Positions 1 through 64,000 of a stretch of DNA of 64,000 nt are shown here, piece by piece. How positions within the stretch are numbered: position 1 is the first letter of the stretch; each line of letters opens with the position of its first letter. The stretch spans positions 930,001-994,000 of the forward strand of contig NZ_CP140151.1 in NCBI RefSeq assembly GCF_034479555.1, written 5' to 3'. The stretch comes from Chromohalobacter canadensis. Its GTDB lineage: Bacteria > Pseudomonadota > Gammaproteobacteria > Pseudomonadales > Halomonadaceae. Position numbers and translations under genes: made by a program. The notes below the pieces were generated by a model that was given only the letters and a program-made list of their open reading frames with translations, had not been told where the DNA came from and ran no database searches.

Positions 1-1283
1 CGGGGCCGCGGATCGCCGAAGGCGCCGTCGAAGATCATGGCGAGACGGTTCGTCAGCAACCGTCCCGATGGCGTCAGCGTCATGCTATCGCGTCGGATAT
101 CGACCAGGCCATCGCCGGCCATCTCCTGCAGGGCCTGCAACTCCGGCGCAAAATAGTTGCGGAATACGATGCGATGACGTTTCTCGATAGTCGCATAACG
201 TACGCTGCCCCTTGCCATGAGGTGCTGGATGACATCGTTCCTCACCCGATCATCGGCGTTCAGCTCATAGCCCCGGCAGACGGCCAGCTCACCGGCATCC
301 AGGCGGGCGTGATAGTCCGACAGTTCCCGTGCATTCTGGTAGTACCCATCGGCGACATGGCTGATCGCACCGGCCCCGAGCCCGATACAGTCGGTCTCAT
401 GCTCGAGTTCATCGCGACACGCGCTGATCGACGAGTCGTTTGCCAGTAGAAAGCGCCCCGTGCCTGCATGCTCGTACCCCTCCCGGGCCAGTCGCTCCAC
501 GCCCTGTGCAAGGAGGCCCAGGGTGGCATGGCGCATGGGCGTGCCGCTCTGATCGCCGGCTGCCGAAGCGCCGGGAAACCCTGGCCAGGCGACTGTGCAG
601 CGGCCTGCTTCGCGAGACAGACTGATACGCTCTGGGCGCAGGCATACCAGGCCTTCGAGCAGTGCCGAGAAACCCGCTGACGTCCGCCCAGGCAGTCGCA
701 GCCCCAGCTCGACAGTGGGCGGGTGAAGATAAGCGGGGCGAGCCGTGGATTTGATCTCGAGCAAGCGATCCACCGCCGAGGCCCTGGCGCCCTGCATATC
801 GATAGCGAGCCGGTTGAAGCCCAGGGCAATCAGATCGGTCAGGCGCTGCGGTGACAGACCGTTCGGACCGATGCGCAGCGCAAAGACCCTGTCGCGGCTG
901 CGCTTCAGCCCGAAATGGCGATGCAGCTCGGTAAGCAGGCCGGCCAACTGGTCGTCGTCAAGACGCCTCACTCCACCCCCGGCCAGAACAAGCCGCTCGA
1001 TTCGACGATCGTCATCGAACAGGCTTCCCTGAATTGCCATTTCACGCTTGAGACAAGCCAGGTAACGAGTCGCCCCGTCGGCCTCGTGCCCCAACCCGGC
1101 GGGCACATGAACATGGACCGTCAATGGCTTGGGGATGGGGTCTTCGTTGCTGCCATGCGCCGCCAGCCGGTAATCGGCTACCGTGAGCTTTTCAGGAAAG
1201 CGGACCAGGCCGGGAAAGATCCCGTAGTCCGGAGCCGGCCGATCATGCTTGTCCAGGAGAACGGGATCGAGGGAGCGGGTCAT
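1..1283 (-). CDS. HemN-like protein lacking the radical-SAM cysteines (3' end cut by window)
   Basis: The frame is open from an ATG at 1283 to the window edge (about 427 residues; HemN is about 455, so only the C-terminus is missing). It follows E. coli HemN along its length: PLTVHVHVP (residues 53-61) matches the PLSLYVHIP start of the radical-SAM core, GFNRLAIDMQ matches GFNRLSMGVQ, and the C-terminal part (GLGAGAISHVADGYYQN, DDRVRNDVI, GDGLVDI, TPSGRLLTNRL) is well kept. The CxxxCxxC 4Fe-4S motif that should follow VHVHVP is absent: the residues there are AGLGHEADG, with no cysteine. The GGGTP SAM motif reads GGGVRR. HemN decarboxylates coproporphyrinogen III without oxygen; this copy should not be able to do that. 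It is probably a pseudo-enzyme or haem-binding HemN relative. An FNR-like box lies upstream. Confidence 0.8.
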   Translation of the reverse strand, partial: MTRSLDPVLLDKHDRPAPDYGIFPGLVRFPEKLTVADYRLAAHGSNEDPIPKPLTVHVHVPAGLGHEADGATRYLACLKREMAIQGSLFDDDRRIERLVLAGGGVRRLDDDQLAGLLTELHRHFGLKRSRDRVFALRIGPNGLSPQRLTDLIALGFNRLAIDMQGARASAVDRLLEIKSTARPAYLHPPTVELGLRLPGRTSAGFSALLEGLVCLRPERISLSREAGRCTVAWPGFPGASAAGDQSGTPMRHATLGLLAQGVERLAREGYEHAGTGRFLLANDSSISACRDELEHETDCIGLGAGAISHVADGYYQNARELSDYHARLDAGELAVCRGYELNADDRVRNDVIQHLMARGSVRYATIEKRHRIVFRNYFAPELQALQEMAGDGLVDIRRDSMTLTPSGRLLTNRLAMIFDGAFGDPRP

Positions 1284-1342
1284 TTAGATTACCAGAGCGA
1301 GTATATCCAGACTCACTCTAGCGCCCGCTGCGGGCGGCCAGG

Positions 1343-1356
1343 TTGACTGAAGTCAC
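1343..1356 (-). promoter_or_regulatory. FNR-type box upstream of the HemN-like gene
   Basis: TTGACTGAAGTCAC matches the FNR/ANR palindrome TTGAT-N4-ATCAA in both half-site cores (TTGA...TCA), with the last base off. Its centre is 66.5 nt before the HemN-like ATG. A -10-like TAGAGT on the minus strand at 1320-1315 sits at the spacing expected for activation from -41.5. The fnr gene reads toward this site from the other side, so the box most likely serves the HemN-like gene. Confidence 0.6.
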
Positions 1357-1384
1357 GCCGTCACGCGATGCATCCCGCTCGCGC

Positions 1385-2131
1385 TCAGGCCCGCGCCACC
1401 TGCGAGCCTTCCGCGCCGAAGGCCAGTGCCCGCATCGCACCGCTATCGACGATCTCGATCTCCTTTCCGGCGATGCCGACCAGGCCCTGCTCCTCCAGGC
1501 GGCGGAAGGTGCGACTCATGGTCTCGGGCACCAGGCCCAGGTAGTTGCCCAGGTCGAGGCGCGACATCGGCAGGCGAAAGCGCAGCGCCGAGAGACCCCG
1601 TTCGGCGAAGCGCTCCGAGAACTTGAGCAGCACGACGGCCAGGCGCTGTTCGGCGGAACGACGCGAGAGTAGATGATTGGTGCTCTGCTCGGCGAGCAGT
1701 TCGCGGCTCATGATGCGCATCAGCCGATGCTGCAGGGACGGCGTGTGATCGCTCAGGGTTTCCAGTTCGGCGTAGGGAATCTCGCAGATGCTGGCCGTTT
1801 CCAGGGCGATCGCGCTCGACGGGTGATCCCGCGAGACGATGGCATCCAGGCCGATGACTTCACCCGGCAGATGAAACCCCGAGATATGTTCGTCGCCATT
1901 GGCCATCAGGGTCGAGGTCTTCACGGCCCCGGTGCGCACCGCGTAGATCGAGTTGAACCGCTGCCCGGCCTGGAACAGATAGTCACCCCGGGACACCGGC
2001 TTGCGACGCTGCACGATCCCTTCCAGCTTGCCGATGTCATCCTTCGGCAGGTTGTCGGGCAGGCACAGCGTGCGCAGGCGACAGTTGTGGCAGCTATCGC
2101 GCGATTCGCTCAGCGTGGCAATGCGGGTCAT
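1385..2131 (-). CDS. fnr: FNR/ANR oxygen-sensing transcription regulator
   Basis: This is a 248-residue Crp/Fnr protein of normal FNR length. Cysteines 14, 17 and 23 (SCHNCRLRTLC) plus C116 (ASICEIPY) match the four ligands of the oxygen-sensitive 4Fe-4S cluster in E. coli FNR, so it should be a true oxygen sensor rather than a cysteine-free DNR. The cyclic-nucleotide-like beta barrel spans about 40-130. The C-terminal helix-turn-helix (about 188-215, GNYLGLVPETMSRTFRRLEE) keeps E203, S206 and R207, the residues that read TTGAT half-sites. The ATG at 2131 is chosen because GGAGAA precedes it and it gives the family length; a longer frame exists upstream. It lies next to several FNR-like boxes in this window and probably activates narG, narK1, narH and the small genes. 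Confidence 0.93.
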   Translation of the reverse strand: MTRIATLSESRDSCHNCRLRTLCLPDNLPKDDIGKLEGIVQRRKPVSRGDYLFQAGQRFNSIYAVRTGAVKTSTLMANGDEHISGFHLPGEVIGLDAIVSRDHPSSAIALETASICEIPYAELETLSDHTPSLQHRLMRIMSRELLAEQSTNHLLSRRSAEQRLAVVLLKFSERFAERGLSALRFRLPMSRLDLGNYLGLVPETMSRTFRRLEEQGLVGIAGKEIEIVDSGAMRALAFGAEGSQVARA

Positions 2132-2381
2132 GGCGTGTTTCTCCTTCCTGCGGGGGTTCCGCAACATCATGCCCCTGATGCTACCTAATACCCGCTCCGA
2201 CCCCGATAGCCCTTTGGAGGTAGCCGGGGTGATATTGCGAGGTAAGCGAGCAGATGCCCGGCATCCTGCCCCGTTCACCGCACGCCTCCGATAGCAGTGG
2301 AGAACATGACCTACCCCGAATGCGCCGGAAACCGGGCAGCCGTCGATCAGAACCGGCAAAGGAGCCACGAATATTCATATC
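2132..2381. other. fnr-narG intergenic region, distal part
   Basis: This 250-base stretch lies between the divergent fnr and narG genes, upstream of the mapped narG control elements. I see no convincing gene. It contains several TAC-type heptamer-like words (for example TACCTAA near 2181) but no clear 7-2-7 repeat. The fnr promoter must lie in or near it; no strong -35/-10 pair was recognised. Confidence 0.5.
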
Positions 2382-2394
2382 AATCAGCAGCTTG
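2382..2394 (+). promoter_or_regulatory. Candidate IHF site of the narG promoter
   Basis: AATCAGCAGCTTG matches the IHF consensus WATCAA-N4-TTR with one mismatch and follows an AT-rich stretch (GAATATTCATAT). It ends exactly 16 bp before the NarL inverted repeat. The equivalent IHF-like sites at narK1 and narH have the same 16-bp gap, which supports the call more than the match itself does. Confidence 0.5.
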
Positions 2395-2410
2395 GGTCAT
2401 TACCCCTCAC

Positions 2411-2426
2411 TACCTCCTAAGGAGTA
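2411..2426 (+). promoter_or_regulatory. NarL 7-2-7 inverted repeat at narG
   Basis: TACCTCCTAAGGAGTA is two heptamers facing each other across two bases. On the minus strand TACTCCT fits the NarL heptamer TACYYMT perfectly; TACCTCC on the plus strand misses only the last base. The identical 16-bp word occurs at 13647 in front of narK1. It is centred 52 bp upstream of the FNR box centre. Confidence 0.75.
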
Positions 2427-2463
2427 GCCAGGCTACCCTCGCCATGGCACCCCACCGCGCAAC

Positions 2464-2477
2464 TTGACTGAAATCAA
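2464..2477 (+). promoter_or_regulatory. FNR box of the narG promoter
   Basis: TTGACTGAAATCAA is a near-perfect FNR/ANR palindrome. With a -41.5 class II arrangement, transcription would start near 2512. A -10-like TATGGT is found at 2500-2505, exactly where it should be. The same hexamer lies at the same spacing in the narK1 promoter. Confidence 0.85.
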
Positions 2478-2534
2478 AATCGACCCCGCACGGGCTCCTT
2501 ATGGTGGGTGCAGTTCAAGCATGGGAGGTTCGCC

Positions 2535-2582
2535 ATGGCAAGCCAGCTGGCGCAGCCACACCTCTTGGCCCCGGCGATGTGA
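2535..2582 (+). CDS. Candidate leader ORF upstream of narG (15 codons)
   Basis: GGGAGG at 2523-2528 is a strong ribosome binding site 6 nt before ATG 2535. The ORF encodes MASQLAQPHLLAPAM and ends at TGA 2580-2582, 50 nt before narG. The start is 64.5 bp downstream of the FNR box centre, about 23 nt after the predicted transcription start. The narK1 leader has an ORF at exactly the same offset, also beginning Met-Ala with CCAGC in its first codons. Whether it is translated is not shown; it could be a remnant of promoter duplication. Confidence 0.4.
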   Translation: MASQLAQPHLLAPAM

Positions 2583-2632
2583 CCGAGACGACTCCCTGAC
2601 TCCTGACCGGACTCCATAGAGGGCAAGATACA

Positions 2633-5600
2633 ATGAGCCATTTTCTCGACCGACTGCAGTATCTGGGCAAGCCCCGTGAGGCATTTGCCAATGGCCATGG
2701 CGAGACCCGCGACGAAACCCGCGACTGGGAAGACGGCTATCGCGCTCGCTGGCAGCACGACAAGGTCGTGCGCTCCACCCACGGGGTGAACTGTACCGGC
2801 TCCTGCAGCTGGAAGATCTATGTCAAGAACGGCCTGGTCACCTGGGAAACCCAGCAGACCGACTACCCGCGCACCCGCCCCGACCTGCCCAATCACGAAC
2901 CGCGCGGCTGCCCGCGCGGCGCCAGCTATTCCTGGTACCTCTACAGCGCCAACCGTCTCAAGTACCCGCTGGTGCGCAAGCGCCTGATCAAGCTGTGGCG
3001 CGAGGCGCTGGCCCAGCACGTCGATCCGGTGCTGGCCTGGGCCTCCATCGTCGAGAACCCCGAGAAGACCGCGCAGTACAAGAAGGTTCGCGGCATGGGC
3101 GGCTTCGTAAGGGCCGACTGGGACGAGCTGGAAACCCTGATCGCGGCGTCCAACGTCTACACCGCCAAGCAGTACGGCCCGGACCGCATCATCGGCTTCT
3201 CGCCGATCCCGGCGATGTCGATGGTCTCCTATGCCGCCGGCGCGCGCTACCTGTCGCTGATCGGCGGGGTGTGCCTGTCGTTCTACGACTGGTACTGCGA
3301 TCTGCCGCCGGCCTCGCCGATGACCTGGGGCGAGCAGACCGACGTGCCCGAGTCCGCCGACTGGTACAACTCGAACTACATCATCGCCTGGGGCTCCAAC
3401 GTTCCGCAGACGCGCACCCCCGATGCCCACTTCTTCACCGAGGTGCGCTACAAGGGCACCAAGACCGTCGCCATCACCCCGGACTATGCCGAGGTCGCCA
3501 AGCTGTGCGACGAGTGGCTGAGCCCCAAGCAGGGTACCGACGCGGCACTGGCGATGGCCATGGGCCATGTGATTCTCAAGGAATTCCACCTCGCCAAGCC
3601 CAGCGCCTACTTCACCGACTATGTGCGTCGCTATACCGACATGCCGTTCCTGGTCGAGCTGGAAGCGCGCGAGGACGGCAGCTTCGCCCCCGGCAAGCAG
3701 CTGCGCGCCAGCGACTTCGACGCCAACCTGGGCCAGGACAACAACCCGGATTGGAAGACCGTGGCCTGGGACGCGACCGGCAATCGCCTGGTGGTACCGC
3801 GCGGCTCCATCGGCTTCCGCTGGGGCGAGAAGGAAGGCGGCGAAGGCCGCTGGAACCTCGAGCCGCTCGACGCCGAGGGCAATGAGGTCTCCCTGCAGCT
3901 GTCGCTGGCCGAGAGCCATGACAGCGTCGCCAGGGTCGGCTTCCCCTACTTCGGCGGCATCGCCCACGAACACTTCGATCATGTCGCCGGCAACGACGTG
4001 CTCTATCACAACCTGCCGGCCAAGCGCCTGGCGCTGGCCGACGGTCGCGAGGTGCTGGCGGTGACCGTGTTCGACCTGATGGTTGCCAACTACGGCATCG
4101 ACCGCGGCCTGGGCGCCGAGGGCGAGGACGACGGCGCCACCGCCTACGACCAGGTGCGTCCCTACACCCCCGCCTGGCAGGAGCGGATAACCGGCGTGCC
4201 CGCCGCGCAGTCCATCCGCCTGGCGCGCGAGTTCGCGGACACCGCCGACAAGACCCATGGCCGCAGCATGATCATCGTCGGTGCCGGGATGAACCACTGG
4301 TACCACATGGACATGAACTACCGCGGGCTGATCAACATGCTGATCCTGTGCGGCTGCATCGGCCAGAGCGGCGGCGGCTGGGCGCACTACGTGGGCCAGG
4401 AGAAGCTGCGCCCGCAGACCGGCTGGACCCCGCTGGCCTTCGGCCTCGACTGGCAGCGTCCGCCGCGTCACATGAACGGCACCTCGTTCTTCTACAACCA
4501 CTCCAGCCAGTGGCGCTACGAGAAGCTCGAGATCAGTGAACTGCTCTCGCCCATGGCACGTCGCGAGGACTTCACGGGCAGCCTGATCGACTTCAACGTG
4601 CGTGCCGAGCGCATGGGATGGCTGCCCTCCGCGCCGCAGCTCGACACCAACCCGCTGCAGCTCGCCGAGGCCGCCCGCGTCGCCGGTGTCGATCCGGCCG
4701 ACTATGTGGTCGCCCAGCTCAAGAGCGGCAACCTGCGCTTCGCCGCCGAGGACCCGGACAGCCCGCAGAACTTCCCGCGCAACCTGTTCGTGTGGCGCTC
4801 CAACCTGCTCGGCTCCTCCGGCAAGGGCCACGAGTACATGCTCAAGTACCTGCTGGGTACCAAGCATGGCCTGCAGGGCAAGGATCTGGGCGACACGGAC
4901 GGCACGCTGCCCGAGGAAGTCACCTGGCACGAGGACGCGCCGGAGGGCAAGGTCGACCTGCTGGTGACCCTGGACTTCCGCATGTCCACCACCTGTCTCT
5001 ATTCCGACGTGGTACTGCCGACGGCGACCTGGTACGAGAAGGACGACCTCAACACCTCGGACATGCACCCGTTCATCCACCCGCTGACCGCGGCCACCGA
5101 TCCGGCCTGGGAAGCGCGCAGCGACTGGGACATCTACAAGGGCATCGCCAAGGAGTTCTCCAGGGTCTGCGAGGGTCACCTGGGCCAGGAGACCGACATC
5201 GTCACCCTGCCCATGCAGCACGACTCGCCGGCAGAACTGGCCCAGGCCGAGGTCAAGGACTGGAAGAAAGGCGAATGCGAGCCGATTCCCGGCAAGACCC
5301 TGCCGCACCTGATCGCGGTGCAGCGTGACTATCCGGCGACCTATGAGCGCTTCACCTCGGTCGGCCCGCTGCTCGACACCCTGGGCAACGGCGGCAAGGG
5401 CATCAGCTGGCAGACCCAGCCCGAAGTCGAGCTGCTCGGCAAGCTCAACCAGCGCAAGAGCGAGGGCCCGGCCGAAGGCCGACCCAGGATCGAGACGGCC
5501 ATCGATGCCGCCGAGATGATCCTGACGCTGGCTCCCGAGACCAACGGCAACGTGGCGGTCAAGGCCTGGAATGCGCTGTCGAAGATCACCGGCCGCGAGC

Positions 5601-6400
5601 ACGCCCACCTGGCGCTGCCCAAGCACGAGGAGAAGATCCGCTTTCGCGACATCGTCGCCCAGCCACGCAAGATCATCTCCAGCCCCACCTGGTCGGGGCT
5701 CGAGGACGAGCACGTGTCGTACAACGCGGGTTACACCAATGTCCACGAACTGATTCCGTGGCGCACCGTGACCGGCCGCCAGCAGTTCTATCAGGATCAC
5801 CCCTGGATGCGTGCCTTCGGCGAGAGCCTGCTGGTCTACCGCCCGCCGATCAACACCAAGGCGATGACCGGCATCACGGAGCACAAGAGCAACGGCAACC
5901 CCGAGATCGCGCTGAACTGGATCACCCCGCACCAGAAGTGGGGCATTCACTCCACCTACAGCGACAACCTGCTGATGCTGACGCTGTCGCGCGGTGGCCC
6001 CATCGTCTGGCTGTCCGAAGACGACGCACGCGCCATCGGCGTGGAGGACAACGACTGGATCGAGCTGTACAACGCCAACGGCGCGATCGCCGCCCGGGCG
6101 GTGGTCAGCCAGCGGGTCAAGAACGGCATGGCGATGATGTACCACGCCCAGGAGCGCATCGTGAACGTGCCCGGATCGGAAGTGACCGGCACCCGCGGCG
6201 GCATCCACAACTCGGTGACCCGCGTGTGCCCCAAGCCGACTCACATGATCGGCGGCTACGCCCAGTTGTCCTACAGCTTCAACTACTACGGCACCGTGGG
6301 TTCCAACCGTGACGAATTCGTCATCGTGCGCAAGATGCACCATGTCGACTGGCTGGACGGCGAAGGCAACGACAGCGTGCAGAGTAAAGTGGAAGGCTGA
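2633..6400 (+). CDS. narG: Respiratory nitrate reductase alpha subunit
   Basis: This 1255-residue protein is the catalytic Mo-bisMGD subunit of the membrane-bound cytoplasm-facing nitrate reductase, reducing nitrate to nitrite with electrons from NarH. The N-terminus has the FS0 cluster motif HGVNCTGSCSWK (His plus Cys residues, about 50-61), the hallmark of NarG, followed by GLVTWETQQTDYP. Molybdopterin oxidoreductase domains fill the centre, and the C-terminal dinucleotide-binding domain holds EVTGTRGGIHNSVTRVCPKPTHMIGGY. No Tat signal is present, as expected for NarG. GAGGG lies ahead of ATG 2633. Unusually, narH does not follow: the next gene is hmp, and narHJI lies at 17067-20120. A stem-loop follows the stop codon. 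Confidence 0.97.
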   Translation: MSHFLDRLQYLGKPREAFANGHGETRDETRDWEDGYRARWQHDKVVRSTHGVNCTGSCSWKIYVKNGLVTWETQQTDYPRTRPDLPNHEPRGCPRGASYSWYLYSANRLKYPLVRKRLIKLWREALAQHVDPVLAWASIVENPEKTAQYKKVRGMGGFVRADWDELETLIAASNVYTAKQYGPDRIIGFSPIPAMSMVSYAAGARYLSLIGGVCLSFYDWYCDLPPASPMTWGEQTDVPESADWYNSNYIIAWGSNVPQTRTPDAHFFTEVRYKGTKTVAITPDYAEVAKLCDEWLSPKQGTDAALAMAMGHVILKEFHLAKPSAYFTDYVRRYTDMPFLVELEAREDGSFAPGKQLRASDFDANLGQDNNPDWKTVAWDATGNRLVVPRGSIGFRWGEKEGGEGRWNLEPLDAEGNEVSLQLSLAESHDSVARVGFPYFGGIAHEHFDHVAGNDVLYHNLPAKRLALADGREVLAVTVFDLMVANYGIDRGLGAEGEDDGATAYDQVRPYTPAWQERITGVPAAQSIRLAREFADTADKTHGRSMIIVGAGMNHWYHMDMNYRGLINMLILCGCIGQSGGGWAHYVGQEKLRPQTGWTPLAFGLDWQRPPRHMNGTSFFYNHSSQWRYEKLEISELLSPMARREDFTGSLIDFNVRAERMGWLPSAPQLDTNPLQLAEAARVAGVDPADYVVAQLKSGNLRFAAEDPDSPQNFPRNLFVWRSNLLGSSGKGHEYMLKYLLGTKHGLQGKDLGDTDGTLPEEVTWHEDAPEGKVDLLVTLDFRMSTTCLYSDVVLPTATWYEKDDLNTSDMHPFIHPLTAATDPAWEARSDWDIYKGIAKEFSRVCEGHLGQETDIVTLPMQHDSPAELAQAEVKDWKKGECEPIPGKTLPHLIAVQRDYPATYERFTSVGPLLDTLGNGGKGISWQTQPEVELLGKLNQRKSEGPAEGRPRIETAIDAAEMILTLAPETNGNVAVKAWNALSKITGREHAHLALPKHEEKIRFRDIVAQPRKIISSPTWSGLEDEHVSYNAGYTNVHELIPWRTVTGRQQFYQDHPWMRAFGESLLVYRPPINTKAMTGITEHKSNGNPEIALNWITPHQKWGIHSTYSDNLLMLTLSRGGPIVWLSEDDARAIGVEDNDWIELYNANGAIAARAVVSQRVKNGMAMMYHAQERIVNVPGSEVTGTRGGIHNSVTRVCPKPTHMIGGYAQLSYSFNYYGTVGSNRDEFVIVRKMHHVDWLDGEGNDSVQSKVEG

Positions 6401-6420
6401 AGCTTCCCCGCCCGCCAACG

Positions 6421-6446
6421 AATTGCCCCATGGAAGTGGGGCAATT
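6421..6446 (+). terminator. Stem-loop after narG
   Basis: AATTGCCCC and GGGGCAATT form a 9-bp perfect stem around an 8-base loop, 20 nt after the narG stop. The tail (CCGTTCG) has no real U-run, so it may be a weak terminator or an RNA 3'-end stabiliser. It separates narG from hmp and supports narG being monocistronic. Confidence 0.55.
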
Positions 6447-6601
6447 CCGTTCGCCACGGTTTACCACCCGAGCGTGATGCCGACGTAAGCGCACCGCTTG
6501 ACAGCAACGGTCATTTCAACTGCCTTCGTCCAATAAAACGAACCATCAGCCTGGCCGGCCGATGATCGCCAGGCGCCCGGAAGCTTGAGAGGAATTACCC
6601 T

Positions 6602-7786
6602 ATGTTGACAGCTGAACAGGAACGCATCATCGATGCCACGGCCCCGGTCGTGGCGGAACACCTCGACACCATCACCCGGCGATTCTATCCGCTGATGTTC
6701 GAGCGTTACCCGGAGGTAGCGCCCTTCTTCAATCAGACTCACCAGGCGGATGGCGGGCAGCCCAGGGCCCTCGCCAGCTCCGTGCTGGCCTACGTGCAAC
6801 TGCGCAAGGAGCCCGAGAAGGTCAGGACGGCACTGGCCACGGTGGTCAGCAAGCATGTGTCGCTGGGAATACAGCCCGATCAATATCCCATCGTCGGCGA
6901 GTGCCTGATGGTCGCCATAGGGGAAGTCCTGGGCGATGCGGTCACGCCCGAGGTGGCGGATGCCTGGGGCGCCCTTTACCAGGAACTGGCGACACTGCTG
7001 ATCGAGCTGGAGGACGCCAGCTACCGGGAATTCGCCGAGCGCCCCGGCGGTTGGCGCGGCACCCGGCGCTTTAGTATTGCCGAGACCCGCCAGGAAAGCG
7101 CGGTGATTCGCTCGTTCGTGCTGAAACCGGTCGATGGCGGATCGGTCGCCGATTACCAGCCCGGGCAATTCATCGGCCTGAAGCTGTCCATCGATGGCGA
7201 AACGGTTCATCGCCACTACAGCCTGTCCGGCATTCCCAACGGGGAAAGCTATCGTCTCTCGATAAAGCGCGAACCCGGCGGCAAAGTCAGCCAGCATTTC
7301 CACGACACGCTGGATGTCGGCGACGAGCTGGAACTTCTTCAGCCATCGGGACAGCTGATCCTCGACGAGACCACCTCCCCGGTGATGCTGATCAGCGGCG
7401 GTGTCGGCCAGACCCCCATGTTGCCCATGGCGTGCCGCGCGCTCGAGCAGGGGCGCCAGGTCGTTTATGTGCATGCCGCCCAGGAGCGCGAACAGCATGC
7501 CTTCGCCGATGAACTGGATGCCCTGGCCAAGAAGGACTACCCCGGCACATTGACATCGGTGACCCTCTACGAACGGGGTGAAGGGGACGGCCGGGCCGAC
7601 CACATCGGCCGCGTCAACCGCGAGTTGCTGGAGCGCCACCTGCCCGACGGCTCACCCGAATGCTATTTCGTCGGTCCACAGGGCTTCATGACCGCGGTCG
7701 ACGAGGCGCTGCAAGAGCTCGGCGTGCCCGCCGAGCGGCGTCACTACGAGCACTTCGGGCCGTCACGCCCGCTTCATGCGGCTTGA
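6602..7786 (+). CDS. hmp: Flavohaemoglobin (nitric oxide dioxygenase)
   Basis: This 394-residue protein has the full flavohaemoglobin layout. The globin domain (about 1-140) starts MLTAEQERIIDATAPVV and has the proximal haem His in VSKHVSLGI. The FAD domain (about 150-255) shows the HRHYSLSG motif, and the NAD-binding domain carries GGVGQTPMLPM and ends YEHFGPSRPL. It converts NO plus oxygen to nitrate and removes NO made during nitrite reduction, which suits its place after narG. The untranslated gap to narG holds a stem-loop, and TTGACA at 6498 could be a -35 element, so it probably has its own promoter. No clear NsrR site was recognised. Confidence 0.95.
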   Translation: MLTAEQERIIDATAPVVAEHLDTITRRFYPLMFERYPEVAPFFNQTHQADGGQPRALASSVLAYVQLRKEPEKVRTALATVVSKHVSLGIQPDQYPIVGECLMVAIGEVLGDAVTPEVADAWGALYQELATLLIELEDASYREFAERPGGWRGTRRFSIAETRQESAVIRSFVLKPVDGGSVADYQPGQFIGLKLSIDGETVHRHYSLSGIPNGESYRLSIKREPGGKVSQHFHDTLDVGDELELLQPSGQLILDETTSPVMLISGGVGQTPMLPMACRALEQGRQVVYVHAAQEREQHAFADELDALAKKDYPGTLTSVTLYERGEGDGRADHIGRVNRELLERHLPDGSPECYFVGPQGFMTAVDEALQELGVPAERRHYEHFGPSRPLHAA

Positions 7787-7835
7787 GCCACCCTCCCCTC
7801 GCCGGCCATCGACACACGGCCGCCGATCCTGATGC

Positions 7836-7866
7836 AAAAGCCAGTCGCCACGGCGACTGGCTTTTT
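7836..7866. terminator. Bidirectional rho-independent terminator (hmp / antiporter)
   Basis: AAAAGCCAGTCGCC and GGCGACTGGCTTTT form a 14-bp stem with a 2-base centre, flanked by A4 on the left and T5 on the right. It lies between the convergent hmp and antiporter genes and can terminate both. Confidence 0.9.
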
Positions 7867-7871
7867 CATGT

Positions 7872-9491
7872 CTACTGAAGCGCAGCCTCTTCGTAATCCA
7901 GTTCGCGAATCAGGGTCTGCAGCATCTGTTCATCGATATGCCGCCGCTTGCGCAATCGATATAACTCCCGGCGCTGGGCCTGAATGGCTCGGATGCGCAA
8001 ATCCGTTTCCAGTTGGTGAAGCTGACGCGCCTGGTCGGCCCGATCGTCACGATCCATCGCCATCGCCTGCATTTCCTGACGATAGGAATCGATGATCCGG
8101 GCCGTCACCGAGCCTTTCGGTTCGAGTTCGTCGCTCGATTGTGCCTTTGACCACTCTTCCAGCCAGTCGACGGCGGCCTGGGAGGCGCTCCGCCGCGCCT
8201 TCAGCAACTCGCGTTCGTGCTCCTCGAGGTCGTTCAGCGACAGGAATCTCAAAAAGTAGGGAATGCCCAGCGCGCCGATCAGCAACGACAGGATAATCAC
8301 CGCGGCCGCCAGAAAGATCATCAGGTCGCGCCCGGGAAAAGACACGCCATTGATGAACAACGGCACCGAAAGCACGCCGGCGAGGGTAATCGCCCCACGC
8401 ACGCCGGCCACCGAGCTGAGGGTGGTGATCAACAGCAGCGGCTGGTTCTCTCCGCCCTTGGCTCGCGGCTTGAACAGGCGGGTCTCGATCCAGTGATAGG
8501 CATAGATGAAGGCAAAGCGGATCGCCAGCAGCAGCGCCATGAGCACGACGGCGTAGAGCACCAGCGTACCCATCGCGTAGCTCTGCGTGGCGGAATCCGC
8601 CCACACACGCTCGACGATGCCGGGGAACTGCAACCCGAGCAGCAGGAACACCACGCCGTTGAAGGTGAAGTCGAGCATTTCCCAGATGCTGCGATTGAGG
8701 ATGCGGGTGCTGGTCTTCACCGGCAGCATGTCGACACGACTCTGCACCATGCCCGCGGCCACCGCCGAGAGAATACCCGACATGCCGGCATGTTCGGCGA
8801 GGTAGAACGCCGCGAACGGCAGCAGCAGGATCGTGACCACGTAGGTGGCCGGATCGTAGAGGTTGCGTGCGGTCATCCACTGCTTGATCTTGCCGACCGT
8901 CCAGCTCAGCGTGCCGCCGATCAGTAGACCGCCCAGCGCGACCATCAGGAACTCGCCGGACACGGAGAGCAACGAGAAGCCGCCGGTCATGGCGGCCGCG
9001 ATGGCGATCTTGAACGAGACCAGCCCCGTGGCGTCGTTCATCATCGCCTCGCCTTCCAGCTGGTGCGACATATGGCGCGGCAGGCGCCCCTGGGCAATGG
9101 CGATCACCGACAGCGCATCGGTGGGCGACAGGATGGCGGCTAGCGCGAAGCTGGCCGCCAGCGGAATCGAAGGCAACAGCCAGTGGATGAAGTAACCGAC
9201 CGCCACCACAGTGACCAGTACCAGCAGCAGCGACATGGCGGCAATCTGTCCACCGTGCTCGGTGAATTCCTTCTTGGGAATCTTCCAGCCGTCGTAGAAC
9301 AGCAACGGTGGAATGAACAGCATCATGAAGATTTCCGGGTCCAGCTCGACTTCCATCCCGAAAAGCGGTGAAGCCAGCAGGCAGCCCATCAGGATCTGCA
9401 AGATGGGCAGGGGCAAGGGGATGATGTTGGCCAGTATTCGACTGATGCCGACGGCCAGGGTAAGCAGAAAAACGAGGTTGAGTATGTCCAT
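7872..9491 (-). CDS. CPA1-family Na+/H+ antiporter (YjcE-like)
   Basis: About 539 residues. It aligns with E. coli YjcE: MDILNLVFLLTLAV, then LQILMGCLLASPLFGMEVELDPEIFMMLFIPPLLFYDGWK, AALAAILSPTDALSV and GEAMMNDATGLVSFK, the conserved ion-path motifs of CPA1 exchangers. About 12 membrane helices are followed by a roughly 130-residue charged cytoplasmic tail with coiled-coil character (DLEEHERELLKARR; LHQLETDLRIRAIQAQRRELYRLRKRRH). It exports Na+ for H+ across the inner membrane, useful in a halophile. The ATG at 9491 is preferred because it matches the YjcE start; TTG/GTG codons at 9536/9533 extend the frame. No obvious Shine-Dalgarno precedes 9491. Confidence 0.9.
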   Translation of the reverse strand: MDILNLVFLLTLAVGISRILANIIPLPLPILQILMGCLLASPLFGMEVELDPEIFMMLFIPPLLFYDGWKIPKKEFTEHGGQIAAMSLLLVLVTVVAVGYFIHWLLPSIPLAASFALAAILSPTDALSVIAIAQGRLPRHMSHQLEGEAMMNDATGLVSFKIAIAAAMTGGFSLLSVSGEFLMVALGGLLIGGTLSWTVGKIKQWMTARNLYDPATYVVTILLLPFAAFYLAEHAGMSGILSAVAAGMVQSRVDMLPVKTSTRILNRSIWEMLDFTFNGVVFLLLGLQFPGIVERVWADSATQSYAMGTLVLYAVVLMALLLAIRFAFIYAYHWIETRLFKPRAKGGENQPLLLITTLSSVAGVRGAITLAGVLSVPLFINGVSFPGRDLMIFLAAAVIILSLLIGALGIPYFLRFLSLNDLEEHERELLKARRSASQAAVDWLEEWSKAQSSDELEPKGSVTARIIDSYRQEMQAMAMDRDDRADQARQLHQLETDLRIRAIQAQRRELYRLRKRRHIDEQMLQTLIRELDYEEAALQ

Positions 9492-9716
9492 GGTGTTGGC
9501 AGGGCCGGATAGGTCACTAAGAAAGTCTTTCACCAATAGCTATCGACTGCCATGCGGCATCTCTGCAACCCTTTGGCAATACCCCAAAAGAACCACGCTC
9601 GGCGTCGTTGCCCTGGTGTCTCTTGTCGCGCATAAGTGTCGCGCCGGGGAATTGCTGCATATCTTACTCCTAAAACAGTGTTCTGTTACGCGGTAACGTC
9701 GGATATTCACCCGACA
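9492..9716. other. Antiporter upstream region
   Basis: Together with the next 135 bases this forms a 360-base divergent gap between the antiporter and the CMD-family gene. It contains GTTACGCGGTAAC (about 9685-9697), a short palindrome, and no gene I can support. The antiporter promoter must be here; no clear hexamers were recognised. Confidence 0.4.
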
Positions 9717-9730
9717 TTGATTGAAGTCAT
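9717..9730 (+). promoter_or_regulatory. FNR-like box upstream of the CMD-family gene
   Basis: TTGATTGAAGTCAT has a perfect left half-site and a degenerate right one (GTCAT instead of ATCAA). It lies 128 nt before the ATG at 9852, which would leave a leader of roughly 85 nt if it acts from -41.5. Weaker than the other boxes in the window. Confidence 0.4.
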
Positions 9731-9851
9731 CAAGGCCATGAGCCGGACCGGTCAATGTGGGCCTGTTTCGCGTGTCGAACGGTAAACGCTATGCTGTAGG
9801 CGCGAACCATGCGACTAGCCACTATTCAGGAAACGACCGGGAGCCTACACC

Positions 9852-10172
9852 ATGGATGAACAGCAGTTACCCTCGGAAGCAGGTGCCGTGGCCAAGCGCC
9901 ACCCGCAGATCTGGAAGGCCTACGCTGAACTGGGCAAGGCCTGTGCCGAGGCCGGCCCGCTTGACGCGACGACGACCCGGCTCGTCAAGCTGGCCCTGGC
10001 CATTGGCGCGGGATCCGAAGGCGCCGTGCACTCTCATGCGCGCCGGGGATTGGAAGAGTCGGTGCCTCCCGAGGCGCTCAAGCAGGTCGCCCTGCTCTCG
10101 ATTCCCACCCTGGGCTTCCCCCAGGCCGTGGCAGCGCTGACCTGGATCGAGGACATCACCGATCCGGCGTAG
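9852..10172 (+). CDS. Carboxymuconolactone decarboxylase/AhpD-like small protein
   Basis: A 106-residue cytoplasmic all-helical protein of the CMD/AhpD fold. The core LGKACAEAGPLDATTTRLVKLALAIGAGSEGAVHSHARRGLEE follows the family pattern of one helix, a Lys/Leu-rich helix and the active-site helix. The redox CxxC of AhpD is missing: the site reads EGAVHSHARR, retaining His residues only, so peroxidase activity by the AhpD mechanism is unlikely. The C-terminal part (LLSIPTLGFPQAVAALTWIED) is typical. It lies between respiratory genes and has an FNR-like box upstream, suggesting a role in anaerobic or nitrosative conditions. The substrate is unknown. Confidence 0.75.
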   Translation: MDEQQLPSEAGAVAKRHPQIWKAYAELGKACAEAGPLDATTTRLVKLALAIGAGSEGAVHSHARRGLEESVPPEALKQVALLSIPTLGFPQAVAALTWIEDITDPA

Positions 10173-10258
10173 CCAGGCGATTCATGCGCGCCCCTGGCCG
10201 CAATGAAAGCCGCCGGGGCGTGCCAAGAGGTTGCGCGTGCCGCCCGTCGGGCCGCCGG

Positions 10259-10272
10259 TTGACTCGAGTCAA
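10259..10272 (+). promoter_or_regulatory. Perfectly palindromic FNR box upstream of a small unknown gene
   Basis: TTGACTCGAGTCAA is a perfect 14-bp palindrome fitting TTGA-N6-TCAA. Its centre is 106.5 nt before ATG 10372, so a class II promoter would start near 10307 with a leader of about 65 nt. CACAGT at 10295-10300 is at the -10 position but is a poor hexamer. Confidence 0.7.
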
Positions 10273-10371
10273 TCCCTCATCTTCCTGAAAGCCGCACAGT
10301 GCCCGCCAGAATGCTGCTTCGAGCACTTTCACGGTGCGCTGCCAGCCCCAAATTCTCTCGAGGAAAGCTAC

Positions 10372-10776
10372 ATGGCCATCGCCAACTACGCCGAGCTTCT
10401 CAGCGAAGCGCACCGCCAGCCCGAGCCCCAGCGCCTGCTGTTCGTCTTCGCCAGGGCCGAACTGCCCGACAATCCCGACACGCAGCAGCAAGAACGCTTC
10501 GAACAGGGCGAAGGCGGCGTGCTGACACCGGCCCTGTGCGTCGACAAGACACTGGATGAACTGAGCGACATGGAATCACTGGTCGTGGAATCCCAACGCA
10601 CCGGGGTGACCTGGGATATCGTCTTCGTCGCCGCCCTGGCCGGCGATGGAACGAACCCGCCGACCAGCGAAGAGGCCGAACGTCCCCTTCAGCGCATGGT
10701 CGAGGCCCTGCAGATGGGCAGCATCGATAACTTCCTGGCGTTCGACCGCCAGGGCGATAGCGTCGATATTCAGTAG
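10372..10776 (+). CDS. Conserved small protein of unknown function
   Basis: 134 residues, acidic and soluble, with no signal peptide or membrane helix. It begins MAIANYAELLSEAHRQPEPQRLLFVFARAELP and continues with an acidic stretch and a VTWDIVFVAALAG segment. Relatives of about this size occur in pseudomonads and other gammaproteobacteria, and I recall some carry the name 'ribonucleotide reductase subunit alpha'; nothing here (no Cys pair, no nucleotide site) supports that name. The ATG at 10372 has GAGGAAAG seven bases upstream, far better than the longer frame starting at 10231, which would place the FNR box inside the gene. The palindromic FNR box makes it a candidate anaerobically induced protein. 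Confidence 0.7.
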   Translation: MAIANYAELLSEAHRQPEPQRLLFVFARAELPDNPDTQQQERFEQGEGGVLTPALCVDKTLDELSDMESLVVESQRTGVTWDIVFVAALAGDGTNPPTSEEAERPLQRMVEALQMGSIDNFLAFDRQGDSVDIQ

Positions 10777-10834
10777 GCCGACAGCGATCCACGCGGGATA
10801 CTGTCATTTCATCAATCCATGCAACGGGGGCCCT

Positions 10835-11050
10835 ATGGCCAAGCGTTTCAAGGTCGGCGATCACGTCCGCTGGAACTCGGAAGCGGGCCATGTCAGCGGA
10901 CGGATCATCCGCGTTCACACCCGCGATACCGAATACAAGGGGCACCGGCGCCGCGCCAGCGAGGACGAACCGCAGTACGAGATCCAGAGCGACAAGACCG
11001 ATCACATCGCCATGCACAAGGACTCGGCACTGAGCAAGATCGACGAGTAG
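10835..11050 (+). CDS. DUF2945/HVA1-family Tudor-like small protein
   Basis: 71 residues: MAKRFKVGDHVRWNSEAGHVSGRIIRVHT and then EDEPQYEIQSDKTDHIAMHKDSALSKI. This is the DUF2945 (hypervirulence-associated Tudor domain) pattern: GDHVxWNSEAGxVxGxI, then YEIQSDKTDHIAxHKxxAL. The function of the family is unknown; the fold suggests nucleic acid or protein binding. The start is set by GGGGG seven bases upstream and by conservation; a longer frame begins at 10646 inside the previous gene. It ends 6 nt before the convergent narL stop. Confidence 0.85.
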   Translation: MAKRFKVGDHVRWNSEAGHVSGRIIRVHTRDTEYKGHRRRASEDEPQYEIQSDKTDHIAMHKDSALSKIDE

Positions 11051-11056
11051 CGGTTC

Positions 11057-11698
11057 TTACGAGACCCCATGATTGACCGCCCACACCGCCGCCTCCACCC
11101 GCGAACGCAGGCCGAGTTTCTTGAGCAGGTTCTTGACGTGAACCTTCACCGTGCCCTCGGTGATATCGAGCCGCCGCGCGATCATCTTGTTGCTCATGCC
11201 GCGGGCCAGTGTCCGCAGGATATCCAGTTCGCGCGAGGTGAGCGACGACAACGCATCGACGGGTGCGGCGCGGCCGCCGCTGACGATGCCCGCCAGGATG
11301 GCGGCGAGCTGCGGACTGATCACCAGCTTGCCCTCGGCGGCCTCCTTGATACGCGCCAGCAGGTCCTCGGGCTCCATGTCCTTGAGAAGGTAACCGTCGG
11401 CACCGGCGCGCAGCGCGGCGACCACATCGTCGTCGGCATCGGACACCGTGAGCATCACGAGGCGCGTATCGACGCCGTTGCTGCGAATCTGACGCAGGGC
11501 CTCCAGCCCGTCCATCCTGGCCATGTTCAGATCCATCAGGATCAGGTCAAGCTCGAGCGTGCCGGCGGCCTCGACGGCTTCGGCGCCGTTGGATGCCTCG
11601 CCGGCGATGGTCATGTCCGGATCCATCTCGACCAGCTGGCGCACGCCGCGCCGGAACAGCGGATGGTCGTCGACGATCAGGATGCGTGTTTCGCTCAT
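11057..11698 (-). CDS. narL: Nitrate/nitrite response regulator NarL
   Basis: 213 residues. The receiver domain (about 5-125) has the phospho-acceptor Asp in LILMDLNM with the acidic pair IVDDHP at the N-terminus and the conserved Lys in GYLLKDMEPEDLL. The C-terminal LuxR-type helix-turn-helix (about 145-210) reads LTSRELDILRTLARGMSNKMIARRLDITEGTVKVHVKNLLKKLGLRSR, as in E. coli NarL. It is phosphorylated by NarX and binds TACYYMT heptamers, present as 7-2-7 repeats before narG, narK1 and narH. Its ATG overlaps the narX stop (ATGA), so the two are translationally coupled. Confidence 0.96.
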   Translation of the reverse strand: MSETRILIVDDHPLFRRGVRQLVEMDPDMTIAGEASNGAEAVEAAGTLELDLILMDLNMARMDGLEALRQIRSNGVDTRLVMLTVSDADDDVVAALRAGADGYLLKDMEPEDLLARIKEAAEGKLVISPQLAAILAGIVSGGRAAPVDALSSLTSRELDILRTLARGMSNKMIARRLDITEGTVKVHVKNLLKKLGLRSRVEAAVWAVNHGVS

Positions 11699-13530
11699 TG
11701 AGTCCCTCCCAGCAGATTGACCGATTCGCTCCCGGCGGTGACCTGCGGGATAAAACGCAGTACCACTTCCGTTCCGCCCTCGGCGCGATTGTGCATTTCG
11801 AGCGCGCCGCCCAGGCCGGTGGCACGCTCGTCCATGATCGTGGTGCCATAGTGGTTGAGCCGCGCGTGCTGCTCGGGCAAGCCCACCCCGTCGTCGCGGA
11901 TAGACACCCTGACCTGCCCCGAGTCGGTAGTCTGCAAGTGAATATCGCAGTTTTCGGCCCTGGCGTGATGAACCACGTTGGAGAGCGCCTCGCGCACGAT
12001 CTGCAGCACATGAATCTCCTCGTTGGGGGTCAGCGGACAGTGCCGCAGCTCGTATTCGAGCAGGATTTTCAGCTCAGTGCGCTGGGCGAATTCACGCACC
12101 GTCTCGTTGAGCGCGGCCTCGAGCCCCGGCTCGGTCATCTTCAGGCGGAAGGTGTTGAGCAGCTCGCGCAGCTGTCGGTAGGCCGAGTTCAGTCCCTCGC
12201 GCAGTTCGTCGATGACCGCATCCTGATCGGCTGACGAACTCTGCTGACGAATCAGCATCTGCAGGCGCGCCACCTGGATCTTCAGATACGAGAGCGACTG
12301 GGCCAACGAGTCGTGCAGCTCCCGGGCGATCACCGCACGTTCGTCCATCAACGCCAGGCGACGCTGCTCGTCATTGTTCTGAGCCAGCGAGAGCGCCGTG
12401 GCGATCAGCCCCGCCACGGTCTCGACCAGATCCATCTGCCAGCGCAGCGGAGAGGCCCCCGCCGGGTGCTGAATCAACAGCACGCCATAGCGGCGGTCGG
12501 ACTCGCTGACCACCACCGGGCGTACCCGCGGCGGCACCCGCTCGCCACTCAGGCAGGGGCCGCAATCCGGCGCCCGGCAGAAATCGGGGCGATCGCCCAG
12601 TTGGGTGGAAATACGCTGATAGGCACGTTCGGCCTCGCCCTGCGACAGGCACAGGGTGATCGGGCCGAGTCCCGTGACCCGTTCCAGGTGATCGAGCACA
12701 TCGCAGAAATCCTCGCTGCCGGGGGTCGAGCTGTTGAGCTGCCGTGCGGCCTCGTAGAGCAGCCGCAACGACTCGTTGCTGCGCTTGAGTTCGGCCGTCT
12801 TGGCTTCCACCCGCTGCTCGAGTTCCGCATACATCCGCGACAGGCTTTCGTTCATCTGATTGAGGGTGCGCGAGATCAGACCCAGTTCATCGTTGCCCTC
12901 ATAAGCCACACGCCCCGTGAAGTCGCCGTGACGCACCCGATTGACCACGTGGAACAGCTCGCGCAGCGGCGGCATCACATCATTGACCAGCTTGTACATG
13001 GTCCCCAGCACCAGGATCAGGGTCAGGAACAGAACGATGCCCTGAAGCAGATGCAGCATCCGGATCCGCGACTCGGCGCCCTGCTGCAACTGGCCGACCA
13101 GGCGATCCACCTCGCCGACGAACTCGGCGGTCTGGCCAATCAGAGCCCGAGATGGACGTGACTCGGCGGCCAGCAGGGCCGGGCGCAGCATGTCCTGCCA
13201 CATCTCGGTCACGCCGACGTAGCGCTGGGTCAGAGGATGCTGCGGACCGTCGGGAATCAATCCGGTGATGACCGGGCTGGTCAGGTCGGCATCGAAGTGC
13301 TCGATCCGCTGGCGCAGCACCTCGTCATCCACCGGGGCCTGCAGGCGCGTACTCAGCAAGCGGTAGGCCTGCATGCGCAGAGTACCGGCCTGGTTGATGG
13401 CCGCGGCATCGCCACTGGCGGTCTCGGCGATCATGATCGACCCGAGCATGCTGGTCAGGGCGAGCACGACGATCCCCGCCATGGCGAGGCCGGCCCGGAA
13501 GATCAGCGAACGGGTAAGGGATTGGGACAT
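11695..13530 (-). CDS. narX: Nitrate/nitrite sensor histidine kinase NarX
   Basis: 611 residues. A first membrane helix (about 10-35) is followed by the nitrate-binding P-box SGDAAAINQAGTLRMQAYRL, nearly identical to E. coli NarX. The periplasmic four-helix domain ends at a second membrane helix (about residues 165-185), then HAMP (LRELFHVVNRVRHGDFTGRV), a coiled signalling helix, a central module with a cysteine cluster (FCRAPDCGPC), and a HisKA_3 kinase core. The H-box is MDERAVIARELHDSLAQSLSYLK and the ATPase domain has DDGVGLPEQ. It senses nitrate and nitrite in the periplasm and phosphorylates NarL. The ATG at 13530 is preferred over one eight codons upstream because it fits the family start. 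Divergent from narK1. Confidence 0.95.
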   Translation of the reverse strand: MSQSLTRSLIFRAGLAMAGIVVLALTSMLGSIMIAETASGDAAAINQAGTLRMQAYRLLSTRLQAPVDDEVLRQRIEHFDADLTSPVITGLIPDGPQHPLTQRYVGVTEMWQDMLRPALLAAESRPSRALIGQTAEFVGEVDRLVGQLQQGAESRIRMLHLLQGIVLFLTLILVLGTMYKLVNDVMPPLRELFHVVNRVRHGDFTGRVAYEGNDELGLISRTLNQMNESLSRMYAELEQRVEAKTAELKRSNESLRLLYEAARQLNSSTPGSEDFCDVLDHLERVTGLGPITLCLSQGEAERAYQRISTQLGDRPDFCRAPDCGPCLSGERVPPRVRPVVVSESDRRYGVLLIQHPAGASPLRWQMDLVETVAGLIATALSLAQNNDEQRRLALMDERAVIARELHDSLAQSLSYLKIQVARLQMLIRQQSSSADQDAVIDELREGLNSAYRQLRELLNTFRLKMTEPGLEAALNETVREFAQRTELKILLEYELRHCPLTPNEEIHVLQIVREALSNVVHHARAENCDIHLQTTDSGQVRVSIRDDGVGLPEQHARLNHYGTTIMDERATGLGGALEMHNRAEGGTEVVLRFIPQVTAGSESVNLLGGTQ

Positions 13531-13617
13531 GCGCGCTCCGAACAGGACTACCACCTATGCCTCGCTGCCGCTAAAGCGACCCCCGAGGCAGTCCCGAGTC
13601 ACAAAAAGAATTTTATA

Positions 13618-13630
13618 AAACAAGGGGTTG
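13618..13630 (+). promoter_or_regulatory. Candidate IHF site of the narK1 promoter
   Basis: AAACAAGGGGTTG fits WATCAA-N4-TTR with one mismatch and is preceded by an A/T tract (AAAAAGAATTTTATAA), as strong IHF sites often are. It ends 16 bp before the NarL repeat. IHF is known to bend the narK1 upstream DNA in Pseudomonas aeruginosa. Confidence 0.55.
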
Positions 13631-13646
13631 CCAGGACCCCCTCGCC

Positions 13647-13662
13647 TACCTCCTAAGGAGTA
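13647..13662 (+). promoter_or_regulatory. NarL 7-2-7 inverted repeat at narK1
   Basis: TACCTCCTAAGGAGTA, identical to the site at 2411 in front of narG. Centre-to-centre distance to the FNR box is 52 bp, also identical to narG. It could also act on the divergent narX promoter. Confidence 0.78.
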
Positions 13663-13699
13663 GCCTCGCTAGCCTACTCCGTTCGCCACGCCAGCGCCC

Positions 13700-13713
13700 T
13701 TGATTCGAGTCAA
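13700..13713 (+). promoter_or_regulatory. FNR box of the narK1 promoter
   Basis: TTGATTCGAGTCAA is a near-perfect FNR palindrome. TATGGT at 13736-13741 is the -10 element at the expected spacing, predicting a start near 13748. Arrangement and hexamer are the same as in the narG promoter. Confidence 0.87.
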
Positions 13714-13770
13714 TAACGGTCGCGCGCGCCATGCCTATGGTTGCCTCAGGTTCCACCGGGAGGGTCCGCC

Positions 13771-13848
13771 ATGGCAAACCAGCCAATCATCCGTGCTCAC
13801 CCTGACTCCCGCTCGATCATTTCACTCGTGACAGGAAAGCCATCATGA
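13771..13848 (+). CDS. Candidate leader ORF overlapping the narK1 start (25 codons)
   Basis: GGGAGGG at 13759-13765 precedes ATG 13771. The 25-codon ORF begins MANQPIIRAHPDS and stops at TGA 13846-13848, so its stop overlaps the narK1 ATG (13845-13847) as ATGA. Such an overlap usually means translational coupling. Its start is 64.5 bp from the FNR box centre, exactly as in the narG leader, and the surrounding bases (GGGAGG-T-CGCCATGGCAA-CCAGC) are shared. narK1 itself has only GGAAAG close upstream. No experimental evidence of translation. Confidence 0.5.
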   Translation: MANQPIIRAHPDSRSIISLVTGKPS

Positions 13849-15197
13849 AGAACCTGGAAGGCGTAACGAGGCCCGATCAGTACCGGGCACTGACGCTGAG
13901 CACCCTGGCGTTCACCGTGTGCTTTGCGGTATGGACGATTTTTTCGATTATCGGCGTGAGGATCAAGCAGGATCTGGGCCTCAGCGAGACGGAGTTCGGC
14001 ATCCTGGTCGCGACCCCTGTGCTGACCGGCTCCATCAGCCGGATCTTCCTCGGCATCTGGACCGAACAGCTCGGTGGCCGTCGGGTATTCAGCATCCTCA
14101 TGCTCGTGACCTCGGTGTGCGTATTCCTGCTCTCCTACGTGGAGACCTACTGGATGTTCCTGATCGCCGCCCTCGGTGTGGGTCTGGCGGGCGGATCGTT
14201 CATCGTGGGGATTGCCTACACCTCCTACTGGTTCGAGGAAGAGCGCCAAGGCACCGCGCTGGGAATCTTCGGCGCCGGCAACGTGGGCGCGGCGGTCACC
14301 AATTTCGGCGCCCCGTTCTTGCTGATCGCCCTCGGCTGGGAACGCACTGCGGTGATCTACGCCGTGGTTCTGGCGATCATGGCGGTGGTGTTCTGGGTGT
14401 TCGCCCAGGAAGACCCGATGACGATGGCCCGTCGCCGCGCCGGCACCCGTGGCACCTCCGCGCTTACCCAACTCGAGCCTTTGCGTCATCCCCAGGTATG
14501 GCGCTTCGCGCTCTACTACTTCTTCGTGTTTGGCGGCTTCGTCGCCCTCGCCTCCTACCTGCCACGCTACTACGTCGGCGCCTACGATGTGAGCATCGCG
14601 GTCGCCGGCACTCTCACGGCACTGTATTCGCTGCCGGCAAGCGTGTTCCGGGCCTTTGGCGGCTACCTCTCCGACCGTTTCGGTGCCCGCGCGGTCATGT
14701 ATCTGACCTTCATCGTCTCGCTGGTATGCCTGTTCCTGCTCGCCTACCCGGAGACTCGATACGCCGTTCAGGGCAAGGAAGGCTTGATCGAGTTCAGCTT
14801 GGCGATGCCGCTATGGGGCGTGGTAGTGCTGACGGTGCTGCTCGGTTTCTTCATGTCCCTGGGCAAGGCGGCCGTCTACAAGCACATCCCCGTCTACTAC
14901 CCGAATAACGTCGGCTCCGTCGGCGGCCTGGTGGGCATGATCGGCGGCCTGGGCGGCTTTTTCCTGCCCATCACCTTTGGAATCGTGCTCGACCTCACCG
15001 GCGTCTGGACCACCTCTTACATGGTGATGTTCGTGCTCGTTGCCGTTTCCCTGGTCTGGATGCACGTGGCGATCCGACGCATGGAGCGCCGGCACATCCC
15101 CGAGCTCTCGGAGGAGCGCTACCGGTACCTGCCGGAAGTTCAGGACTCGACGGACGGAAACCGCCGCAAGACCGGGGAGACGGATGCCCGACCCTAA
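13845..15197 (+). CDS. narK1: Nitrate transporter, NarK1 type (MFS)
   Basis: 450 residues with about 12 membrane helices. It has the NarK/NasA nitrate signature regions: TGSISRIFLGIWTEQLGGRR between helices 2 and 3, and GAGNVGAAVTNFGAPFL in helix 5, with a second glycine-rich motif NNVGSVGGLVGMIGGLGGFFLP in helix 11. The motif arginine lies in the first region. In related bacteria NarK1 is the proton-coupled nitrate symporter and NarK2 the nitrate/nitrite exchanger. The start is taken at 13845, where it overlaps the leader ORF stop. narK2 follows after 68 nt without an obvious terminator. Confidence 0.93.
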   Translation: MKNLEGVTRPDQYRALTLSTLAFTVCFAVWTIFSIIGVRIKQDLGLSETEFGILVATPVLTGSISRIFLGIWTEQLGGRRVFSILMLVTSVCVFLLSYVETYWMFLIAALGVGLAGGSFIVGIAYTSYWFEEERQGTALGIFGAGNVGAAVTNFGAPFLLIALGWERTAVIYAVVLAIMAVVFWVFAQEDPMTMARRRAGTRGTSALTQLEPLRHPQVWRFALYYFFVFGGFVALASYLPRYYVGAYDVSIAVAGTLTALYSLPASVFRAFGGYLSDRFGARAVMYLTFIVSLVCLFLLAYPETRYAVQGKEGLIEFSLAMPLWGVVVLTVLLGFFMSLGKAAVYKHIPVYYPNNVGSVGGLVGMIGGLGGFFLPITFGIVLDLTGVWTTSYMVMFVLVAVSLVWMHVAIRRMERRHIPELSEERYRYLPEVQDSTDGNRRKTGETDARP

Positions 15198-15265
15198 CCA
15201 CGAAAACGGTGCAACCGGGGCGCCGGGCCCCGGTCGCCACAAGCAACCATCAGGAGATAACGAGC

Positions 15266-16663
15266 ATGTCCATGGACAACACGTTACACAAAGGTGAGCA
15301 CCCGCGGGTGCTCACCGACTGGCGCCCCGAGGATACCGACTCCTGGGAGAGCGTCGGCAAGGCCATCGCCACCCGCAACCTGTGGATCTCCATTTTCTGT
15401 CTGCTGCTGGCCTTCTGCGTATGGATGGTCTGGTCGGTGGTGGTCGCCAAGCTGCCCCAGGTGGGTTTCGACTATACCTCCAACCAGTTGTTCTGGCTGG
15501 CCGCGCTGCCGGGCCTGTCAGGTGCCACGCTGCGCATCTTCTACAGCTTCATGGTGCCGATCGTCGGCGGCCGACGCTTTACCGCGCTTTCGACCGCTTC
15601 GCTGGCCCTGCCGGCGCTGTGGATCGGCTTTGCGGTGCAAAACCCGGATACCCCCTATCTGGTGATGCTGATCGTGGCACTGCTGTGCGGCTTCGGCGGC
15701 GGCAACTTCGCCTCCAGCATGGCCAACATCTCGTTTTTCTACCCCAAGCGCGAGAAAGGCAATGCCCTGGCGCTCAATGCCGGCCTGGGCAACCTGGGGG
15801 TCAGCGTCATGCAGTTCGTGGTGCCGCTGGTGATCACCGCCGGGGTCTTCGGGGCGCTGGGCGGCGAGCCGCAGATGCTGGGGGATAGCCAGCGCCTGTG
15901 GTTGCAGAACGCCGGCTTCATCTGGGTGCCGTTCATCCTGCTCGGCGCCGCGGCCGCCTGGTTCGGCATGAACGACATCGCCAGCGCGCGCTCCTCGTTC
16001 AAGGATCAGTCGGTCATCTTCAAGCGCAAGCACAACTGGCTGATGTGCATGCTCTATACCGGCACATTCGGCAGTTTCATCGGCTATTCCGCCGGCTTTC
16101 CGCTGCTGGCATCCAATCAGTTCCCCGAGGTCGACGTACTCAAGTTCGCCTTCTTGGGGCCGCTGGTGGGGGCGCTGTCGCGTGCCGGCACCGGCTGGGT
16201 CTCGGACCGCTTCGGCGGTGCCCGGGTCACGCTGTGGGTGTTCGCGGGGATGATCATTTGTGTCGCCGGGGTACTGTTCTTCCTCGGCATCAAGGACCAG
16301 CCGGGCGCGTTCTGGGGCTTCTTCGCCATGTTCCTGCTGCTGTTCTTCTTTACCGGAGTAGGCAACGCCAGCACCTTCCAGATGATTCCCGAGATCTTCC
16401 GCCAGGAGGTGGCGCGCCTGATGCCGAACCTCGATAGCGCGGCACAACGTCAGCAGGGCGACAAGGAATCCGCGGCAACCATCGGCTTTACCTCGGCGAT
16501 CGCCGCCTACGGTGCCTTCTTCATTCCCAAGACCTTCGGCAGCTCCATCGCATTGACCGGCGGTGCGGAATCGGCACTCTACGGCTTCATCGTCTTCTAT
16601 GCGCTGTGCATGGGCCTGACCTGGTTCTATTACACTCGCAGGAATGCCGAGACACCCTGCTGA
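15266..16663 (+). CDS. narK2: Nitrate/nitrite antiporter, NarK2 type (MFS)
   Basis: 465 residues, about 12 membrane helices. The hydrophilic N-terminal stretch (LTDWRPEDTDSWESVGKAIATRNLW) is characteristic of NarK2/NarK proteins, followed by helix 1. The nitrate signature is NAGLGNLGVSVMQFVVPLVI, and SGATLRIFYSFMVPIVGGRR holds the conserved substrate arginine. The C-terminal half has RAGTGWVSDRFGGARVT. It imports nitrate in exchange for nitrite, keeping nitrite from accumulating during respiration. ATG 15266 follows AGGAG nine bases upstream; a longer frame from 15209 is not needed. A strong terminator follows. Confidence 0.94.
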   Translation: MSMDNTLHKGEHPRVLTDWRPEDTDSWESVGKAIATRNLWISIFCLLLAFCVWMVWSVVVAKLPQVGFDYTSNQLFWLAALPGLSGATLRIFYSFMVPIVGGRRFTALSTASLALPALWIGFAVQNPDTPYLVMLIVALLCGFGGGNFASSMANISFFYPKREKGNALALNAGLGNLGVSVMQFVVPLVITAGVFGALGGEPQMLGDSQRLWLQNAGFIWVPFILLGAAAAWFGMNDIASARSSFKDQSVIFKRKHNWLMCMLYTGTFGSFIGYSAGFPLLASNQFPEVDVLKFAFLGPLVGALSRAGTGWVSDRFGGARVTLWVFAGMIICVAGVLFFLGIKDQPGAFWGFFAMFLLLFFFTGVGNASTFQMIPEIFRQEVARLMPNLDSAAQRQQGDKESAATIGFTSAIAAYGAFFIPKTFGSSIALTGGAESALYGFIVFYALCMGLTWFYYTRRNAETPC

Positions 16664-16688
16664 TACCGCCCTGATCGCACGACTGGAA

Positions 16689-16714
16689 AGAGAGCCGGCT
16701 ATTGCCGGCTCTCT
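16689..16714 (+). terminator. Terminator after narK1-narK2
   Basis: AGAGAGCCGGC and GCCGGCTCTCT form an 11-bp stem with a TATT loop, followed by TCATTGTT. It closes the narK1K2 transcript and shows that narHJI needs its own promoter. Confidence 0.85.
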
Positions 16715-16779
16715 TCATTGTTGCCCGTCGTAGGTCTTCCGGCGCCCCTACCCCCAAAGAGCCTGCCTCTTTTCGCGGC

Positions 16780-16795
16780 TACCTCCTAAGGCATA
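16780..16795 (+). promoter_or_regulatory. Distal NarL-like repeat upstream of narH
   Basis: TACCTCCTAAGGCATA keeps the left heptamer and spacer of the narG/narK1 NarL site exactly but has a degenerate right arm (GGCATA instead of GGAGTA). It lies on the far side of the IHF-like site. It may be a second NarL contact or a decayed copy. Confidence 0.45.
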
Positions 16796-16818
16796 ATCCG
16801 AGCAAAAAAAATATTTTA

Positions 16819-16831
16819 AAACAATTGCTTG
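16819..16831 (+). promoter_or_regulatory. Candidate IHF site of the narH promoter
   Basis: AAACAATTGCTTG fits WATCAA-N4-TTR with one mismatch, preceded by an A/T tract (AAAAAAAATATTTT). It ends 16 bp before the proximal NarL repeat, the same gap as in the narG and narK1 promoters. Confidence 0.55.
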
Positions 16832-16847
16832 CCAACGCCGACGCGAC

Positions 16848-16863
16848 TACCCCCAAGGGAGTA
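16848..16863 (+). promoter_or_regulatory. NarL 7-2-7 inverted repeat at narH
   Basis: TACCCCCAAGGGAGTA is a 7-2-7 repeat related to the narG and narK1 sites. Its centre is 51 bp before the FNR box centre, against 52 bp at the other two promoters. Confidence 0.65.
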
Positions 16864-16899
16864 CACGACGCCTCGGCACCGGGCGGTGGGCCCGGCGAC

Positions 16900-16913
16900 T
16901 TGATTCGAGTCAA
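16900..16913 (+). promoter_or_regulatory. FNR box of the narHJI promoter
   Basis: TTGATTCGAGTCAA, the same 14 bases as the narK1 FNR box. A start near 16948 is predicted; the bases at the -10 position (about 16936-16941) are a poor hexamer, unlike narG and narK1. The leader to narH would be about 120 nt. Confidence 0.8.
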
Positions 16914-16939
16914 AAACCTCCCTCACCGAAAGGACCAAA

Positions 16940-17065
16940 GTGGCTGACGAAACAACGCTTCAACGGGTCCAGGGACATCGAGCAGCGGCTTGCACCGGCG
17001 GACACCGCCCGGCCCTGATGCACGCTGCCGACTGGTTGAAGACACAACTACTGCGGAGACCGTGA
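16940..17065 (+). CDS. Doubtful leader ORF upstream of narH (41 codons)
   Basis: AAGGA lies six bases before GTG 16940. The frame begins with GTG-GCT (Met-Ala, as in the other two leaders) and runs 41 codons to TGA 17063-17065, one base before the narH ATG. Against it: the predicted FNR-dependent transcription start (about 16948) lies inside the ORF, and it does not sit at the 64.5-bp offset seen at narG and narK1. Recorded as a possibility only. Confidence 0.2.
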   Translation: MADETTLQRVQGHRAAACTGGHRPALMHAADWLKTQLLRRP

Positions 17066-17066
17066 T

Positions 17067-18695
17067 ATGAAAATTCGCTCGCAGGTGGGCATGGTCCTCA
17101 ACCTCGACAAGTGTATCGGCTGCCACACCTGCTCGGTGACCTGCAAGAACGTCTGGACCAGCCGCGAGGGGGTCGAGTACGCCTGGTTCAACAATGTCGA
17201 GACCAAGCCCGGCATCGGCTACCCGAAGGAGTGGGAGAACCAGCAGAAGTGGAAAGGCGGCTGGCTGCGCAACAGGAACGGCTCCATCCAGCCGCGCATC
17301 GGCGGTCGCTACCGGGTACTGGCCAAGCTGTTCGCCAACCCCGACCTGCCCGAGATCGACGACTACTACGAGCCGTTCGACTTCGACTACCAGCACCTGC
17401 ATCAGGCCGGCGAAGGCAAGCACCAGCCCGTGGCGCGCCCGCGCAGCGCCATCACCGGGCAGCGCATGAACAAGATCGAATGGGGGCCCAACTGGGAAGA
17501 GATCCTCGGCACCGAGTTTTCCAAGCGCCGCAAGGACAAGAACTTCGAGCAGGTCCAGGCCGACATCTACGGCCAGTTCGAGAACACCTTCATGATGTAC
17601 CTGCCGCGCCTGTGCGAGCACTGCCTCAACCCGACGTGCGTGGCGTCGTGCCCGAGTGGCGCGATCTACAAGCGCGAGGAAGACGGCATCGTGCTGATCG
17701 ACCAAGACAAGTGCCGCGGCTGGCGCATGTGCATCTCCGGCTGCCCCTACAAGAAGATCTATTACAACTGGAAGACCGGCAAGTCCGAGAAGTGCATCTT
17801 CTGCTACCCGCGCATCGAGTCCGGCATGCCGACGGTCTGCTCCGAGACCTGCGTGGGCCGCATCCGCTATCTCGGCGTGTTGCTGTACGACGCCGACCGT
17901 ATCCAGGAAGTGGCGTCTTCCCCCGACGAGCGCGACCTCTACCACCGCCAGCGCGAGATCTTCCTCGACCCGAACGACCCCGAGGTGATCGCCCAGGCCA
18001 AACGTGACGGCATTCCAGAGAACGTGATCAAGGCCGCCCAGGCCTCGCCGGTCTATAAGCTGGCCATGGACTGGGGCCTGGCGCTGCCGCTGCATCCGGA
18101 GTACCGCACCCTGCCGATGGTGTGGTACGTGCCGCCGCTGTCGCCGATCCAGTCCGCCGCCGAGGCCGGACACATCGAAAGCGACGGCGTGCTGCCCGAC
18201 ATCGAGTCGCTGCGCATCCCGGTACGCTATCTCGCCAACCTGCTCACCGCCGGGGAGGAAGAGCCCGTGGTGCTCGCCCTCAAACGCCTGATGGCGATGC
18301 GTCTGTACAAACGTGCCCAGCAGGTCGACGGCCACAGGGCCGAGGAGGTGCTCGACGCCGTGGGCCTGACCGAAGCCCAGGTCGAGGAGATGTACCGCTA
18401 CCTGGCCATCGCCAATTACGAAGACCGCTTCGTGATCCCCACCAGCCATCGCGAGCAGGCCCGAGATGCCTTCCCCGAACGCGGCGGCTGCGGCTTCTCG
18501 TTCGGCAATGGCTGCCATGGCGGCGACAGCGATGCCAGCCTGTTCGGCGCGCGCAGGCAAACCACCATGCTGGTCAAGCCAATGACCCACCCGGATGACG
18601 AACCCACGGCTCTGGCCACGACAGAGGCCGTCAACCACTACACGCCGACACCGGCCCCGAAACGCCCCGCGCCGGAGGAAGAGTCCAATGCGTAG
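17067..18695 (+). CDS. narH: Respiratory nitrate reductase beta subunit
   Basis: 542 residues, slightly longer than the roughly 512 of E. coli NarH owing to a longer C-terminal tail. It carries the electron-transfer clusters between NarI haems and NarG. The first ferredoxin motif is C16-IGC-HTC-SVTC26. A second run is C183, C186, C191 and C195 (LCEHCLNPTCVASCP), nearly matching E. coli numbering. In KCRGWRMCISGCP the Trp replacing a Cys marks the 3Fe-4S cluster, and a last set is CIFCYPRIESGMPTVCSETC. Soluble and cytoplasmic. narJ begins inside its last codons (8-nt overlap). Separated from narG by 10.7 kb, it has its own IHF/NarL/FNR promoter. Confidence 0.97.
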   Translation: MKIRSQVGMVLNLDKCIGCHTCSVTCKNVWTSREGVEYAWFNNVETKPGIGYPKEWENQQKWKGGWLRNRNGSIQPRIGGRYRVLAKLFANPDLPEIDDYYEPFDFDYQHLHQAGEGKHQPVARPRSAITGQRMNKIEWGPNWEEILGTEFSKRRKDKNFEQVQADIYGQFENTFMMYLPRLCEHCLNPTCVASCPSGAIYKREEDGIVLIDQDKCRGWRMCISGCPYKKIYYNWKTGKSEKCIFCYPRIESGMPTVCSETCVGRIRYLGVLLYDADRIQEVASSPDERDLYHRQREIFLDPNDPEVIAQAKRDGIPENVIKAAQASPVYKLAMDWGLALPLHPEYRTLPMVWYVPPLSPIQSAAEAGHIESDGVLPDIESLRIPVRYLANLLTAGEEEPVVLALKRLMAMRLYKRAQQVDGHRAEEVLDAVGLTEAQVEEMYRYLAIANYEDRFVIPTSHREQARDAFPERGGCGFSFGNGCHGGDSDASLFGARRQTTMLVKPMTHPDDEPTALATTEAVNHYTPTPAPKRPAPEEESNA

Positions 18696-19425
18696 CCTGA
18701 TCGTACTTGCCCGTCTGCTCGACTACCCCACCGAGGAATTGCAGCGGGCCGCCACCGAGATGCAGAACGTCATCGCCGACGAAGCCCACCTGAGCCATCC
18801 CCAGCGCGCCGCGCTGCATGGCTGGATCGGGCGTATCGCGACCAGCGACCTGCTCGATCTGCAGGCCGACTACGTGGCGCTGTTCGACAAGGGCCGGTCG
18901 ACCTCGCTGCTGCTGTTCGAGCACGTCCACGGCGAATCCCGCGACCGTGGCCAGGCCATGGTCGACCTGCTCGAACAGTACCGCCAGGCCGGCTTCGAGC
19001 TCAGCGCTCGCGAACTACCGGACTACCTGCCGGTGTTCCTCGAGTACCTGTCGACCCGCGACGAGGCCGACATCGCCCAGCAGCTGAGCGATATCGCCCA
19101 TATCCTGGCGCTGCTCGCCGCCCGCCTGCGGGAACGCGAGTCCGACCATGCACTAGTGCCCACCGCGCTGCTGGCCATGGTCGGCGCCGATACCGCCATC
19201 GACGAGCACGCCGAGGCGGTCAGCAAGGAAGCGCGCGACGACACCCCCGCCGCCCTCGACGCGGTGTGGGAAGAGGAAGCCGTGCGCTTCAACGCCGCCT
19301 CCGACGAGGATTGTGCCCTGCAGTCCGCCACCGGCCGTCGCCAGGCGGAACTCAAGCGCCAGTCCCAGGCCGAGATGCCGATCCGCATCGTACCGCCCGT
19401 CGTCGACGCCACTTTAGGTCACTGA
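18688..19425 (+). CDS. narJ: Nitrate reductase assembly chaperone NarJ
   Basis: 245 residues of the TorD/NarJ all-helical family. It begins MRSLIVLARLLDYPTEELQRA, and the core DYVALFDKGRSTSLLLFEHVHGESRDRGQAMVDLLEQYR is the NarJ signature. NarJ binds the NarG N-terminus and is needed for molybdenum cofactor insertion before membrane attachment. The ATG at 18688 is preceded by GGAGGAAGAG and overlaps the narH stop; longer frames begin inside narH. The tail beyond about residue 170 is acidic and variable. Confidence 0.95.
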   Translation: MRSLIVLARLLDYPTEELQRAATEMQNVIADEAHLSHPQRAALHGWIGRIATSDLLDLQADYVALFDKGRSTSLLLFEHVHGESRDRGQAMVDLLEQYRQAGFELSARELPDYLPVFLEYLSTRDEADIAQQLSDIAHILALLAARLRERESDHALVPTALLAMVGADTAIDEHAEAVSKEARDDTPAALDAVWEEEAVRFNAASDEDCALQSATGRRQAELKRQSQAEMPIRIVPPVVDATLGH

Positions 19426-19442
19426 GTCAGGAGTCTGCCGTC

Positions 19443-20120
19443 ATGAACTATCTCAATGAACTGCTGTTCGGCCTGTATCCCTACGTGGCGGGCACCATTT
19501 TCCTGGCCGGCGCCCTGCTGCGCTTCGACCATGGCCAGTACACCTGGAAGACCGGCTCCAGCCAGATGCTCTCCAAGCGCCAGATGCGCCTGGCCAGCAA
19601 CCTGTTCCACGTCGGTATCCTGGTGATCTTCTTCGGCCACCTGGTCGGCCTGCTCACCCCGCACTGGGTCTATGCCCCGTTCATCAGCGCCGGCAGCAAG
19701 CAGATCATCGCCATCGTCGTCGGCGGTATCGCCGGGCTGATGTGCCTGACCGGCGGCGCCATGCTGCTGCATCGCCGCCTGACCAACCCGCGCGTGCGGG
19801 CCACCTCCAGCCGTGCCGACATCGTGATCCTAGCGCTGCTGGTCGCCCAGGTGTCGCTGGGACTGTTGACCATCATCCCGGCGATGGGGCATCTGGATGG
19901 CGGCGCGATGCTGGAGCTGGCCGAGTGGGCGCAATCCATCGTGTTCTTCAAGGGTGGTGCCGCCGAGCACCTGGCCGATATCGGGCTGGTCTACAAGCTG
20001 CACATCCTGCTGGGCCTGACCATCGTGCTGGTGTTCCCGTTCACCCGCCTGGTGCACGTATGGAGCGCACCGCTGGGCTACGTTGGCCGCCGTTATCAAA
20101 TCGTGCGTCGCAAGGCGTGA
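19443..20120 (+). CDS. narI: Nitrate reductase gamma subunit (cytochrome b)
   Basis: 225 residues, the usual NarI length. It begins MNYLNELLFGLYPYVAGTIFLAGALLRFDHGQYTWKTGSSQML and has five membrane helices. Haem-ligand histidines are in LFHVGILVIFFGHLVGL (two) and in YKLHILLGLTIVLVFPFTRLVHVW (two), the paired arrangement binding two b haems. It oxidises quinol at the membrane and passes electrons to NarH. ATG 19443 is 17 nt after the narJ stop with AGGAG upstream; a longer frame from 19266 lies inside narJ. Confidence 0.96.
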   Translation: MNYLNELLFGLYPYVAGTIFLAGALLRFDHGQYTWKTGSSQMLSKRQMRLASNLFHVGILVIFFGHLVGLLTPHWVYAPFISAGSKQIIAIVVGGIAGLMCLTGGAMLLHRRLTNPRVRATSSRADIVILALLVAQVSLGLLTIIPAMGHLDGGAMLELAEWAQSIVFFKGGAAEHLADIGLVYKLHILLGLTIVLVFPFTRLVHVWSAPLGYVGRRYQIVRRKA

Positions 20121-20134
20121 GTGAGGACAATCCC

Positions 20135-20950
20135 ATGCAACTGATTCCACTCGAAACCCTGCCCGCCAATGCTCAGGCGATGGCCATTCCACCGGTATGG
20201 GTCGGCGACGTGAACATACCCGCCGAAGAGATTGCCCGGGAAATGCAGTACCACCAGGCCGATACCGTGGAAGAAGCCCAATTGCAGGCGGCGCGCGCCC
20301 TGGTCGTGCGCGAGCTGCTGCGCCAGCGCTGCGACGAGCTGGGCTGGGACGTCGAGGATGGCGAAGAGGCGGCCCTGGCCGCCCTGCTGGACGCGGAACT
20401 AGAGGTACCCGAGCCCGCCGAAACCGACTGTCAACGCTACTTCGAGGCCAACGCCGAGCGCTTCAGCGAACCGCTGCGCCTGGCGGTACGCCATATTCTG
20501 CTGGCCGCCGCCCCGGACGATGCCGAGGCCCGCGATCGTCAGTACCGTCTGGGCCGGACGCTCATCGCCGAGTTGCAGTCGATGCCCGAGCGTTTCACCG
20601 AGTTCGCCCAGCGCCACTCCGCCTGCCCGTCGAAGGACGACGGCGGCGAGCTGGGCTGGCTGACGCCGGGGCAGACCGTGGCCGAGCTGGACCGCGCCCT
20701 GCAACGTCTGCCCGAAGGATTGCACGACCGGCCGCTGGCCTCGCGCTATGGCTGGCATGTGGTCAGCGTCGACCAGCGCGACGGTGGCCGTGCTCTGCCT
20801 TACGCCGAAGCCGCCGAGCGGGTCCGACATACCCTGCGCGAACAGGCCACACGCCGCGCGCTGCGTCACTACCTGCTGGCGCTGGAAGCGCGCCTGGGCG
20901 TGAGCGGCGTTGCATTGGACGACGAGAGTACCGGCGCACTGATGCAGTAA
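20135..20950 (+). CDS. Parvulin-type peptidyl-prolyl isomerase (NifM-like), nar-associated
   Basis: 271 residues. An N-terminal SurA/NifM-like helical part (1-115) precedes a rotamase domain (about 118-225) with the parvulin motifs LAVRHILLA, FAQRHSACPSKDDGGELGWLTPGQTV and RYGWHVVSVD. There is no signal peptide, so it should act in the cytoplasm. It follows narI by 14 nt. A NifM-like PPIase downstream of narGHJI is also found in pseudomonads, and NifM helps mature nitrogenase Fe protein, so a role in nitrate reductase folding is plausible but inferred. Confidence 0.85.
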   Translation: MQLIPLETLPANAQAMAIPPVWVGDVNIPAEEIAREMQYHQADTVEEAQLQAARALVVRELLRQRCDELGWDVEDGEEAALAALLDAELEVPEPAETDCQRYFEANAERFSEPLRLAVRHILLAAAPDDAEARDRQYRLGRTLIAELQSMPERFTEFAQRHSACPSKDDGGELGWLTPGQTVAELDRALQRLPEGLHDRPLASRYGWHVVSVDQRDGGRALPYAEAAERVRHTLREQATRRALRHYLLALEARLGVSGVALDDESTGALMQ

Positions 20951-21015
20951 GTCATTCACAGACGCGCTCCGTAATTTCATATTGCCTCCACCCACGGGTG
21001 GACGAGGAGGATTCC

Positions 21016-21609
21016 ATGGCCCACATTCACGCCGATGCGCCCTTCGTGCCGCTCAACATCGCGGTGCTGACAGTCTCGGACACCCGTGGCTTCGACCGCG
21101 ACGGCAGCGGCGACCTGCTCTGCGCACACCTCATCGCGGCCGGCCACTGGCTGGGCGAGCGGCGCATCGTGCCGGACGACATCTACCGTATCCGCGCGGT
21201 GGTTTCCGAGTGGATCGCCCGCGACGGCATCCATGCCGTGCTGGTCAATGGCGGCACCGGCTTCACGCCACGCGACACCACCCCCGAGACGCTTGCGCCG
21301 CTGTTCGACAAGGCCATCGACGGCTTCGGCGAGCTGTTCCGGCAGATATCCCATGGCGATATCGGCGCCTCGACGATCCAGTCCCGGGCCATCGGCGGGG
21401 TGGCCAACCACACCCTGGTGTTCGCCCTGCCGGGCTCGCCCAAGGCCTGTGCCACCGCCTGGGACGGCATCCTCGCCTCGCAGCTCGATGCCCGCACCCG
21501 GCCCTGCAATTTCGTCGCCATGGTTCGCCCCGATGCCACGCCCTGTGTCAGTCGGCAACCCGCCACAACGCCAGTGGCCGCGGAGCGCGTCGAGGAGAAG
21601 CCGGCATGA
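21016..21609 (+). CDS. moaB: Molybdenum cofactor biosynthesis protein MoaB
   Basis: 197 residues of the MogA/MoaB molybdopterin-binding fold. LNIAVLTVSDTRGFDRDGSGDLL is the typical start, VNGGTGFTPRDTTPETLAPLFDK the MPT-binding glycine-rich motif, and LVFALPGSPKACATAWDGIL the last conserved block. MoaB/MogA proteins adenylylate molybdopterin before MoeA inserts molybdate; the cofactor becomes bis-MGD for NarG and the FdhF-like enzyme. ATG 21016 has GAGGAGG nine bases upstream. The tail beyond about 175 is variable. Its stop overlaps the moeA start (ATGA), so the pair is coupled. Confidence 0.93.
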   Translation: MAHIHADAPFVPLNIAVLTVSDTRGFDRDGSGDLLCAHLIAAGHWLGERRIVPDDIYRIRAVVSEWIARDGIHAVLVNGGTGFTPRDTTPETLAPLFDKAIDGFGELFRQISHGDIGASTIQSRAIGGVANHTLVFALPGSPKACATAWDGILASQLDARTRPCNFVAMVRPDATPCVSRQPATTPVAAERVEEKPA

Positions 21610-22859
21610 GTTGCGTCAGCTGCGCTACCCTCACTCCCGGCCTTCTCGATCTGGAAGACGCCCGCCGACGCCTGCTGGCCGCCGCGCATCCACCGGTAGC
21701 GCGTGAACGCTGCCCGCGCAATGCCGCGCTGGGGCGCATCCTCGCCGCGCCGATCAGTGCCCGCCTAGCCATGCCCGGCGCCGACAACAGCGCCATGGAT
21801 GGCTATGCGCTGCGCATTGCCGATCTCGCAGCCCCTCACGACGGTCTGCCGGTGCTCCAGCGCATTCCGGCGGGCTGCGCGCCGGCCCCACTTGGCGAGG
21901 GCGGCTGTGCACGCATCTTCACCGGCGCGCCGCTCCCGGCCGGCGCCGACTGCGTCGTCCCGCAGGAACGCTGCCACATCGATGATTGGGGCCGCGTGCA
22001 TGTCCAGGGCGAAGCACTACCCGGCGCCAATATCCGCCAACGCGGCGAAGAGTGCCTCGCAGGCGCGCCGCTGTTGCCCGCCGGCCAGCGCCTCGACGCC
22101 GCCGGCCTGTCATTGCTGGCCAGCCAGGGCATCGTTGAGGTCGAAGTCTTCGCCCGCCTCAGGGTGGCGCTGATCTCCACCGGCGACGAGCTGGTCGAGC
22201 CGGGCATGCCCCTGGCCTCGGGCCAGCTCTACAACAGCAACCGCGTCATGCTCGACGCCCTGCTCCAGCAGCAGGACTGCACCGTCGTCGACCTGGGCAT
22301 CGTTGCCGATACCGCCGCCGCGCTGCGCGAGGCACTATGCCAGGCGCGTGACCGTGCCGACGTGGTGATCTGTACCGGTGGCGTCTCGGCCGGCGAGGAG
22401 GACCACGTTCGCCCGGTGCTCGCCGAGCTCGGCGAGCTGATTTTCCACGGTGTTGCGATGAAGCCCGGCAAGCCCTTCGCCTTCGGCCGTCTCCATGGGG
22501 CCGACGGCAACGTGCCGCTGCTCGGTCTGCCCGGCAACCCGGTCGCGGCACTGGTGACCTGGCAGGTGCTGGGACAGGTCTTCGTACAGGCCTGCCAGGG
22601 CCGGCGTCCGCGCCCGCTTCAGCAGTTTTCCGTCAAGGCGGGGTTCAGCCGTCGCGCCACCCACGGGCGCCGCGAGTTGCTGCGCGTCGTTCTCGATCAT
22701 GCCGAACTCGAACCCATGGCCCGGCTGGCCGGCGGCCAGGGATCGGCCATGCTCGGCGCAGCCTGTCAGGCGGACGGTTATCTCATGGTGCCCGGCGACA
22801 TGCCGGTGATGGAGGGGAGCGACTATGCATTCCTGCCCATTGCACAATTCGCCATCTGA
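21606..22859 (+). CDS. moeA: Molybdopterin molybdenumtransferase MoeA
   Basis: 417 residues. It has the MoeA domain order: N-terminal region with AMPGADNSAMDGYALR, the RIFTGAPLPAGADCVVPQE segment, then the MogA-like domain with ISTGDELVEPGMPLASGQLYNSN and ICTGGVSAGEEDHVRPVL, followed by MKPGKPFAFGRL and LLGLPGNPVAALVTW, and domain IV (FSRRATHGRRELLRV). It inserts molybdate into adenylylated molybdopterin. Overlaps moaB by 4 nt. Its presence after narHJI supplies cofactor for the same respiratory complex. Confidence 0.95.
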   Translation: MSCVSCATLTPGLLDLEDARRRLLAAAHPPVARERCPRNAALGRILAAPISARLAMPGADNSAMDGYALRIADLAAPHDGLPVLQRIPAGCAPAPLGEGGCARIFTGAPLPAGADCVVPQERCHIDDWGRVHVQGEALPGANIRQRGEECLAGAPLLPAGQRLDAAGLSLLASQGIVEVEVFARLRVALISTGDELVEPGMPLASGQLYNSNRVMLDALLQQQDCTVVDLGIVADTAAALREALCQARDRADVVICTGGVSAGEEDHVRPVLAELGELIFHGVAMKPGKPFAFGRLHGADGNVPLLGLPGNPVAALVTWQVLGQVFVQACQGRRPRPLQQFSVKAGFSRRATHGRRELLRVVLDHAELEPMARLAGGQGSAMLGAACQADGYLMVPGDMPVMEGSDYAFLPIAQFAI

Positions 22860-23116
22860 CGCCGTGCGGCTGTTGCGTGCCACCGACGACGGCCACCTGG
22901 AACGATCCGCTGCGCCGTCCCCACGTCCTGGCGATCGGCGTTAGCCGTTGCTGGGACAGCCTGAACCATGAAGACTGCCGTGGCCTCGTCGAGCGCCATC
23001 AGTCATCCTCGACCAAAGCAAACTATGTTCGATGCACGACTAGGTGCCTAGGCTATGTGTCATTATCCGCCGCCCAAAGCCTGAGGGCCGGCTCGGAGCA
23101 CCATTACTGACAGGCC
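22860..23116. other. moeA-exoD intergenic region
   Basis: 257 bases between convergent genes. A 77-codon frame at 22877-23110 has unlikely composition and no ribosome binding site, so I do not call it. A small palindrome CTAGGTGCCTAG lies near 23040. No clear terminator or RNA gene was seen. Confidence 0.4.
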
Positions 23117-23719
23117 TCACAGCAACGCGACGATCACCGCTCCCACCGTGCCGCCGGTGAGGATCAGCGCCAGCAGCGCCCAGAGGCCATCGTTGGCCAT
23201 CAGCGATAAGCCGAACATCATCAAGGCAAGCCCCGCGCCATTGGCCGAGAAAGGCACCACTTCCATCAGCGGCATCGCCAAGGCAATGAGGAAACAGAAA
23301 AGCGCCACGAGATAGGTGCCGGCACGCTGGGTCAGCCAAGTCAGACGCGGTTTCAATAAGCGGTCGATGGCCCGGGCCGGCTTACGCATCCACGCCACCG
23401 CCTTGTCCAACTTGGCTCGGGAGATAGAGCGTTTCAAAAGCCATTGCGGCAACCAGAACATGCGGCGCCCAAGCAGCAGTTGGCCCGCCACCAATAGCAC
23501 CAACAGCGCCATGAGCGTGGGCACGCCCGGGATATCGCCCACCAGCGGCAATAGCGTGATCACCCCGGGCACCAGCAGCAAGGAGCCAAACGACCCCTGC
23601 CCCACCGCCGTCAGCATATCGCCAAGCTGGACACGTTCATCGTCGCGCCGGGGCGCCTGCCCAATCCGCTCGAGCAAGTGATCCAATCCCGCTAGTTCCT
23701 CCCGCCGATCTTCCGCCAT
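23117..23719 (-). CDS. ExoD-family membrane protein
   Basis: About 200 residues. After a hydrophilic start (MAEDRREELAGLDHLLERIGQ) comes the ExoD pattern VQLGDMLTAVGQGSFGSLLLVPGVITLLPLVGDIPGVPTLMA, a paired proline hairpin, then three more hydrophobic segments including TYLVALFCFLIALAMPLMEVVPFSANGAGLALMMFGLSLMANDGLW. ExoD was named for an exopolysaccharide defect in Sinorhizobium; its biochemical role is unknown. ATG 23719 is preferred for AGGGGA eight bases upstream; 23740 is an alternative. Confidence 0.82.
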   Translation of the reverse strand: MAEDRREELAGLDHLLERIGQAPRRDDERVQLGDMLTAVGQGSFGSLLLVPGVITLLPLVGDIPGVPTLMALLVLLVAGQLLLGRRMFWLPQWLLKRSISRAKLDKAVAWMRKPARAIDRLLKPRLTWLTQRAGTYLVALFCFLIALAMPLMEVVPFSANGAGLALMMFGLSLMANDGLWALLALILTGGTVGAVIVALL

Positions 23720-23928
23720 GCGCGTCCCCTGTCCTTCCATGAACCGAGCTTGAAGCCTAGCAGGCCCGGTCCTCCATGCCGACATGCAGCAGACAAGTCC
23801 GTCCTGGCCCTGGCGGTACGCCCCCGAGACGCCGAAAGCACGAAGTGCGCAATATCGTTCAAGTCCGCTCCCGCGTGACGCGCTAAAGTGGCGTTGTCAT
23901 GGCACGACCGGATCGTAAGGAGGACACC

Positions 23929-24759
23929 ATGCAAGCCACGAGTCGTTTCCGGTTCATGAAAAGCCGGCATGTGGCACGCATGACGGCATTGCATGCCACG
24001 ATGAACGACTTCCAGTACGACCGACATGCGCATGAAGAATATGCCCTGGGTGTCACGCTGGCGGGACGTCAGGATTTCTTCAGCAACGGTGAATTTCACC
24101 GCAGCCCACCAGGTAGCGTGATCACTTTGCATCCCGATGAAGTGCATGACGGCCACGCCGGGGGCGGCGACGCCCTCGATTATGTCATGCTCTATATTCA
24201 TCCCGACGAGCTCGACCCGCTCATTGCCAATGCCATCGGCGTGCAAGGCCTGCAGGCCGCTCGCCTGGCCCCCACCCTCACGAAAGATGTTCCCTTGCGC
24301 GACGAGATCATCGCCCTGTCACGCATGATCGAGGAACAGGATACAAGTCAGATCGAGCAAGAATATGCGCTGTATCGCATTGCGGCTCACCTGGCCGAGC
24401 GCGCCGGAAACTTTGCCCCCAACGAGCGGGCCAGGCGGCCGGACTCGCTGCTCGAAAGGGCGAAGGACTTCATCCATGAAAATGCCAGATACGATATCAG
24501 CCTGGATGACATCAGCCATGCCGCCAGCATTTCCAAGTATCACTTCCTGAGAGCGTTCAGGACACAGTACGGCATTACGCCGCACCAATATGTATTGAAC
24601 TGCAGGGTCAATGCCGCCCGGCGCCACCTCGAAAACGGCGAGAGTGTCATGGAGGCTGCCTTATGCTGTGGCTTTTCTGACCTCAGTCATTTCAACCGCC
24701 GTTTCAAGCGTATTTACGGCATGACACCACGACAATACCAAGCCCATATTTTTACCTAG
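23929..24759 (+). CDS. AraC-family regulator with AraC-type sensor domain
   Basis: 276 residues. The N-terminal cupin (about 10-160) has the AraC-binding signature DRHAHEEYALGVTLAGRQDFFSNG and PGSVITLHPDEVHDGHAG. The C-terminal HTH_18 (about 185-275) has ISLDDISHAASISKYHFLRAFRTQYGITPHQYVLNCRVNAARRHLE and CGFSDLSHFNRRFKRIYGMTPRQYQ. GGAGGA five bases before ATG 23929 fixes the start over an ATG at 23899. It lies 17 nt before the LysE-type exporter on the same strand and probably controls it; regulators of this type often sense the exported amino acid. Confidence 0.9.
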   Translation: MQATSRFRFMKSRHVARMTALHATMNDFQYDRHAHEEYALGVTLAGRQDFFSNGEFHRSPPGSVITLHPDEVHDGHAGGGDALDYVMLYIHPDELDPLIANAIGVQGLQAARLAPTLTKDVPLRDEIIALSRMIEEQDTSQIEQEYALYRIAAHLAERAGNFAPNERARRPDSLLERAKDFIHENARYDISLDDISHAASISKYHFLRAFRTQYGITPHQYVLNCRVNAARRHLENGESVMEAALCCGFSDLSHFNRRFKRIYGMTPRQYQAHIFT

Positions 24760-24776
24760 CAAGACAGGAAACCCTC

Positions 24777-25385
24777 ATGCTCGCGATGCTCGCCTATGCC
24801 ATAAGCGTGATGTATACGCCCGGGCCGGTGAACCTGCTTGGCCTGAATGCCGGAATCAACGGGCAAGCCAAAGAATCGACAGGATTTTTCATCGGCGTCG
24901 GCACAGCAATGTGGCTGATGCTTCTACTGTTTGGCTGGCTGGGAAGCGTATTCATCCAGGGAAAGACACTCCTGGTCATCAGTGCGCTCGGCACGTTTTA
25001 CATTCTTTACCTGTCGATCAAGATAGCCAGATCCACTCCTCACAGGACCGATGTGGATGCGGTATCGCGTCCCTTGCGCTTCAAGGAAGGGGTGTTGATG
25101 CAATTACTCAACCCTAAAGGCATCGTCGCCACGCTACCCATCGCGACCATCCAGCTACCCGCAATGCATATAGAAGGGCCAGGCCTCGTCATGGTGGCGC
25201 TACTCATCGGCGTGCTGGCAACTGGCGCACCTGGAAGCTACGCATTACTGGGTAGCGTGATGGGAAAAGCCATTCGTGATCACTCCTTATTGCGGCTCAT
25301 CAATATCATCCTGGCGCTTCTTTTGGCTCTGACGGGCTTGGTTATCGGGTATGAATACGTCGTCTTGCCGCTTCTCGATTCATAG
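24777..25385 (+). CDS. LysE-family amino acid exporter
   Basis: 202 residues with about six membrane helices. MLAMLAYAISVMYTPGPVNLLGLNAGINGQAKESTGFFIGVGTAMW holds the LysE/RhtB motif TPGP with N near it, and the central FKEGVLMQLLNPKGIVATLP is the second family motif (NPK). It exports an amino acid or related metabolite; the substrate cannot be told from sequence. ATG 24777 is preceded by AGGAAACC. Probably cotranscribed with the AraC gene. Confidence 0.88.
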   Translation: MLAMLAYAISVMYTPGPVNLLGLNAGINGQAKESTGFFIGVGTAMWLMLLLFGWLGSVFIQGKTLLVISALGTFYILYLSIKIARSTPHRTDVDAVSRPLRFKEGVLMQLLNPKGIVATLPIATIQLPAMHIEGPGLVMVALLIGVLATGAPGSYALLGSVMGKAIRDHSLLRLINIILALLLALTGLVIGYEYVVLPLLDS

Positions 25386-25455
25386 CATCAACCTGCCCAT
25401 TCTCAGGCACCATTTCTTGAACGTAGCAATACGGGCATCTTGCCTCGATAGCGTA

Positions 25456-27006
25456 TTACGCCGTCTCCGGCGTCAATTGCTGGCGATGCAGCGTGTTGCC
25501 GGCGGCGTCCATCAGGCTCACGGTCAATGTCTCGCTGTCGCCGTCGAGGTCGACTTGGCCGAAGAATTGATAGCCCCGCGACGGCGGTAGGTTCGACTCG
25601 CCTTTAGGCGGGGCTTTCTGGAAAACCACCTCCGGCCCGAAAGTCGCGTCCAGCGCGCCGGGGCCGAAGGTGCCGGCATGCAATGGACCGCTGACGAATT
25701 CCCAGAAGGGCGTGAACTCCTGGAAACGGGCACGCTCCGGCGAATAGTGATGCGCGGCCGTGTAGTGAACATCCGCCGTCAGCCACACCACGTTGTGGAT
25801 CTTGTCGTCCCGGATCGACCGCAGCAGCCTGGCGATCTCACGCTCACGCCCCAGGGGAGCGCCCGCATCCCCGTTGGCGATGGCCTCGTACGCCTCGCCA
25901 TCGCTGACCACCAGACCGATGGGCATGTCCGAGGCGATGACCTTCCATGTCGCCGTGGACGCCTTCAGCGAGCGGTGCAGCCAGTCGAACTGATCCTCCC
26001 CCAGAAAAGCCGTCTGCGCGGAGCTCTCGGTCTGGCGATTGCGGCTGTTGGCACCGCGATAGGTCCGCATATCGAGCATGAAGACGTCAAGCGAGGGGCC
26101 ATATGCAAAGCGCCGATGGATACGTCCGGGCGCGGTCGGGCGCTGGCGCACCGGCGTATGCTCGAGAAAGGCCTGACGTCCGCGCGCCGCCAACAGCGAC
26201 ACGTTCTTTTCCGTGTAGCGCTCATCCTCGAGCCACTCGCCGGGGTACCAGTTGTTGGTCGTCTCGTGATCGTCCCATTGCGCGAGCATGGGTACCTCGG
26301 CATTGAAGCGCCGCAGGTTGGCATCGAGCAGGTTGTAGCTGTGCTGGCCACGATACTCGTCCAGCGTTTCCGCCACTTTCTGCTTGGCCGGGGTGACCAC
26401 GTTGCGCCAGGTTTCGCCGTTGGCGAGCGTCACGCTCTCTTCCAGAGGGCCGTCGGCGTAGACCGTATCGCCGGAGTGGATGAAGAAATCCGGACGCTGG
26501 CGACGCATGGTGTCGTAAATCGTCATGCCGCCACGCGATTCGTCGATGCCCCAGCCTTGCCCGACTGTGTCGCCGGACCATACGAAGCGTACGTCTCGCG
26601 ACTGGGACGGCGGCAGGCGTAGACGTCCCTCGACCGGCTCGCTCAGAGCACGCGGATCATCCAGCGCGGCAAAGCGCACGCGGTAGTGCAGCATATCGAT
26701 GTCGCCGAGCCCCGCGACATCCAGTTTGCCGGCCAGGCCACCGCTCGGCAGCACCTCGGGGCCGCGCACCTGGCGCGCGCCACGGAAGGCGGGATTGTCA
26801 GCCAGTTCGACGAGCATCCGCGCGGGGCGATCGCTGCGCGACCAGAGCATCGTCCGGTCGTGCAGCATGTCGCCGCTCATCACACCCGAGGTCACCTGCG
26901 GACGACGTGACTCGGCCAGCACGATCGACGGCGCCACCGACACGACCCCTAACGCCGCGCCAGCCTTGACGCCCCATCCCAATACATCACGGCGGGAATA
27001 TCGCAT
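25456..27006 (-). CDS. phoD: PhoD-type alkaline phosphatase/phosphodiesterase, Tat-exported
   Basis: 516 residues. The N-terminus MRYSRRDVLGWGVKAGAALGVVSVAPSIVLA is a twin-arginine signal with the SRRDVLGW motif. The body follows PF09423: a beta domain (VTSGVMSGDMLHDRTMLWSRSDRPARMLVELADN), then the metallophosphoesterase with VWSGDTVGQGW, FFIHSGDTVYADGP, LAQWDDHETTNNWYPGEW, and VVWLTADVHYTAAHHY. PhoD enzymes bind Fe3+/Ca2+ and hydrolyse phosphate mono- and diesters in the periplasm or outside the cell. ATG 27006 has GGAGAG eight bases upstream; the longer frame from 27108 would bury the signal. Confidence 0.92.
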   Translation of the reverse strand: MRYSRRDVLGWGVKAGAALGVVSVAPSIVLAESRRPQVTSGVMSGDMLHDRTMLWSRSDRPARMLVELADNPAFRGARQVRGPEVLPSGGLAGKLDVAGLGDIDMLHYRVRFAALDDPRALSEPVEGRLRLPPSQSRDVRFVWSGDTVGQGWGIDESRGGMTIYDTMRRQRPDFFIHSGDTVYADGPLEESVTLANGETWRNVVTPAKQKVAETLDEYRGQHSYNLLDANLRRFNAEVPMLAQWDDHETTNNWYPGEWLEDERYTEKNVSLLAARGRQAFLEHTPVRQRPTAPGRIHRRFAYGPSLDVFMLDMRTYRGANSRNRQTESSAQTAFLGEDQFDWLHRSLKASTATWKVIASDMPIGLVVSDGEAYEAIANGDAGAPLGREREIARLLRSIRDDKIHNVVWLTADVHYTAAHHYSPERARFQEFTPFWEFVSGPLHAGTFGPGALDATFGPEVVFQKAPPKGESNLPPSRGYQFFGQVDLDGDSETLTVSLMDAAGNTLHRQQLTPETA

Positions 27007-27148
27007 CGCCAACTCTCCACTGAGTGTCCATGATTCACTCAGCATCTCGAGAGGGCATGACGACGACATGGCAACCCCATGACGATTGAGTGGCACGCCA
27101 CGAGGCACGTTTCAGACGAGACCAAGATCGCGCCAGAACGCACTCTGT

Positions 27149-28108
27149 TTAGGCTTCCAACCGCCTCAGGGCGTAAGCGGCAATCGCCGTGTCCTGCACG
27201 CCGGTGCCGGTGAGATCGCAGACGGTGATGCTGGCACCCGACAGGCGTAGCGTCAGCCCTCGGTCGATTACTTGGCCAAGTTCGAAGACCTTGAATGGCA
27301 CGTTGGCCGCCGCTTCGCCGGATTTGACGAAGGCCTTGAGCTCACCGTTGTGCTCGCTTTGCGCGCGGGTATCACAGACGAAGGCATCGGCGCGGGTCAT
27401 CACGCTATCGTCAAGCTCGCGCTTGTCCGGGCTGTCGGAGCCCATCGCCGTGACATGAACGCCTTCGGGGAGATCGGCGGCCTCGAGAATCGGCTGTTGC
27501 GAAGGTGTCGCGGTGACGATGATATCCGCCTCACGACACGCCGCATGGACATCGTCGTGAACATTGACCGTCAGGTCACGCTGCCGTAACCGCTCGGCAT
27601 AAGACTCGGCGGCCTCGCGCCGACGCGCCCAGACATCGACGGTCTCGATATCATGCACCAGACGCAGGACATCGATCTGCAATTCAGCCTGTTCGCCGGC
27701 GCCGAGGACTGTCACGCGACGGCTGTTTTCACGCGCCAGATACTTAGCGGAAAGCGCTCCCGCAAGCGCCGTGCGTACCGCAGTCAGATAGCCTTCGTCG
27801 AAGAGCACGGCATCTACCAGCCCGGTGCGGGCCGAGAACATCATCATTAGCCCGTTGAGGCTGGGCAACCCCTGCTTGGGATTGTCGAAAAACCCCGAGC
27901 TCACCTTGATGGCGAAGCGCTCGAAACCGCGAATGTGAGCGGTTTTGACGTCGACCTCGCCATTGGACTCTTCGATGGCCATCGACAGGATCGGCGGCTG
28001 CACGGCCTCGCCACGCCCCAGGGCCGCGAATCCCGACTCGATGACGGTCAAGGCCTCCCTGTCCAGTTGAACGGCGGCTTCGATGGCTTCGCGTTGATGG
28101 AGCTGCAT
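27149..28108 (-). CDS. eutC: Ornithine cyclodeaminase-like protein, ectoine utilisation EutC
   Basis: 319 residues of the ornithine cyclodeaminase/mu-crystallin family. It has the N-terminal FERFAIKVSSGFFDNPKQGLPSLNGLMMMFSARTGLVDAVLFDEGYLTAVRTALAGALSAKYL block and the NAD-binding GAGEQAELQIDVL and ADIIVTATPS. In ectoine-degrading bacteria a eutB-eutC pair sits with doe genes and is thought to process a hydroxyectoine- or ectoine-derived intermediate. It starts 61 nt after eutB stops, on the same strand. Confidence 0.85.
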   Translation of the reverse strand: MQLHQREAIEAAVQLDREALTVIESGFAALGRGEAVQPPILSMAIEESNGEVDVKTAHIRGFERFAIKVSSGFFDNPKQGLPSLNGLMMMFSARTGLVDAVLFDEGYLTAVRTALAGALSAKYLARENSRRVTVLGAGEQAELQIDVLRLVHDIETVDVWARRREAAESYAERLRQRDLTVNVHDDVHAACREADIIVTATPSQQPILEAADLPEGVHVTAMGSDSPDKRELDDSVMTRADAFVCDTRAQSEHNGELKAFVKSGEAAANVPFKVFELGQVIDRGLTLRLSGASITVCDLTGTGVQDTAIAAYALRRLEA

Positions 28109-28168
28109 GACGTCCTCCAGACGGAAGAGAAAAGAATGAAGAAGGGAAGTAAAAAGAAGGGGGAAGTA

Positions 28169-29164
28169 TCAGGCTCCCGCCAACGCCCGAGCGCGGTCAA
28201 ACGTTTCCAATGCCACACCGTTGCCGGAGACGATCAACGCGACGCGCTGGCCACGAATGTCGAGGCCATGTTCGTCGAGCGCCGCCAGTCCCACGGCCGC
28301 CGCACCTTCGACCAGCATCTTCTCGGCGTCGAGCAAGTCGACCATGGCACGGGCGATAGCGGGTTCCGAGACCTGGTAATGATCATCCATTACCTCGCGC
28401 ACCAGCGCGAAGGTGCAGCGGTTATCCAGCCCAATGCCGCCGCCCAGCGAGTCGCCGAGACTCTCGACCTCCGCCACGTTGACCGGATGCCCGACCTGGA
28501 GGCTTTCCCACATTGCCGCGCCCTGGGAGAGACTGACGCCGGTCACGCGCGTCGCCGGTCGAATCGCCTTTACCGCTGCGCCGATGCCTCCCAGCAGGCC
28601 GCCGCCGGATAACCCGACGATGACCCGATCGAGCGTCGGCTGATCTTCCATGAGTTCGAGGCCGATGGTGCCCTGCCCGCTCACGATCAGCGGATCGTCG
28701 AAAGGCGGAATCGCCGTCATGCCCGAGGCCACCAGACGCTCGACCTCGCCGAAGGCGTCGTCCTGACTCTCCCCGACACGCCTCACCTCGGCGCCCAGCG
28801 CCTCGATCGCCGCGGCCTTGTTTTCGGGTACCAGCCGCGACAAACAGATGACGGCGGGAATCCCTAGCTGGTACGCGGCGTGGGCGACGGCACGGCCATG
28901 ATTGCCGGTCGAGGCCGTGGTCACACCGCGCGCCAACGCGTCACGTCCGTCGCGTTCGATCAACGCGGCGATCATGTTGGTCGCACCGCGCAACTTGAAC
29001 GCCCCCGTGGGCTGGCTAGTTTCCAGCTTGAGAAATATGTCTGCCTCGAAACGTCGCGACAGCACCTGCGAACGTACCAGCGATGTGCGCGCGACCTGCC
29101 CTTGCAGGCGGGCGCGCGCGGCATAGATCGAGGCGAGGTTGATAGCGGACTGGGCATCGGACAT
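28169..29164 (-). CDS. eutB: Threonine dehydratase-like PLP enzyme, ectoine utilisation EutB
   Basis: 331 residues, fold type II PLP enzyme. The PLP lysine is in PTGAFKLRGATN, followed by TTASTGNHGRAVAHAAYQLG and the phosphate-binding GLSGGGLLGGIG. There is no C-terminal ACT domain, so it is the short catabolic/racemase-like type. EutB is proposed to act on hydroxylated diaminobutyrate derived from hydroxyectoine. ATG 29164 with GGGAG six bases upstream is preferred to 29176. Lies between doeD and eutC in one transcription direction. Confidence 0.85.
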   Translation of the reverse strand: MSDAQSAINLASIYAARARLQGQVARTSLVRSQVLSRRFEADIFLKLETSQPTGAFKLRGATNMIAALIERDGRDALARGVTTASTGNHGRAVAHAAYQLGIPAVICLSRLVPENKAAAIEALGAEVRRVGESQDDAFGEVERLVASGMTAIPPFDDPLIVSGQGTIGLELMEDQPTLDRVIVGLSGGGLLGGIGAAVKAIRPATRVTGVSLSQGAAMWESLQVGHPVNVAEVESLGDSLGGGIGLDNRCTFALVREVMDDHYQVSEPAIARAMVDLLDAEKMLVEGAAAVGLAALDEHGLDIRGQRVALIVSGNGVALETFDRARALAGA

Positions 29165-29265
29165 GCGATCTCCCATCGAGGTGTCGAACCTCTCGAGGTA
29201 TCAGGCGAGGCAAACGGCAACGCCGTGGAAGCGAGCGCCTCCACAGCGAGGATGGCGGGACCTGC

Positions 29266-30672
29266 TCAAGCCTTCAAGTCTCCCGAACGAGACAACTCGT
29301 CAGTCACCTTGTCGACGGCGCGCTTGGCGCGCGCGACGATGTCATCGACTTCATCGCGAGTCGTCACCAATGGCGGCGCGAAGCCGAGAATGTCACCTTG
29401 TGGCATGGCGCGGGCGATCAGGCTTTCGCTCAACGCGGCGGCGCTCACGCGCGGCCCGACCTTGAGCGCGGGATCGAAGAACGCCCGCCGGGCCGGACCC
29501 GGCGAGAATTCCAACGCCGCCAGCATGCCCACGCCGCGCACGTTACCCACCAGCGGATGCTCGCCGAATGTCTGCTGCATTTGCTGCTGCAGATAGGCGC
29601 CGGTCTCGGCGGCGTTGGCGGTCAATCCTTCACGCTCGATGATGGCCAGGTTGGCAAGCCCTGCAGCACAACCCAGCGCATGTCCCGAATAGGTCCAGCC
29701 GTGGCCGATGGGACCGTATTCGCCGGCGCCCTGCTCCAGCACCTGCCACACGCGATCGCCGACGATGACCCCGGACAATGGCTGATAGGCGCTGGTCAGC
29801 CCCTTGGCGACGGTGATCAAGTCGGGCTTGATGGCGTAATGATGGCTGCCGAAGTCGGCGCCGATGCGTCCGAAGCCGCATACCACTTCATCGGCGATCA
29901 GCAGCACGTCATACTTGCTCAAGACCGCCTGGATCGCTTCCCAATAGCCCTCGGGAGGCGGCACGATACCGCCGGTACCCAGCACAGGCTCACCGATGAA
30001 AGCCGCCACGGTCTCAGGCCCTTCGGCCAGGATCATCTCCTCGAGCTTGGCCGCGCAATGCTGGGAAAACTCGCGCTCGCTCATTCCCTCCTGCTCGGCG
30101 CCACGGTGATAATAGTAAGGCGCCTCGGTATGCAGGATGCCGTCTATGGGCAGATCGAAATGATCGTGAAACGCCTTGAGGCCGGTCAGCGAGCCAGAGG
30201 CGATGCCGGAGCCGTGATAGCCGCGCTGCCGCGAGATCACTTTCTTCTTCTGCGGCCGCCCAAGGACGTTGTTGTAATAGCGCACGATCTTGAGCTGCGT
30301 CTCGTTGGCATCAGAGCCCGACATGCCGTAGTAAACCTTGGACATGCCCGGCCCAGCCAGCTCGAGAATCTTCTCGGAAAGCTGTATCTGCGGCTCGTTC
30401 GAATGGCCGACATAGGTATGGTAATAGGCCAGCTCCAGCGCCTGCTGATAAATCGCCTCGGCGACTTCGGTACGACCATAACCGATATTGACGCAATAAA
30501 GACCGGCGAAACCATCGATGAACTCGCGGCCCTCCTTGTCGACGATATTGATGCCCTGACCGCCGCTAATCACACGCCCCGGCGCATCGCCCTGCGCGAA
30601 ATCGCGCAGATGCGTGGACGCATGGAACGTGACCTTACGATCACGATCGACCAGGTCTTGGTGCTGACTCAT
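29266..30672 (-). CDS. doeD: L-2,4-diaminobutyrate transaminase DoeD
   Basis: 468 residues, class III aminotransferase. MSGSDANETQLKIVRYYNN and RQRGYHGSGIASGSLTG are the PLP phosphate regions, LLIADEVVCGFGRIG carries the PLP Asp, and DLITVAKGLTSAYQPLSGVIV the Schiff-base Lys. DoeD converts L-2,4-diaminobutyrate, made from ectoine by DoeA and DoeB, to aspartate beta-semialdehyde. It lies 116 nt after doeC, with a stem-loop between them. A related name would be omega-amino acid:pyruvate aminotransferase; the neighbours decide the call. Confidence 0.9.
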   Translation of the reverse strand: MSQHQDLVDRDRKVTFHASTHLRDFAQGDAPGRVISGGQGINIVDKEGREFIDGFAGLYCVNIGYGRTEVAEAIYQQALELAYYHTYVGHSNEPQIQLSEKILELAGPGMSKVYYGMSGSDANETQLKIVRYYNNVLGRPQKKKVISRQRGYHGSGIASGSLTGLKAFHDHFDLPIDGILHTEAPYYYHRGAEQEGMSEREFSQHCAAKLEEMILAEGPETVAAFIGEPVLGTGGIVPPPEGYWEAIQAVLSKYDVLLIADEVVCGFGRIGADFGSHHYAIKPDLITVAKGLTSAYQPLSGVIVGDRVWQVLEQGAGEYGPIGHGWTYSGHALGCAAGLANLAIIEREGLTANAAETGAYLQQQMQQTFGEHPLVGNVRGVGMLAALEFSPGPARRAFFDPALKVGPRVSAAALSESLIARAMPQGDILGFAPPLVTTRDEVDDIVARAKRAVDKVTDELSRSGDLKA

Positions 30673-30737
30673 ATCATTCTCCCGTAACTATCTCGGCTCA
30701 CGCCGATAAGACCGAACGTCAAACACGACTTATCAAG

Positions 30738-30762
30738 CCACGAGCACGTTGGCAGCTCGTGG
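30738..30762 (-). other. Stem-loop between doeC and doeD
   Basis: CCACGAGC and GCTCGTGG form an 8-bp perfect stem with a 9-base loop. There is no U-run on either strand, so it is not a standard terminator; it may set doeC/doeD message ratios. No known riboswitch pattern was recognised. Confidence 0.4.
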
Positions 30763-30772
30763 CCGAGCGCAG

Positions 30773-30802
30773 CTAGCTCCCGGAAAAACTAGCTCCCGGA
30801 AA
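30773..30802. repeat. Tandem duplication at the doeC stop codon
   Basis: CTAGCTCCCGGAAA occurs twice, 16 bp apart (30773 and 30789). On the minus strand the duplicated unit includes the last codons and TAG stop of doeC, so a second in-line copy of the terminal segment follows the real stop. It looks like a small slippage duplication. Confidence 0.8.
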
Positions 30803-32258
30803 CAGAACCCAAGGCACCCAGACAATAAAACTTCGTCTCCAGGTATTCCTCGATGCCGGCAGTGCCGCCCTCGCGACCGAGACCGGATTGCTTGACGCCG
30901 CCGAAGGGTACCGGCGGGCCGGTCATTTTCACCGAGTTGATCGCCACCATGCCGTATTCCAGGGCACGCAGGAGCTTCCAGATACGGCGAATGTCGTGGG
31001 TATAGACATAGGCCGCCAGACCGTACTCGGTGTCATTGGCCAGCTTGATGACCTCATCGTCATCCTTGTAGGCGGTGATGCCAGCCACCGGCGAGAAGCT
31101 CTCCTCGCGCCAGGCCTTCATGTAGGGCGTCACGCCAGTGAGCAACGTGGGCATGAAGAAATTGGGCCCCGGCGCCATGGACTGGTCGCCATGCACCAGC
31201 GTCGCGCCGCGCGAAATGGCGTCATCGACGATGCTGGATGCTTTCTCCACCGCCTGCTGATGAATCAGCGGCCCGATATCGATATTGGTCACCAGGCCAT
31301 TGCCGACCTTGAGCGTTTCCATGCAGGCGACGAACTGCTCGACGAACTCGTCATGGATCGACTCGTGCACCAGGATCCGGTTGGCGGCCAGGCAATCTTG
31401 CCCCCCGGTCTGAAACTTGGCGGCTACTGCAGCCCGCGCAGCCTCGGCGGGGTCCATGTCGGGGCCGACGATGAACGGCGCGTTGCCGCCCAGCTCCAGC
31501 GAGACACGCTTGACGCTATTGGCGGACTGCTCCAGCAATAACCGCCCGACGCGGGTGGAACCGGTGAACGACAACGCCTTGACGCGTTCTTCTTCGCACA
31601 ACAACTTGGACACCTCGGCGGGCTCGCCCAGCACCACGTTGAAGACCCCGGCAGGAATCTCGGCGCGTTCGGCGAGCTCCGCCAGCGCCAGCGCCGAGAA
31701 CGGCGTCTCGCCAGCCGGCTTGACGATGACCGTACAACCAGCGGCCAGCGCGGCACCGGCCTTGCGCGTGATCATCGCCAGCGGGAAGTTCCAGGGCGTA
31801 ATCAATGCAGCCACCCCTACCGGCTCCTTGAGCGATCCCAGAGCGGCGTTGGGGATATGACTGGGAATGGTCTGCCCGAAGGTGCGCTTGCCCTCCTCGG
31901 CGAACCATTTGATGAAGCTGGCGCCGTATTCGATCTCGCCGCGTGAATCGGGCAGCGGCTTGCCCTGCTCGCGCGTCATGATGACCGCCAGATCTTCGCG
32001 ATGCTCGATCAGCAGGTCATACCACGCCTGAAGACGCTCGGCACGCTCATCTGCACGCAGCGCACGCCACTGGGCGAAGGCGGCATCCGCGGCATCTACC
32101 GCCTCCCGCAATTGCGGGGCCTCGAGCCAGGGAATGTGGCCCAGCACCTCACCCGTCGCGGGGTCGACGACCGCTTCTTCGCGACCGCCGTCGCCGTGAG
32201 TCCATTTACCGTCGATATAAGCGTACTGACGCAATAGACGCGGATCGTTGAGTTTCAT
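30789..32258 (-). CDS. doeC: Aspartate-semialdehyde dehydrogenase of ectoine degradation, DoeC
   Basis: 489 residues, aldehyde dehydrogenase superfamily, closest in style to succinate-semialdehyde dehydrogenase. GVAALITPWNFPLAMITRKAGAALAAGCTVIVKP is the NAD(P) region, VSLELGGNAPFIV carries the catalytic Glu and KFQTGGQDCLAANR the catalytic Cys. In the doe pathway it oxidises L-aspartate beta-semialdehyde to aspartate, feeding central metabolism. GGGAGAAG precedes ATG 32258. It is separated from doeABX by the molybdoenzyme module. Confidence 0.9.
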   Translation of the reverse strand: MKLNDPRLLRQYAYIDGKWTHGDGGREEAVVDPATGEVLGHIPWLEAPQLREAVDAADAAFAQWRALRADERAERLQAWYDLLIEHREDLAVIMTREQGKPLPDSRGEIEYGASFIKWFAEEGKRTFGQTIPSHIPNAALGSLKEPVGVAALITPWNFPLAMITRKAGAALAAGCTVIVKPAGETPFSALALAELAERAEIPAGVFNVVLGEPAEVSKLLCEEERVKALSFTGSTRVGRLLLEQSANSVKRVSLELGGNAPFIVGPDMDPAEAARAAVAAKFQTGGQDCLAANRILVHESIHDEFVEQFVACMETLKVGNGLVTNIDIGPLIHQQAVEKASSIVDDAISRGATLVHGDQSMAPGPNFFMPTLLTGVTPYMKAWREESFSPVAGITAYKDDDEVIKLANDTEYGLAAYVYTHDIRRIWKLLRALEYGMVAINSVKMTGPPVPFGGVKQSGLGREGGTAGIEEYLETKFYCLGALGSVSGS

Positions 32259-32489
32259 GCGCTACTTCTCCCAAAAACGAACCGGGCCTGGGTTGACTAA
32301 CATCGAGCCCGGATAGGTCGTGGCGGATACATTCATCCAATGCCCACAGGATAAAGCAGCACAAGGCGGGAGAGTTTTTGTCTAGCGGGGTGGTCGTGAC
32401 CGATTTTTTTCGAGTCACGCTCCAGGAAGGGCGTTTTTTTCTGCGCTCGCCCGCCACCGCCAGCAGGGGCGGCGGCGGACGTAAAACAT
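32259..32489. other. Upstream region of doeC
   Basis: 231 bases between doeC and the small membrane protein gene on the same strand. It must contain the doeC promoter. A GC-rich imperfect hairpin (GCCCGCCACCGCC / GGCGGCGGCGG, about 32447-32480) is present, and T-runs (near 32404 and 32436) flank it on the wrong side for a minus-strand terminator. No operator related to the doeA-enuR inverted repeat was found here. Confidence 0.35.
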
Positions 32490-33146
32490 TCAGATGTCGT
32501 GACGCGGCAGTAAATGCAACTTGCGCAGGCGTGCGTGAGCGTCTAGATACTCCTCGGCGGGCACTGCGCGGTACACATCCTCATGGGCGACATGCTTGAC
32601 CAGCACGCGGCGCTCGCCAGCGATGCAGCCGGGCCCCTTGCCATGCAGGGTCACGACAACATCGGCGTCGCTTTCCAGCGTTGCTTGGCAACGCCCTTCG
32701 TTGTCACTGGCCTGGCGCACGACGACGGTTTCACCCAGCAACCAGCGCGGAGAAGCCCGACGCGAATGATGAAAGCGCCGCGCCAAGGCGTGGCATGCTC
32801 CGACACTCGGCGAGGCCGATAGAGCAAACGCCGCCCAAATGGCCAGAAAGCCCAGCGGCAAGCGCAACAGCCCGAGTGGCAACCATTGCAGCACCAGGCT
32901 TAGAGCAAACGCTATGGGCGTCGCCGTGACGATCAGCGTACTCAAGGCAAACGACGCCGGAACCCCTGCAAAGCCTAGGGAAATCAGGGTGCTGGCGAGG
33001 TGATCGTCACGCAGGCTGTCATGATCGAAGCACGAGACGCGTATCACGCGCAGCCCAGCCAACAGCCAGTAGACTGCCACTAATGCCAGCAAGACGAGGA
33101 AGAAGGCAAAGGGAAACCCCAATGCAGTCTGGATGAAAAGTTCCAT
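32490..33146 (-). CDS. Small inner-membrane protein, possibly YqiJ-like
   Basis: 218 residues. The first helix (LGFPFAFFLVLLALVAVYWLLAGL) is followed by a loop, two hydrophobic segments (about 50-110), then a soluble C-terminal part of about 85 residues (WLLGETVVVRQASDNEGRCQATLESDADVVVTLHGKGPGCIAGERRVLVKHV) that looks like a small OB-type beta domain. This layout resembles E. coli YqiJ, which partners a flotillin, but no flotillin gene is next to it. Family assignment is tentative. It stands alone between doeC and the FdhF-like gene. Confidence 0.5.
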   Translation of the reverse strand: MELFIQTALGFPFAFFLVLLALVAVYWLLAGLRVIRVSCFDHDSLRDDHLASTLISLGFAGVPASFALSTLIVTATPIAFALSLVLQWLPLGLLRLPLGFLAIWAAFALSASPSVGACHALARRFHHSRRASPRWLLGETVVVRQASDNEGRCQATLESDADVVVTLHGKGPGCIAGERRVLVKHVAHEDVYRAVPAEEYLDAHARLRKLHLLPRHDI

Positions 33147-33284
33147 GACAGCACCTCCCGGGTGATCCCGATGAGTTGAGCGGCGTACCCCCTGGGTATA
33201 GGAGGGGCGTTAATGGCGTCGTCCGAATATTTTGTGTAATGCCAACTTATGTGGCGACGCTTATGTAGTACTTAACAGCATAGC

Positions 33285-33311
33285 GTTGAGACGCCGGTTA
33301 TGCGTCTCAAC
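33285..33311. terminator. Inverted repeat downstream of the FdhF-like gene
   Basis: GTTGAGACGC and GCGTCTCAAC form a 10-bp perfect stem with a 7-base loop, 31 nt beyond the stop of the minus-strand FdhF-like gene. No U-run follows on the minus strand, so it is a candidate terminator or 3'-end structure only. Confidence 0.45.
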
Positions 33312-33341
33312 TTTGGTCGTAAGGCACGTATCATCAGCGCA

Positions 33342-35768
33342 TCAGACGATCCGCTGACTCGGCTCCAGGCGTACCGCGACCGCCTTGGAGGTGGGCGTAT
33401 CGGTTCCCACACCAACGCTTTCCAACGGCACCAACGCATTGGTTTCGGGATAGTAGGCGGCGGCGCACCCTTCGGGTGTCTCGTAGGCGACGATTCTGAA
33501 TGCCGGGGCACGGCGGGGCTCGCCCTCGTGGTCGAGCCCCACCAGATCGACCCACTGGTCGCTTTCGAGCCCTAGTCGCGTAAGATCGGCAGGATTGACG
33601 AACACTACCCGGCGCTGGCCCTTGACGCCTCGGTAACGGTCGTCGTAACCGTACACGGTGGTGTTGTACTGATCGTGGCTGCGCAGCGTCTGCAGTGTCA
33701 GCCAACCGTCATCGCGGCGTGCGTGCAGGCGTTGATGCATCACCGCCTCAGGAAGCGACGCGGCACAGAACGTGGCCCGACCAGGTGACGTGTTGAAGCG
33801 ACGTTGACTGGCGGCGTTTTCCAACCAGAAGCCTCCTGCCTGCCCCAGACGCGCATTGAAGTCCTCGAAACCTGGAATGACGGCCTCGATCTCGTCGCGA
33901 ATGCGATCGTAATCAGCCACCATCGCGGTCCAGTCGACCACGCCAGCGTCGAGCCCACGACGCGGTAGTACCCGCGCCAGCGTGGCCTCGGCGATCCCCG
34001 CAATGATCGCCGGCTCCGAGCGCAGCCACTCGGAAGCCGGCGCCTGAATGCCGGCACTCCCGTGCACCATCGACATCGAGTCCTCGACGCTGACCTGCTG
34101 CGACGCGCCTGCCTCGCCTTGGCGGTCGATCTCGGTGCGCCCCAGGCATGGCAGGATCAGCGCGTCGCCACCGGTGATCAAGTGGCTGCGGTTGAGTTTG
34201 GTGCTGATCTGAACGTTGAGCCCCAGCCGGCGGAAGGCGCGCTCGGTGCGTTGGCTATCCGGCGTGGCCCGGGTGAAGTTGCCGCCCAGACCAATGAACA
34301 CATCGGCCTCCCCCAGCTCCAGCGCGCGAATGGCGCCCACGGTATTATAACCCGGCGCGCGCGGCATGGTTACGCCGTTTTTTTCACCATAGCGCGCCTC
34401 CAGGGCGTCAATCAGCCAGGTAGGCGCCCTCTCGTCGATGCCCATGGTGCGGTCGCCCTGAACGTTGGAGTGACCGCGCACCGGGCACGCCCCCGCACCG
34501 GGACGCCCGATGTGGCCACCCAGTAGCAGCAGGTTGAGCAACTCGCGAACGGTGTCTACCGAGTGTTCGTGCTGGGTAATGCCCATCGCCCAAGTGATGA
34601 TCATGCGCTCGGCGCGGGCGACGATATCCGCCACCTCCTCGACCTGAGTGCGCGCCAGGCCAGCCTGATCCTCGATGTCCGCCCACGGCGTGGCCTCGAC
34701 CTGGGCCTGCCACTGCTCATAGCCGGCGGTGTGCGACTCGATGAAGGCACGGTCCGGCGTGAAGTGTCCCCGGGCTTCGAGCGCGAACAATGCCTTGGCG
34801 ATACCGCGTGCCACCGCCATGTCGCCACCCATCTTGGGCTGATAGTAGTGCGAGGAGATGCGATGGCTGCCCTGCGTCAGCATCTCGCGCTTGTTTTGAG
34901 GATCGGCGAAACGCTCCAGGCCCCGTTCCTTGAGCGGATTGAAGCTGACGATGCGCGCGCCCCTCTCCGCCGCGCGCCGCAAGTCACCGAGCATACGAGG
35001 ATGATTGGTGCCGGGGTTCTGGCCGAAGACCAGAATGGTATCGGCGACTTCGAAATCCTCTAGTTGAACGGTGCCCTTGCCGGTGCCGAGGCTGGCCTGC
35101 ATGCCCACGCCACTGGCCTCGTGGCACATGTTCGAACAGTCGGGAAGATTGTTGGTGCCATAGAGGCGCACGAACAGCTGATACAGATACGCCGCTTCGT
35201 TGCTGGCCCGCCCGGAAGTGTAGAACAGCGCACGATCGGGATCGGGCAGCGCCGCCAAGCGTTCGGCGATCAGCGCAAACGCCGCCTCCCAGTCGATGGG
35301 CACGTAGCGGTCGCTGGCCGCATCGTACCGCATGGGTTCGGTGAGCCGGCCCTGGTCCTCGAGGCGAAAATCGTCCCACTCGCGCAGCTCGCTCAGCGTG
35401 TGACGCTCGAAGAAACGCCGCGTGACGCGTTTCTTGGTGCTCTCCCAGGCCACGGCTTTGACGCCGTTTTCGCAGAACTCGAACGACGAACCGTGCAGCG
35501 GATCGCCCCACGCACAGCCCGGGCAATCGAAGCCTTGCGGCTGGTTGGTAGACAGCAAAGCCCGCACGCCCTTGAACGGCGCCTGGCTACGTTTGAGATG
35601 ACGCCCTACGCTTCGCATCGCGCCCCAGCCACCCGCCGGGCCGGTGTAGGGTTCGACGCTCGGCGCGCGGGTCAGGTGTGCGTCCGCCTCGGGGAGACGC
35701 TCCTCGGCCTCACTTGCGGGAGACACCTCGCGGCCGTCGGGTAATGAAGTCTGATGATGGGAAACCAT
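33342..35768 (-). CDS. FdhF/YdeP-family molybdopterin oxidoreductase
   Basis: 808 residues. The N-terminus has FDCPGCAWGDP, the short CPGC motif of the YdeP subgroup, where only two cysteines of a usual 4Fe-4S motif are seen. Molybdopterin-binding regions follow: ALFYTSGRASNEAAYLYQLFVRLYGTNNLPDCSNMCHEASG, FGQNPGTNHPRML, WAMGITQHEHSVDTVRELLNLLLLGGHIGRPGAGACPVRGHSNVQGDRTMGI, and a C-terminal MopB domain (LRSHDQYNTTVYGYDDRYRGV). Substrate is uncertain: family members are named formate dehydrogenase H-like, and E. coli YdeP is linked to acid resistance. No partner iron-sulfur subunit is adjacent. fdhD lies just upstream. Confidence 0.85.
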   Translation of the reverse strand: MVSHHQTSLPDGREVSPASEAEERLPEADAHLTRAPSVEPYTGPAGGWGAMRSVGRHLKRSQAPFKGVRALLSTNQPQGFDCPGCAWGDPLHGSSFEFCENGVKAVAWESTKKRVTRRFFERHTLSELREWDDFRLEDQGRLTEPMRYDAASDRYVPIDWEAAFALIAERLAALPDPDRALFYTSGRASNEAAYLYQLFVRLYGTNNLPDCSNMCHEASGVGMQASLGTGKGTVQLEDFEVADTILVFGQNPGTNHPRMLGDLRRAAERGARIVSFNPLKERGLERFADPQNKREMLTQGSHRISSHYYQPKMGGDMAVARGIAKALFALEARGHFTPDRAFIESHTAGYEQWQAQVEATPWADIEDQAGLARTQVEEVADIVARAERMIITWAMGITQHEHSVDTVRELLNLLLLGGHIGRPGAGACPVRGHSNVQGDRTMGIDERAPTWLIDALEARYGEKNGVTMPRAPGYNTVGAIRALELGEADVFIGLGGNFTRATPDSQRTERAFRRLGLNVQISTKLNRSHLITGGDALILPCLGRTEIDRQGEAGASQQVSVEDSMSMVHGSAGIQAPASEWLRSEPAIIAGIAEATLARVLPRRGLDAGVVDWTAMVADYDRIRDEIEAVIPGFEDFNARLGQAGGFWLENAASQRRFNTSPGRATFCAASLPEAVMHQRLHARRDDGWLTLQTLRSHDQYNTTVYGYDDRYRGVKGQRRVVFVNPADLTRLGLESDQWVDLVGLDHEGEPRRAPAFRIVAYETPEGCAAAYYPETNALVPLESVGVGTDTPTSKAVAVRLEPSQRIV

Positions 35769-35858
35769 GGCACCCTCGATGACGTAGTGGGTGAAACGTA
35801 GTGGAAAAATAACGCGATGAACGTGATCAATACCCGGAGAACGGACAGTACCCGAAGG

Positions 35859-36638
35859 CTATGTCGCGCCACTCAAGCGTTCGAGATGCCGACCGCGATG
35901 ACAACAGATCAAATTGAGGTCGCAGGCCCGCGCGATCTCGACCGCCAGGCTCGAGGGCAACGACAACGTGGCCAGCGTGGTGATCCCGGCACGCACGGTC
36001 TTCTGCACCAGCTCCATACTACAGCGGCTGGAAAGCAGCACCGCCGCGGGCATCTCGCCATGTGCCAACCCTTCGCCGATGATCCGGTCCAGGGCGTTGT
36101 GGCGTCCGATATCCACGCCGCGCATCAATACCTCGCCATCGCCGTCGAGCGCCAACGCCATATGCAGCCCGGCACGTGCATGACGTTGCAGACGCTCCAC
36201 ACCGCACATCAAGGCTTCGGGCGCCAAGGGCTCACACGCCGGCAAACGTCTCAACCCCTGCATCAACTGCGACTCCTCGGCCACGCCGCAGGCCCCACAG
36301 CTCGACACTGAAGCCCCGGCGCGTTGCAGACCAGCGGCACGCGCCTCGGTCTGCGACGACACCACCAGCCGCACCAACAGCCCGTGACGCAGCCGCGACA
36401 GGCGAATGTCCTCGACCTGCTCGGCGCGTTCGATCCAGCCCGCCGTGAAAGCATGCCCCAGCGCCAGCGGTTCGAGGGCTTCAGGCGTCGCCAACAACGT
36501 CACCATGGCGGTCTCGTTGAGCGACAGGGTCAGCGGCTGCTCCTGCGGGCCGTCGAGCGTGCGCAAGGGCCGATTGCGCTGATCGTCATAGCGCGAGGCA
36601 GCGGAAAATGAATGCGATGTCATCGGCTCTGGTGGCAT
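35859..36638 (-). CDS. fdhD: Sulfurtransferase FdhD for formate dehydrogenase activation
   Basis: About 259 residues. The signature SCGACG holds the two cysteines that carry sulfur from IscS to the Mo-bisMGD cofactor of formate dehydrogenases. Conserved blocks LNETAMVTLLATPEALEPLALGHAFTAGWI, GEVLMRGVDIGRHNALDRIIGEGL and VLLSSRCSMELVQKTVRAGITTLATLSLPSSLAVEIA follow the family. ATG 36638 (MPPEPMTSHSF) is chosen, with 36680 and 36623 as alternatives. It lies 90 nt upstream of the FdhF-like gene, its likely client. Confidence 0.92.
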   Translation of the reverse strand: MPPEPMTSHSFSAASRYDDQRNRPLRTLDGPQEQPLTLSLNETAMVTLLATPEALEPLALGHAFTAGWIERAEQVEDIRLSRLRHGLLVRLVVSSQTEARAAGLQRAGASVSSCGACGVAEESQLMQGLRRLPACEPLAPEALMCGVERLQRHARAGLHMALALDGDGEVLMRGVDIGRHNALDRIIGEGLAHGEMPAAVLLSSRCSMELVQKTVRAGITTLATLSLPSSLAVEIARACDLNLICCHRGRHLERLSGAT

Positions 36639-36845
36639 ATAAAGGTTCCATCGGGAAACGAAATGACCGACGCAAGACACATCCTGTGTAACGCCCGCGC
36701 GGGCATCGACTTCCCCTCAGGCGGACTCGCTCCCGGAGCGTTCGCCCCGCGCCCGAACGGAAACACGAAGTACGTCGTTCACCCTAGCGCGCCCTTTCAC
36801 GCCTAGACCAATCGAACTAAGCGATGCATCGATAGAGCGGCTCGA

Positions 36846-37739
36846 TCAAGTCGCCCCGGACACCGCTTGCCACAGGTCGAGCACGGCTTGCAGGCGGCGC
36901 CCGCGCGGTGTCCTCTGTGGCCACAGCATGCCGACACGGTCTCCTTCGCCGGGCAGGCGACGCGCCACGAGGCCGGGCGCCCCTTCGCCGTCTTGTAGCC
37001 AGCGGCGGCGCACGAACTGCTCGGGTAACACCGATACGCCCAACCCCGCAAGCAGCCATTCCCCCAATGCCGCGGTAGCATCGGTTTCGAGGGCAGGCGT
37101 CAGCGTCAGCCCTTGGCCCGCCAAGCGCCTTTCCAGCAAGTGGCGCTGATGCATGTCCGGGGTCAGCAGACACAGCGGGTACTCGGCCAACTGCGCCCAC
37201 TGCGGTGCCTCGGGCACGGCAAAGTGCGCGGGGGATGCCACCAGGGCGGGATATTCATCGAACAGGGGACGATGCGCGAACCCCGCCATCGCCGGCGCAT
37301 CCAGGTAGCCGATCGCCAGGTCCAAGTCACCGTCTTCCAGGCCCTGCGCCAACATGGGCGTCGCCAGTTCGCGCACGCGCAGAACGAGGCCGGGATGCGC
37401 GGCGCGCAGCGGCGGCAGCAACTCGGTGAGCGCATTCAGTGCAGTGGGGATCACTCCCAGGGTCAGGCGGCCGACCAGCGGCGCCGGGGATGCCAGGTCA
37501 CCGCGTAGGGCTTCGAACTCGCCGAGGATGCGGCGTGCATGTCCCAACACGCGCTCACCCTCGGCGGTGAAACCCTCGAAGCGATGACCGCGACGAATCA
37601 ACGGCGTGGCCAGCTCCTCCTCGAGTTGCCGCAGGCGCGCCGACAAGGTCGGCTGGGTTACATGGCACGTCTTGGCGGCGCGTCCGAAGTGGCGCTCTCG
37701 CGCCAGGGCACATAAAAACGCAAGTTGGCGATGATCCAT
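36846..37739 (-). CDS. LysR-family transcription regulator
   Basis: 297 residues. The winged helix-turn-helix is at the N-terminus (MDHRQLAFLCALARERHFGRAAKTCHVTQPTLSARLRQLEEELATPLIRR), followed by the periplasmic-binding-like effector domain (LTLGVIPTALNALTELLPPLRAAHPGLVLRVRE; DGDLDLAIGYLD; WLLAGLGVSVLPEQFV). It starts 6 nt after doeX stops, which would suggest cotranscription with doeABX, but LysR genes of this type also sit near fdhF-fdhD pairs. It could control either module. Confidence 0.88.
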   Translation of the reverse strand: MDHRQLAFLCALARERHFGRAAKTCHVTQPTLSARLRQLEEELATPLIRRGHRFEGFTAEGERVLGHARRILGEFEALRGDLASPAPLVGRLTLGVIPTALNALTELLPPLRAAHPGLVLRVRELATPMLAQGLEDGDLDLAIGYLDAPAMAGFAHRPLFDEYPALVASPAHFAVPEAPQWAQLAEYPLCLLTPDMHQRHLLERRLAGQGLTLTPALETDATAALGEWLLAGLGVSVLPEQFVRRRWLQDGEGAPGLVARRLPGEGDRVGMLWPQRTPRGRRLQAVLDLWQAVSGAT

Positions 37740-37745
37740 GGCGCG

Positions 37746-38222
37746 CTACGATTCGTCGTCGTGCAACGACAACGGCGGTGTGGTGCGTTTCACGGTCTTG
37801 GTGACGATATAGGTGAAGTAGCGCTCGATCCCCAGGCCATCCACCAGCCAGGCATCGATGGTGCGCTGGTAGGCATCGATGGAGTCGGTTTCGAACTTGA
37901 CCAGGTAGTCGACGCCGCCGCCCACCGCGACGCACTCGGTCACCTCCGGCGTCTCGGCGACGGCTTTCTCGAAACGCGCGAAGCTCGCCGCCTGATGGGT
38001 CGAAAGCTCGATCTGCACCCAGACCGGCGTGCGCTTGACCACCAGGGCCGGATTGAGCCGAGCGCCATAGCCTTCGATGACACCGGCTTTTTCCAAGCGC
38101 CGTACGCGCTCCCAGCAGGGACTGACCGAGAGATTGATCGCCTCGGCCAGTTTCGACTTGGTGATGCGCCCATCTCGCGACAGGATATGGAGAATCTTGA
38201 GATCGTAGCGGTCGAGTTTCAT
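37746..38222 (-). CDS. doeX: Lrp/AsnC-family regulator DoeX
   Basis: 158 residues. The N-terminal AsnC helix-turn-helix (LDRYDLKILHILSRDGRITKSKLAEAINLSVSPCWERVRRLEKAGVIEGYGARLN) is followed by the RAM ligand-binding domain (ETPEVTECVAVGGGVDYLVKFETDSIDAYQRTIDAWLVDGLGIERYFTYIVTKTVK). The doeA-doeB-doeX order is that of the ectoine degradation operon described in Halomonas elongata. It starts 19 nt after doeB stops. Confidence 0.93.
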   Translation of the reverse strand: MKLDRYDLKILHILSRDGRITKSKLAEAINLSVSPCWERVRRLEKAGVIEGYGARLNPALVVKRTPVWVQIELSTHQAASFARFEKAVAETPEVTECVAVGGGVDYLVKFETDSIDAYQRTIDAWLVDGLGIERYFTYIVTKTVKRTTPPLSLHDDES

Positions 38223-38241
38223 GTGGTGTGGTGACCCATCC

Positions 38242-39258
38242 TCAACGCTCGAGACTATCGACGACTTCCGCGATCACCGCAATCGTATCGCCCATGTTCA
38301 CCTGCGCCGGAAAGCGCCGCGCCACCAGCACACCATCGCGCTGGGCATGATAAACGATCGGCTCGCTACCGGTGCGCGTCATGTCATAGATACGCGCGAT
38401 CACATCGCCGCGCCGCACCGTCTCGCCCAGCGCGAAACTCAGTTCCAGCAGGCCACTATGCTCGCTCTGCACGTAGCAAGACGCGTCGGGCATGTCCACG
38501 TACACCTGCTGGCCGGCCGGGGATTCCAGCTGGCCTTCGATCAGCCCGTAGTGAATCAGAAAATTGCGCACGCCGCGCTCGGCGATGGCCATGCGCTCCG
38601 GCGTGGTAGTGCCGCCGCCGCCCAACTCGGTGGTCACGAAGGTCTTGCCCTGGGATTCCACGGCCGTGTCGTAGAGCTTGGTGGCATCGAGCTCGAACAT
38701 CATCATCGCCACCGGCGCACCGAAGGAAACCGCGCCGGCAAGGCTTTGCGCTTCCTGGGTACGATCATCGAGACGGTGCGCCGCGGCGAAGGGCAGGATA
38801 TCCAACGTACGACCGCCGGAGTGCAGATCCAACGCCACATCGCACATCGGCACCAGTTCACGCGTGAAGTAATCGGCGATCTGCTCGGTGACGCCGCCGT
38901 CGGGGTTGCCGGGAAAACTGCGGTTGAGATTGCCGCCATCCAGGCCCGAGGTGCGCTTGCCGGCGGTCGCGGCCGGCACGTTCATGATCGGTACGATGAT
39001 CACGCGGCCGCGCACGTCCTCGGCACGCAGTGTATTGCTGAGCTTGAGCAGCGCAGTGATACCCTCGTATTCATCGCCGTGGTTGCCAGCGGTGAGCAGC
39101 GCCGTGGGCCCCGCACCGTTGTTGATCACGGTTATTGGAATCATCACCGCGCCCCAGGCCGATTCATCGATGGAGATCGGCAGCTTGAGAAAACCGTGCT
39201 GAATGCCGTCGGCATCGAAATCGACGGTGGGTGACACCGGGCTGGGTCGCTTGCTCAT
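38242..39258 (-). CDS. doeB: N-alpha-acetyl-L-2,4-diaminobutyrate deacetylase DoeB
   Basis: 338 residues, succinylglutamate desuccinylase/aspartoacylase family of zinc amidohydrolases. The zinc ligands are in GNHGDEYEG (His and Glu) and ALDLHSGG (His). The C-terminal domain has SGLLELSFALGETVRRGDVIARIYD and ends in a beta-sandwich-like region. It removes acetate from N-alpha-acetyl-diaminobutyrate produced by DoeA, giving diaminobutyrate for DoeD. It lies 31 nt downstream of doeA. Confidence 0.93.
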   Translation of the reverse strand: MSKRPSPVSPTVDFDADGIQHGFLKLPISIDESAWGAVMIPITVINNGAGPTALLTAGNHGDEYEGITALLKLSNTLRAEDVRGRVIIVPIMNVPAATAGKRTSGLDGGNLNRSFPGNPDGGVTEQIADYFTRELVPMCDVALDLHSGGRTLDILPFAAAHRLDDRTQEAQSLAGAVSFGAPVAMMMFELDATKLYDTAVESQGKTFVTTELGGGGTTTPERMAIAERGVRNFLIHYGLIEGQLESPAGQQVYVDMPDASCYVQSEHSGLLELSFALGETVRRGDVIARIYDMTRTGSEPIVYHAQRDGVLVARRFPAQVNMGDTIAVIAEVVDSLER

Positions 39259-39289
39259 ATCATGTTCTCCTCGTCTCGCGTCCCACGGT

Positions 39290-40489
39290 TCAGCACACGA
39301 ACAGCTGGCGTGGAAAGTTGGCCAGCGTCTCGCAGCCAGTCTCGGTAATCAGAATGCTTTCTGTGATCTCCAGGCCCCAGTCGTCCTCCCAGAGACCCGG
39401 CATGAAATGAAACGTCATCCCTGGTTCGAGGATGGTGTCGTCGGAGGGGCGCAGACTGATATTACGCTCGCCCCAATCCGGCGGATAGCTGATGCCGATG
39501 GAATAGCCACAACGCGCCCCGCCACGGTCGAAGCCGTACTTGTCCATTGCCGCGCCCAGTGCCATGGCGATGTCGGCGGCACGATTGCCCGGCTTGGCCA
39601 CCGCCAGGCCATTCTCGATACCCTCGAGCAAGGCCGACTCGGCGCGAAGAAACTGACTCGGCGGCGTGCCCAGATACACCGTGCGCGACATCGGCGCATG
39701 ATAACGCTTGTAGACGCCGGCGATCTCGAAGAAGGTGCCCTCGCCCTCGCGAAACGGGGTGTCGTCCCAGGTCAGGTGCGGTGCGGCGGCGTCCTTGCCG
39801 GTCGGCAGCATGGGCACGATGGCCGGATAATCACCGCCGTAGACGCGCCCGTGCGGATCGACCCAGCCCTCGATGCCCACGCGATAGATCTCGGACACCA
39901 CCTTGCTCTTGGGCACCCCCGGCTGAATGACCTCGAGGATGCGCGAATGCATGCCCTCGACGATCCGCGCCGCGATGCGCATGTACTCGATTTCCTGCGG
40001 CGACTTGATCGCCCGGCACCAGTTGACCAGCGAATTGGCATCCGCGAAACGCGCGTGCGGCAATTCGCGCACGAGGCTCAAATACGCCTTGGCGGAAAAG
40101 TAGTAGTTATCCATCTCCATGCCGATGGTACCCTCGTGCCAGCCACGATCCGGCAGGATCGACTGCGCCAGGTACTCCATGGGATGCATATCGGGATTTT
40201 GAACGTAATAATCCGGGTAATAGGTAATGTTCTCCGGATGGATCCAACAGGTGCGTAGCGCCCCGTTGGCATCCATGCGGCGTCCATACCAGACCGGCTC
40301 GCCTTCCAGGCCGAGCAGCACGCACTGATGCACATAGAAGGACCAACCATCGTACCCCGTCAACCACGCCATATTGGACGGATCGCTGACGACCAGTACG
40401 TCGATCCCTCTTTGGGCCATGGCCGAACGCACCTTGTGCAGCCGGCCGGCGTATTCCTCACGAGTGAAAGGCAGGGAAACCTCAGACAT
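39290..40489 (-). CDS. doeA: Ectoine hydrolase DoeA
   Basis: 399 residues, the same length as the Halomonas elongata enzyme. M24 (pita-bread) family: a creatinase-like N-terminal domain (SLPFTREEYAGRLHKVRSAMAQRGIDVLVVSDPSNMAWLTGYDGWSFYVHQC) and a C-terminal catalytic domain (MHSRILEVIQPGVPKSKV; GDYPAIVPMLPTGKDAAAPHLTWDD; YHAPMSRTVYLG). It opens the ectoine ring to N-alpha- or N-gamma-acetyl-diaminobutyrate. ATG 40489 fits the family start; the longer frame to 40639 runs into the promoter region. Divergent from enuR, across a strong inverted repeat. Confidence 0.94.
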   Translation of the reverse strand: MSEVSLPFTREEYAGRLHKVRSAMAQRGIDVLVVSDPSNMAWLTGYDGWSFYVHQCVLLGLEGEPVWYGRRMDANGALRTCWIHPENITYYPDYYVQNPDMHPMEYLAQSILPDRGWHEGTIGMEMDNYYFSAKAYLSLVRELPHARFADANSLVNWCRAIKSPQEIEYMRIAARIVEGMHSRILEVIQPGVPKSKVVSEIYRVGIEGWVDPHGRVYGGDYPAIVPMLPTGKDAAAPHLTWDDTPFREGEGTFFEIAGVYKRYHAPMSRTVYLGTPPSQFLRAESALLEGIENGLAVAKPGNRAADIAMALGAAMDKYGFDRGGARCGYSIGISYPPDWGERNISLRPSDDTILEPGMTFHFMPGLWEDDWGLEITESILITETGCETLANFPRQLFVC

Positions 40490-40564
40490 GGCACCACTCG
40501 CCCGACAGAATTGCTCATCCCTGATCTCCCGGACGGGAGGCAGGACCCTGCATTCGATGAAATA

Positions 40565-40603
40565 AATTGTACTGACAAAAGGAAGGAAAAAATCAGTACA
40601 ATT
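40565..40603. promoter_or_regulatory. Inverted-repeat operator candidate between doeA and enuR
   Basis: AATTGTACTGA and TCAGTACAATT are perfect 11-base arms separated by 17 bases (40576-40592). The repeat sits in the 182-nt divergent region, about 76 nt from the doeA ATG and 69 nt from the enuR ATG. Arm centres are 28 bp apart, under three helical turns, so a dimer could hold both. A second palindrome, TGTCATGACA, covers the enuR start codon (40668-40677). Confidence 0.6.
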
Positions 40604-40671
40604 GTCGATCAATGCGTTGTCGACGATACTAGCATTCACGCGCTGCTTGCCGTCAAAGGCTTTATTGTGTC

Positions 40672-42075
40672 ATGACAATTGACCTGACACCCTATCTCCC
40701 GGCCCACGGGCCCAAGTATCTGGCCATCGCCCGAGCACTCGCCGAGGCCATTCGCCAGGGCGAACTCACGCCCGGCACGCGCCTGCCTCCACACCGTTGC
40801 CTGGCCGAGACACTGGCGGTGAGCGTGCAAACCGTCTCGCGCGCCTACGCCCAGGCGGAAAAGATGGGCCTGGTGCAGGCCCGCGTGGGTAGCGGTACCT
40901 GGATCAACAGTCTCGACGACAGCCAGGAAGCCGAGTACCTGCGTAGCGCCAACATGGCCATGGATGTCTCGCCCGTGGATCTTTCCATCGCGCATCCGAT
41001 CTGCCCGCCCGGGCATCATCTGCACTTTCGCGAAACACTTCGCGACGTGGCAGACAGCGCGCATCCCGATGTCATCGATGCCTGCCGCCCCATCGCGGGG
41101 CTGCTCCACCAGCGCGAGCGCGCCAGCCAATGGCTGCACGACACGCTCGGCGTACCCGGTACTCCCGATGATCGAGTGCTGTGCAACGGCGCCGCCCATG
41201 GTGTGATGTTGGCCATCGCCACGCTGGTCCAGCATGGCGACGTGGTGTTGACCGAGGCGCTGACCGACCACGGCTTGATCGCCTTGTCACGCACGCTGGG
41301 CTTGCAACTGCGCGGCGTAGCCATCGACGAACAGGGGGTAATTCCCGAGGCCCTCGACGCCGCGTGCCGTCGCTACCGACCACGTGCCGTATGCCTGACG
41401 CCCACCCAGCTCAACCCCACCGGCGCGACCATGGACAACGCACGCCGCGATGCCGTGGCTGAGGTGCTGGCGCGACACGGCACCTGGCTGATCGAAGACG
41501 ACGTTCACGCCCTGCTCGAACCGCCGGGACTGAGTCCGCTGACCGCGCGTCTACCGCGCCAGAGCTTTCATGTCACCAGCCTGACCAAGGCCACCGTCTC
41601 GGGATTGCGCGCCGGCTATCTCAGCGTGCCGCGCGGACAGCTGCACCACACCCTGCCACGGCTGCGCGCCACCAGTTGGATGGCTACGCCGCTCGTCTTC
41701 GAGATCGCCGACCGTTGGCTGGCCGATGGCACCGTCGACACCCTGGCCAGCGAGCAGCGGCGTCTGCTCGCCGAACGCCAGCAGCTGACCCGCACACGCC
41801 TCGCGGGCCACGCCATGGCCTCGCGTCCCACGGGCATGCATATATGGCTGGCCCTGCCCGGGGCATGGCGTGCGGAGGAGCTGCAACAACAAGCGCTGCA
41901 GGAAGGCTTGGCGATTTCCACGGCGCAGTCGTTCATGGTTGATCAGGGCCCTCCACCTCGGCGTATTCGCTTGAGCCTGGGTGGCGAAAACGATCCAGAA
42001 CGCTTCGATCAGGGATTGACGATTCTCGCCCGCTTGCTCGGCGAGGCTCCGCCACCGATGCTACAAATCGTATAG
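40672..42075 (+). CDS. enuR: MocR/GntR-type ectoine utilisation regulator EnuR
   Basis: 467 residues. The N-terminal GntR winged helix (GPKYLAIARALAEAIRQGELTPGTRLPPHRCLAETLAVSVQTVSRAYAQAEKMGLVQARVGSGTWI) is fused to a class I aminotransferase-like domain with the PLP lysine in HVTSLTKATVSGLRAGYL and the acidic LIEDDVHALLEP. EnuR proteins are PLP-bound repressors relieved by diaminobutyrate-type ectoine intermediates. It is divergent from doeA. No good Shine-Dalgarno precedes ATG 40672 (only AAAGG 12 bases away), so expression may be low or from a near-leaderless message. Confidence 0.92.
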   Translation: MTIDLTPYLPAHGPKYLAIARALAEAIRQGELTPGTRLPPHRCLAETLAVSVQTVSRAYAQAEKMGLVQARVGSGTWINSLDDSQEAEYLRSANMAMDVSPVDLSIAHPICPPGHHLHFRETLRDVADSAHPDVIDACRPIAGLLHQRERASQWLHDTLGVPGTPDDRVLCNGAAHGVMLAIATLVQHGDVVLTEALTDHGLIALSRTLGLQLRGVAIDEQGVIPEALDAACRRYRPRAVCLTPTQLNPTGATMDNARRDAVAEVLARHGTWLIEDDVHALLEPPGLSPLTARLPRQSFHVTSLTKATVSGLRAGYLSVPRGQLHHTLPRLRATSWMATPLVFEIADRWLADGTVDTLASEQRRLLAERQQLTRTRLAGHAMASRPTGMHIWLALPGAWRAEELQQQALQEGLAISTAQSFMVDQGPPPRRIRLSLGGENDPERFDQGLTILARLLGEAPPPMLQIV

Positions 42076-42138
42076 CGCGATGGGCGCGCATCAACGCCGC
42101 CCCTCATCCATCATCCACGACCACCTCATGAGGACTTC

Positions 42139-43071
42139 ATGCGCATCTTGATCCATGCCGACGACGCCGCGCTCTGGAAAGACAGGCTCGCTTCGCGTTT
42201 ACCCTCGGCGGAGTTCGCCATCAGTGGCGAAACGAGCGACTTCCAGGCTGACTATCTCGCGGCATGGAAGCCACCGGCATCGCTTTTCGAGGCTCAGCCA
42301 GCACTCAAGGGCATCGTCAATCTCGGCGCCGGCGTGGATGCGTTGCTCAACAACCCCGCGCTTCCCCGCGACATCCCCATCGTCAAGCTGCGCGATGCCG
42401 GTATGGGCGAGCTGATCGCCGACTATGTACGCTATGGTGTGCTGCATTTTCAGCGCGATTTCGACCGTTACCGTCGCCAGCAGCATCACACCACCTGGCG
42501 CGAACACGCGCTCACGCCCAAGCGCGAATGGGCAGTCGGAGTTCTCGGGCTGGGGTCCATCGGACGGCATGTGGCGCGCCAGCTCGCCAACGACGGCTAC
42601 CCCGTGCATGGCTGGAGCCGCTCGCCCAAGGCCCTCAAGGGCATCACCTGCCATGACGGTGACGACGGCCTCCAGACCCTGCTCGGCAAGGCCCACACCC
42701 TGGTCACGCTATTGCCCGATACTCCCGCCACACGCGGAATCATCGACCGTGACGCCCTGGCCGCTTTACCCGACAGCGCCAGCCTGATCAACCCTGGACG
42801 CGGCACGCTGATCGACGAGACTGCACTGCTCGAAGCCCTGGGCACTGGAGAGGAAGAAAACGGCCGGCTGCGCGGCGCATTGCTCGATGCATTTCCTACG
42901 GAGCCGCTGCCCGACGACAGCCCGCTGTGGCAACATCCTCGCCTGTGGATAACGCCGCACATGGCCGGCCCGACTCCCATCGACGAAGCCGCCGACCAGG
43001 TCGCCAAGGCCCTCACCGCAATGCAGGCCGGAGAGGCCATCGATACGGTGGACCCCAAGGCCGGTTACTGA
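42139..43071 (+). CDS. GhrA-like glyoxylate/hydroxypyruvate reductase
   Basis: 310 residues, D-2-hydroxyacid dehydrogenase family, GhrA type. The NAD(P) motif is [15 protein letters not shown] with WSRSPK after it, and the catalytic Arg/Glu/His lie in [10 protein letters not shown], the [15 protein letters not shown] segment and TPHMAGP. It reduces glyoxylate and hydroxypyruvate. It follows enuR by 63 nt on the same strand; a link to ectoine is possible but not shown. Its 3' end overlaps the convergent ugpC by 7 bases. Confidence 0.9.
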
Positions 43072-44174
43072 CAGGCCTGAGCCTGGGCCTCGGTATCGGC
43101 CAATGGAACGCGGGCGTCCTGGCTATCGAAGACATGGCAATGCGCCACCGAAAACGCGAGTGACAAGCGCTGCCCTTCGCGGGCGGCGTGCGCGCCATCC
43201 AGGCGCACTACCAACCATTCTTCAAGCCCGGGCAAACGCGTATAGGCCAGCGTGTCCGCCCCCAGCGGCTCGAGCATCTCGACCGTCACATCCAGGACCG
43301 CTGCTGCATCTGACATGGACGTCGCTGCGATGAGGTGTTCCGGACGCACGCCAAGGGTCGCCGCGCGACCTTCGGGGATCGCCACGGGGAGTGCAACTGG
43401 GTTTCCATTAGGCAGTACCACGCCACCACGATGGGCCGTCACGGGCAGGAAATTCATCGCCGGCGAGCCCAGAAAACTCGCCACGAAACGCGTCGCCGGC
43501 CGCTCATAGAGTGCCATTGGCGTACCGCACTGCTCGACGTGACCACCGTTCATCACCACCAGACGATCCGCCAGGGTCATCGCCTCCACTTGATCATGCG
43601 TCACATAGACCGACGTCACGGCAAGCCGCTTCTGAAGGCGCCGGATTTCCAGCCGCATCTGCACACGCAGCTTGGCATCGAGGTTGGAAAGCGGCTCGTC
43701 GAATAGAAAGACTTGCGGCTCACGCACAATCGCCCGCCCCATCGCCACACGCTGGCGCTGTCCCCCAGATAACTGTCGCGGACGCCGGTCCAGCAACTCG
43801 GCGAGGTCGAGCAACTGAGCCGTTTCGGTCACCCGGCGCCGAATTTCGTCCTTGGGGGTACCACGGTTTTTTAGTGCATAGGCCATGTTGTCGAACACAC
43901 TCATATGGGGATAGAGCGCGTAGTTCTGAAACACCATGGCTATGTCGCGCTCAGCGGGCTCCAACGCATTGACGCGCTGATCATTGATCGTGAGCTCCCC
44001 CTCGGTGATCGACTCCAGTCCCGCCAATGTGCGTAGCAAGGTCGACTTGCCGCACCCCGAGGGCCCCACCACGACCATCAATTCCCCATCCCCAACGTCC
44101 AGGTCGATGCCGTGCAAAGCAGTGATGCCATTGGGATAGCGTTTGCGAATACCGTTGAGTCGTAAGGTCGCCAT
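43065..44174 (-). CDS. ugpC: Glycerol-3-phosphate ABC importer ATPase UgpC
   Basis: 369 residues, MalK/UgpC type. Walker [18 protein letters not shown]-loop [17 protein letters not shown], signature [16 protein letters not shown], Walker [17 protein letters not shown], and the His switch in [11 protein letters not shown]. The C-terminal regulatory OB domain ([26 protein letters not shown]) is present. It powers uptake by UgpB-UgpAE. It lies 40 nt after ugpE stops. Order ugpB-ugpA-ugpE-ugpC on the minus strand is the standard operon. Confidence 0.93.
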
Positions 44175-44214
44175 ATCGAATCACTCATTGAGCGCCGGAC
44201 AGCGCCGGGCGCGC

Positions 44215-45060
44215 TTATTTTTCGCTGTCGACCAGCCCCTTCACGAAGTACCGCTGCATTAGAAGGATCACCAAGACGGGCGGCAACATGGCCAATACCG
44301 CCGTGGCGGTGACGTTTTGCCAGGGCACGAGGCCATCGGCACTGGTCAACAAGCGCTTGAGGCTGACCACGATGGTCAGGTAGTCGGCATCGTTGGTGAT
44401 CAACAACGGCCACAGGTACTGGTTCCAGCCATACAGGAACATGATCACGAACAACGCCGCGAGGTTGGTCTTCGAAAGCGGCAGCAGGATGTCTCGCAGA
44501 AAGCGCCAAGGGCCGGCACCGTCGATACGCGCCGCCTCGACCAATTCGGGTGGAATGGTGAGATAGAACTGACGCAGCAGAAACGTCGCGGTGGCACTGG
44601 CGATCAAAGGCAGTATCAGCCCCGCGTAGCTATCCAGCAGCCCCAGGTCGGCGACCACTTCGAACGTCGGCAGAATGCGCACCTCCACCGGCAGCATCAA
44701 AGTGATGAAAATCAGCCAGAAGCAAAGCCGCCGAAAGGGAAAGTCGAAGAAGACGATGGCATAAGCAGCCAGTACCGAGATCGCGATCTTGCCGATGGCA
44801 ATGCCCAACGCCATGATCATCGAATTGATGAGCAGGGTCAGCACATCGGTTCCCAGGCCGCCGACCGAACCGCTGAGCAAGTGGCGATAATTATCCCACC
44901 CCGCCTCACCGAACCATAACGGTGCCGTCTGCGAATAGAGCGCCCCCAGCGTATGAGTGCTCGCTGTGAAGACCAACCACACCGGCAGTAGAAACAACAG
45001 GCAACACACGGCCAGCAGCGCATGGCTCAGCCTGTCCAAACCAGGTCGACGATAATGCAT
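44215..45060 (-). CDS. ugpE: Glycerol-3-phosphate ABC importer permease UgpE
   Basis: 281 residues with six membrane helices. The start [20 protein letters not shown] fits UgpE, and the EAA loop is VEAARIDGAGPWRFLRDILLPLSKTNLAALFVI. WNQYLWPLLITNDADY is conserved. The start codon overlaps the ugpA stop (TGATG), so 45060 is preferred over the much longer frame upstream. Pairs with UgpA. Confidence 0.93.
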   Translation of the reverse strand: MHYRRPGLDRLSHALLAVCCLLFLLPVWLVFTASTHTLGALYSQTAPLWFGEAGWDNYRHLLSGSVGGLGTDVLTLLINSMIMALGIAIGKIAISVLAAYAIVFFDFPFRRLCFWLIFITLMLPVEVRILPTFEVVADLGLLDSYAGLILPLIASATATFLLRQFYLTIPPELVEAARIDGAGPWRFLRDILLPLSKTNLAALFVIMFLYGWNQYLWPLLITNDADYLTIVVSLKRLLTSADGLVPWQNVTATAVLAMLPPVLVILLMQRYFVKGLVDSEK

Positions 45061-45938
45061 CAGTACTGCACCTTCTTTTCGACGTAGCGAAACTGAAACC
45101 ACGTCAGGCCTCCGACCAAGGCCATCAACAACACCGACTGGGCGGCACTGGCGCCCATATCCTGCCCGACGAAGCCATCCTGATAGACCTTGTAAACCAG
45201 TGTCGTGGTCGCGCCGCCGGGGCCACCGGAGGTCACCATATCGATGGTGCCGAAGGTCTCGAAGAAGGCGTAGACACTGTTCATGACCAGCAAGAAAAAC
45301 GCGGTGGGCGACAACAGCGGAAAAGTGATGGTCCAGAAACGTCGCCATGGACCCGCACGGTCGATGGCCGCCGCCTCAAGAAGACTGTTGGGCACTGACT
45401 GCAACGCGGCGAGAAAAAACACGAAGTTGTAGCTCATTTGTTTCCAGATCGACGCCATGATCACCAGGGCCAAGGCCTGGGCGCCATTGAGCTTGTGGTC
45501 CCACTCGATGCCCATATTGCCCAGCAGGCCACTGATCAGCCCTAGTGTCGGATCGAACAAAAACAGCCACAGCACGCCCGCCACCGCTGGCGCCACCGCA
45601 TAGGGCCATACCAACAGTGTCCGGTAGACGCGTGCACCGCGTATGACGCGGTCAGCCATGACCGCCAACAGCAGCGCAATACTCATCGCACCCACCGCGA
45701 CAGCCAGCGAAAAGATCAGCGTCGTGCCGGCTGCCTGGTAATACGTCGGGTCGCTCAAGACAGCCTTGAAATTGACAAGCCCGGCGAACTCTCGCGACAG
45801 ACCAAAGGCATCCTCGACATAGAAGGCTTGCTCAATGGCCTGCAAGGCCGGCCAGAAGAAGAACACCAGGACGATGCCGAGCTGCGGCGCCATCAATATC
45901 CAAGGCGTGATCCTATGGCGCTGAAACGGAGCACTCAT
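45060..45938 (-). CDS. ugpA: Glycerol-3-phosphate ABC importer permease UgpA
   Basis: 292 residues, six membrane helices. [29 protein letters not shown] is the N-terminal family block, and [33 protein letters not shown] the EAA loop, followed by [31 protein letters not shown]. It lies 91 nt after ugpB stops and overlaps ugpE by one base. Confidence 0.94.
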
Positions 45939-46029
45939 GACATTCCTCGGTATCTCGATGAGGACTACCTGCCACCCTGCTCAAACACGAACGCCCGGCA
46001 ACCGGGCGCCGTGTTCAAGGTGGAAGGCT

Positions 46030-47346
46030 TCACTGACGGGCGCTCTCGAACTTTTCCAATAGCGCGTTGCCACGCGAGACAGCTTCATCGAGCCCCTCTT
46101 GCACTCCCACATCACCCGAGAATATCTCTTCGAGCTCGCCGTTGATGACATCGCGAATCTGCACCATGTTGCCCAATCGCAGGCCCTTGGAGTTCTCGGT
46201 CGGCTCGCCGGTAGTGATCTGCTTGATCGCCACGTCAGTACCGGGATGATCGGCATAGAAGCCTTGCTTGCGGGTCAAATCGGCGGCCGCCTGCGTGATC
46301 GGCAAGTAACCGGAGTACTGGTGCCAGTCCGCCTGAATCTCGGGCGAGGAGAGATATTCGAAGAATTCCGCCACCCCTTGCCGGCGCGCTTCGTCCAGAC
46401 CATCGAGCACCCATAGCGAGGCACCACCGATGATCGAGTTATTGGCTTGTTCGACGACATCGGCATCGTACGGCAGCGGCGCCACACCGAAGTCGAAATC
46501 GGCGTTTTCCTTGATATTGGCGTAGGACGCCGAAGACGCCATCATCAGCGCGCAATCGCCAGAGTAGAACTTGGGCGCGGCGTCATCGAAACGCCCGCCA
46601 TAGGCGAAGCGCCCGTCATCCTGCCACCGCGTAAGGCGCTCGATCTGATCGACGACGGCGGTGCGATTGAAGCGCAGACGCGCGTCCGCTCCTTCGAAGC
46701 CATTGGCCTGCGAGGCAAACGGCACATCGTTGATGGCGGAGTAGTTCTCGAGCATGACCCAGGAAGGCCAGGTCGTGGTCAGACCGCAGCTCGCTGCCCC
46801 CGAGTCGACGATTTTCTCCAGCGCATCGCCCAGCTCCTGCCAAGTGCGAGGAATCTCCTCGACGCCCGCCTGCGCCAGGCGCTCGCGGTTATAATAGGTC
46901 ACCGGCGTCGAGGAATTGAACGGCAACGACAGCATGTTGCCCTCGGGGTCGGTGTAATACCCCGTGACAGCGGGCAGGTAACCCTCCGGATCGAAGTCGA
47001 CATCGGCCGATGCCATCAGCTGATACGCCGGCACGATGGCACCCTTGGCGGCCATCATCGTCGCCGTACCGACCTCGTAGATCTGCACGATATCCGGCCC
47101 CTTGTCGGCACGGTAGGCGGCGATCGCAGAGGTCATGGTTTCGCTGTAATTGCCCTTGAAAACCGGTTTGACGGTATAGGTGTCCTGACTGGCGTTGAAG
47201 TCGGCCGCGATCTGGTCGACCTTATCGCCCAACGCGCCCCCCATGGCATGCCACCAGGTAATCTGGGTATTGGCCTGAGCGCTGCTCGCGTAGGCTCCCA
47301 AGGCGAGCGTGATGCCAAGAGAAGAAAGCAGGAAAGCACGTTGCAT
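46030..47346 (-). CDS. ugpB: Glycerol-3-phosphate-binding periplasmic protein UgpB
   Basis: 438 residues with a Sec signal peptide (about 1-25, ending SSAQA). It aligns along its length with E. coli UgpB: ITWWHAMGGALGDKVDQIAADFNA, FKGNYSETMTSAIAAYRADKGPDIVQIYEVGTATMMAAKGA, PFNSSTPVTYYNRE, FYSGDCALMMASSASYANI, IGGASLWVL, WHQYSGYLPIT, LTRKQGFYADHPGTD and GLRLGNMVQIR. These include the residues that bind glycerol-3-phosphate and glycerophosphodiesters. First gene of the operon, preceded by a terminator closing the eda transcript. No Pho box was recognised. Confidence 0.95.
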   Translation of the reverse strand: MQRAFLLSSLGITLALGAYASSAQANTQITWWHAMGGALGDKVDQIAADFNASQDTYTVKPVFKGNYSETMTSAIAAYRADKGPDIVQIYEVGTATMMAAKGAIVPAYQLMASADVDFDPEGYLPAVTGYYTDPEGNMLSLPFNSSTPVTYYNRERLAQAGVEEIPRTWQELGDALEKIVDSGAASCGLTTTWPSWVMLENYSAINDVPFASQANGFEGADARLRFNRTAVVDQIERLTRWQDDGRFAYGGRFDDAAPKFYSGDCALMMASSASYANIKENADFDFGVAPLPYDADVVEQANNSIIGGASLWVLDGLDEARRQGVAEFFEYLSSPEIQADWHQYSGYLPITQAAADLTRKQGFYADHPGTDVAIKQITTGEPTENSKGLRLGNMVQIRDVINGELEEIFSGDVGVQEGLDEAVSRGNALLEKFESARQ

Positions 47347-47433
47347 GAAAGGCTCCTTGTCCAGTGCGGAGAATCGACGCCACTTGCGCCACCCTAGGCA
47401 AGGAATCTTTCAATTAGATGACCTTTTCGCGGC

Positions 47434-47461
47434 CAAAAAAAGACCCGCCAAACGGCGGGTC
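47434..47461 (-). terminator. Terminator after zwf-pgl-eda
   Basis: On the minus strand GACCCGCC-GTTT-GGCGGGTC is followed by seven T residues: an 8-bp stem with a classic U-run. It lies 75 nt past the eda stop and 88 nt before ugpB, separating the two operons. Confidence 0.92.
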
Positions 47462-47535
47462 GGAAGAACAGCATCAGCTGTCGAGAGAGAAGCGGTTGCC
47501 TGCTTAATAGCAAGCGTCTTAGTGATAAACGAGTC

Positions 47536-48198
47536 TCAGTGATGGAAACGCTCAGCGGCCTGACGCGCCAGCTCGCGGATACCGTCCCAGTCTTCGTTTT
47601 CGACCAGGTTTTTGGGTGTCAGCCATGAGCCCCCCACGCACATCACGTTGGGCAGACTGAGATAATCGTCGGCGTTTTCCACGGTGATGCCGCCGGTCGG
47701 GCAAAATTGGGCATCAGGAATCGGCCCACCGATAGATTTGATCGCCTTGGCACCGCCGCTGGCTTCCGCCGGGAAGAACTTGAAGCGTCGATAGCCATAC
47801 TGCCAGCCGGTCATCAACTCGGACACCGTGGCCACCCCCGGCAGCATCGGCACCGGGCTTTCCACACCATAGCGATACAGCGCCTCGGTCGTGCCGGGCG
47901 TGACCACGAAATCAACGCCGGCCTCTTCGGCCAGCCGGTACTGGGCAGGCGTCAGCACAGTGCCAGCGCCGATGCTCACGCCCGGCAACGCGGCACGCAT
48001 GCGCCGGATGGCGTCCAGCGCACAGTCGGTGCGCAGCGTGATTTCGAGCACGTTGATCCCTCCCTCGACCAAGGCACGCGCCATGGGCACGGCATCCTCG
48101 AGGCGATCGATCACCAGCACCGGAATCACCTCCACCTTCTGGCAGATGCTGTCGAGTTCCGTCGTGCGAGTGGAGGGAAGCTGTTTGTCGATAGTCAT
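47536..48198 (-). CDS. eda: KDPG/KHG aldolase
   Basis: 220 residues. The Schiff-base lysine is in YRRFKFFPAEASGGAKAIKSIGGP and the catalytic Glu in NVLEITLRT; RDxxP-type phosphate binding appears as FCPTGGITVENADDYLSLPNVMCVGGSWL. It cleaves 2-keto-3-deoxy-6-phosphogluconate to pyruvate and glyceraldehyde-3-phosphate in the Entner-Doudoroff pathway. ATG 48198 has GGAG eight bases upstream; the longer frame to 48324 overlaps pgl. It lies 31 nt after pgl. No edd is in the window. Confidence 0.94.
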   Translation of the reverse strand: MTIDKQLPSTRTTELDSICQKVEVIPVLVIDRLEDAVPMARALVEGGINVLEITLRTDCALDAIRRMRAALPGVSIGAGTVLTPAQYRLAEEAGVDFVVTPGTTEALYRYGVESPVPMLPGVATVSELMTGWQYGYRRFKFFPAEASGGAKAIKSIGGPIPDAQFCPTGGITVENADDYLSLPNVMCVGGSWLTPKNLVENEDWDGIRELARQAAERFHH

Positions 48199-48229
48199 GG
48201 GATGCTCCGGGTATTCGTATACGCAGGGC

Positions 48230-48904
48230 TCAGGGCGCCCAGTACGTCGCGATCGGCTGGGAAAGGAAGGTGCGAATCGGCAGTTGCCGGGCATCATCGC
48301 CACCCAACGCGTTGGCCAGGACACGACGCTTGTCCTCGCCGGTCATGTGCAAGACATGCAGATGGGCATCGGCCAGACGAGCGGCGCTCAGCGTAATGCG
48401 CGCCTGCGGTACGCTGGGCGCATGCACTGCCACCGTCGCCTCGGACGTTTCGAGCGCCGTGGCCAGCTGTTCGCTGTCGGGAAACAGCGAGGCCGTGTGC
48501 CCATCGCCACCCATGCCGAGGACGACCACGCTGGCCGGCCACGGCAGCGACGCGACGCGCGCTGAAACCGCCTCGACGCCAGCCTCGGGGGTGTCGTCAT
48601 CGGTGGTCAGGGAATGAAAATGCGCTTCGGCGGCCGGCCCGACGAGCAACGTTTCGCGGACCAGGCGCGCGTTGCTATCGGCATCGTCATCGGCCACCCA
48701 GCGTTCATCGGCCAGTGTCACGTCGATACGTGACCAGGGCAGCGCCTTGGTGGATAGAGCGCTGAAGAACGGCTTCGGCGTGGAGCCACCGGAAACGACC
48801 AGCAGCACCCGTTCGCGACTGGCCAGATCGGCTTCAAGCGCCTTGGCCACGGTATCCGCGAGGCGCTCGGCAAGGTAACGACGGCCTTCATCGATGCTTG
48901 TCAT
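48230..48904 (-). CDS. pgl: 6-phosphogluconolactonase
   Basis: 224 residues, glucosamine-6-phosphate isomerase-like fold of the DevB type. VLLVVSGGSTPKPFFSAL, VTLADERWVADDDADSNARLVRETLL and VVLGMGGDGHTASLFPDS are the family motifs. It hydrolyses 6-phosphogluconolactone made by Zwf. ATG 48904 is chosen; a TTG at 48922 directly abuts the zwf stop and is an alternative. Confidence 0.93.
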   Translation of the reverse strand: MTSIDEGRRYLAERLADTVAKALEADLASRERVLLVVSGGSTPKPFFSALSTKALPWSRIDVTLADERWVADDDADSNARLVRETLLVGPAAEAHFHSLTTDDDTPEAGVEAVSARVASLPWPASVVVLGMGGDGHTASLFPDSEQLATALETSEATVAVHAPSVPQARITLSAARLADAHLHVLHMTGEDKRRVLANALGGDDARQLPIRTFLSQPIATYWAP

Positions 48905-48922
48905 AATCGGCTGCCTATCCAA

Positions 48923-50398
48923 TCAATAGTCTTCATACCAGGAGCGACCGTCCTGGGTAATCATGGCAATAGACGCCACGGGCCCCCAGGAGCCGGCCGG
49001 ATAACGGCGCGGCGGCATGTCCCGTGCCTCCCAGCCGGCGATCAGCTGATCCACCCACTTCCAGGCGTATTCGACCTCGTCGCGACGCACGAACAGATAT
49101 TGCTGGCCTTTCATCACCTCGAGCAGCAAGCGCTCGTAGGCATCGGGAATCCGTGTCTTGGGGAAGGCGTGATTGAAATCCAGGTGCAGCGGCCCGGGCC
49201 GCAGGCGCATGCCCTTGTCGAGCCCGCTGTCTTTGGTCAGCACCTGCAACGCAATGCCTTCCTCCGGCTGCAGACGGATGACCAGCTTGTTAGCCGCCAG
49301 TCCGCGCTGGTCGGGATCAAAGATGTAGTGCGGCTGCTGGCGAAAGTGGATAACGATCTGCGACATCTTTTCCGGCATGCGCTTGCCGGTACGCAAATAG
49401 AACGGCACCCCAGCCCAGCGCCAATTGGCAACCTCAAGCTTCATGGCCACGAAAGTCTCGGTATGGCTCGAGGTGTTGGCACCTTCCTCGTCGAGATAGC
49501 CCGGCACACTGTCGCCGTCTACGGAACCGCCGATGTATTGACCGCGGACCACGTTGCGCGACAGCTCTTCACCAACCAAGGGCTTGAGTGCCTTGAGCAC
49601 CTTGACCTTCTCGTCGCGAATGGCGTCGGCGTCAAGATTCGACGGCGGATCCATGGCGATCAGACACAGCAACTGCAACAAGTGGTTCTGAACCATGTCG
49701 CGCAACTGCCCCGCCTCGTCGAAATACCCCCAGCGGCCCTCAATGCCCACCTTCTCGGCCACGGTGATTTCCACATGCGAAATCTGATTCTGGTTCCACT
49801 GATTGCCGAACAGTGGATTGGCAAAGCGCAGCGCAATCAGGTTCTGGACCGTCTCCTTGCCCAGGTAGTGATCCATGCGATAGATGCGCGATTCGGGGAA
49901 AACATCGCCGATGGCATCGTTGATCTGAATGGAGGATTCGAGATCGTAGCCGATGGGCTTTTCGACCACCACGCGGGCCTCGTCATCGAGGCTGCCACTG
50001 GCCTGCAGATTGGCGCAGATATCGCCGTAGATGCTGGCCGGTACCGCCAGATACACGACCATGGGGCGCGCGGTGGCGTCATGCCAATCGCGAATGGCGT
50101 CATATCCATCGACGGTGGCAAAGTCGAGTTGCTGATAGTCGATACGCGCCAGAAACCGCTCAAGACAGGCTTTTTCCAGCTCGTGGGGCTTGAGCCGCTT
50201 GTTAAGGGCTTCCTTGACGCTGGTGCGGAAACTATCGACATCGTGCTCCTGGCGCGCCAGCCCCAGGATTCGCGTGGTATCGCCAAGCAACCCTTCGCGA
50301 TCCAAGTGGTACAATGCCGGATACAATTTGCGCAGCGCCAAATCGCCAAGCGCCCCGAAAAGGGCCAGATCGACATCGGGCGTGATATCTCGACTCAT
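48923..50398 (-). CDS. zwf: Glucose-6-phosphate 1-dehydrogenase
   Basis: 491 residues. The NADP motif is [23 protein letters not shown] (a GASGDLA variant, here GALGDLA), the substrate motif is [14 protein letters not shown] and the C-terminal domain has [21 protein letters not shown]. It makes 6-phosphogluconolactone and NADPH and is the first gene of zwf-pgl-eda. It is divergent from hexR, the likely repressor, with the palindrome GTAAATTTAC 75-84 nt upstream of its start. Confidence 0.95.
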
Positions 50399-50472
50399 GA
50401 CGCGGCCCCCAAAAATCTGGTTAACTTACCTATAAAATAAGCCATATCAGGGCTCCTCGGCAAATATATTAT

Positions 50473-50482
50473 GTAAATTTAC
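50473..50482. promoter_or_regulatory. Candidate HexR operator near zwf
   Basis: GTAAATTTAC is a perfect 10-bp palindrome inside an AT-rich stretch (ATATATTATGTAAATTTACTA). HexR operators in gammaproteobacteria resemble TGTAATT-AAATTACA, so this is related but shorter. Its place in the zwf-hexR divergent region supports it. Confidence 0.4.
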
Positions 50483-50570
50483 TACCATTGCGACACGCAT
50501 TCGACCCCACCCACGAACGACTTGGCTTGGCGACCCTGCGCCACCACGCTAGGATGCCTTATCTAACACA

Positions 50571-50650
50571 ACGTAGTTACTTGAAAACGTAGTCACTTGA
50601 AAAAGTAGCTACTGGAAAATGTGGTTACGTGACAACGTAGTTAATTCGAC
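50571..50650 (+). repeat. Five tandem 16-bp units upstream of hexR
   Basis: Units start at 50571, 50587, 50603, 50619 and 50635. The first is ACGTAGTTACTTGAAA; the others read ACGTAGTCACTTGAAA, AAGTAGCTACTGGAAA, ATGTGGTTACGTGACA and ACGTAGTTAATTCGAC. All carry a GTA-GT-TAC-type core that is itself an inverted repeat (GTAGCTAC is a perfect one). The array ends 30 bases before the hexR ATG, so it covers the promoter or leader. Confidence 0.85.
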
Positions 50651-50680
50651 ACCCTTGGCAGACAGAGACTCCCATTACGC

Positions 50681-51541
50681 ATGCCAGCCTTCGACCTGAT
50701 CGACCGTATCCGCTCACGTCTGGACGAACTCAATCGTTCCGAACGCAAAGTGGCCGATGTGATTCTCCACGACCCGGCCGCCGCCACCGGCATGAGCATC
50801 GCCACGCTGGCGCAAGCGGCCGCGGTCAGCGAGCCAACGGTCAATCGCTTCTGTCGCAATTTCGACGCCAAGGGCTATCCCGACTTCAAGATCAAATTGG
50901 CCCAAAGCCTAGCCGGCGGCACGCCCTATGTCAGCCGCAGCGTGGAACGTGACGATGGCGCCGCGAGTTATGGCGACAAGATATTCGGCGCTACCATTGC
51001 CGCCCTCGACGACGCCCGTCGCACGCTCGACGCCCAGCGCGTCGAACGTGCCGTCGACTATCTAATCCAGGCCAAGCAGATCAGCTTCTTCGGCCTCGGT
51101 GCCTCGGGCCCCGTGGCCCAGGACGCGCAGCACAAGTTCTTTCGTTTCAACCTGCCCGTCACCGCCTACGAAGACGTGCTGATGCAACGCATGGTCGCCG
51201 CCGCCACGCATACCGGCGACGTCATCGTCATCGTCTCTTACACCGGCCGCACCCGCGAGCTGGTCGAGATCGCTCGTGTCGCGCGGGACAATGGCGCCAT
51301 CGTGCTCGGCATCACCGCGCCCGACTCGCCACTCGCCCACGAGTGTACCGAAACGCTCGAGGTCATCACCCCGGAAGACACCGATGTCTACATGCCGATG
51401 ACCTCACGCATGATCCACCTAGCCTTGATCGATGTACTGGCGACCGGCGTCACGCTGCGTCGTGGCGAGGATTTCCTGCCGCACCTCAAGAAGATAAAGG
51501 ACAGCCTGCAGGCCACGCGGTTTCCGATTCACGACGAGTGA
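50681..51541 (+). CDS. hexR: HexR-type RpiR-family repressor of glucose catabolism
   Basis: 286 residues. The RpiR helix-turn-helix ([77 protein letters not shown]) is followed by a SIS sugar-phosphate domain ([63 protein letters not shown]). HexR senses KDPG and represses zwf and Entner-Doudoroff genes. Divergent from zwf-pgl-eda. The start has only weak ribosome-binding sequence upstream (CAGACAGAGACTCC region). Confidence 0.94.
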
Positions 51542-51608
51542 TCGTCGTGGATCCCGCTTGCCGCCATACCGTGCAGTCACGACAATGAACGTCTTACCGC
51601 TCTCATTG

Positions 51609-51632
51609 AGCCGTTTTTATTAAACGGCTTTT
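51609..51632 (+). terminator. Terminator after hexR
   Basis: AGCCGTTT and AAACGGCT form an 8-bp stem with a TTATT loop followed by TTTTCTTCC. It lies 68 nt past the hexR stop and 19 nt before the next gene. Confidence 0.85.
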
Positions 51633-51650
51633 CTTCCAAGGAGTATGCCC

Positions 51651-52502
51651 ATGCGCTGGCTCGTCGCCTGCCTGTTGATTCTCGTCAGCACCGCCGCCAC
51701 GGCGGAAACGTTTCGCTTCACGGCCATTCCCGACGAAGACCAGTCACGGCTCGAGGAGCGCTTCGACAAGGTCGCTCGTTATCTCGAGGGTCAACTGGGC
51801 GTAACGGTCGAGTACGTGCCGGTCAAATCCTATAGCGCCGCCGTCTCGGCCTTCCGCAACGACCAGGTGCAACTGGCCTGGTTCGGTGGCCTGACCGGCG
51901 TGCAGGCGCGCCGCCTGGTGCCCAACTCTCGCGCCCTTGCCCAAGGCAAGGAAGACGCCGAGTTCCGCACCTACTTCATCGCCAACCATGACAGCGATGT
52001 CGACACGCAGGGCGATGACTTGCCCAAGAACGTGCAAGGCAAGTCGTTCACCTTCGGCGCCAAGACCTCCACCTCCGGACGCCTGATGCCGGAATATTAC
52101 ATCCGCGAACAGTTCGGGGCGCCACCCAAGTCGCTGTTCTCGCGCGTCGGCTTTTCCGGCGACCATACGCGTACCATCGCCCTGGTCGAGTCCGGTACCT
52201 ACGAAATCGGCGCCGTCAATTTCAAGGTCTGGGACGCTGCCGTAGCCGATGGACGCGTGGATACCGACAAGGTCGACGTGATCTGGAAGACACCGACCTA
52301 CCCCGACTATCAATGGACCATACGTGGAGACGTCGACGACCGCCATGGCGACGGCTTTACCGACAAGGTGCGTCAGGCACTGCTCGATATGCACGATCCC
52401 GAGCTGCTCGAGAGCTTCCCCCGTCAAGGCTTCATTCCCGCCGACAACGACGACTACCAACCCATCGAAGACGTCGGCGAGAAACTAGGCCTGCTGCGTT
52501 GA
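51651..52502 (+). CDS. PhnD-like oxyanion-binding protein of an ABC importer (possibly selenate)
   Basis: 283 residues with a Sec signal peptide (MRWLVACLLILVSTAATA). It is a PhnD-superfamily binding protein: RFTAIPDEDQSRLEERFDKVARYLEGQLGVTVEYVPVKSYSAAVSAFRNDQVQLAWFGGLTGVQAR, then FTFGAKTSTSGRLMPEYYIREQFG, and FSGDHTRTIALVESGTYEIGAVNFKVWD. The DEDQSRLEER start and the gene set (binding protein, small ATPase, long fused permease, YnfA protein) resemble the group named 'putative selenate ABC transporter' in databases, but phosphonate or phosphite cannot be excluded. ATG 51651 is chosen because AAGGAG lies seven bases upstream; 51645 would be too close. Confidence 0.75.
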   Translation: MRWLVACLLILVSTAATAETFRFTAIPDEDQSRLEERFDKVARYLEGQLGVTVEYVPVKSYSAAVSAFRNDQVQLAWFGGLTGVQARRLVPNSRALAQGKEDAEFRTYFIANHDSDVDTQGDDLPKNVQGKSFTFGAKTSTSGRLMPEYYIREQFGAPPKSLFSRVGFSGDHTRTIALVESGTYEIGAVNFKVWDAAVADGRVDTDKVDVIWKTPTYPDYQWTIRGDVDDRHGDGFTDKVRQALLDMHDPELLESFPRQGFIPADNDDYQPIEDVGEKLGLLR

Positions 52503-53197
52503 GTGTGGAGGAACTCGTTCGCTTCGACGGCGAGGCGCTGGGTCATGCACGCCATACCGTCCTCGCCGATCTGACCCTGGAGCTTCGGGCCGGCGAACGC
52601 GTAGCATTGCTCGGCCCCAGCGGAGTGGGTAAATCGACCCTGTTGGCGGCCTTGCGCCGACGCCTCGGGCAGCGCGCGGCCTGGTGCCCACAAGAGCACG
52701 GTTTGGTGCCGCCGCTGTCGGTCTATCACAACATCTACATGGGCCGCCTGGAGCGCCACTCTGCGCTCGCCAACCTCGTCAACCTGCTGCGCCCGCGACG
52801 CGACGCCTGGCGCGACATTCAAGCGCTATGCGGCGAGTTGGGCCTCGAAGGACTTCTCAAACGTCCCGTGGCACAGCTCTCCGGTGGTCAACGCCAGCGC
52901 GTGGCCATTGCCCGGGCGCTCTATCAGGCGCGCGACGTATTTCTCGGCGACGAGCCGGTCGCCAGCATCGATCCGCACCAGGCACGCCGCCTGCTGCATA
53001 TGGTTCAGAATCAGCACGCGACCTGCGTGATCGCCCTGCATCAGCGCGAACTCGCCTTACGTCATTTCGACCGCGTGTGGGGGCTGCGCGACGGCCAACT
53101 GATACTCGATGCGCCAGCGCGCGATTTGACGCTTGAAGATCTCGACACGCTCTATCCTGACGCCCACTCGTCTGATGCCCAACCGGAGCCGGCATGA
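52499..53197 (+). CDS. PhnC-like ABC importer ATPase
   Basis: About 232 residues. Walker A GPSGVGKSTLLAALRR, Q-loop CPQEHGLVPPLSVYHNIYMGRLE, signature [16 protein letters not shown], Walker B VFLGDEPVASIDPHQARRLL. It is close to PhnC and energises the neighbouring permease. The start is uncertain: TTG 52499 overlaps the binding-protein stop, and GTG 52505 is two codons in; both lack a clear Shine-Dalgarno, fitting translational coupling. Its stop overlaps the permease ATG. Confidence 0.88.
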   Translation: MSVEELVRFDGEALGHARHTVLADLTLELRAGERVALLGPSGVGKSTLLAALRRRLGQRAAWCPQEHGLVPPLSVYHNIYMGRLERHSALANLVNLLRPRRDAWRDIQALCGELGLEGLLKRPVAQLSGGQRQRVAIARALYQARDVFLGDEPVASIDPHQARRLLHMVQNQHATCVIALHQRELALRHFDRVWGLRDGQLILDAPARDLTLEDLDTLYPDAHSSDAQPEPA

Positions 53198-54720
53198 GTG
53201 CCGAACGCGCGCCAGGCCTGCTCGCCGGTGACTCCCTCAATCTGCGCCTCGCCCGGCGCTCGCTGGGGCTGATTGCACTGTGTCTGGTATTGCTGCCATT
53301 CGCTGACCTGGCGATCACCACCCACGACCCTTGGGCCGAGCTGGAACGCATGCTGTCCGGCCTGCTGCGCCCCGACATCCTGGCAACCCAGTCGCTGCCC
53401 CATGCCATCGCCCTGACCATCGGCTTTGCGCTGTGGGGAACGCTGCTCGGCGTGGCACTCGGTTTCCCGCTGGCCTTGCTCTTCCCACGTTCGCGCCTGC
53501 TACGCGGCAGTTGTGCGTTCGTGCGCGCCATCCACGAGCTATTTTGGGCCCTGCTTCTGCTGCAAGTCTTCGGCCTCTCCGCCGTCACCGCCATCGCCGC
53601 CCTGACGATTCCCTACGCCGGCATCTTCGCCAAGGTCTACGCCGAGATCCTCGAGCTTACGCCGCGTGCACCGGTCGAGGCCCTTCCTGAAGGCGTGGGC
53701 CGCCTCTCGCGTTTCGTGTATGCCGAATTGCCCATGGTCTGGGCGAGGCTTTCGAGCTATACCCGCTATCGCTTCGAATGCGCCATGCGCTCGAGCGTAC
53801 TGCTGGGCTTCGTGGGTCTGCCGACGCTCGGATTCCACCTGGAGAGCGCCTTCCGCGAGGGGCGCTACGCCGAGGCCGGTGCCTTGCTGTGGGTGTTCTA
53901 TCTCATGATCGCCTCGCTGCATCTATGGGGACACCGCCGCCTGCTGCCGTGGATCGCGCTGGGCAGCCTGTTCCTGCTGGGGCCATGGCCGGACATCGAC
54001 GGCGCGCTGCTATGGAGATTCGTGAGTGTCGACCTATGGCCGAAACCCCTGCTCGACGGCGACCTGGCAGGGCTCTGGCAATGGTTCGGCGAAATCCCCG
54101 ACCTACTCCCCGCCATCGGCAACACCCTGCTACTGGGGCTGATGGGCACCGCCGGCAGCCTGGTGGTGGCCTTGCTGCTGTGGCCATTGGCCAGCCGCCA
54201 TTTCGGCAACCGCCCGACCCGCATGGCAGGCAAGGGCGTCTTGATCCTGATGCGCTCGACACCGGAATTGATGCTGGCTTTCATCTTCCTGTTGATGCTC
54301 GGCCCCTCGATGCTGCCTGCCTGGCTGGCGTTGTCGCTACATAACGGCGCACTGATCGCCTTCCTGGTGGCGCGGCATGCCGATGCCATCGTGCCGGGAA
54401 GTCACGCACTACCGGCCTCTGCCCGTTATGCCTACGAATTGCTGCCGCGCCTCTATGGCGGCTTGCTGGCACTGCTTTTCTACCGCGCCGAGACGATCAT
54501 TCGTGAAACCGCGTTGCTGGGTATGCTCGGCATTGCCACGCTGGGCTTTCACATCGACTCCAGCTTCGCGTACTTGATGTTCGATCAGGCTTTCGTGCTG
54601 CTATTGATCACCGCCGGCCTGAACATCGCCGTCGACGCCCTGGCGCGCCGCTACCGGCCGCGCGAAATCGTCGACACCATAGGCGAACACGACCGGCCCA
54701 CGGGAGAAGCCGCATGCTGA
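53194..54720 (+). CDS. PhnE-like ABC importer permease, two fused membrane domains
   Basis: 508 residues with about 12 hydrophobic segments in two halves. Each half has a BPD-type loop: [60 protein letters not shown] in the first, and [56 protein letters not shown] in the second. PhnE is normally a single-domain protein that dimerises, so this is a tandem fusion. ATG 53194 overlaps the ATPase stop (ATGA). It is followed by the YnfA gene, which overlaps it by 7 nt. Confidence 0.88.
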
Positions 54721-55034
54721 TCACGACACTGCTGTTCATCGCCACTGCCTTGGCGGAAATCGTCGGCTGCTATTTGCCCTGGCTGTGGCTCCGCCAGCAA
54801 GGCTCGCCCTGGCTGCTGATCCCGGCGGCCGCCAGCCTTGCGCTATTTGCATGGCTTTTGACGCTGCATCCCGCCGCCAGTGGCCGTATCTATGCCGCCT
54901 ACGGGGGCGTCTATGTGGTCTGCGCCCTGGGCTGGCTATGGGCGGTCGACGGCGAACCGCTACAACCCACCGACTGGATCGGTGCCGGCCTCGCGCTTGC
55001 CGGCATGGGTGTCATCGCCAGCGGGTGGCGATAA
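54714..55034 (+). CDS. YnfA/UPF0060-family small membrane protein
   Basis: 106 residues, four membrane helices. [35 protein letters not shown] and [50 protein letters not shown] are the UPF0060 signature. YnfA proteins resemble small multidrug resistance transporters, and some are reported to export drugs. Its start lies inside the permease gene (7-nt overlap), so it is part of the transporter operon; a role in handling the same solute is an inference. Confidence 0.9.
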
Positions 55035-55192
55035 GAAAACACCGCAGAAGATTACGTTTTGCTGCGCTGTGTTGCGTGCAAACCTGCTAGTGTCTGGAAA
55101 CGATGCGCCGCCCCATGGAAGGGGAAGCATCACCAGTGACCGGCTTATTGCCTGGTCTCGTGTCGCTAACGTGTTCCATTGACGAGGTTCAC

Positions 55193-55489
55193 ATGACCAC
55201 ACCGCCACGCCCGCTGATCAAGGACGAAGAGACGCCATCCCCAGCATCGCCCTCTTCAACGCCAAAACGTAGTACCGGCAATTTTGCCAATGACCCCGGA
55301 CGCGCCGCCGAGGCCGGGCGCAAGGGCGGCCAAGCCAGTCCCACCAACTTCAAGCACGACCCAGGGCGTGCCGCCGAAGCGGGACGCAAGGGCGGCCGTC
55401 AGAGCCCCGGCAACTTCAAGCAAGATACCGATCGCGCTCGCGAGGCAGGCCGTAAAGGTGGACGTCAACGCCCACCCCATGCCTCGTAA
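55193..55489 (+). CDS. KGG-repeat stress protein
   Basis: 98 residues, highly hydrophilic and basic. Three copies of a 22-residue unit with the core NF-x2-D-PGRAAEAGRKGG lie at about 30-46, 52-68 and 74-90 (the third reads DTDRAREAGRKGG). This is the KGG (GsiB/con-10-like) repeat of bacterial general-stress proteins, likely disordered. The first 28 residues are a Pro/Ser/Thr-rich tail. ATG 55193 has GAGG nine bases upstream; a longer frame from 55103 is not needed. Confidence 0.88.
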   Translation: MTTPPRPLIKDEETPSPASPSSTPKRSTGNFANDPGRAAEAGRKGGQASPTNFKHDPGRAAEAGRKGGRQSPGNFKQDTDRAREAGRKGGRQRPPHAS

Positions 55490-55850
55490 CGATCACCCAG
55501 TACATGGCCAGTCGCTTTCGCCACCCCGCGAGCATTGCCTACGCCTTGCGCCACCATGGCTGACAGCCAGCTACACGGCACTGACATAGACTGACACCTC
55601 ACAGCGCATACCACGCGCGTTGCACATCAGCGCCAAGCGCCGTTTCCCTGCGCCCGCATATGCGGGTTTGGCCTCAGGCCGGACCGTCCGCCAGGACGGT
55701 CTTTTTTTGCGTGCGCCACAACTCCCATGTCGGCGCCCCAAGACAGTAGCCATCATGTCATGACTCGGGTAGGGTAAACGCCCGTATACGTTGTCACTCA
55801 CCCCACGGATCGAGCCAGCGGCATTCGCCGACGAAAGGGAAGACGTCTGC
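55490..55850. other. Gap between the KGG gene and the aryl-polyene-like locus
   Basis: 361 bases. The only firm element is a terminator at 55682-55708, about 190 nt after the KGG stop. The stretch between is too short and without codon bias for a gene; a small RNA ending at that terminator is possible but no convincing promoter was found. The second part, after the terminator, should hold the promoter of the next operon. Confidence 0.45.
55682..55708 (+). terminator. Strong rho-independent terminator
   Basis: GACCGTCC-GCCA-GGACGGTC followed by seven T residues. It separates the KGG gene from the aryl-polyene-like locus. Confidence 0.92.
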
Positions 55851-56558
55851 ATGACGACACCGGCCATGATGTACGTACATGACTGGCGTGCCTGGCAGCC
55901 CGGCCGCCGCGATACGTCGCACCCCCGCCTCAGCGTCGCGGAAAAACCCGCCGGCAGCCATGTGCCCGCCATGTTGCGTCGCCGCTTGACCGGCATCGGC
56001 CGCGCACTCTGCGATATGCTGGCCGAGCTCGATGTCGACGCCGACTGCCCCCTGCTGTATGCCTCTCGCCACGGCGATGGCGAACGCACCCTGGAAATGC
56101 TCAATGCCCTGGCCGAAGAAGCGCCATTGTCGCCGGCACGCTTCGGTCTCTCGGTGCATAACGCCATCCCCGGCGTGTATTCGATCGGGCGCGGCAACCA
56201 TCGCACCCAGCAGGCGATTGCCGCCTCGGGCGACGAGTTTGCCGCGCTTCTCGTCGAAGCCCGGGGGTATCTGGCACAGGGCGAATCGTCAGTGATCATT
56301 GCCTTCGCCGAGCAAGCGATCCCCGAGCGCTTCGCTGCGCACTTCACGACACCGGTCGAAACCGCCACCGTGGCACTACGCGTGTCGCTGACGCCCACGC
56401 AGGACGCCTGGGCGCTCACCTCACGTCCACTGGCGGGCGATGAAGCCGCCGAGAGCAGCCCACAGCCCAGTGACCTCATCGACTGGCTATGCGGCACACG
56501 CGACGAACTCCATTGCCAAAGGCCACGCCAGGCATGGTCACTGGTACGCGCCGAATAA
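55851..56558 (+). CDS. Beta-ketoacyl synthase-like chain length factor
   Basis: 235 residues, matching the short Ketoacyl-synt_2 family found in aryl polyene and related lipid clusters. MYVHDWRAWQPG and RFGLSVHNAIPGVYSIGRGNHRTQQAIAASGDEFAALLVEA are the family marks. The Cys-His-His triad of active ketosynthases is not present, so it should act as a partner setting chain length. ATG 55851 is preferred (AAGGGA upstream) over 55791. It is the first gene of the cluster as seen here; 156 bases separate it from the ACP gene. Confidence 0.82.
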   Translation: MTTPAMMYVHDWRAWQPGRRDTSHPRLSVAEKPAGSHVPAMLRRRLTGIGRALCDMLAELDVDADCPLLYASRHGDGERTLEMLNALAEEAPLSPARFGLSVHNAIPGVYSIGRGNHRTQQAIAASGDEFAALLVEARGYLAQGESSVIIAFAEQAIPERFAAHFTTPVETATVALRVSLTPTQDAWALTSRPLAGDEAAESSPQPSDLIDWLCGTRDELHCQRPRQAWSLVRAE

Positions 56559-56662
56559 CGCATGGACGAGCTCGCCCCATGCACCTCAACGCTTCTGCCC
56601 TATACCCGCTTACACCCTGTATCATAGGCCAGCCGGTATCGTGCGCCCCGCCGTCGGCAACG

Positions 56663-56690
56663 TTTACGCACACGACATACGCCTTATGCT
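56663..56690 (+). promoter_or_regulatory. Possible sigma-70 promoter ahead of the ACP gene
   Basis: TTTACG (56663-56668) and TATGCT (56685-56690) are separated by 16 bases and lie 25 bases before the ACP start. The match is moderate only. Confidence 0.3.
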
Positions 56691-56714
56691 GCATCGACGA
56701 GAATGGAGTCGCCC

Positions 56715-56978
56715 ATGACGAGCGAATTGGAACAAGAGCTCAAGCATCTCATCATCGATACCCTCGAGCTCGAGGACGTCACGCCGGACGATATCGATCC
56801 CGACGAGCCGTTGTTCGTCGAAGGCCTCGGTCTGGACTCCATCGACGCCCTGGAACTGGGACTGGCCTTGCAGAAGCGCTACGGCATCAAGCTGGAAGCC
56901 GATAGTGACGAAACACGCCACCACTTCCGTAACCTGCGCACGCTCGCCGCACTGGTCGAGGAGCGTCGCACCGCGTAG
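56715..56978 (+). CDS. Acyl carrier protein of the aryl-polyene-type locus
   Basis: 87 residues, acidic. The phosphopantetheine serine is in GLGLDSIDALELGLAL, and the four-helix ACP pattern is clear (LIIDTLELEDVTPDDIDPDEPLFVEG; YGIKLEADSDETRHHFRNLRTLAALVEE). DSID instead of DSLD is usual in aryl polyene carrier proteins. ATG 56715 has GGAG six bases upstream; 56703 is an alternative. Typical clusters hold two ACPs in tandem; only one is seen here. Confidence 0.9.
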   Translation: MTSELEQELKHLIIDTLELEDVTPDDIDPDEPLFVEGLGLDSIDALELGLALQKRYGIKLEADSDETRHHFRNLRTLAALVEERRTA

Positions 56979-56986
56979 AGCCCAGC

Positions 56987-57553
56987 ATGAGTTCCCGTAC
57001 CCCGTCTCCGCGCTCGGCCCGGTTCAATCTGCTATTAGGCATCCTGGCATTGGGGTGGCCCTTGGCCGTACACGCCTTGCTGCCGCGTCTCGGCGCCTGG
57101 CCGTTGCTGATCGCCCTCGTCGCACTCGCTTGGTGGCGGCTGCCGGCCGCGCGCCGGAGCTGGGGTTGGGGATTGCTCATCGCCGGCGTGGCCGTGCTCG
57201 CTGCCGGTCACGCCGAACTCGGTGTGCGCGCCTGGCCGGTGCTCCTCAATACCGCCATGCTGACCGCCTTCGCGTACAGCCTGGCACGCCCGCCCAGCGC
57301 AATAGAACGCTTTGCGCGGCGCCGCGAACCCAACCTCGGGCCACGCGGCGTTCGCTACACACGTCGCGTCACACAGGCTTGGTGCGTTTTTTTCGCCCTC
57401 AATGGCAGCATCGCGCTTTGGACTGCCCTCTACGCCGACCTGGACACGTGGACGCTTTACAACGGGGGCATCGTCTACGCCCTGCTGGCGATGATGTTCG
57501 GCGGTGAATGGTTGATACGCCGCCAGGTCAGGAAAACGCCCGATGACGAATGA
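56987..57553 (+). CDS. COG4648-type membrane protein of the aryl-polyene-type locus
   Basis: 188 residues with five or six hydrophobic segments. The C-terminal half YTRRVTQAWCVFFALNGSIALWTALYADLDTWTLYNGGIVYALLAMMFGGEWLIRR is the COG4648 signature. Proteins of this group are constant members of aryl polyene clusters; their role is unknown. It starts 8 nt after the ACP stop and its end overlaps the ligase gene by 11 nt. Confidence 0.88.
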   Translation: MSSRTPSPRSARFNLLLGILALGWPLAVHALLPRLGAWPLLIALVALAWWRLPAARRSWGWGLLIAGVAVLAAGHAELGVRAWPVLLNTAMLTAFAYSLARPPSAIERFARRREPNLGPRGVRYTRRVTQAWCVFFALNGSIALWTALYADLDTWTLYNGGIVYALLAMMFGGEWLIRRQVRKTPDDE

Positions 57554-59375
57554 CACGGCGCACGGCCCGCTGCTGGCCGCCCCGTGGCGCGAACGCGACT
57601 CTGCACGCGCCGTGGCCTGGCAAACCGAGGCACACCCCGAGACGTCCTGGCACACGTTGGAGACATTCCAGGCCAACATCGGCGCCTGGCAGGCGACACT
57701 GGACGCGCATGCCGAGTCTCCCTGTAGCTGGATCCTGAGCGCACACGACCCTTACCGGTTCGGCTGTGCGTTGATCGCCGCCTGGGAACGCGGTGACCAT
57801 GTCATCCTCCCGGCCGACACGCGCCCCGCGACACTCGAGGCCCTCGATGACCTAGGTGCCACGCGCCTGGGAGATATCCCCGGCGGCCTGATGGCGAGCA
57901 CCGCCCCGTGTGCACCTCGCTGGGGCAAGCTCGAGGCGGGGCGTGTCGCCGTGACCCTCTACACCTCGGGCTCCACGGGCGAGCCGCAGCGCCTCGACAA
58001 GAGCTTCGCCCAGCTCGACGCCGAATTGGCCATGCATGCCGAACTATGGCCGCTCGACGCACGCCTGACCCTGAGCCAGGTCAGTCACCAGCATATTTAC
58101 GGCCTGCTGTTCGGGGTGCTGCGCCCACTGTGCGAGCGCGCGCCGTTCGCCGCCGAGATCTGCCGCTACCCCGAAACCCTGCATCTATGGCTGGCACGCT
58201 GGCATGCACAAACCCAGCGCGAGGCGGTACTGATCAGCGCCCCACCGACTCTCGAGCGGCTTCCAGAGACACTCGACTGGCCCGCGGTCGACGGCGTCCT
58301 GGCGCGCATTCATTCCTCCGGCGCGCCCCTGCCGCGCGACGCCGCCGAGCATGCCCAGCGCCTGCTCGGCACCGAGGTACGCGAAGTCTATGGCAGCTCG
58401 GAAACAGGCGGCATCGCCTGGCGCGTTCAATCCCGGGATACCGGCTGGACCGCCTTCCCCGGCGTCGAGACACGCGACGACGCCGAGCACCAACTGTGGC
58501 TGCGCGCGCCCTGGCTGAGCACACCCGCCACCTGGACGCCGCAGGCCGACCGTGTGGTCGTCGAAGGCACCCGCTTTCGGCTACTCGGCCGTAGCGACCG
58601 TATCGCCAAGGTCGGCGGCAAGCGTGTCTCGCTCACCGCCTTCGACCGCGCTCTCGGTGAATTGCCAGACGTGCGACGTGCCCATTGCACTCCCCTGCCG
58701 AGGCGAGATGGCCGCCTGGGTGCCATCGTCGAACTCGTCCCCGAGGCCGTACCGCACGACCATGACGCACGACGCCGGCTGATCCAGGCGCTGCGCGCCG
58801 CCCTGGCGCCACGCTTCGAAAACGCCGTGCTGCCACGCTACTGGCGATTCGTCGAGGCCTGGCCCCGCGACGCCCAGGGCAAGCTCGGCGCGACGTGCCT
58901 GTCACGCCTGTTCGCGGATCTCGACGACTCCCGAGCGCCTCGCTGGCTGGGCGAAACGCTGGACGGCCCGCAAAGCGCGCGCCTGACCCTGGAAGTCCCC
59001 GAACGCCTCGCCTATGTCGAGGGCCATTTCGCGACACAGCCGGTGGTGCCGGGCGTGGTCATGGTCCGCTGGGCGCTTCACGCCGCGCGCGAAAGCCTCG
59101 GCCTGCACGGCGTGTGCCGCGACATGGCTCGCATCAAATTCCCCCTGCTGCTGCTTCCGGGGGAGCGCGTCACCCTGACGCTTGACGCCACGCATGACAG
59201 CTCGCATGAAATAGCGCACGACAATGTTCATCACCTAGCTCATGACAATGCCCGTAACAATGCCCACAAGAACAGCATGACGACCCGGCTACGCTTCACG
59301 TTCACCAGCCAGCGCGGTACTCACGGAACCGGCACGCTGACGCTGATGCCACAGGAGGGCCCGCAGCATGCGTGA
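57543..59375 (+). CDS. Fused AMP-dependent acyl ligase and hotdog dehydratase
   Basis: 610 residues. Residues about 1-470 are an adenylate-forming ligase: P-loop LYTSGSTGEPQRLDKS, the VYGSSETGGIAWR motif, then RFRLLGRSDRIAKVGGKRVS. It likely loads an aryl acid onto the ACP. From about 480 to 610 a FabA/FabZ-like hotdog domain follows (LTLEVPERLAYVEGHFATQPVVPGVVMVRWA), with the dehydratase His in GHF. In E. coli-type clusters ligase and dehydratase are separate. A His/Asn/Asp-rich insert (about 549-578) interrupts the hotdog domain. Its start lies inside the preceding gene and its end overlaps the glycosyltransferase by 8 nt. Confidence 0.88.
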   Translation: MTNDTAHGPLLAAPWRERDSARAVAWQTEAHPETSWHTLETFQANIGAWQATLDAHAESPCSWILSAHDPYRFGCALIAAWERGDHVILPADTRPATLEALDDLGATRLGDIPGGLMASTAPCAPRWGKLEAGRVAVTLYTSGSTGEPQRLDKSFAQLDAELAMHAELWPLDARLTLSQVSHQHIYGLLFGVLRPLCERAPFAAEICRYPETLHLWLARWHAQTQREAVLISAPPTLERLPETLDWPAVDGVLARIHSSGAPLPRDAAEHAQRLLGTEVREVYGSSETGGIAWRVQSRDTGWTAFPGVETRDDAEHQLWLRAPWLSTPATWTPQADRVVVEGTRFRLLGRSDRIAKVGGKRVSLTAFDRALGELPDVRRAHCTPLPRRDGRLGAIVELVPEAVPHDHDARRRLIQALRAALAPRFENAVLPRYWRFVEAWPRDAQGKLGATCLSRLFADLDDSRAPRWLGETLDGPQSARLTLEVPERLAYVEGHFATQPVVPGVVMVRWALHAARESLGLHGVCRDMARIKFPLLLLPGERVTLTLDATHDSSHEIAHDNVHHLAHDNARNNAHKNSMTTRLRFTFTSQRGTHGTGTLTLMPQEGPQHA

Positions 59376-60126
59376 CGACGCGCGCCCCTGTGTCATCATT
59401 CCGGTCTATAACCACGCCACCGCAGTCGGGCGTACCTGCCAGGCGCTACGCCGTCTGGAGGTTCCCCTGTTATTGATCGACGATGGCTGCGAGCTCGCCT
59501 GTACCGCCGTTCTGGAGCGGCTCGCCGACGAGCCAAGCACACACCTGCTCAAGCTGCCGTACAATCAGGGCAAGGGCGCAGCGGTCAAGGCCGGCTTGCG
59601 CGAAGCGCAGCGGCTGGGGTTCACGCACGCCCTGCAGGTCGATGCCGACGGCCAGCACGACGCCGACGACCTGCCGCCGTTTCTCGCCGGCCTCAATGCC
59701 GACGACACGACGCTGCGCATCGGCTATCCGCGTTTCGATGCCAGCGTGCCGCGCCATCGTTTCTACGCCCGTTACCTCACCCATTCGCTGGTATGGTTGA
59801 GCACACTGTCCTTCGCGCTGCGCGACACCATGTGCGGCGTCAAGCTGTATCCGGTGGCGGCAACCAATCGCCTTGTGGCGAGGCACCCCTGCGGAGACCG
59901 CATGCAGTTCGACACCGAGTTGCCCGTGCGCTGGATATGGGACGCGCGTCCGGTCGAGAACCTGCCTGTACGGGTGAGTTATCCCCTCGATGGCGTCTCG
60001 CATTTCGCCATGTGGCGCGATAACCGCCAACTCACCACGATGCATTTACGCTTGCTCGCCGGTATGCTGCGGCGGCTGCCACGCCTGCTATGCCGCCATG
60101 CGCGAATGACAAGGAGTACCGGATGA
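59368..60126 (+). CDS. Family 2 glycosyltransferase
   Basis: 252 residues, GT-A fold. CVIIPVYNHATAVGRTCQALRRLEVPLLLIDDG and LPYNQGKGAAVKAGLREA are the family N-terminal blocks; the metal-binding motif is LQVDADGQHD. It resembles the dolichol-phosphate-mannose-synthase-like GT2 proteins of aryl polyene clusters, some of which carry a fused acyltransferase. Here the acyltransferase is a separate gene that overlaps it (ATGA at 60123). Donor and acceptor unknown. Confidence 0.87.
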   Translation: MRDDARPCVIIPVYNHATAVGRTCQALRRLEVPLLLIDDGCELACTAVLERLADEPSTHLLKLPYNQGKGAAVKAGLREAQRLGFTHALQVDADGQHDADDLPPFLAGLNADDTTLRIGYPRFDASVPRHRFYARYLTHSLVWLSTLSFALRDTMCGVKLYPVAATNRLVARHPCGDRMQFDTELPVRWIWDARPVENLPVRVSYPLDGVSHFAMWRDNRQLTTMHLRLLAGMLRRLPRLLCRHARMTRSTG

Positions 60127-61097
60127 CCCCCAGCGACGACGACACACAACGCGATGCACGGCACTGGTCGCGCGTTCAGGAATCCGGCACGCTAGCCGGC
60201 ATGCGCCTGATGATTTGGATTCGCCGCCACCTGGGACGTTGGCCGTTTCGGCTCATGCTGGTACCGGTCATTCTTTATTACTACGCGATACGCCACATTC
60301 CCCGCCAGGCATCGCAGGATTATCTCAAGCGCATCTGGCCCCTCTATGCCGGGCGTGCGCCGCGCTGCGTACACTGGCTGAGCCTGCGCCACTTTCTGGT
60401 CTTCGGCGGCATGCTGATGGACAAGATCGATGCCTGGAGTGGGCGTACGCTGGAGGCGCGGGTCGACGGCGAAGACCGCGCCCGCCTCGACGCCGCCATC
60501 CGCAGCGGGCGCGGCGGTCTTGTGCTGGTCTCGCACGTCGGCAACCTGGAAATATGCAGCGCCATGCAGGAACGCCGCGACGACTTCCGCGTGGTACAAA
60601 TCATGCACACTCGCAACGCCAGCAAGTTCAACGAGCTGCTGGCCCGCAGCAACCTGCGCCGCGCACCGGAAATCATCGAGGTCAGCGAGATCACCCCGGC
60701 CACCGCCATGCTGCTCGCCGAGCGCATTCAGCAAGGGCGCTTCGTCATGATCGCCGCCGACCGTGTGCCGATTCACGACGGTGGCCGCACCCAGACGCTC
60801 GATTTCCTGGGCGCACCCGCCGCCTTCCCCGAAGGCCCGTTCCATCTGGCCACCCTGTTGCGCTGCCCGCTCTACACGGTGGCCTGCCTACGCGACGCCG
60901 AAGGCTACCGGGTGGAATTCAATGACTTCGACGACACCACCCACGTCAAGCGCGCCGAGCGCGACGCCTGGCGCGAACAAGCCATGCGTCGTTACGTACA
61001 ATGGTTGACCGACCAATGCCAGCGCCAGCCCCTGCAATGGTTCAACTTCTTCCCCTTCTGGGCTTCTTCGACAACGCACACACGCAACGACGACTGA
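60123..61097 (+). CDS. LpxL/HtrB-like lysophospholipid acyltransferase
   Basis: 324 residues. A membrane-near N-terminal part (LGRWPFRLMLVPVILYYYAIRHIPRQASQDYLKRIWPLYAGRAP) is followed by the acyltransferase HX4E site LVSHVGNLEICSAMQE and IAADRVPIHDGGRTQTLDFLGAPAAFPEGPFHLA. It should transfer an acyl chain, perhaps anchoring the aryl polyene to a lipid at the inner membrane. ATG 60123 overlaps the GT2 stop and is preferred over 60090. Confidence 0.86.
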   Translation: MTPSDDDTQRDARHWSRVQESGTLAGMRLMIWIRRHLGRWPFRLMLVPVILYYYAIRHIPRQASQDYLKRIWPLYAGRAPRCVHWLSLRHFLVFGGMLMDKIDAWSGRTLEARVDGEDRARLDAAIRSGRGGLVLVSHVGNLEICSAMQERRDDFRVVQIMHTRNASKFNELLARSNLRRAPEIIEVSEITPATAMLLAERIQQGRFVMIAADRVPIHDGGRTQTLDFLGAPAAFPEGPFHLATLLRCPLYTVACLRDAEGYRVEFNDFDDTTHVKRAERDAWREQAMRRYVQWLTDQCQRQPLQWFNFFPFWASSTTHTRNDD

Positions 61098-61136
61098 GTT
61101 TCACCGTCGCTGTCATCTCGACACGGGAGAAAGCAC

Positions 61137-61733
61137 ATGATGCGCCGCTTGATCGCCTACGCCTGCCTGGGGCTCGTCGGACTGCCGCTCGCCGCACACG
61201 CCTTCGACCGCCAGGCGCTCCAGGCGCGTCTCGAGCAGACTCCGGCGCTGGAAGGCCACTTCACGCAGACTCGTTGGCTCGCCGATGTCGACACCGAACT
61301 CGAAAGCCAGGGACGCTTCGCCTATGTCCGCGACGAGAAAGTGGTCTGGCAGTTGCAAACACCCGTGGAGGACACCCTGGTGCTCACACCGGCCGATGCC
61401 GATGACGCCGCGCAATCGGAAAGCGCCCGTCAGGCCGGGCGCGAGCAGATCGCCGCGTTGTTGCTGCGCCTGCTCGGCGGTGACTGGTCAGCGTTGGATT
61501 CACGCTTCACACAGACGCTAGAGGGCGACGCTGACGACTGGCAGGTCCGGCTCACACCGCGCGACTCGGCCCTCGCCGAACGTATCGGCGAGATTCGTCT
61601 GGCCGGCGGCCGCTATGTCGAACACCTGGAAATGAATACCGCCGGTGGCGACCGCTTGAGCGTCGACTTCAGCGACCAGACGCCGCTGACACCCGAGGCG
61701 ATCGACGCCCTCCCCGACGCCGATACCCGCTGA
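61137..61733 (+). CDS. LolA-like periplasmic carrier of the aryl-polyene-type locus
   Basis: 198 residues with a Sec signal peptide (MMRRLIAYACLGLVGLPLAAHA). The mature part FDRQALQARLEQTPALEGHFTQTRWLADVDTELESQGRFAYVRDEKVVWQLQTPVEDTLVLTP follows the LolA-like outer-membrane carrier family (COG2834) seen in these clusters. It may carry the lipid product across the periplasm with the MMPL exporter. GGGAGAAAG precedes ATG 61137. MMPL starts 21 nt after its stop. Confidence 0.87.
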   Translation: MMRRLIAYACLGLVGLPLAAHAFDRQALQARLEQTPALEGHFTQTRWLADVDTELESQGRFAYVRDEKVVWQLQTPVEDTLVLTPADADDAAQSESARQAGREQIAALLLRLLGGDWSALDSRFTQTLEGDADDWQVRLTPRDSALAERIGEIRLAGGRYVEHLEMNTAGGDRLSVDFSDQTPLTPEAIDALPDADTR

Positions 61734-61754
61734 CCGGATCGCCGAGGACTCCCC

Positions 61755-64000
61755 ATGTCGCCTTTGCCCACCGCCACGCGCGTGCCCCGTTATCTCGCCT
61801 GGGCCTGGCTAGTCGCCCATCTGCTGTGTCTGGTGGCACTCGGCTGGCTGCTGCGCGACGGCCTGCCCGCGGACACCCGGCTGACCGCCATGCTGCCGGA
61901 GGACCGTCAGGCACCGCTGGTGGAACGCTCCAGTACCCAGCTGGGCACGAGCTTCGAGGACCGTTTCGTGCTACTGCTGCACGCCGACGACCTGTCGAGT
62001 GCCACGCCCACGCTGGCCGACGCACTCACCGGGGACGACGGCGCTTCGTCGGTGATCGACACCCTGACCTGGCGCGACACCGACCTCCTCGACGACGATC
62101 CTAAAGCGGCACTCGATGCCTATCGCTACCGCCTGCTGACTCCCGAGATACGCCAGGCCATCGATACCGACGGCGGTGCATCGCTGGTCGACCCCGCACT
62201 GAAGACGCTGTTCTCGCCCGCCGCACGCCCGGACCCGCGACGCGATCCGTTCGGGCTGCTCGATGCCTGGCTCAAGGAGCGCACCACGAGTCGCGTCACC
62301 CCGCGCGACGGCCGTTTGAGCGTCGATATCGACGGCCAGCGTTTCAACCTGCTGATCGGCGAACTCGCCGCCTCGCCCTACGCGCCGGACGCCCAGCAGC
62401 GCCTGACCACGGCATTGGCGGATTTTGAGGCCACGCACCCCGAGGCGACGCTATTGCGCTCGGGGCTGATCTTTCATGCCGCGGCCGGCGCAGAGCAGGC
62501 CAAGCACGAGATCTCGACCATTGGCCTGGGCGCGTTGCTCGGTCTGATCGCGGTGCTGCTGATCGTCTTTCGCTCGCCGCGCGTCCTGCTTGCACTGTTG
62601 CTACCACTAGGCAGCGGCCTGCTGCTGGCGCTAACCGCTACTCTGGCGTTGTTCGGCAGCCTGCACCTGCTGACCCTGGCCTTCGGTGCCAGCCTGATTG
62701 GCATCGCCATCGATTACGCCCTGCACTTGCAAAGCCATCGCGCCATCGCCGGCCGTGGGTTCCGATTGCGTCCCCTGTTGCCCGGGCTCGCCCTCGGCCT
62801 GGCCTCGAGCCTGGTCGCCTACCTCGCCCAGACCCTCACCCCGTTGCCCGGGCTGCGTCAGATGGCGGTCTTCGCCGCGCTCGGCCTGGTCGGCGCCTGG
62901 CTGAGCGTGGTGCTCTGGCTACCTCGCTTGCGGCTCCCCGTCTCGCCGGCCACCGCGCGCCTGGCCAACCGTTGGGAAAGCATGACGCGCACGCCGTGGC
63001 GCCTCACCCCCGGCTGGGTCGGCGTGGTCGCCGTCATCTTGCTGGCCGTCTGCGTCTGGCGTCTGCAAAGCGACGACAGCCTGCGGCTGCTCAGTTCATC
63101 GCCCGATGCCTTGCTCGAGCAGGAGCGCATCGTGCAGCGACACTTCGGTAACGATACCGGCACGCATTATTTGCTGGTGCGCGGCGACGATGAGGCCGCG
63201 CTGCTCTCACGGCTCGACGCACTCCACGCGCCGCTGGACGAGCTGCAGCGCCAGGATGTGATCAGCGGACACGTCGACCTTGCCGACAGCGTGCCGCCGC
63301 CCGCTCAGCAGGAGGCCGACCTCGAACGCGTCGAGCGCCTCTATAGGGAACCGCTCGAGACCCTGTTCGAGCGCGCGGGGCTCCCCGAGACGCTGGCCGA
63401 ACGGGCACGTGCTCGCCTCGACGAGAGCCCGTTGCTGGATGTCGAGAGCTGGCTCGACACACCGCTCGGAGAATCGCAACGCCGCCTGTGGCTGGGCAAG
63501 ACCGACGACGGTGACGTCGCCGCCAGCGTGGCGCTTCAGGGTGTCGCGGACGGCGACGGCGAGGCGCCTCTGCGGCAACTCGCCGCCGATACGCCCGGCG
63601 TTACCTATGTCGATCGTATCGAGCGCTTGTCGGGCCTGCTTGGCGAACTGCGCACGCATATCGCCGAATGGCTAGCATTGGGCTTGGTCTTGCTGGGCGT
63701 GGGGCTGAGCCTGCGCTATCGTCGCCGTACCTGGCGAGTGCTGTTGCCCCCGCTAGGCGCTACGCTGATCGTATTGACGAGCTTCGCAGTGGCCGGCATC
63801 CCGCTCAACGTCTTCAGTCAGTTGGGGCTGTTGCTGGTCTTGGGCATCGGCCTCGACGCAGGTATCTTCAATGCCGAGCATCCGCGCCAGGCAGCGGCCT
63901 GGCTGGCCATCAGCCTGTCCACGCTAACCAGTCTGCTGGCCTTCGGACTGCTTGCGTTCAGTGCCACCCCGGCGCTTCACTATCTCGGCCTGACGTGTCT
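61755..64000 (+). CDS. MMPL-family RND exporter (3' end cut by window)
   Basis: 748 codons are visible and the frame is open at the window edge; family members are about 770-790 residues, so little is missing. It starts MSPLPTATRVPRYLAWAWLVAHLLCLVALGWLL (first helix), followed by a periplasmic loop (TRLTAMLPEDRQAPLVER), a first set of helices (about 253-400) with LTLAFGASLIGIAIDYALHLQ, a second periplasmic domain after QSDDSLRLLSSSPDALLEQE, and a second helix set with LLLVLGIGLDAGIF. It is the lipid exporter expected in an aryl polyene cluster. The remaining genes (ketosynthases, ketoreductase, ammonia lyase) are not in view. Confidence 0.88.
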   Translation, partial: MSPLPTATRVPRYLAWAWLVAHLLCLVALGWLLRDGLPADTRLTAMLPEDRQAPLVERSSTQLGTSFEDRFVLLLHADDLSSATPTLADALTGDDGASSVIDTLTWRDTDLLDDDPKAALDAYRYRLLTPEIRQAIDTDGGASLVDPALKTLFSPAARPDPRRDPFGLLDAWLKERTTSRVTPRDGRLSVDIDGQRFNLLIGELAASPYAPDAQQRLTTALADFEATHPEATLLRSGLIFHAAAGAEQAKHEISTIGLGALLGLIAVLLIVFRSPRVLLALLLPLGSGLLLALTATLALFGSLHLLTLAFGASLIGIAIDYALHLQSHRAIAGRGFRLRPLLPGLALGLASSLVAYLAQTLTPLPGLRQMAVFAALGLVGAWLSVVLWLPRLRLPVSPATARLANRWESMTRTPWRLTPGWVGVVAVILLAVCVWRLQSDDSLRLLSSSPDALLEQERIVQRHFGNDTGTHYLLVRGDDEAALLSRLDALHAPLDELQRQDVISGHVDLADSVPPPAQQEADLERVERLYREPLETLFERAGLPETLAERARARLDESPLLDVESWLDTPLGESQRRLWLGKTDDGDVAASVALQGVADGDGEAPLRQLAADTPGVTYVDRIERLSGLLGELRTHIAEWLALGLVLLGVGLSLRYRRRTWRVLLPPLGATLIVLTSFAVAGIPLNVFSQLGLLLVLGIGLDAGIFNAEHPRQAAAWLAISLSTLTSLLAFGLLAFSATPALHYLGLTC

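Follow-up and report, generated by a model that had tools for sequence, protein, structure and literature searches.

Nar operons are a classic example of genes that stay linked, the parts of an enzyme thereby being made together, and the locus described here raises the question of how such an operon can be broken and its pieces still carry matching control. In the window, as we call the whole 64,000-nucleotide stretch of DNA that was analysed, the genes of a single nitrate-respiration enzyme are spread over separate units, namely narG, narK1K2 and narHJI; the host is a salt-loving bacterium. A sequence-only reading had proposed that a duplicated control cassette of IHF, NarL and FNR sites keeps this split operon in step. 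We consider it likely that each of the three units, as a piece of one broken nar operon, carries a class II FNR promoter of the ordinary kind, in which a site for phosphorylated NarL and an IHF bend lie upstream, the narG promoter being a copy of that of narK1 and the narH promoter being without detectable copying.

Genes and regulators of the locus

The fnr/anr gene (1385..2131, minus strand) is divergent from narG, and its product, which scores 253 bits against the NCBIfam Fnr model NF008365 (cut-off 228), has the CHNC...C cysteines visible at its N-terminus. On the plus strand, narG (2633..6400; TIGR01580, 2301 bits) is followed by a terminator-like 12-bp hairpin with a weak T tail (6420..6447, plus strand; -21.1 kcal/mol, z -3.2). 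The minus-strand genes narL (11057-11698) and narX (11695-13530), which together span 11057..13530, are divergent from narK1; NarL reaches 304 bits against a cut-off of 250 (NF007935), and NarX, with 462 bits under a cut-off of 578, is assigned by best match and position. The plus-strand genes narK1 (13845-15197) and narK2 (15209-16663), spanning 13845..16663, belong to the NarK family TIGR00886, whose cut-off of 311.7 is exceeded by narK2 (338 bits) and lies above the score of narK1 (219 bits). The third unit (17067..20120, plus strand) comprises narH (17067-18695; TIGR01660, 1024 bits), narJ and narI (Pfam PF02613, PF02665). Fnr and NarXL are encoded within the window and both IHF subunits in the genome, with Fnr, NarL, IhfA and IhfB all exceeding their model cut-offs.

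Site layout of the three promoters

At narG, an IHF-like core (AATCAGCAGCTTG, 2382..2394) is followed on the plus strand by a NarL 7-2-7 repeat (TACCTCCTAAGGAGTA, 2411..2426), an FNR box (TTGACTGAAATCAA, 2464..2477) and a predicted -10 element, TATGGT (2500..2505). The same order recurs on the plus strand at narK1, where an IHF-like core (AAACAAGGGGTTG, 13618..13630) precedes a NarL repeat identical to that of narG (13647..13662), an FNR box (TTGATTCGAGTCAA, 13700..13713) and again TATGGT as predicted -10 (13736..13741). At narH, also on the plus strand, an IHF-like core (AAACAATTGCTTG, 16819..16831) and a NarL repeat (TACCCCCAAGGGAGTA, 16848..16863) precede an FNR box that is the same as the narK1 box (16900..16913) and a weak predicted -10, CAAAGT (16936..16941), which is also found in four aligned relatives and in G146, G138 and G118; a weaker NarL-like repeat with three mismatches (16780..16795, plus strand) lies 5′ of the narH IHF-like site. 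On re-reading, all nine site coordinates of the sequence-only reading held, as did its gaps (IHF–NarL 16, 16 and 16 bp; NarL–FNR 37, 37 and 36 bp), the identity of the NarL repeats at narG and narK1 and of the FNR boxes at narK1 and narH, and TATGGT at the -10 of two promoters. The centre of the FNR box lies 32 bp from the predicted -10 in all three. Each FNR box has one mismatch, and the NarL repeats 5′ of them have one, one and two mismatches to TACYYMTNNAKRRGTA. The IHF-like cores each have one mismatch to WATCAANNNNTTR, which we take to be the IHF consensus, so that single IHF calls are weak; as predicted sites, they keep their position 5′ of NarL in relatives.

The window contains three NarL–FNR pairs (NarL with at most two mismatches, FNR with at most one, centre distance 36-68), whereas 200 dinucleotide shuffles produced none; each of the three is also preceded, at 10-20 bp, by an IHF-like core. 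A NarL–FNR pattern composed with the sites already known matches the 3.6-Mb genome three times, once at each of these promoters, compared with no match for the reversed-pattern control. Across ten promoters of relatives (narK1 of G146, G138, G118 and G003; narH of G027, G146, G138 and G003; narG of G146 and G138), the 13-mer placed precisely 16 bp 5′ of NarL has a mean of 2.1 mismatches, compared with 6.0 for gaps of 0-70 (s.d. of gap means 0.9), and the narH IHF-like position is kept in relatives with one to two mismatches. Consensus scans often miss activator-dependent promoters, and a sigma-70 consensus scan of 2100-20300 returned no plus-strand promoter at these sites; its single match (16835-16808, minus strand) spans the narH IHF-like site, with 3.0 matches expected from shuffles.

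Conservation in relatives with a split operon

Among the eight close relatives with the split (g1/g19 genomes, the window included), the FNR box is present at narG, narK1 and narH in all eight, and is the sole site kept at all three promoters throughout, although the boxes at narG and narK1 of G138 have two mismatches each. The narK1 NarL repeat is likewise present in 8/8, at 62 bp from FNR in G118, and the narH repeat in 7/8, with three mismatches in G027; the narH promoter of G118 has no NarL match with up to three mismatches in the 420 bp searched. The weaker repeat upstream of narH is seen in seven of the eight genomes (in G005 via the alignment), again with no match in G118. At narG, NarL occurs at the standard spacing in the window, G027, G146 and G138 (4/8), and is missing at this spacing from G001, G003, G005 and G118; a NarL-like repeat 60 bp from FNR is found in four of the eight. 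We read the short narG promoter of G001, G003, G005 and G118 as a deletion, and since G118 branches outside the others in the narG tree, this short form would either have arisen twice or have moved by recombination. The proposal of the sequence-only reading that the layout keeps the split operon in step is weakened by these relatives, in which FNR persists throughout and NarL departs from its standard spacing at narG in half of the genomes and at narK1 of G118, and has no match at narH of G118. Coordinated control of the three units is, as a predicted function, only partly supported.

A second terminator-like 12-bp hairpin lies between narK2 and narH (16688..16715, plus strand; -24.5 kcal/mol, z -5.6); like the one 3′ of narG it has a weak T tail, and neither hairpin appears in the output of the consensus scan. 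As the hairpins have no good T tail, read-through from narK2 into narH is possible, and narHJI could even be expressed mainly by read-through from narK1K2, its own sites being minor. Such an arrangement would suit the missing T run, the weak narH -10, and G118, where only ~230 bp separate narK2 from narH, whose FNR box stands without a NarL match. We nevertheless regard it as unlikely, given that the strong hairpin is kept in four aligned relatives (judged by eye), that the narH NarL site persists in all but one of the eight genomes, and that in Kushneria, where narH lies 1-18 kb from narG in five genomes and on another contig in a sixth, narH away from narG retains its own NarL and FNR sites.

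Origin of the promoters

Across the Gammaproteobacteria, the NarL and FNR sites of nar promoters repeatedly have centres ~52 bp apart, in many cases with an IHF-like core ~16 bp further upstream: outside the window and L142-L147, 35 distinct pairs lie at 50-53 bp, and 12 of them have an IHF-like core at 14-17 bp upstream, where the background rate would give ~0.05. Because the same layout exists in other Gammaproteobacteria, spacing and site order are no proof of duplication, and the comparison has to be made outside the sites. The narG and narK1 promoters align over 151 bp at 71%; with the sites masked, local alignment gives z values of 12.1, 8.3 and 8.5 against shuffles (window, G146 and G138), and in an anchored test 69/137 non-site positions match, a number reached by 0/5000 shuffles. 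Their flanks are thus similar in the manner expected of a duplicated cassette. The standard nar layout might have evolved separately at each gene, without any copying, and the wide distribution of the layout, including same-genome promoter pairs that are dissimilar outside the sites (L030, L033, L064 and L067, with 39-46/137 matches), speaks for this; for narG and narK1 it is refuted by the non-site matches and by a common start-codon vestige described below, so that it stands for narH and is very improbable as an account of the whole.

The narH promoter behaves differently. Including the sites, narK1 and narH align over 61 bp at 74%. When the sites are masked, the z values for narK1–narH are -1.2, -0.8 and -1.0 in G146, G138 and G003 and 3.4 in the window (12/1000 shuffles as high), and masked narG–narH similarity gives no signal in the three genomes tested; overall, 6/7 masked comparisons of narH with narK1 or narG are at chance. 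If one cassette had been duplicated twice, all three promoters would be copies, which would fit the identical FNR boxes of narK1 and narH, the nearly equal gaps, the 61-bp alignment, and the weak masked narK1–narH similarity in the window together with the anchored test (0.8% for narK1–narH, 2.9% for narG–narH). With the masked signals absent from the other genomes and the same spacing present in other genera, we find a double duplication quite unlikely; the similarity seen in the window alone leaves room for partial exchange. The duplicated control cassette therefore survives for narG and narK1 (masked z 8-12, three genomes) and not for narH as a third copy, where the masked signal is absent in 3/4 genomes and weak in the window. 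Judging from sequence comparison, narG carries a copied narK1 promoter together with a narK1-type start codon, and the narH promoter, for which copying could not be demonstrated, looks like one of separate origin. Recent insertion of the narG cassette in the window was ruled out by its diverged versions in G146 and G138 and by the segment matching narK1, and concerted evolution of the three cassettes was rejected because orthologous promoters are alike at 87-133/137 positions compared with 51-69/137 within the window.

A short ORF precedes the gene in each unit. That of narG (MASQLAQPHLLAPAM, 2535..2582, plus strand) resembles the Shine–Dalgarno sequence and opening codons (MASQ) seen at narK1-type genes of G146 and G138, and we read it as a probable vestige of a narK1 start brought along with the promoter copy. 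The narK1 leader ORF (13771..13848, plus strand), which ends in a stop codon sharing bases with the start of narK1 (ATGA), is similarly read as the likely vestigial start of an earlier narK1; the ATG matching its start opens a narK1-type gene of 438 codons in G146 and 429 codons in G138, which makes vestiges a better reading than leader peptides. Regulatory leader peptides were rejected, as indels of 2 and 1 bp break the narH frame when relatives are compared, the narG frame is shifted by 1 bp in G001, G003 and G005, and most differences between the narK1 leaders of the window and G001 alter the amino acid (by eye). A remnant of the narG 3′ end in front of narH is suggestive only: at most 4% of 300 shuffles score as high in 6/6 non-Kushneria rows (window, G027, G146, G138, G003 and G017), compared with 14% and 60% in the two Kushneria rows, both without signal.

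History of the operon split

Of the 74 family genomes having both narG and narHJI, 14 have narG apart. In the narH tree, from which identical rows were dropped, the 13 split rows group as a single clade (97/93; recovered in 98% of 200 bootstrap trees), requiring one change. A quick narG tree, made without bootstrap, places 13/14 split rows together (SH-aLRT 95) and needs a second change for the exception, a mosaic gene. The separation of narG and narHJI is most simply explained, on these trees, as one ancient event. Among titles and abstracts in the literature, with subscription papers mostly outside the coverage, no precedent for the narG/narHJI split was found.

Discussion

By analogy with the narG promoter of E. 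coli and the narK1 promoter of P. aeruginosa, FNR at -41.5 would contact polymerase when oxygen is absent, and in the presence of nitrate NarX would phosphorylate NarL, which would then bind at about -93, aided by IHF bending the DNA ~30 bp further up. The narG, narK1K2 and narHJI units would rise together, so that NarG, NarHJI and the transporters would be made under the same signals without a shared mRNA.

We suggest that narG most likely separated from narHJI a single time, in a common ancestor with Kushneria, with narHJI having its own predicted FNR promoter and, in all split genomes looked at except G118, a putative NarL site. Later, in the Chromohalobacter-like group, narG would have been relocated next to fnr, bringing along a copied narK1 promoter and a narK1-type start codon. 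The narH promoter has this layout too, with no copying detectable. More tentatively, and with slightly less than even confidence, we propose that the operon broke once and stayed broken in several genera because its pieces obtained the same two-signal control by different routes, narG by copying and narH by independent build-up of the IHF-16-NarL-37-FNR arrangement. If so, the spacings of 40, 51, 52, 60 and 62 bp among relatives form a natural test of how strict the geometry is, and such variants could be used to test NarL–FNR–IHF cooperation; spacings of 40 and 62 bp are about one DNA turn from 52. A lineage in which the gene of the catalytic subunit left the operon, yet kept or regained matching control, would exemplify an operon break without lost coordination.

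In E. coli, full expression of narG requires FNR, NarL and IHF according to PMC4549865, in which the NarL regions are centred at -89 and -195 and the promoter is described as being without 7-2-7 sites. The promoters described here, with sites predicted from sequence, resemble that of E. coli narGHJI in combining FNR, NarL and IHF, and differ from it in having one clear 7-2-7 repeat at about -93 and a split operon. P. aeruginosa uses one promoter for the whole narK1K2GHJI operon, whereas the present locus has three, one each for narG, narK1K2 and narHJI. The P. aeruginosa promoter occupies the same position between narXL and narK1 and has control of the same NarXL/IHF type, using Anr, Dnr, NarXL and IHF according to a review (PMC12491237, citing Schreiber 2007). 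Neptuniibacter, Marinobacterium and Pectobacterium likewise have two promoters per locus with a NarL–FNR spacing of 52 bp, but their paired promoters have dissimilar flanks, unlike narG and narK1 here, and so do not point to recent copying; moreover, narG adjoins narH in the loci of Neptuniibacter and Marinobacterium. The promoter layout itself is already well known, and the unusual feature of this locus is the split operon.

Site arrangement at the nar promoters

The promoters of narG, narK1 (narK1K2 unit) and narH (narHJI unit) each carry an IHF-like core, a NarL 7-2-7 repeat and an FNR box, located at 2382-2394, 2411-2426 and 2464-2477 for narG, at 13618-13630, 13647-13662 and 13700-13713 for narK1, and at 16819-16831, 16848-16863 and 16900-16913 for narH. 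Re-reading the sequence places all nine sites where the sequence-only reading had them, with IHF-like-to-NarL gaps of 16, 16 and 16 bp, NarL-to-FNR gaps of 37, 37 and 36 bp, respectively, and TATGGT 32 bp past the FNR centre at narG and narK1; narH has CAAAGT at this position. A consensus sigma-70 scan of 2100-20300 returned a sole match, on the minus strand (16835-16808), with 3.0 expected by chance. Each IHF-like site has one mismatch to the consensus. NarL (at most two mismatches)-FNR (at most one) pairs with a centre distance of 36-68 bp occur three times in the 64-kb window, all at these promoters and all with an IHF-like core 10-20 bp upstream, and 200 dinucleotide shuffles of the window yield none. 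The pattern TACYNCYNNRGGRGTA-N20..50-TTGAYYNNNRTCAA matches only these three promoters in the 3,595,165-base genome, where its reversed control has no match; since it was composed with the sites already known, this demonstrates uniqueness, not blind discovery.

FNR, NarXL and both IHF subunits are all encoded, NarX scoring below its model's cut-off. Downstream of fnr (1385-2131, minus strand), narG (2633-6400) and hmp (6602-7786) lie genes for a Na+/H+ antiporter, NarL and NarX (all minus strand), then narK1, narK2, narH, narJ and narI, and finally genes for a PPIC-type and a MoeA-type protein, such that narG and narH are separated by about 10.7 kb. A hairpin with a 12-bp stem follows narG (-21.1 kcal/mol) and narK2 (-24.5 kcal/mol), in both cases without a good T tail and absent from the consensus scan's list. 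The hmp gene, encoding an NO-detoxifying flavohemoprotein, follows narG in the window and in the family genomes G027 and G118, and is present only as fragments in G001, G003 and G005 (loci L142-L144).

The arrangement beyond this genome

The same pair search on both strands of 80 narH loci, the relatives' loci and the window gave 60 NarL-FNR pairs, including rows from Pseudomonas, Neptuniibacter, Pectobacterium, Citrobacter, Kosakonia and Pseudoalteromonas. The centre distance is 50-53 bp in 47/60, with the window and its near-copies counted in, and exactly 52 bp in 35 of these 47. Removal of the window and L142-L147 leaves 35 distinct pairs at 50-53 bp, 12 of which have an IHF-like core (at most one mismatch, same orientation) 14-17 bp away, against ~0.05 predicted from a background rate of 0.00039 per position; opposite-orientation cores within 60 bp number eight (one at gap 15, five at 27-29). 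By inspection, the distances of 40-41, 50-53, 62, 72 and 93-94 bp are each close to a whole number of DNA turns from 52 bp, and those of 59, 60 and 64 bp are not.

In ten relatives' promoters (narK1 of G146, G138, G118 and G003; narH of G027, G146, G138 and G003; narG of G146 and G138), the 13-mer exactly 16 bp upstream of NarL has a mean of 2.1 mismatches to the IHF consensus, compared with 6.0 over gaps 0-70 (sd of gap means 0.9). This set leaves out the window, G001, G005, the narK1 and narG promoters of G027, which nearly duplicate those of the window, and three promoters lacking NarL at the usual position (narG in G003 and G118, narH in G118). The worst rows are G118 narK1, with five mismatches and its own core at gap 14, and G146 narG, with three.

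Among the eight genomes of the Chromohalobacter-like groups g1 and g19 with narG apart from narHJI (window included), FNR is found at all three promoters in 8/8, with two mismatches in G138 narG and narK1. NarL lies 50-52 bp from FNR at narK1 in 7/8 (62 bp in G118) and at narH in 7/8 (three mismatches in G027; no NarL match at G118 narH), but at narG in only 4/8 (G000, G027, G146, G138); narG of G001, G003, G005 and G118 has a NarL-like repeat 60 bp from FNR after a deletion-like change. The proposal that these promoters keep the split operon in step is only partly supported. Of the 151 family genomes, seven carry the strict NarL-FNR pattern, each a member of the g1/g19 group; its 17 matches are, by coordinates, all upstream of narG, narK1 or narH. 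In six Kushneria genomes, NarL lies 40-41 bp from FNR at narH (three NarL mismatches in G117 and G133) and a 7-2-7 repeat lies 118-119 bp from FNR at narK1.

Relationship between the promoters

Because the layout is common in other genera, equal spacing alone is no proof of the single duplicated cassette originally proposed. The narG and narK1 promoters, however, are 71% identical over 151 bp and match at 69 of 137 anchored non-site positions (shuffles 42, sd 5; 0 of 5000 as high), and their masked local alignment scores 12.1, 8.3 and 8.5 sd over shuffles in the window, G146 and G138, respectively, demonstrating copying between these two. For narH, the window has 55 of 137 non-site matches with narK1 (0.8% of shuffles) and 51 with narG (2.9%), compared with a mean of 37 and a maximum of 47 in 51 comparisons of window promoters with other genera; narK1-narH matches number 38 in G003 and 46 in G027. 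Masked narK1-narH similarity in the window (3.4 sd; 12 of 1000 shuffles as high) is absent from G146, G138 and G003 (-1.2, -0.8 and -1.0 sd), and narG-narH gives 0.1, 1.0 and -1.1 sd in the window, G146 and G138. Hence one suspected duplication, that linking narG and narK1, is real, and the other, involving narH, is not supported.

At window narK1, an ATG opens a 25-codon leader ending on the narK1 start (13771-13848). Its counterpart in G146 and G138 (SD, then ATGGCAAGC or ATGGCCAGC) starts a full narK1-type gene (MASQ...; 438 and 429 codons, respectively), and a similar ATG upstream of window narG opens MASQLAQPHLLAPAM; narH bears no narK1-type start-codon trace. On the simplest reading, narG would have acquired a copy of the narK1 promoter with the opening codons of narK1 attached, and the narK1 gene would have been replaced later in the lineage leading to the window. 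NarK1 varies within the group, the window's being 48% identical to that of G146 or G138 (L215, L217), and the window retains a start codon in the form of the leader ORF, whose stop overlaps the start now in use.

Separation of narG from narHJI

In the narG and narH lists of 151 family genomes, read by eye, narG is above cut-off in 74, as is narH in 74/74 of these; the two are adjacent in 60/74 (G022 narH and G100 narG being in two pieces) and apart in 14/74, namely G000, G001, G003 and G005 (g1), G027, G118, G138 and G146 (g19), and the Kushneria genomes G068, G081, G091, G110, G117 and G133. In Kushneria, narG follows narK2 and narHJ lies elsewhere (1.1 kb from narG in G117, on a different contig in G133), and in g1/g19 narK1K2 adjoins narH and narG is beside fnr. 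In the narH tree, the 13 split rows (G017 among them, identical rows removed) form one clade (97/93), and 98% of the 200 bootstrap trees need a single change; the narG tree places 13/14 split rows in one clade (SH-aLRT 95; quick method, SH-aLRT only). The simplest reading of these trees is that narG and narHJI parted in one ancient event. The exception in the narG tree is the mosaic narG of G001 (L142, 2645-6421), near-identical to G003 for its first ~500 bp and then 66-94% per 200-bp block, pointing to recombination within the gene. We found no published precedent for the split, which is weak evidence as subscription literature was thinly covered.

G017 has narH, narG only as a fragment, and no full narG was found in its genome; its locus (L159; 7955-8623, 14478) has narH with a NarL/FNR promoter and a C-terminal narG fragment beside a narL-like fragment. 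Although G027 (L145) is placed in a different genus, its 250-bp blocks across fnr-narG match the window at 98-100%; the match drops to 76% in the block at the narH promoter. This pattern suggests that DNA was transferred recently and exchanged in patches.

Proposed working and comparison with known promoters

Without oxygen, FNR at -41.5 would recruit polymerase; with nitrate, NarL-P at about -93 would raise activity, and IHF would bend the DNA about 30 bp upstream of the NarL site. NarG and NarHJI would then be coordinated through the regulators they share and not through a single transcript; among relatives, the FNR box is retained at every promoter and the NarL site varies.

According to PMC4549865, the E. 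coli narG promoter requires NarL, FNR and IHF, and has NarL regions at -89 and -195 with no 7-2-7 site. P. aeruginosa narK1 employs Anr, Dnr, NarXL and IHF, as outlined in a review (PMC12491237), and for Marinobacter, a NarL heptamer and an FNR site are predicted at a nar promoter (PMC6152468). The sequence-only observation is correct, and what it describes is a known promoter type on an unusual split operon.
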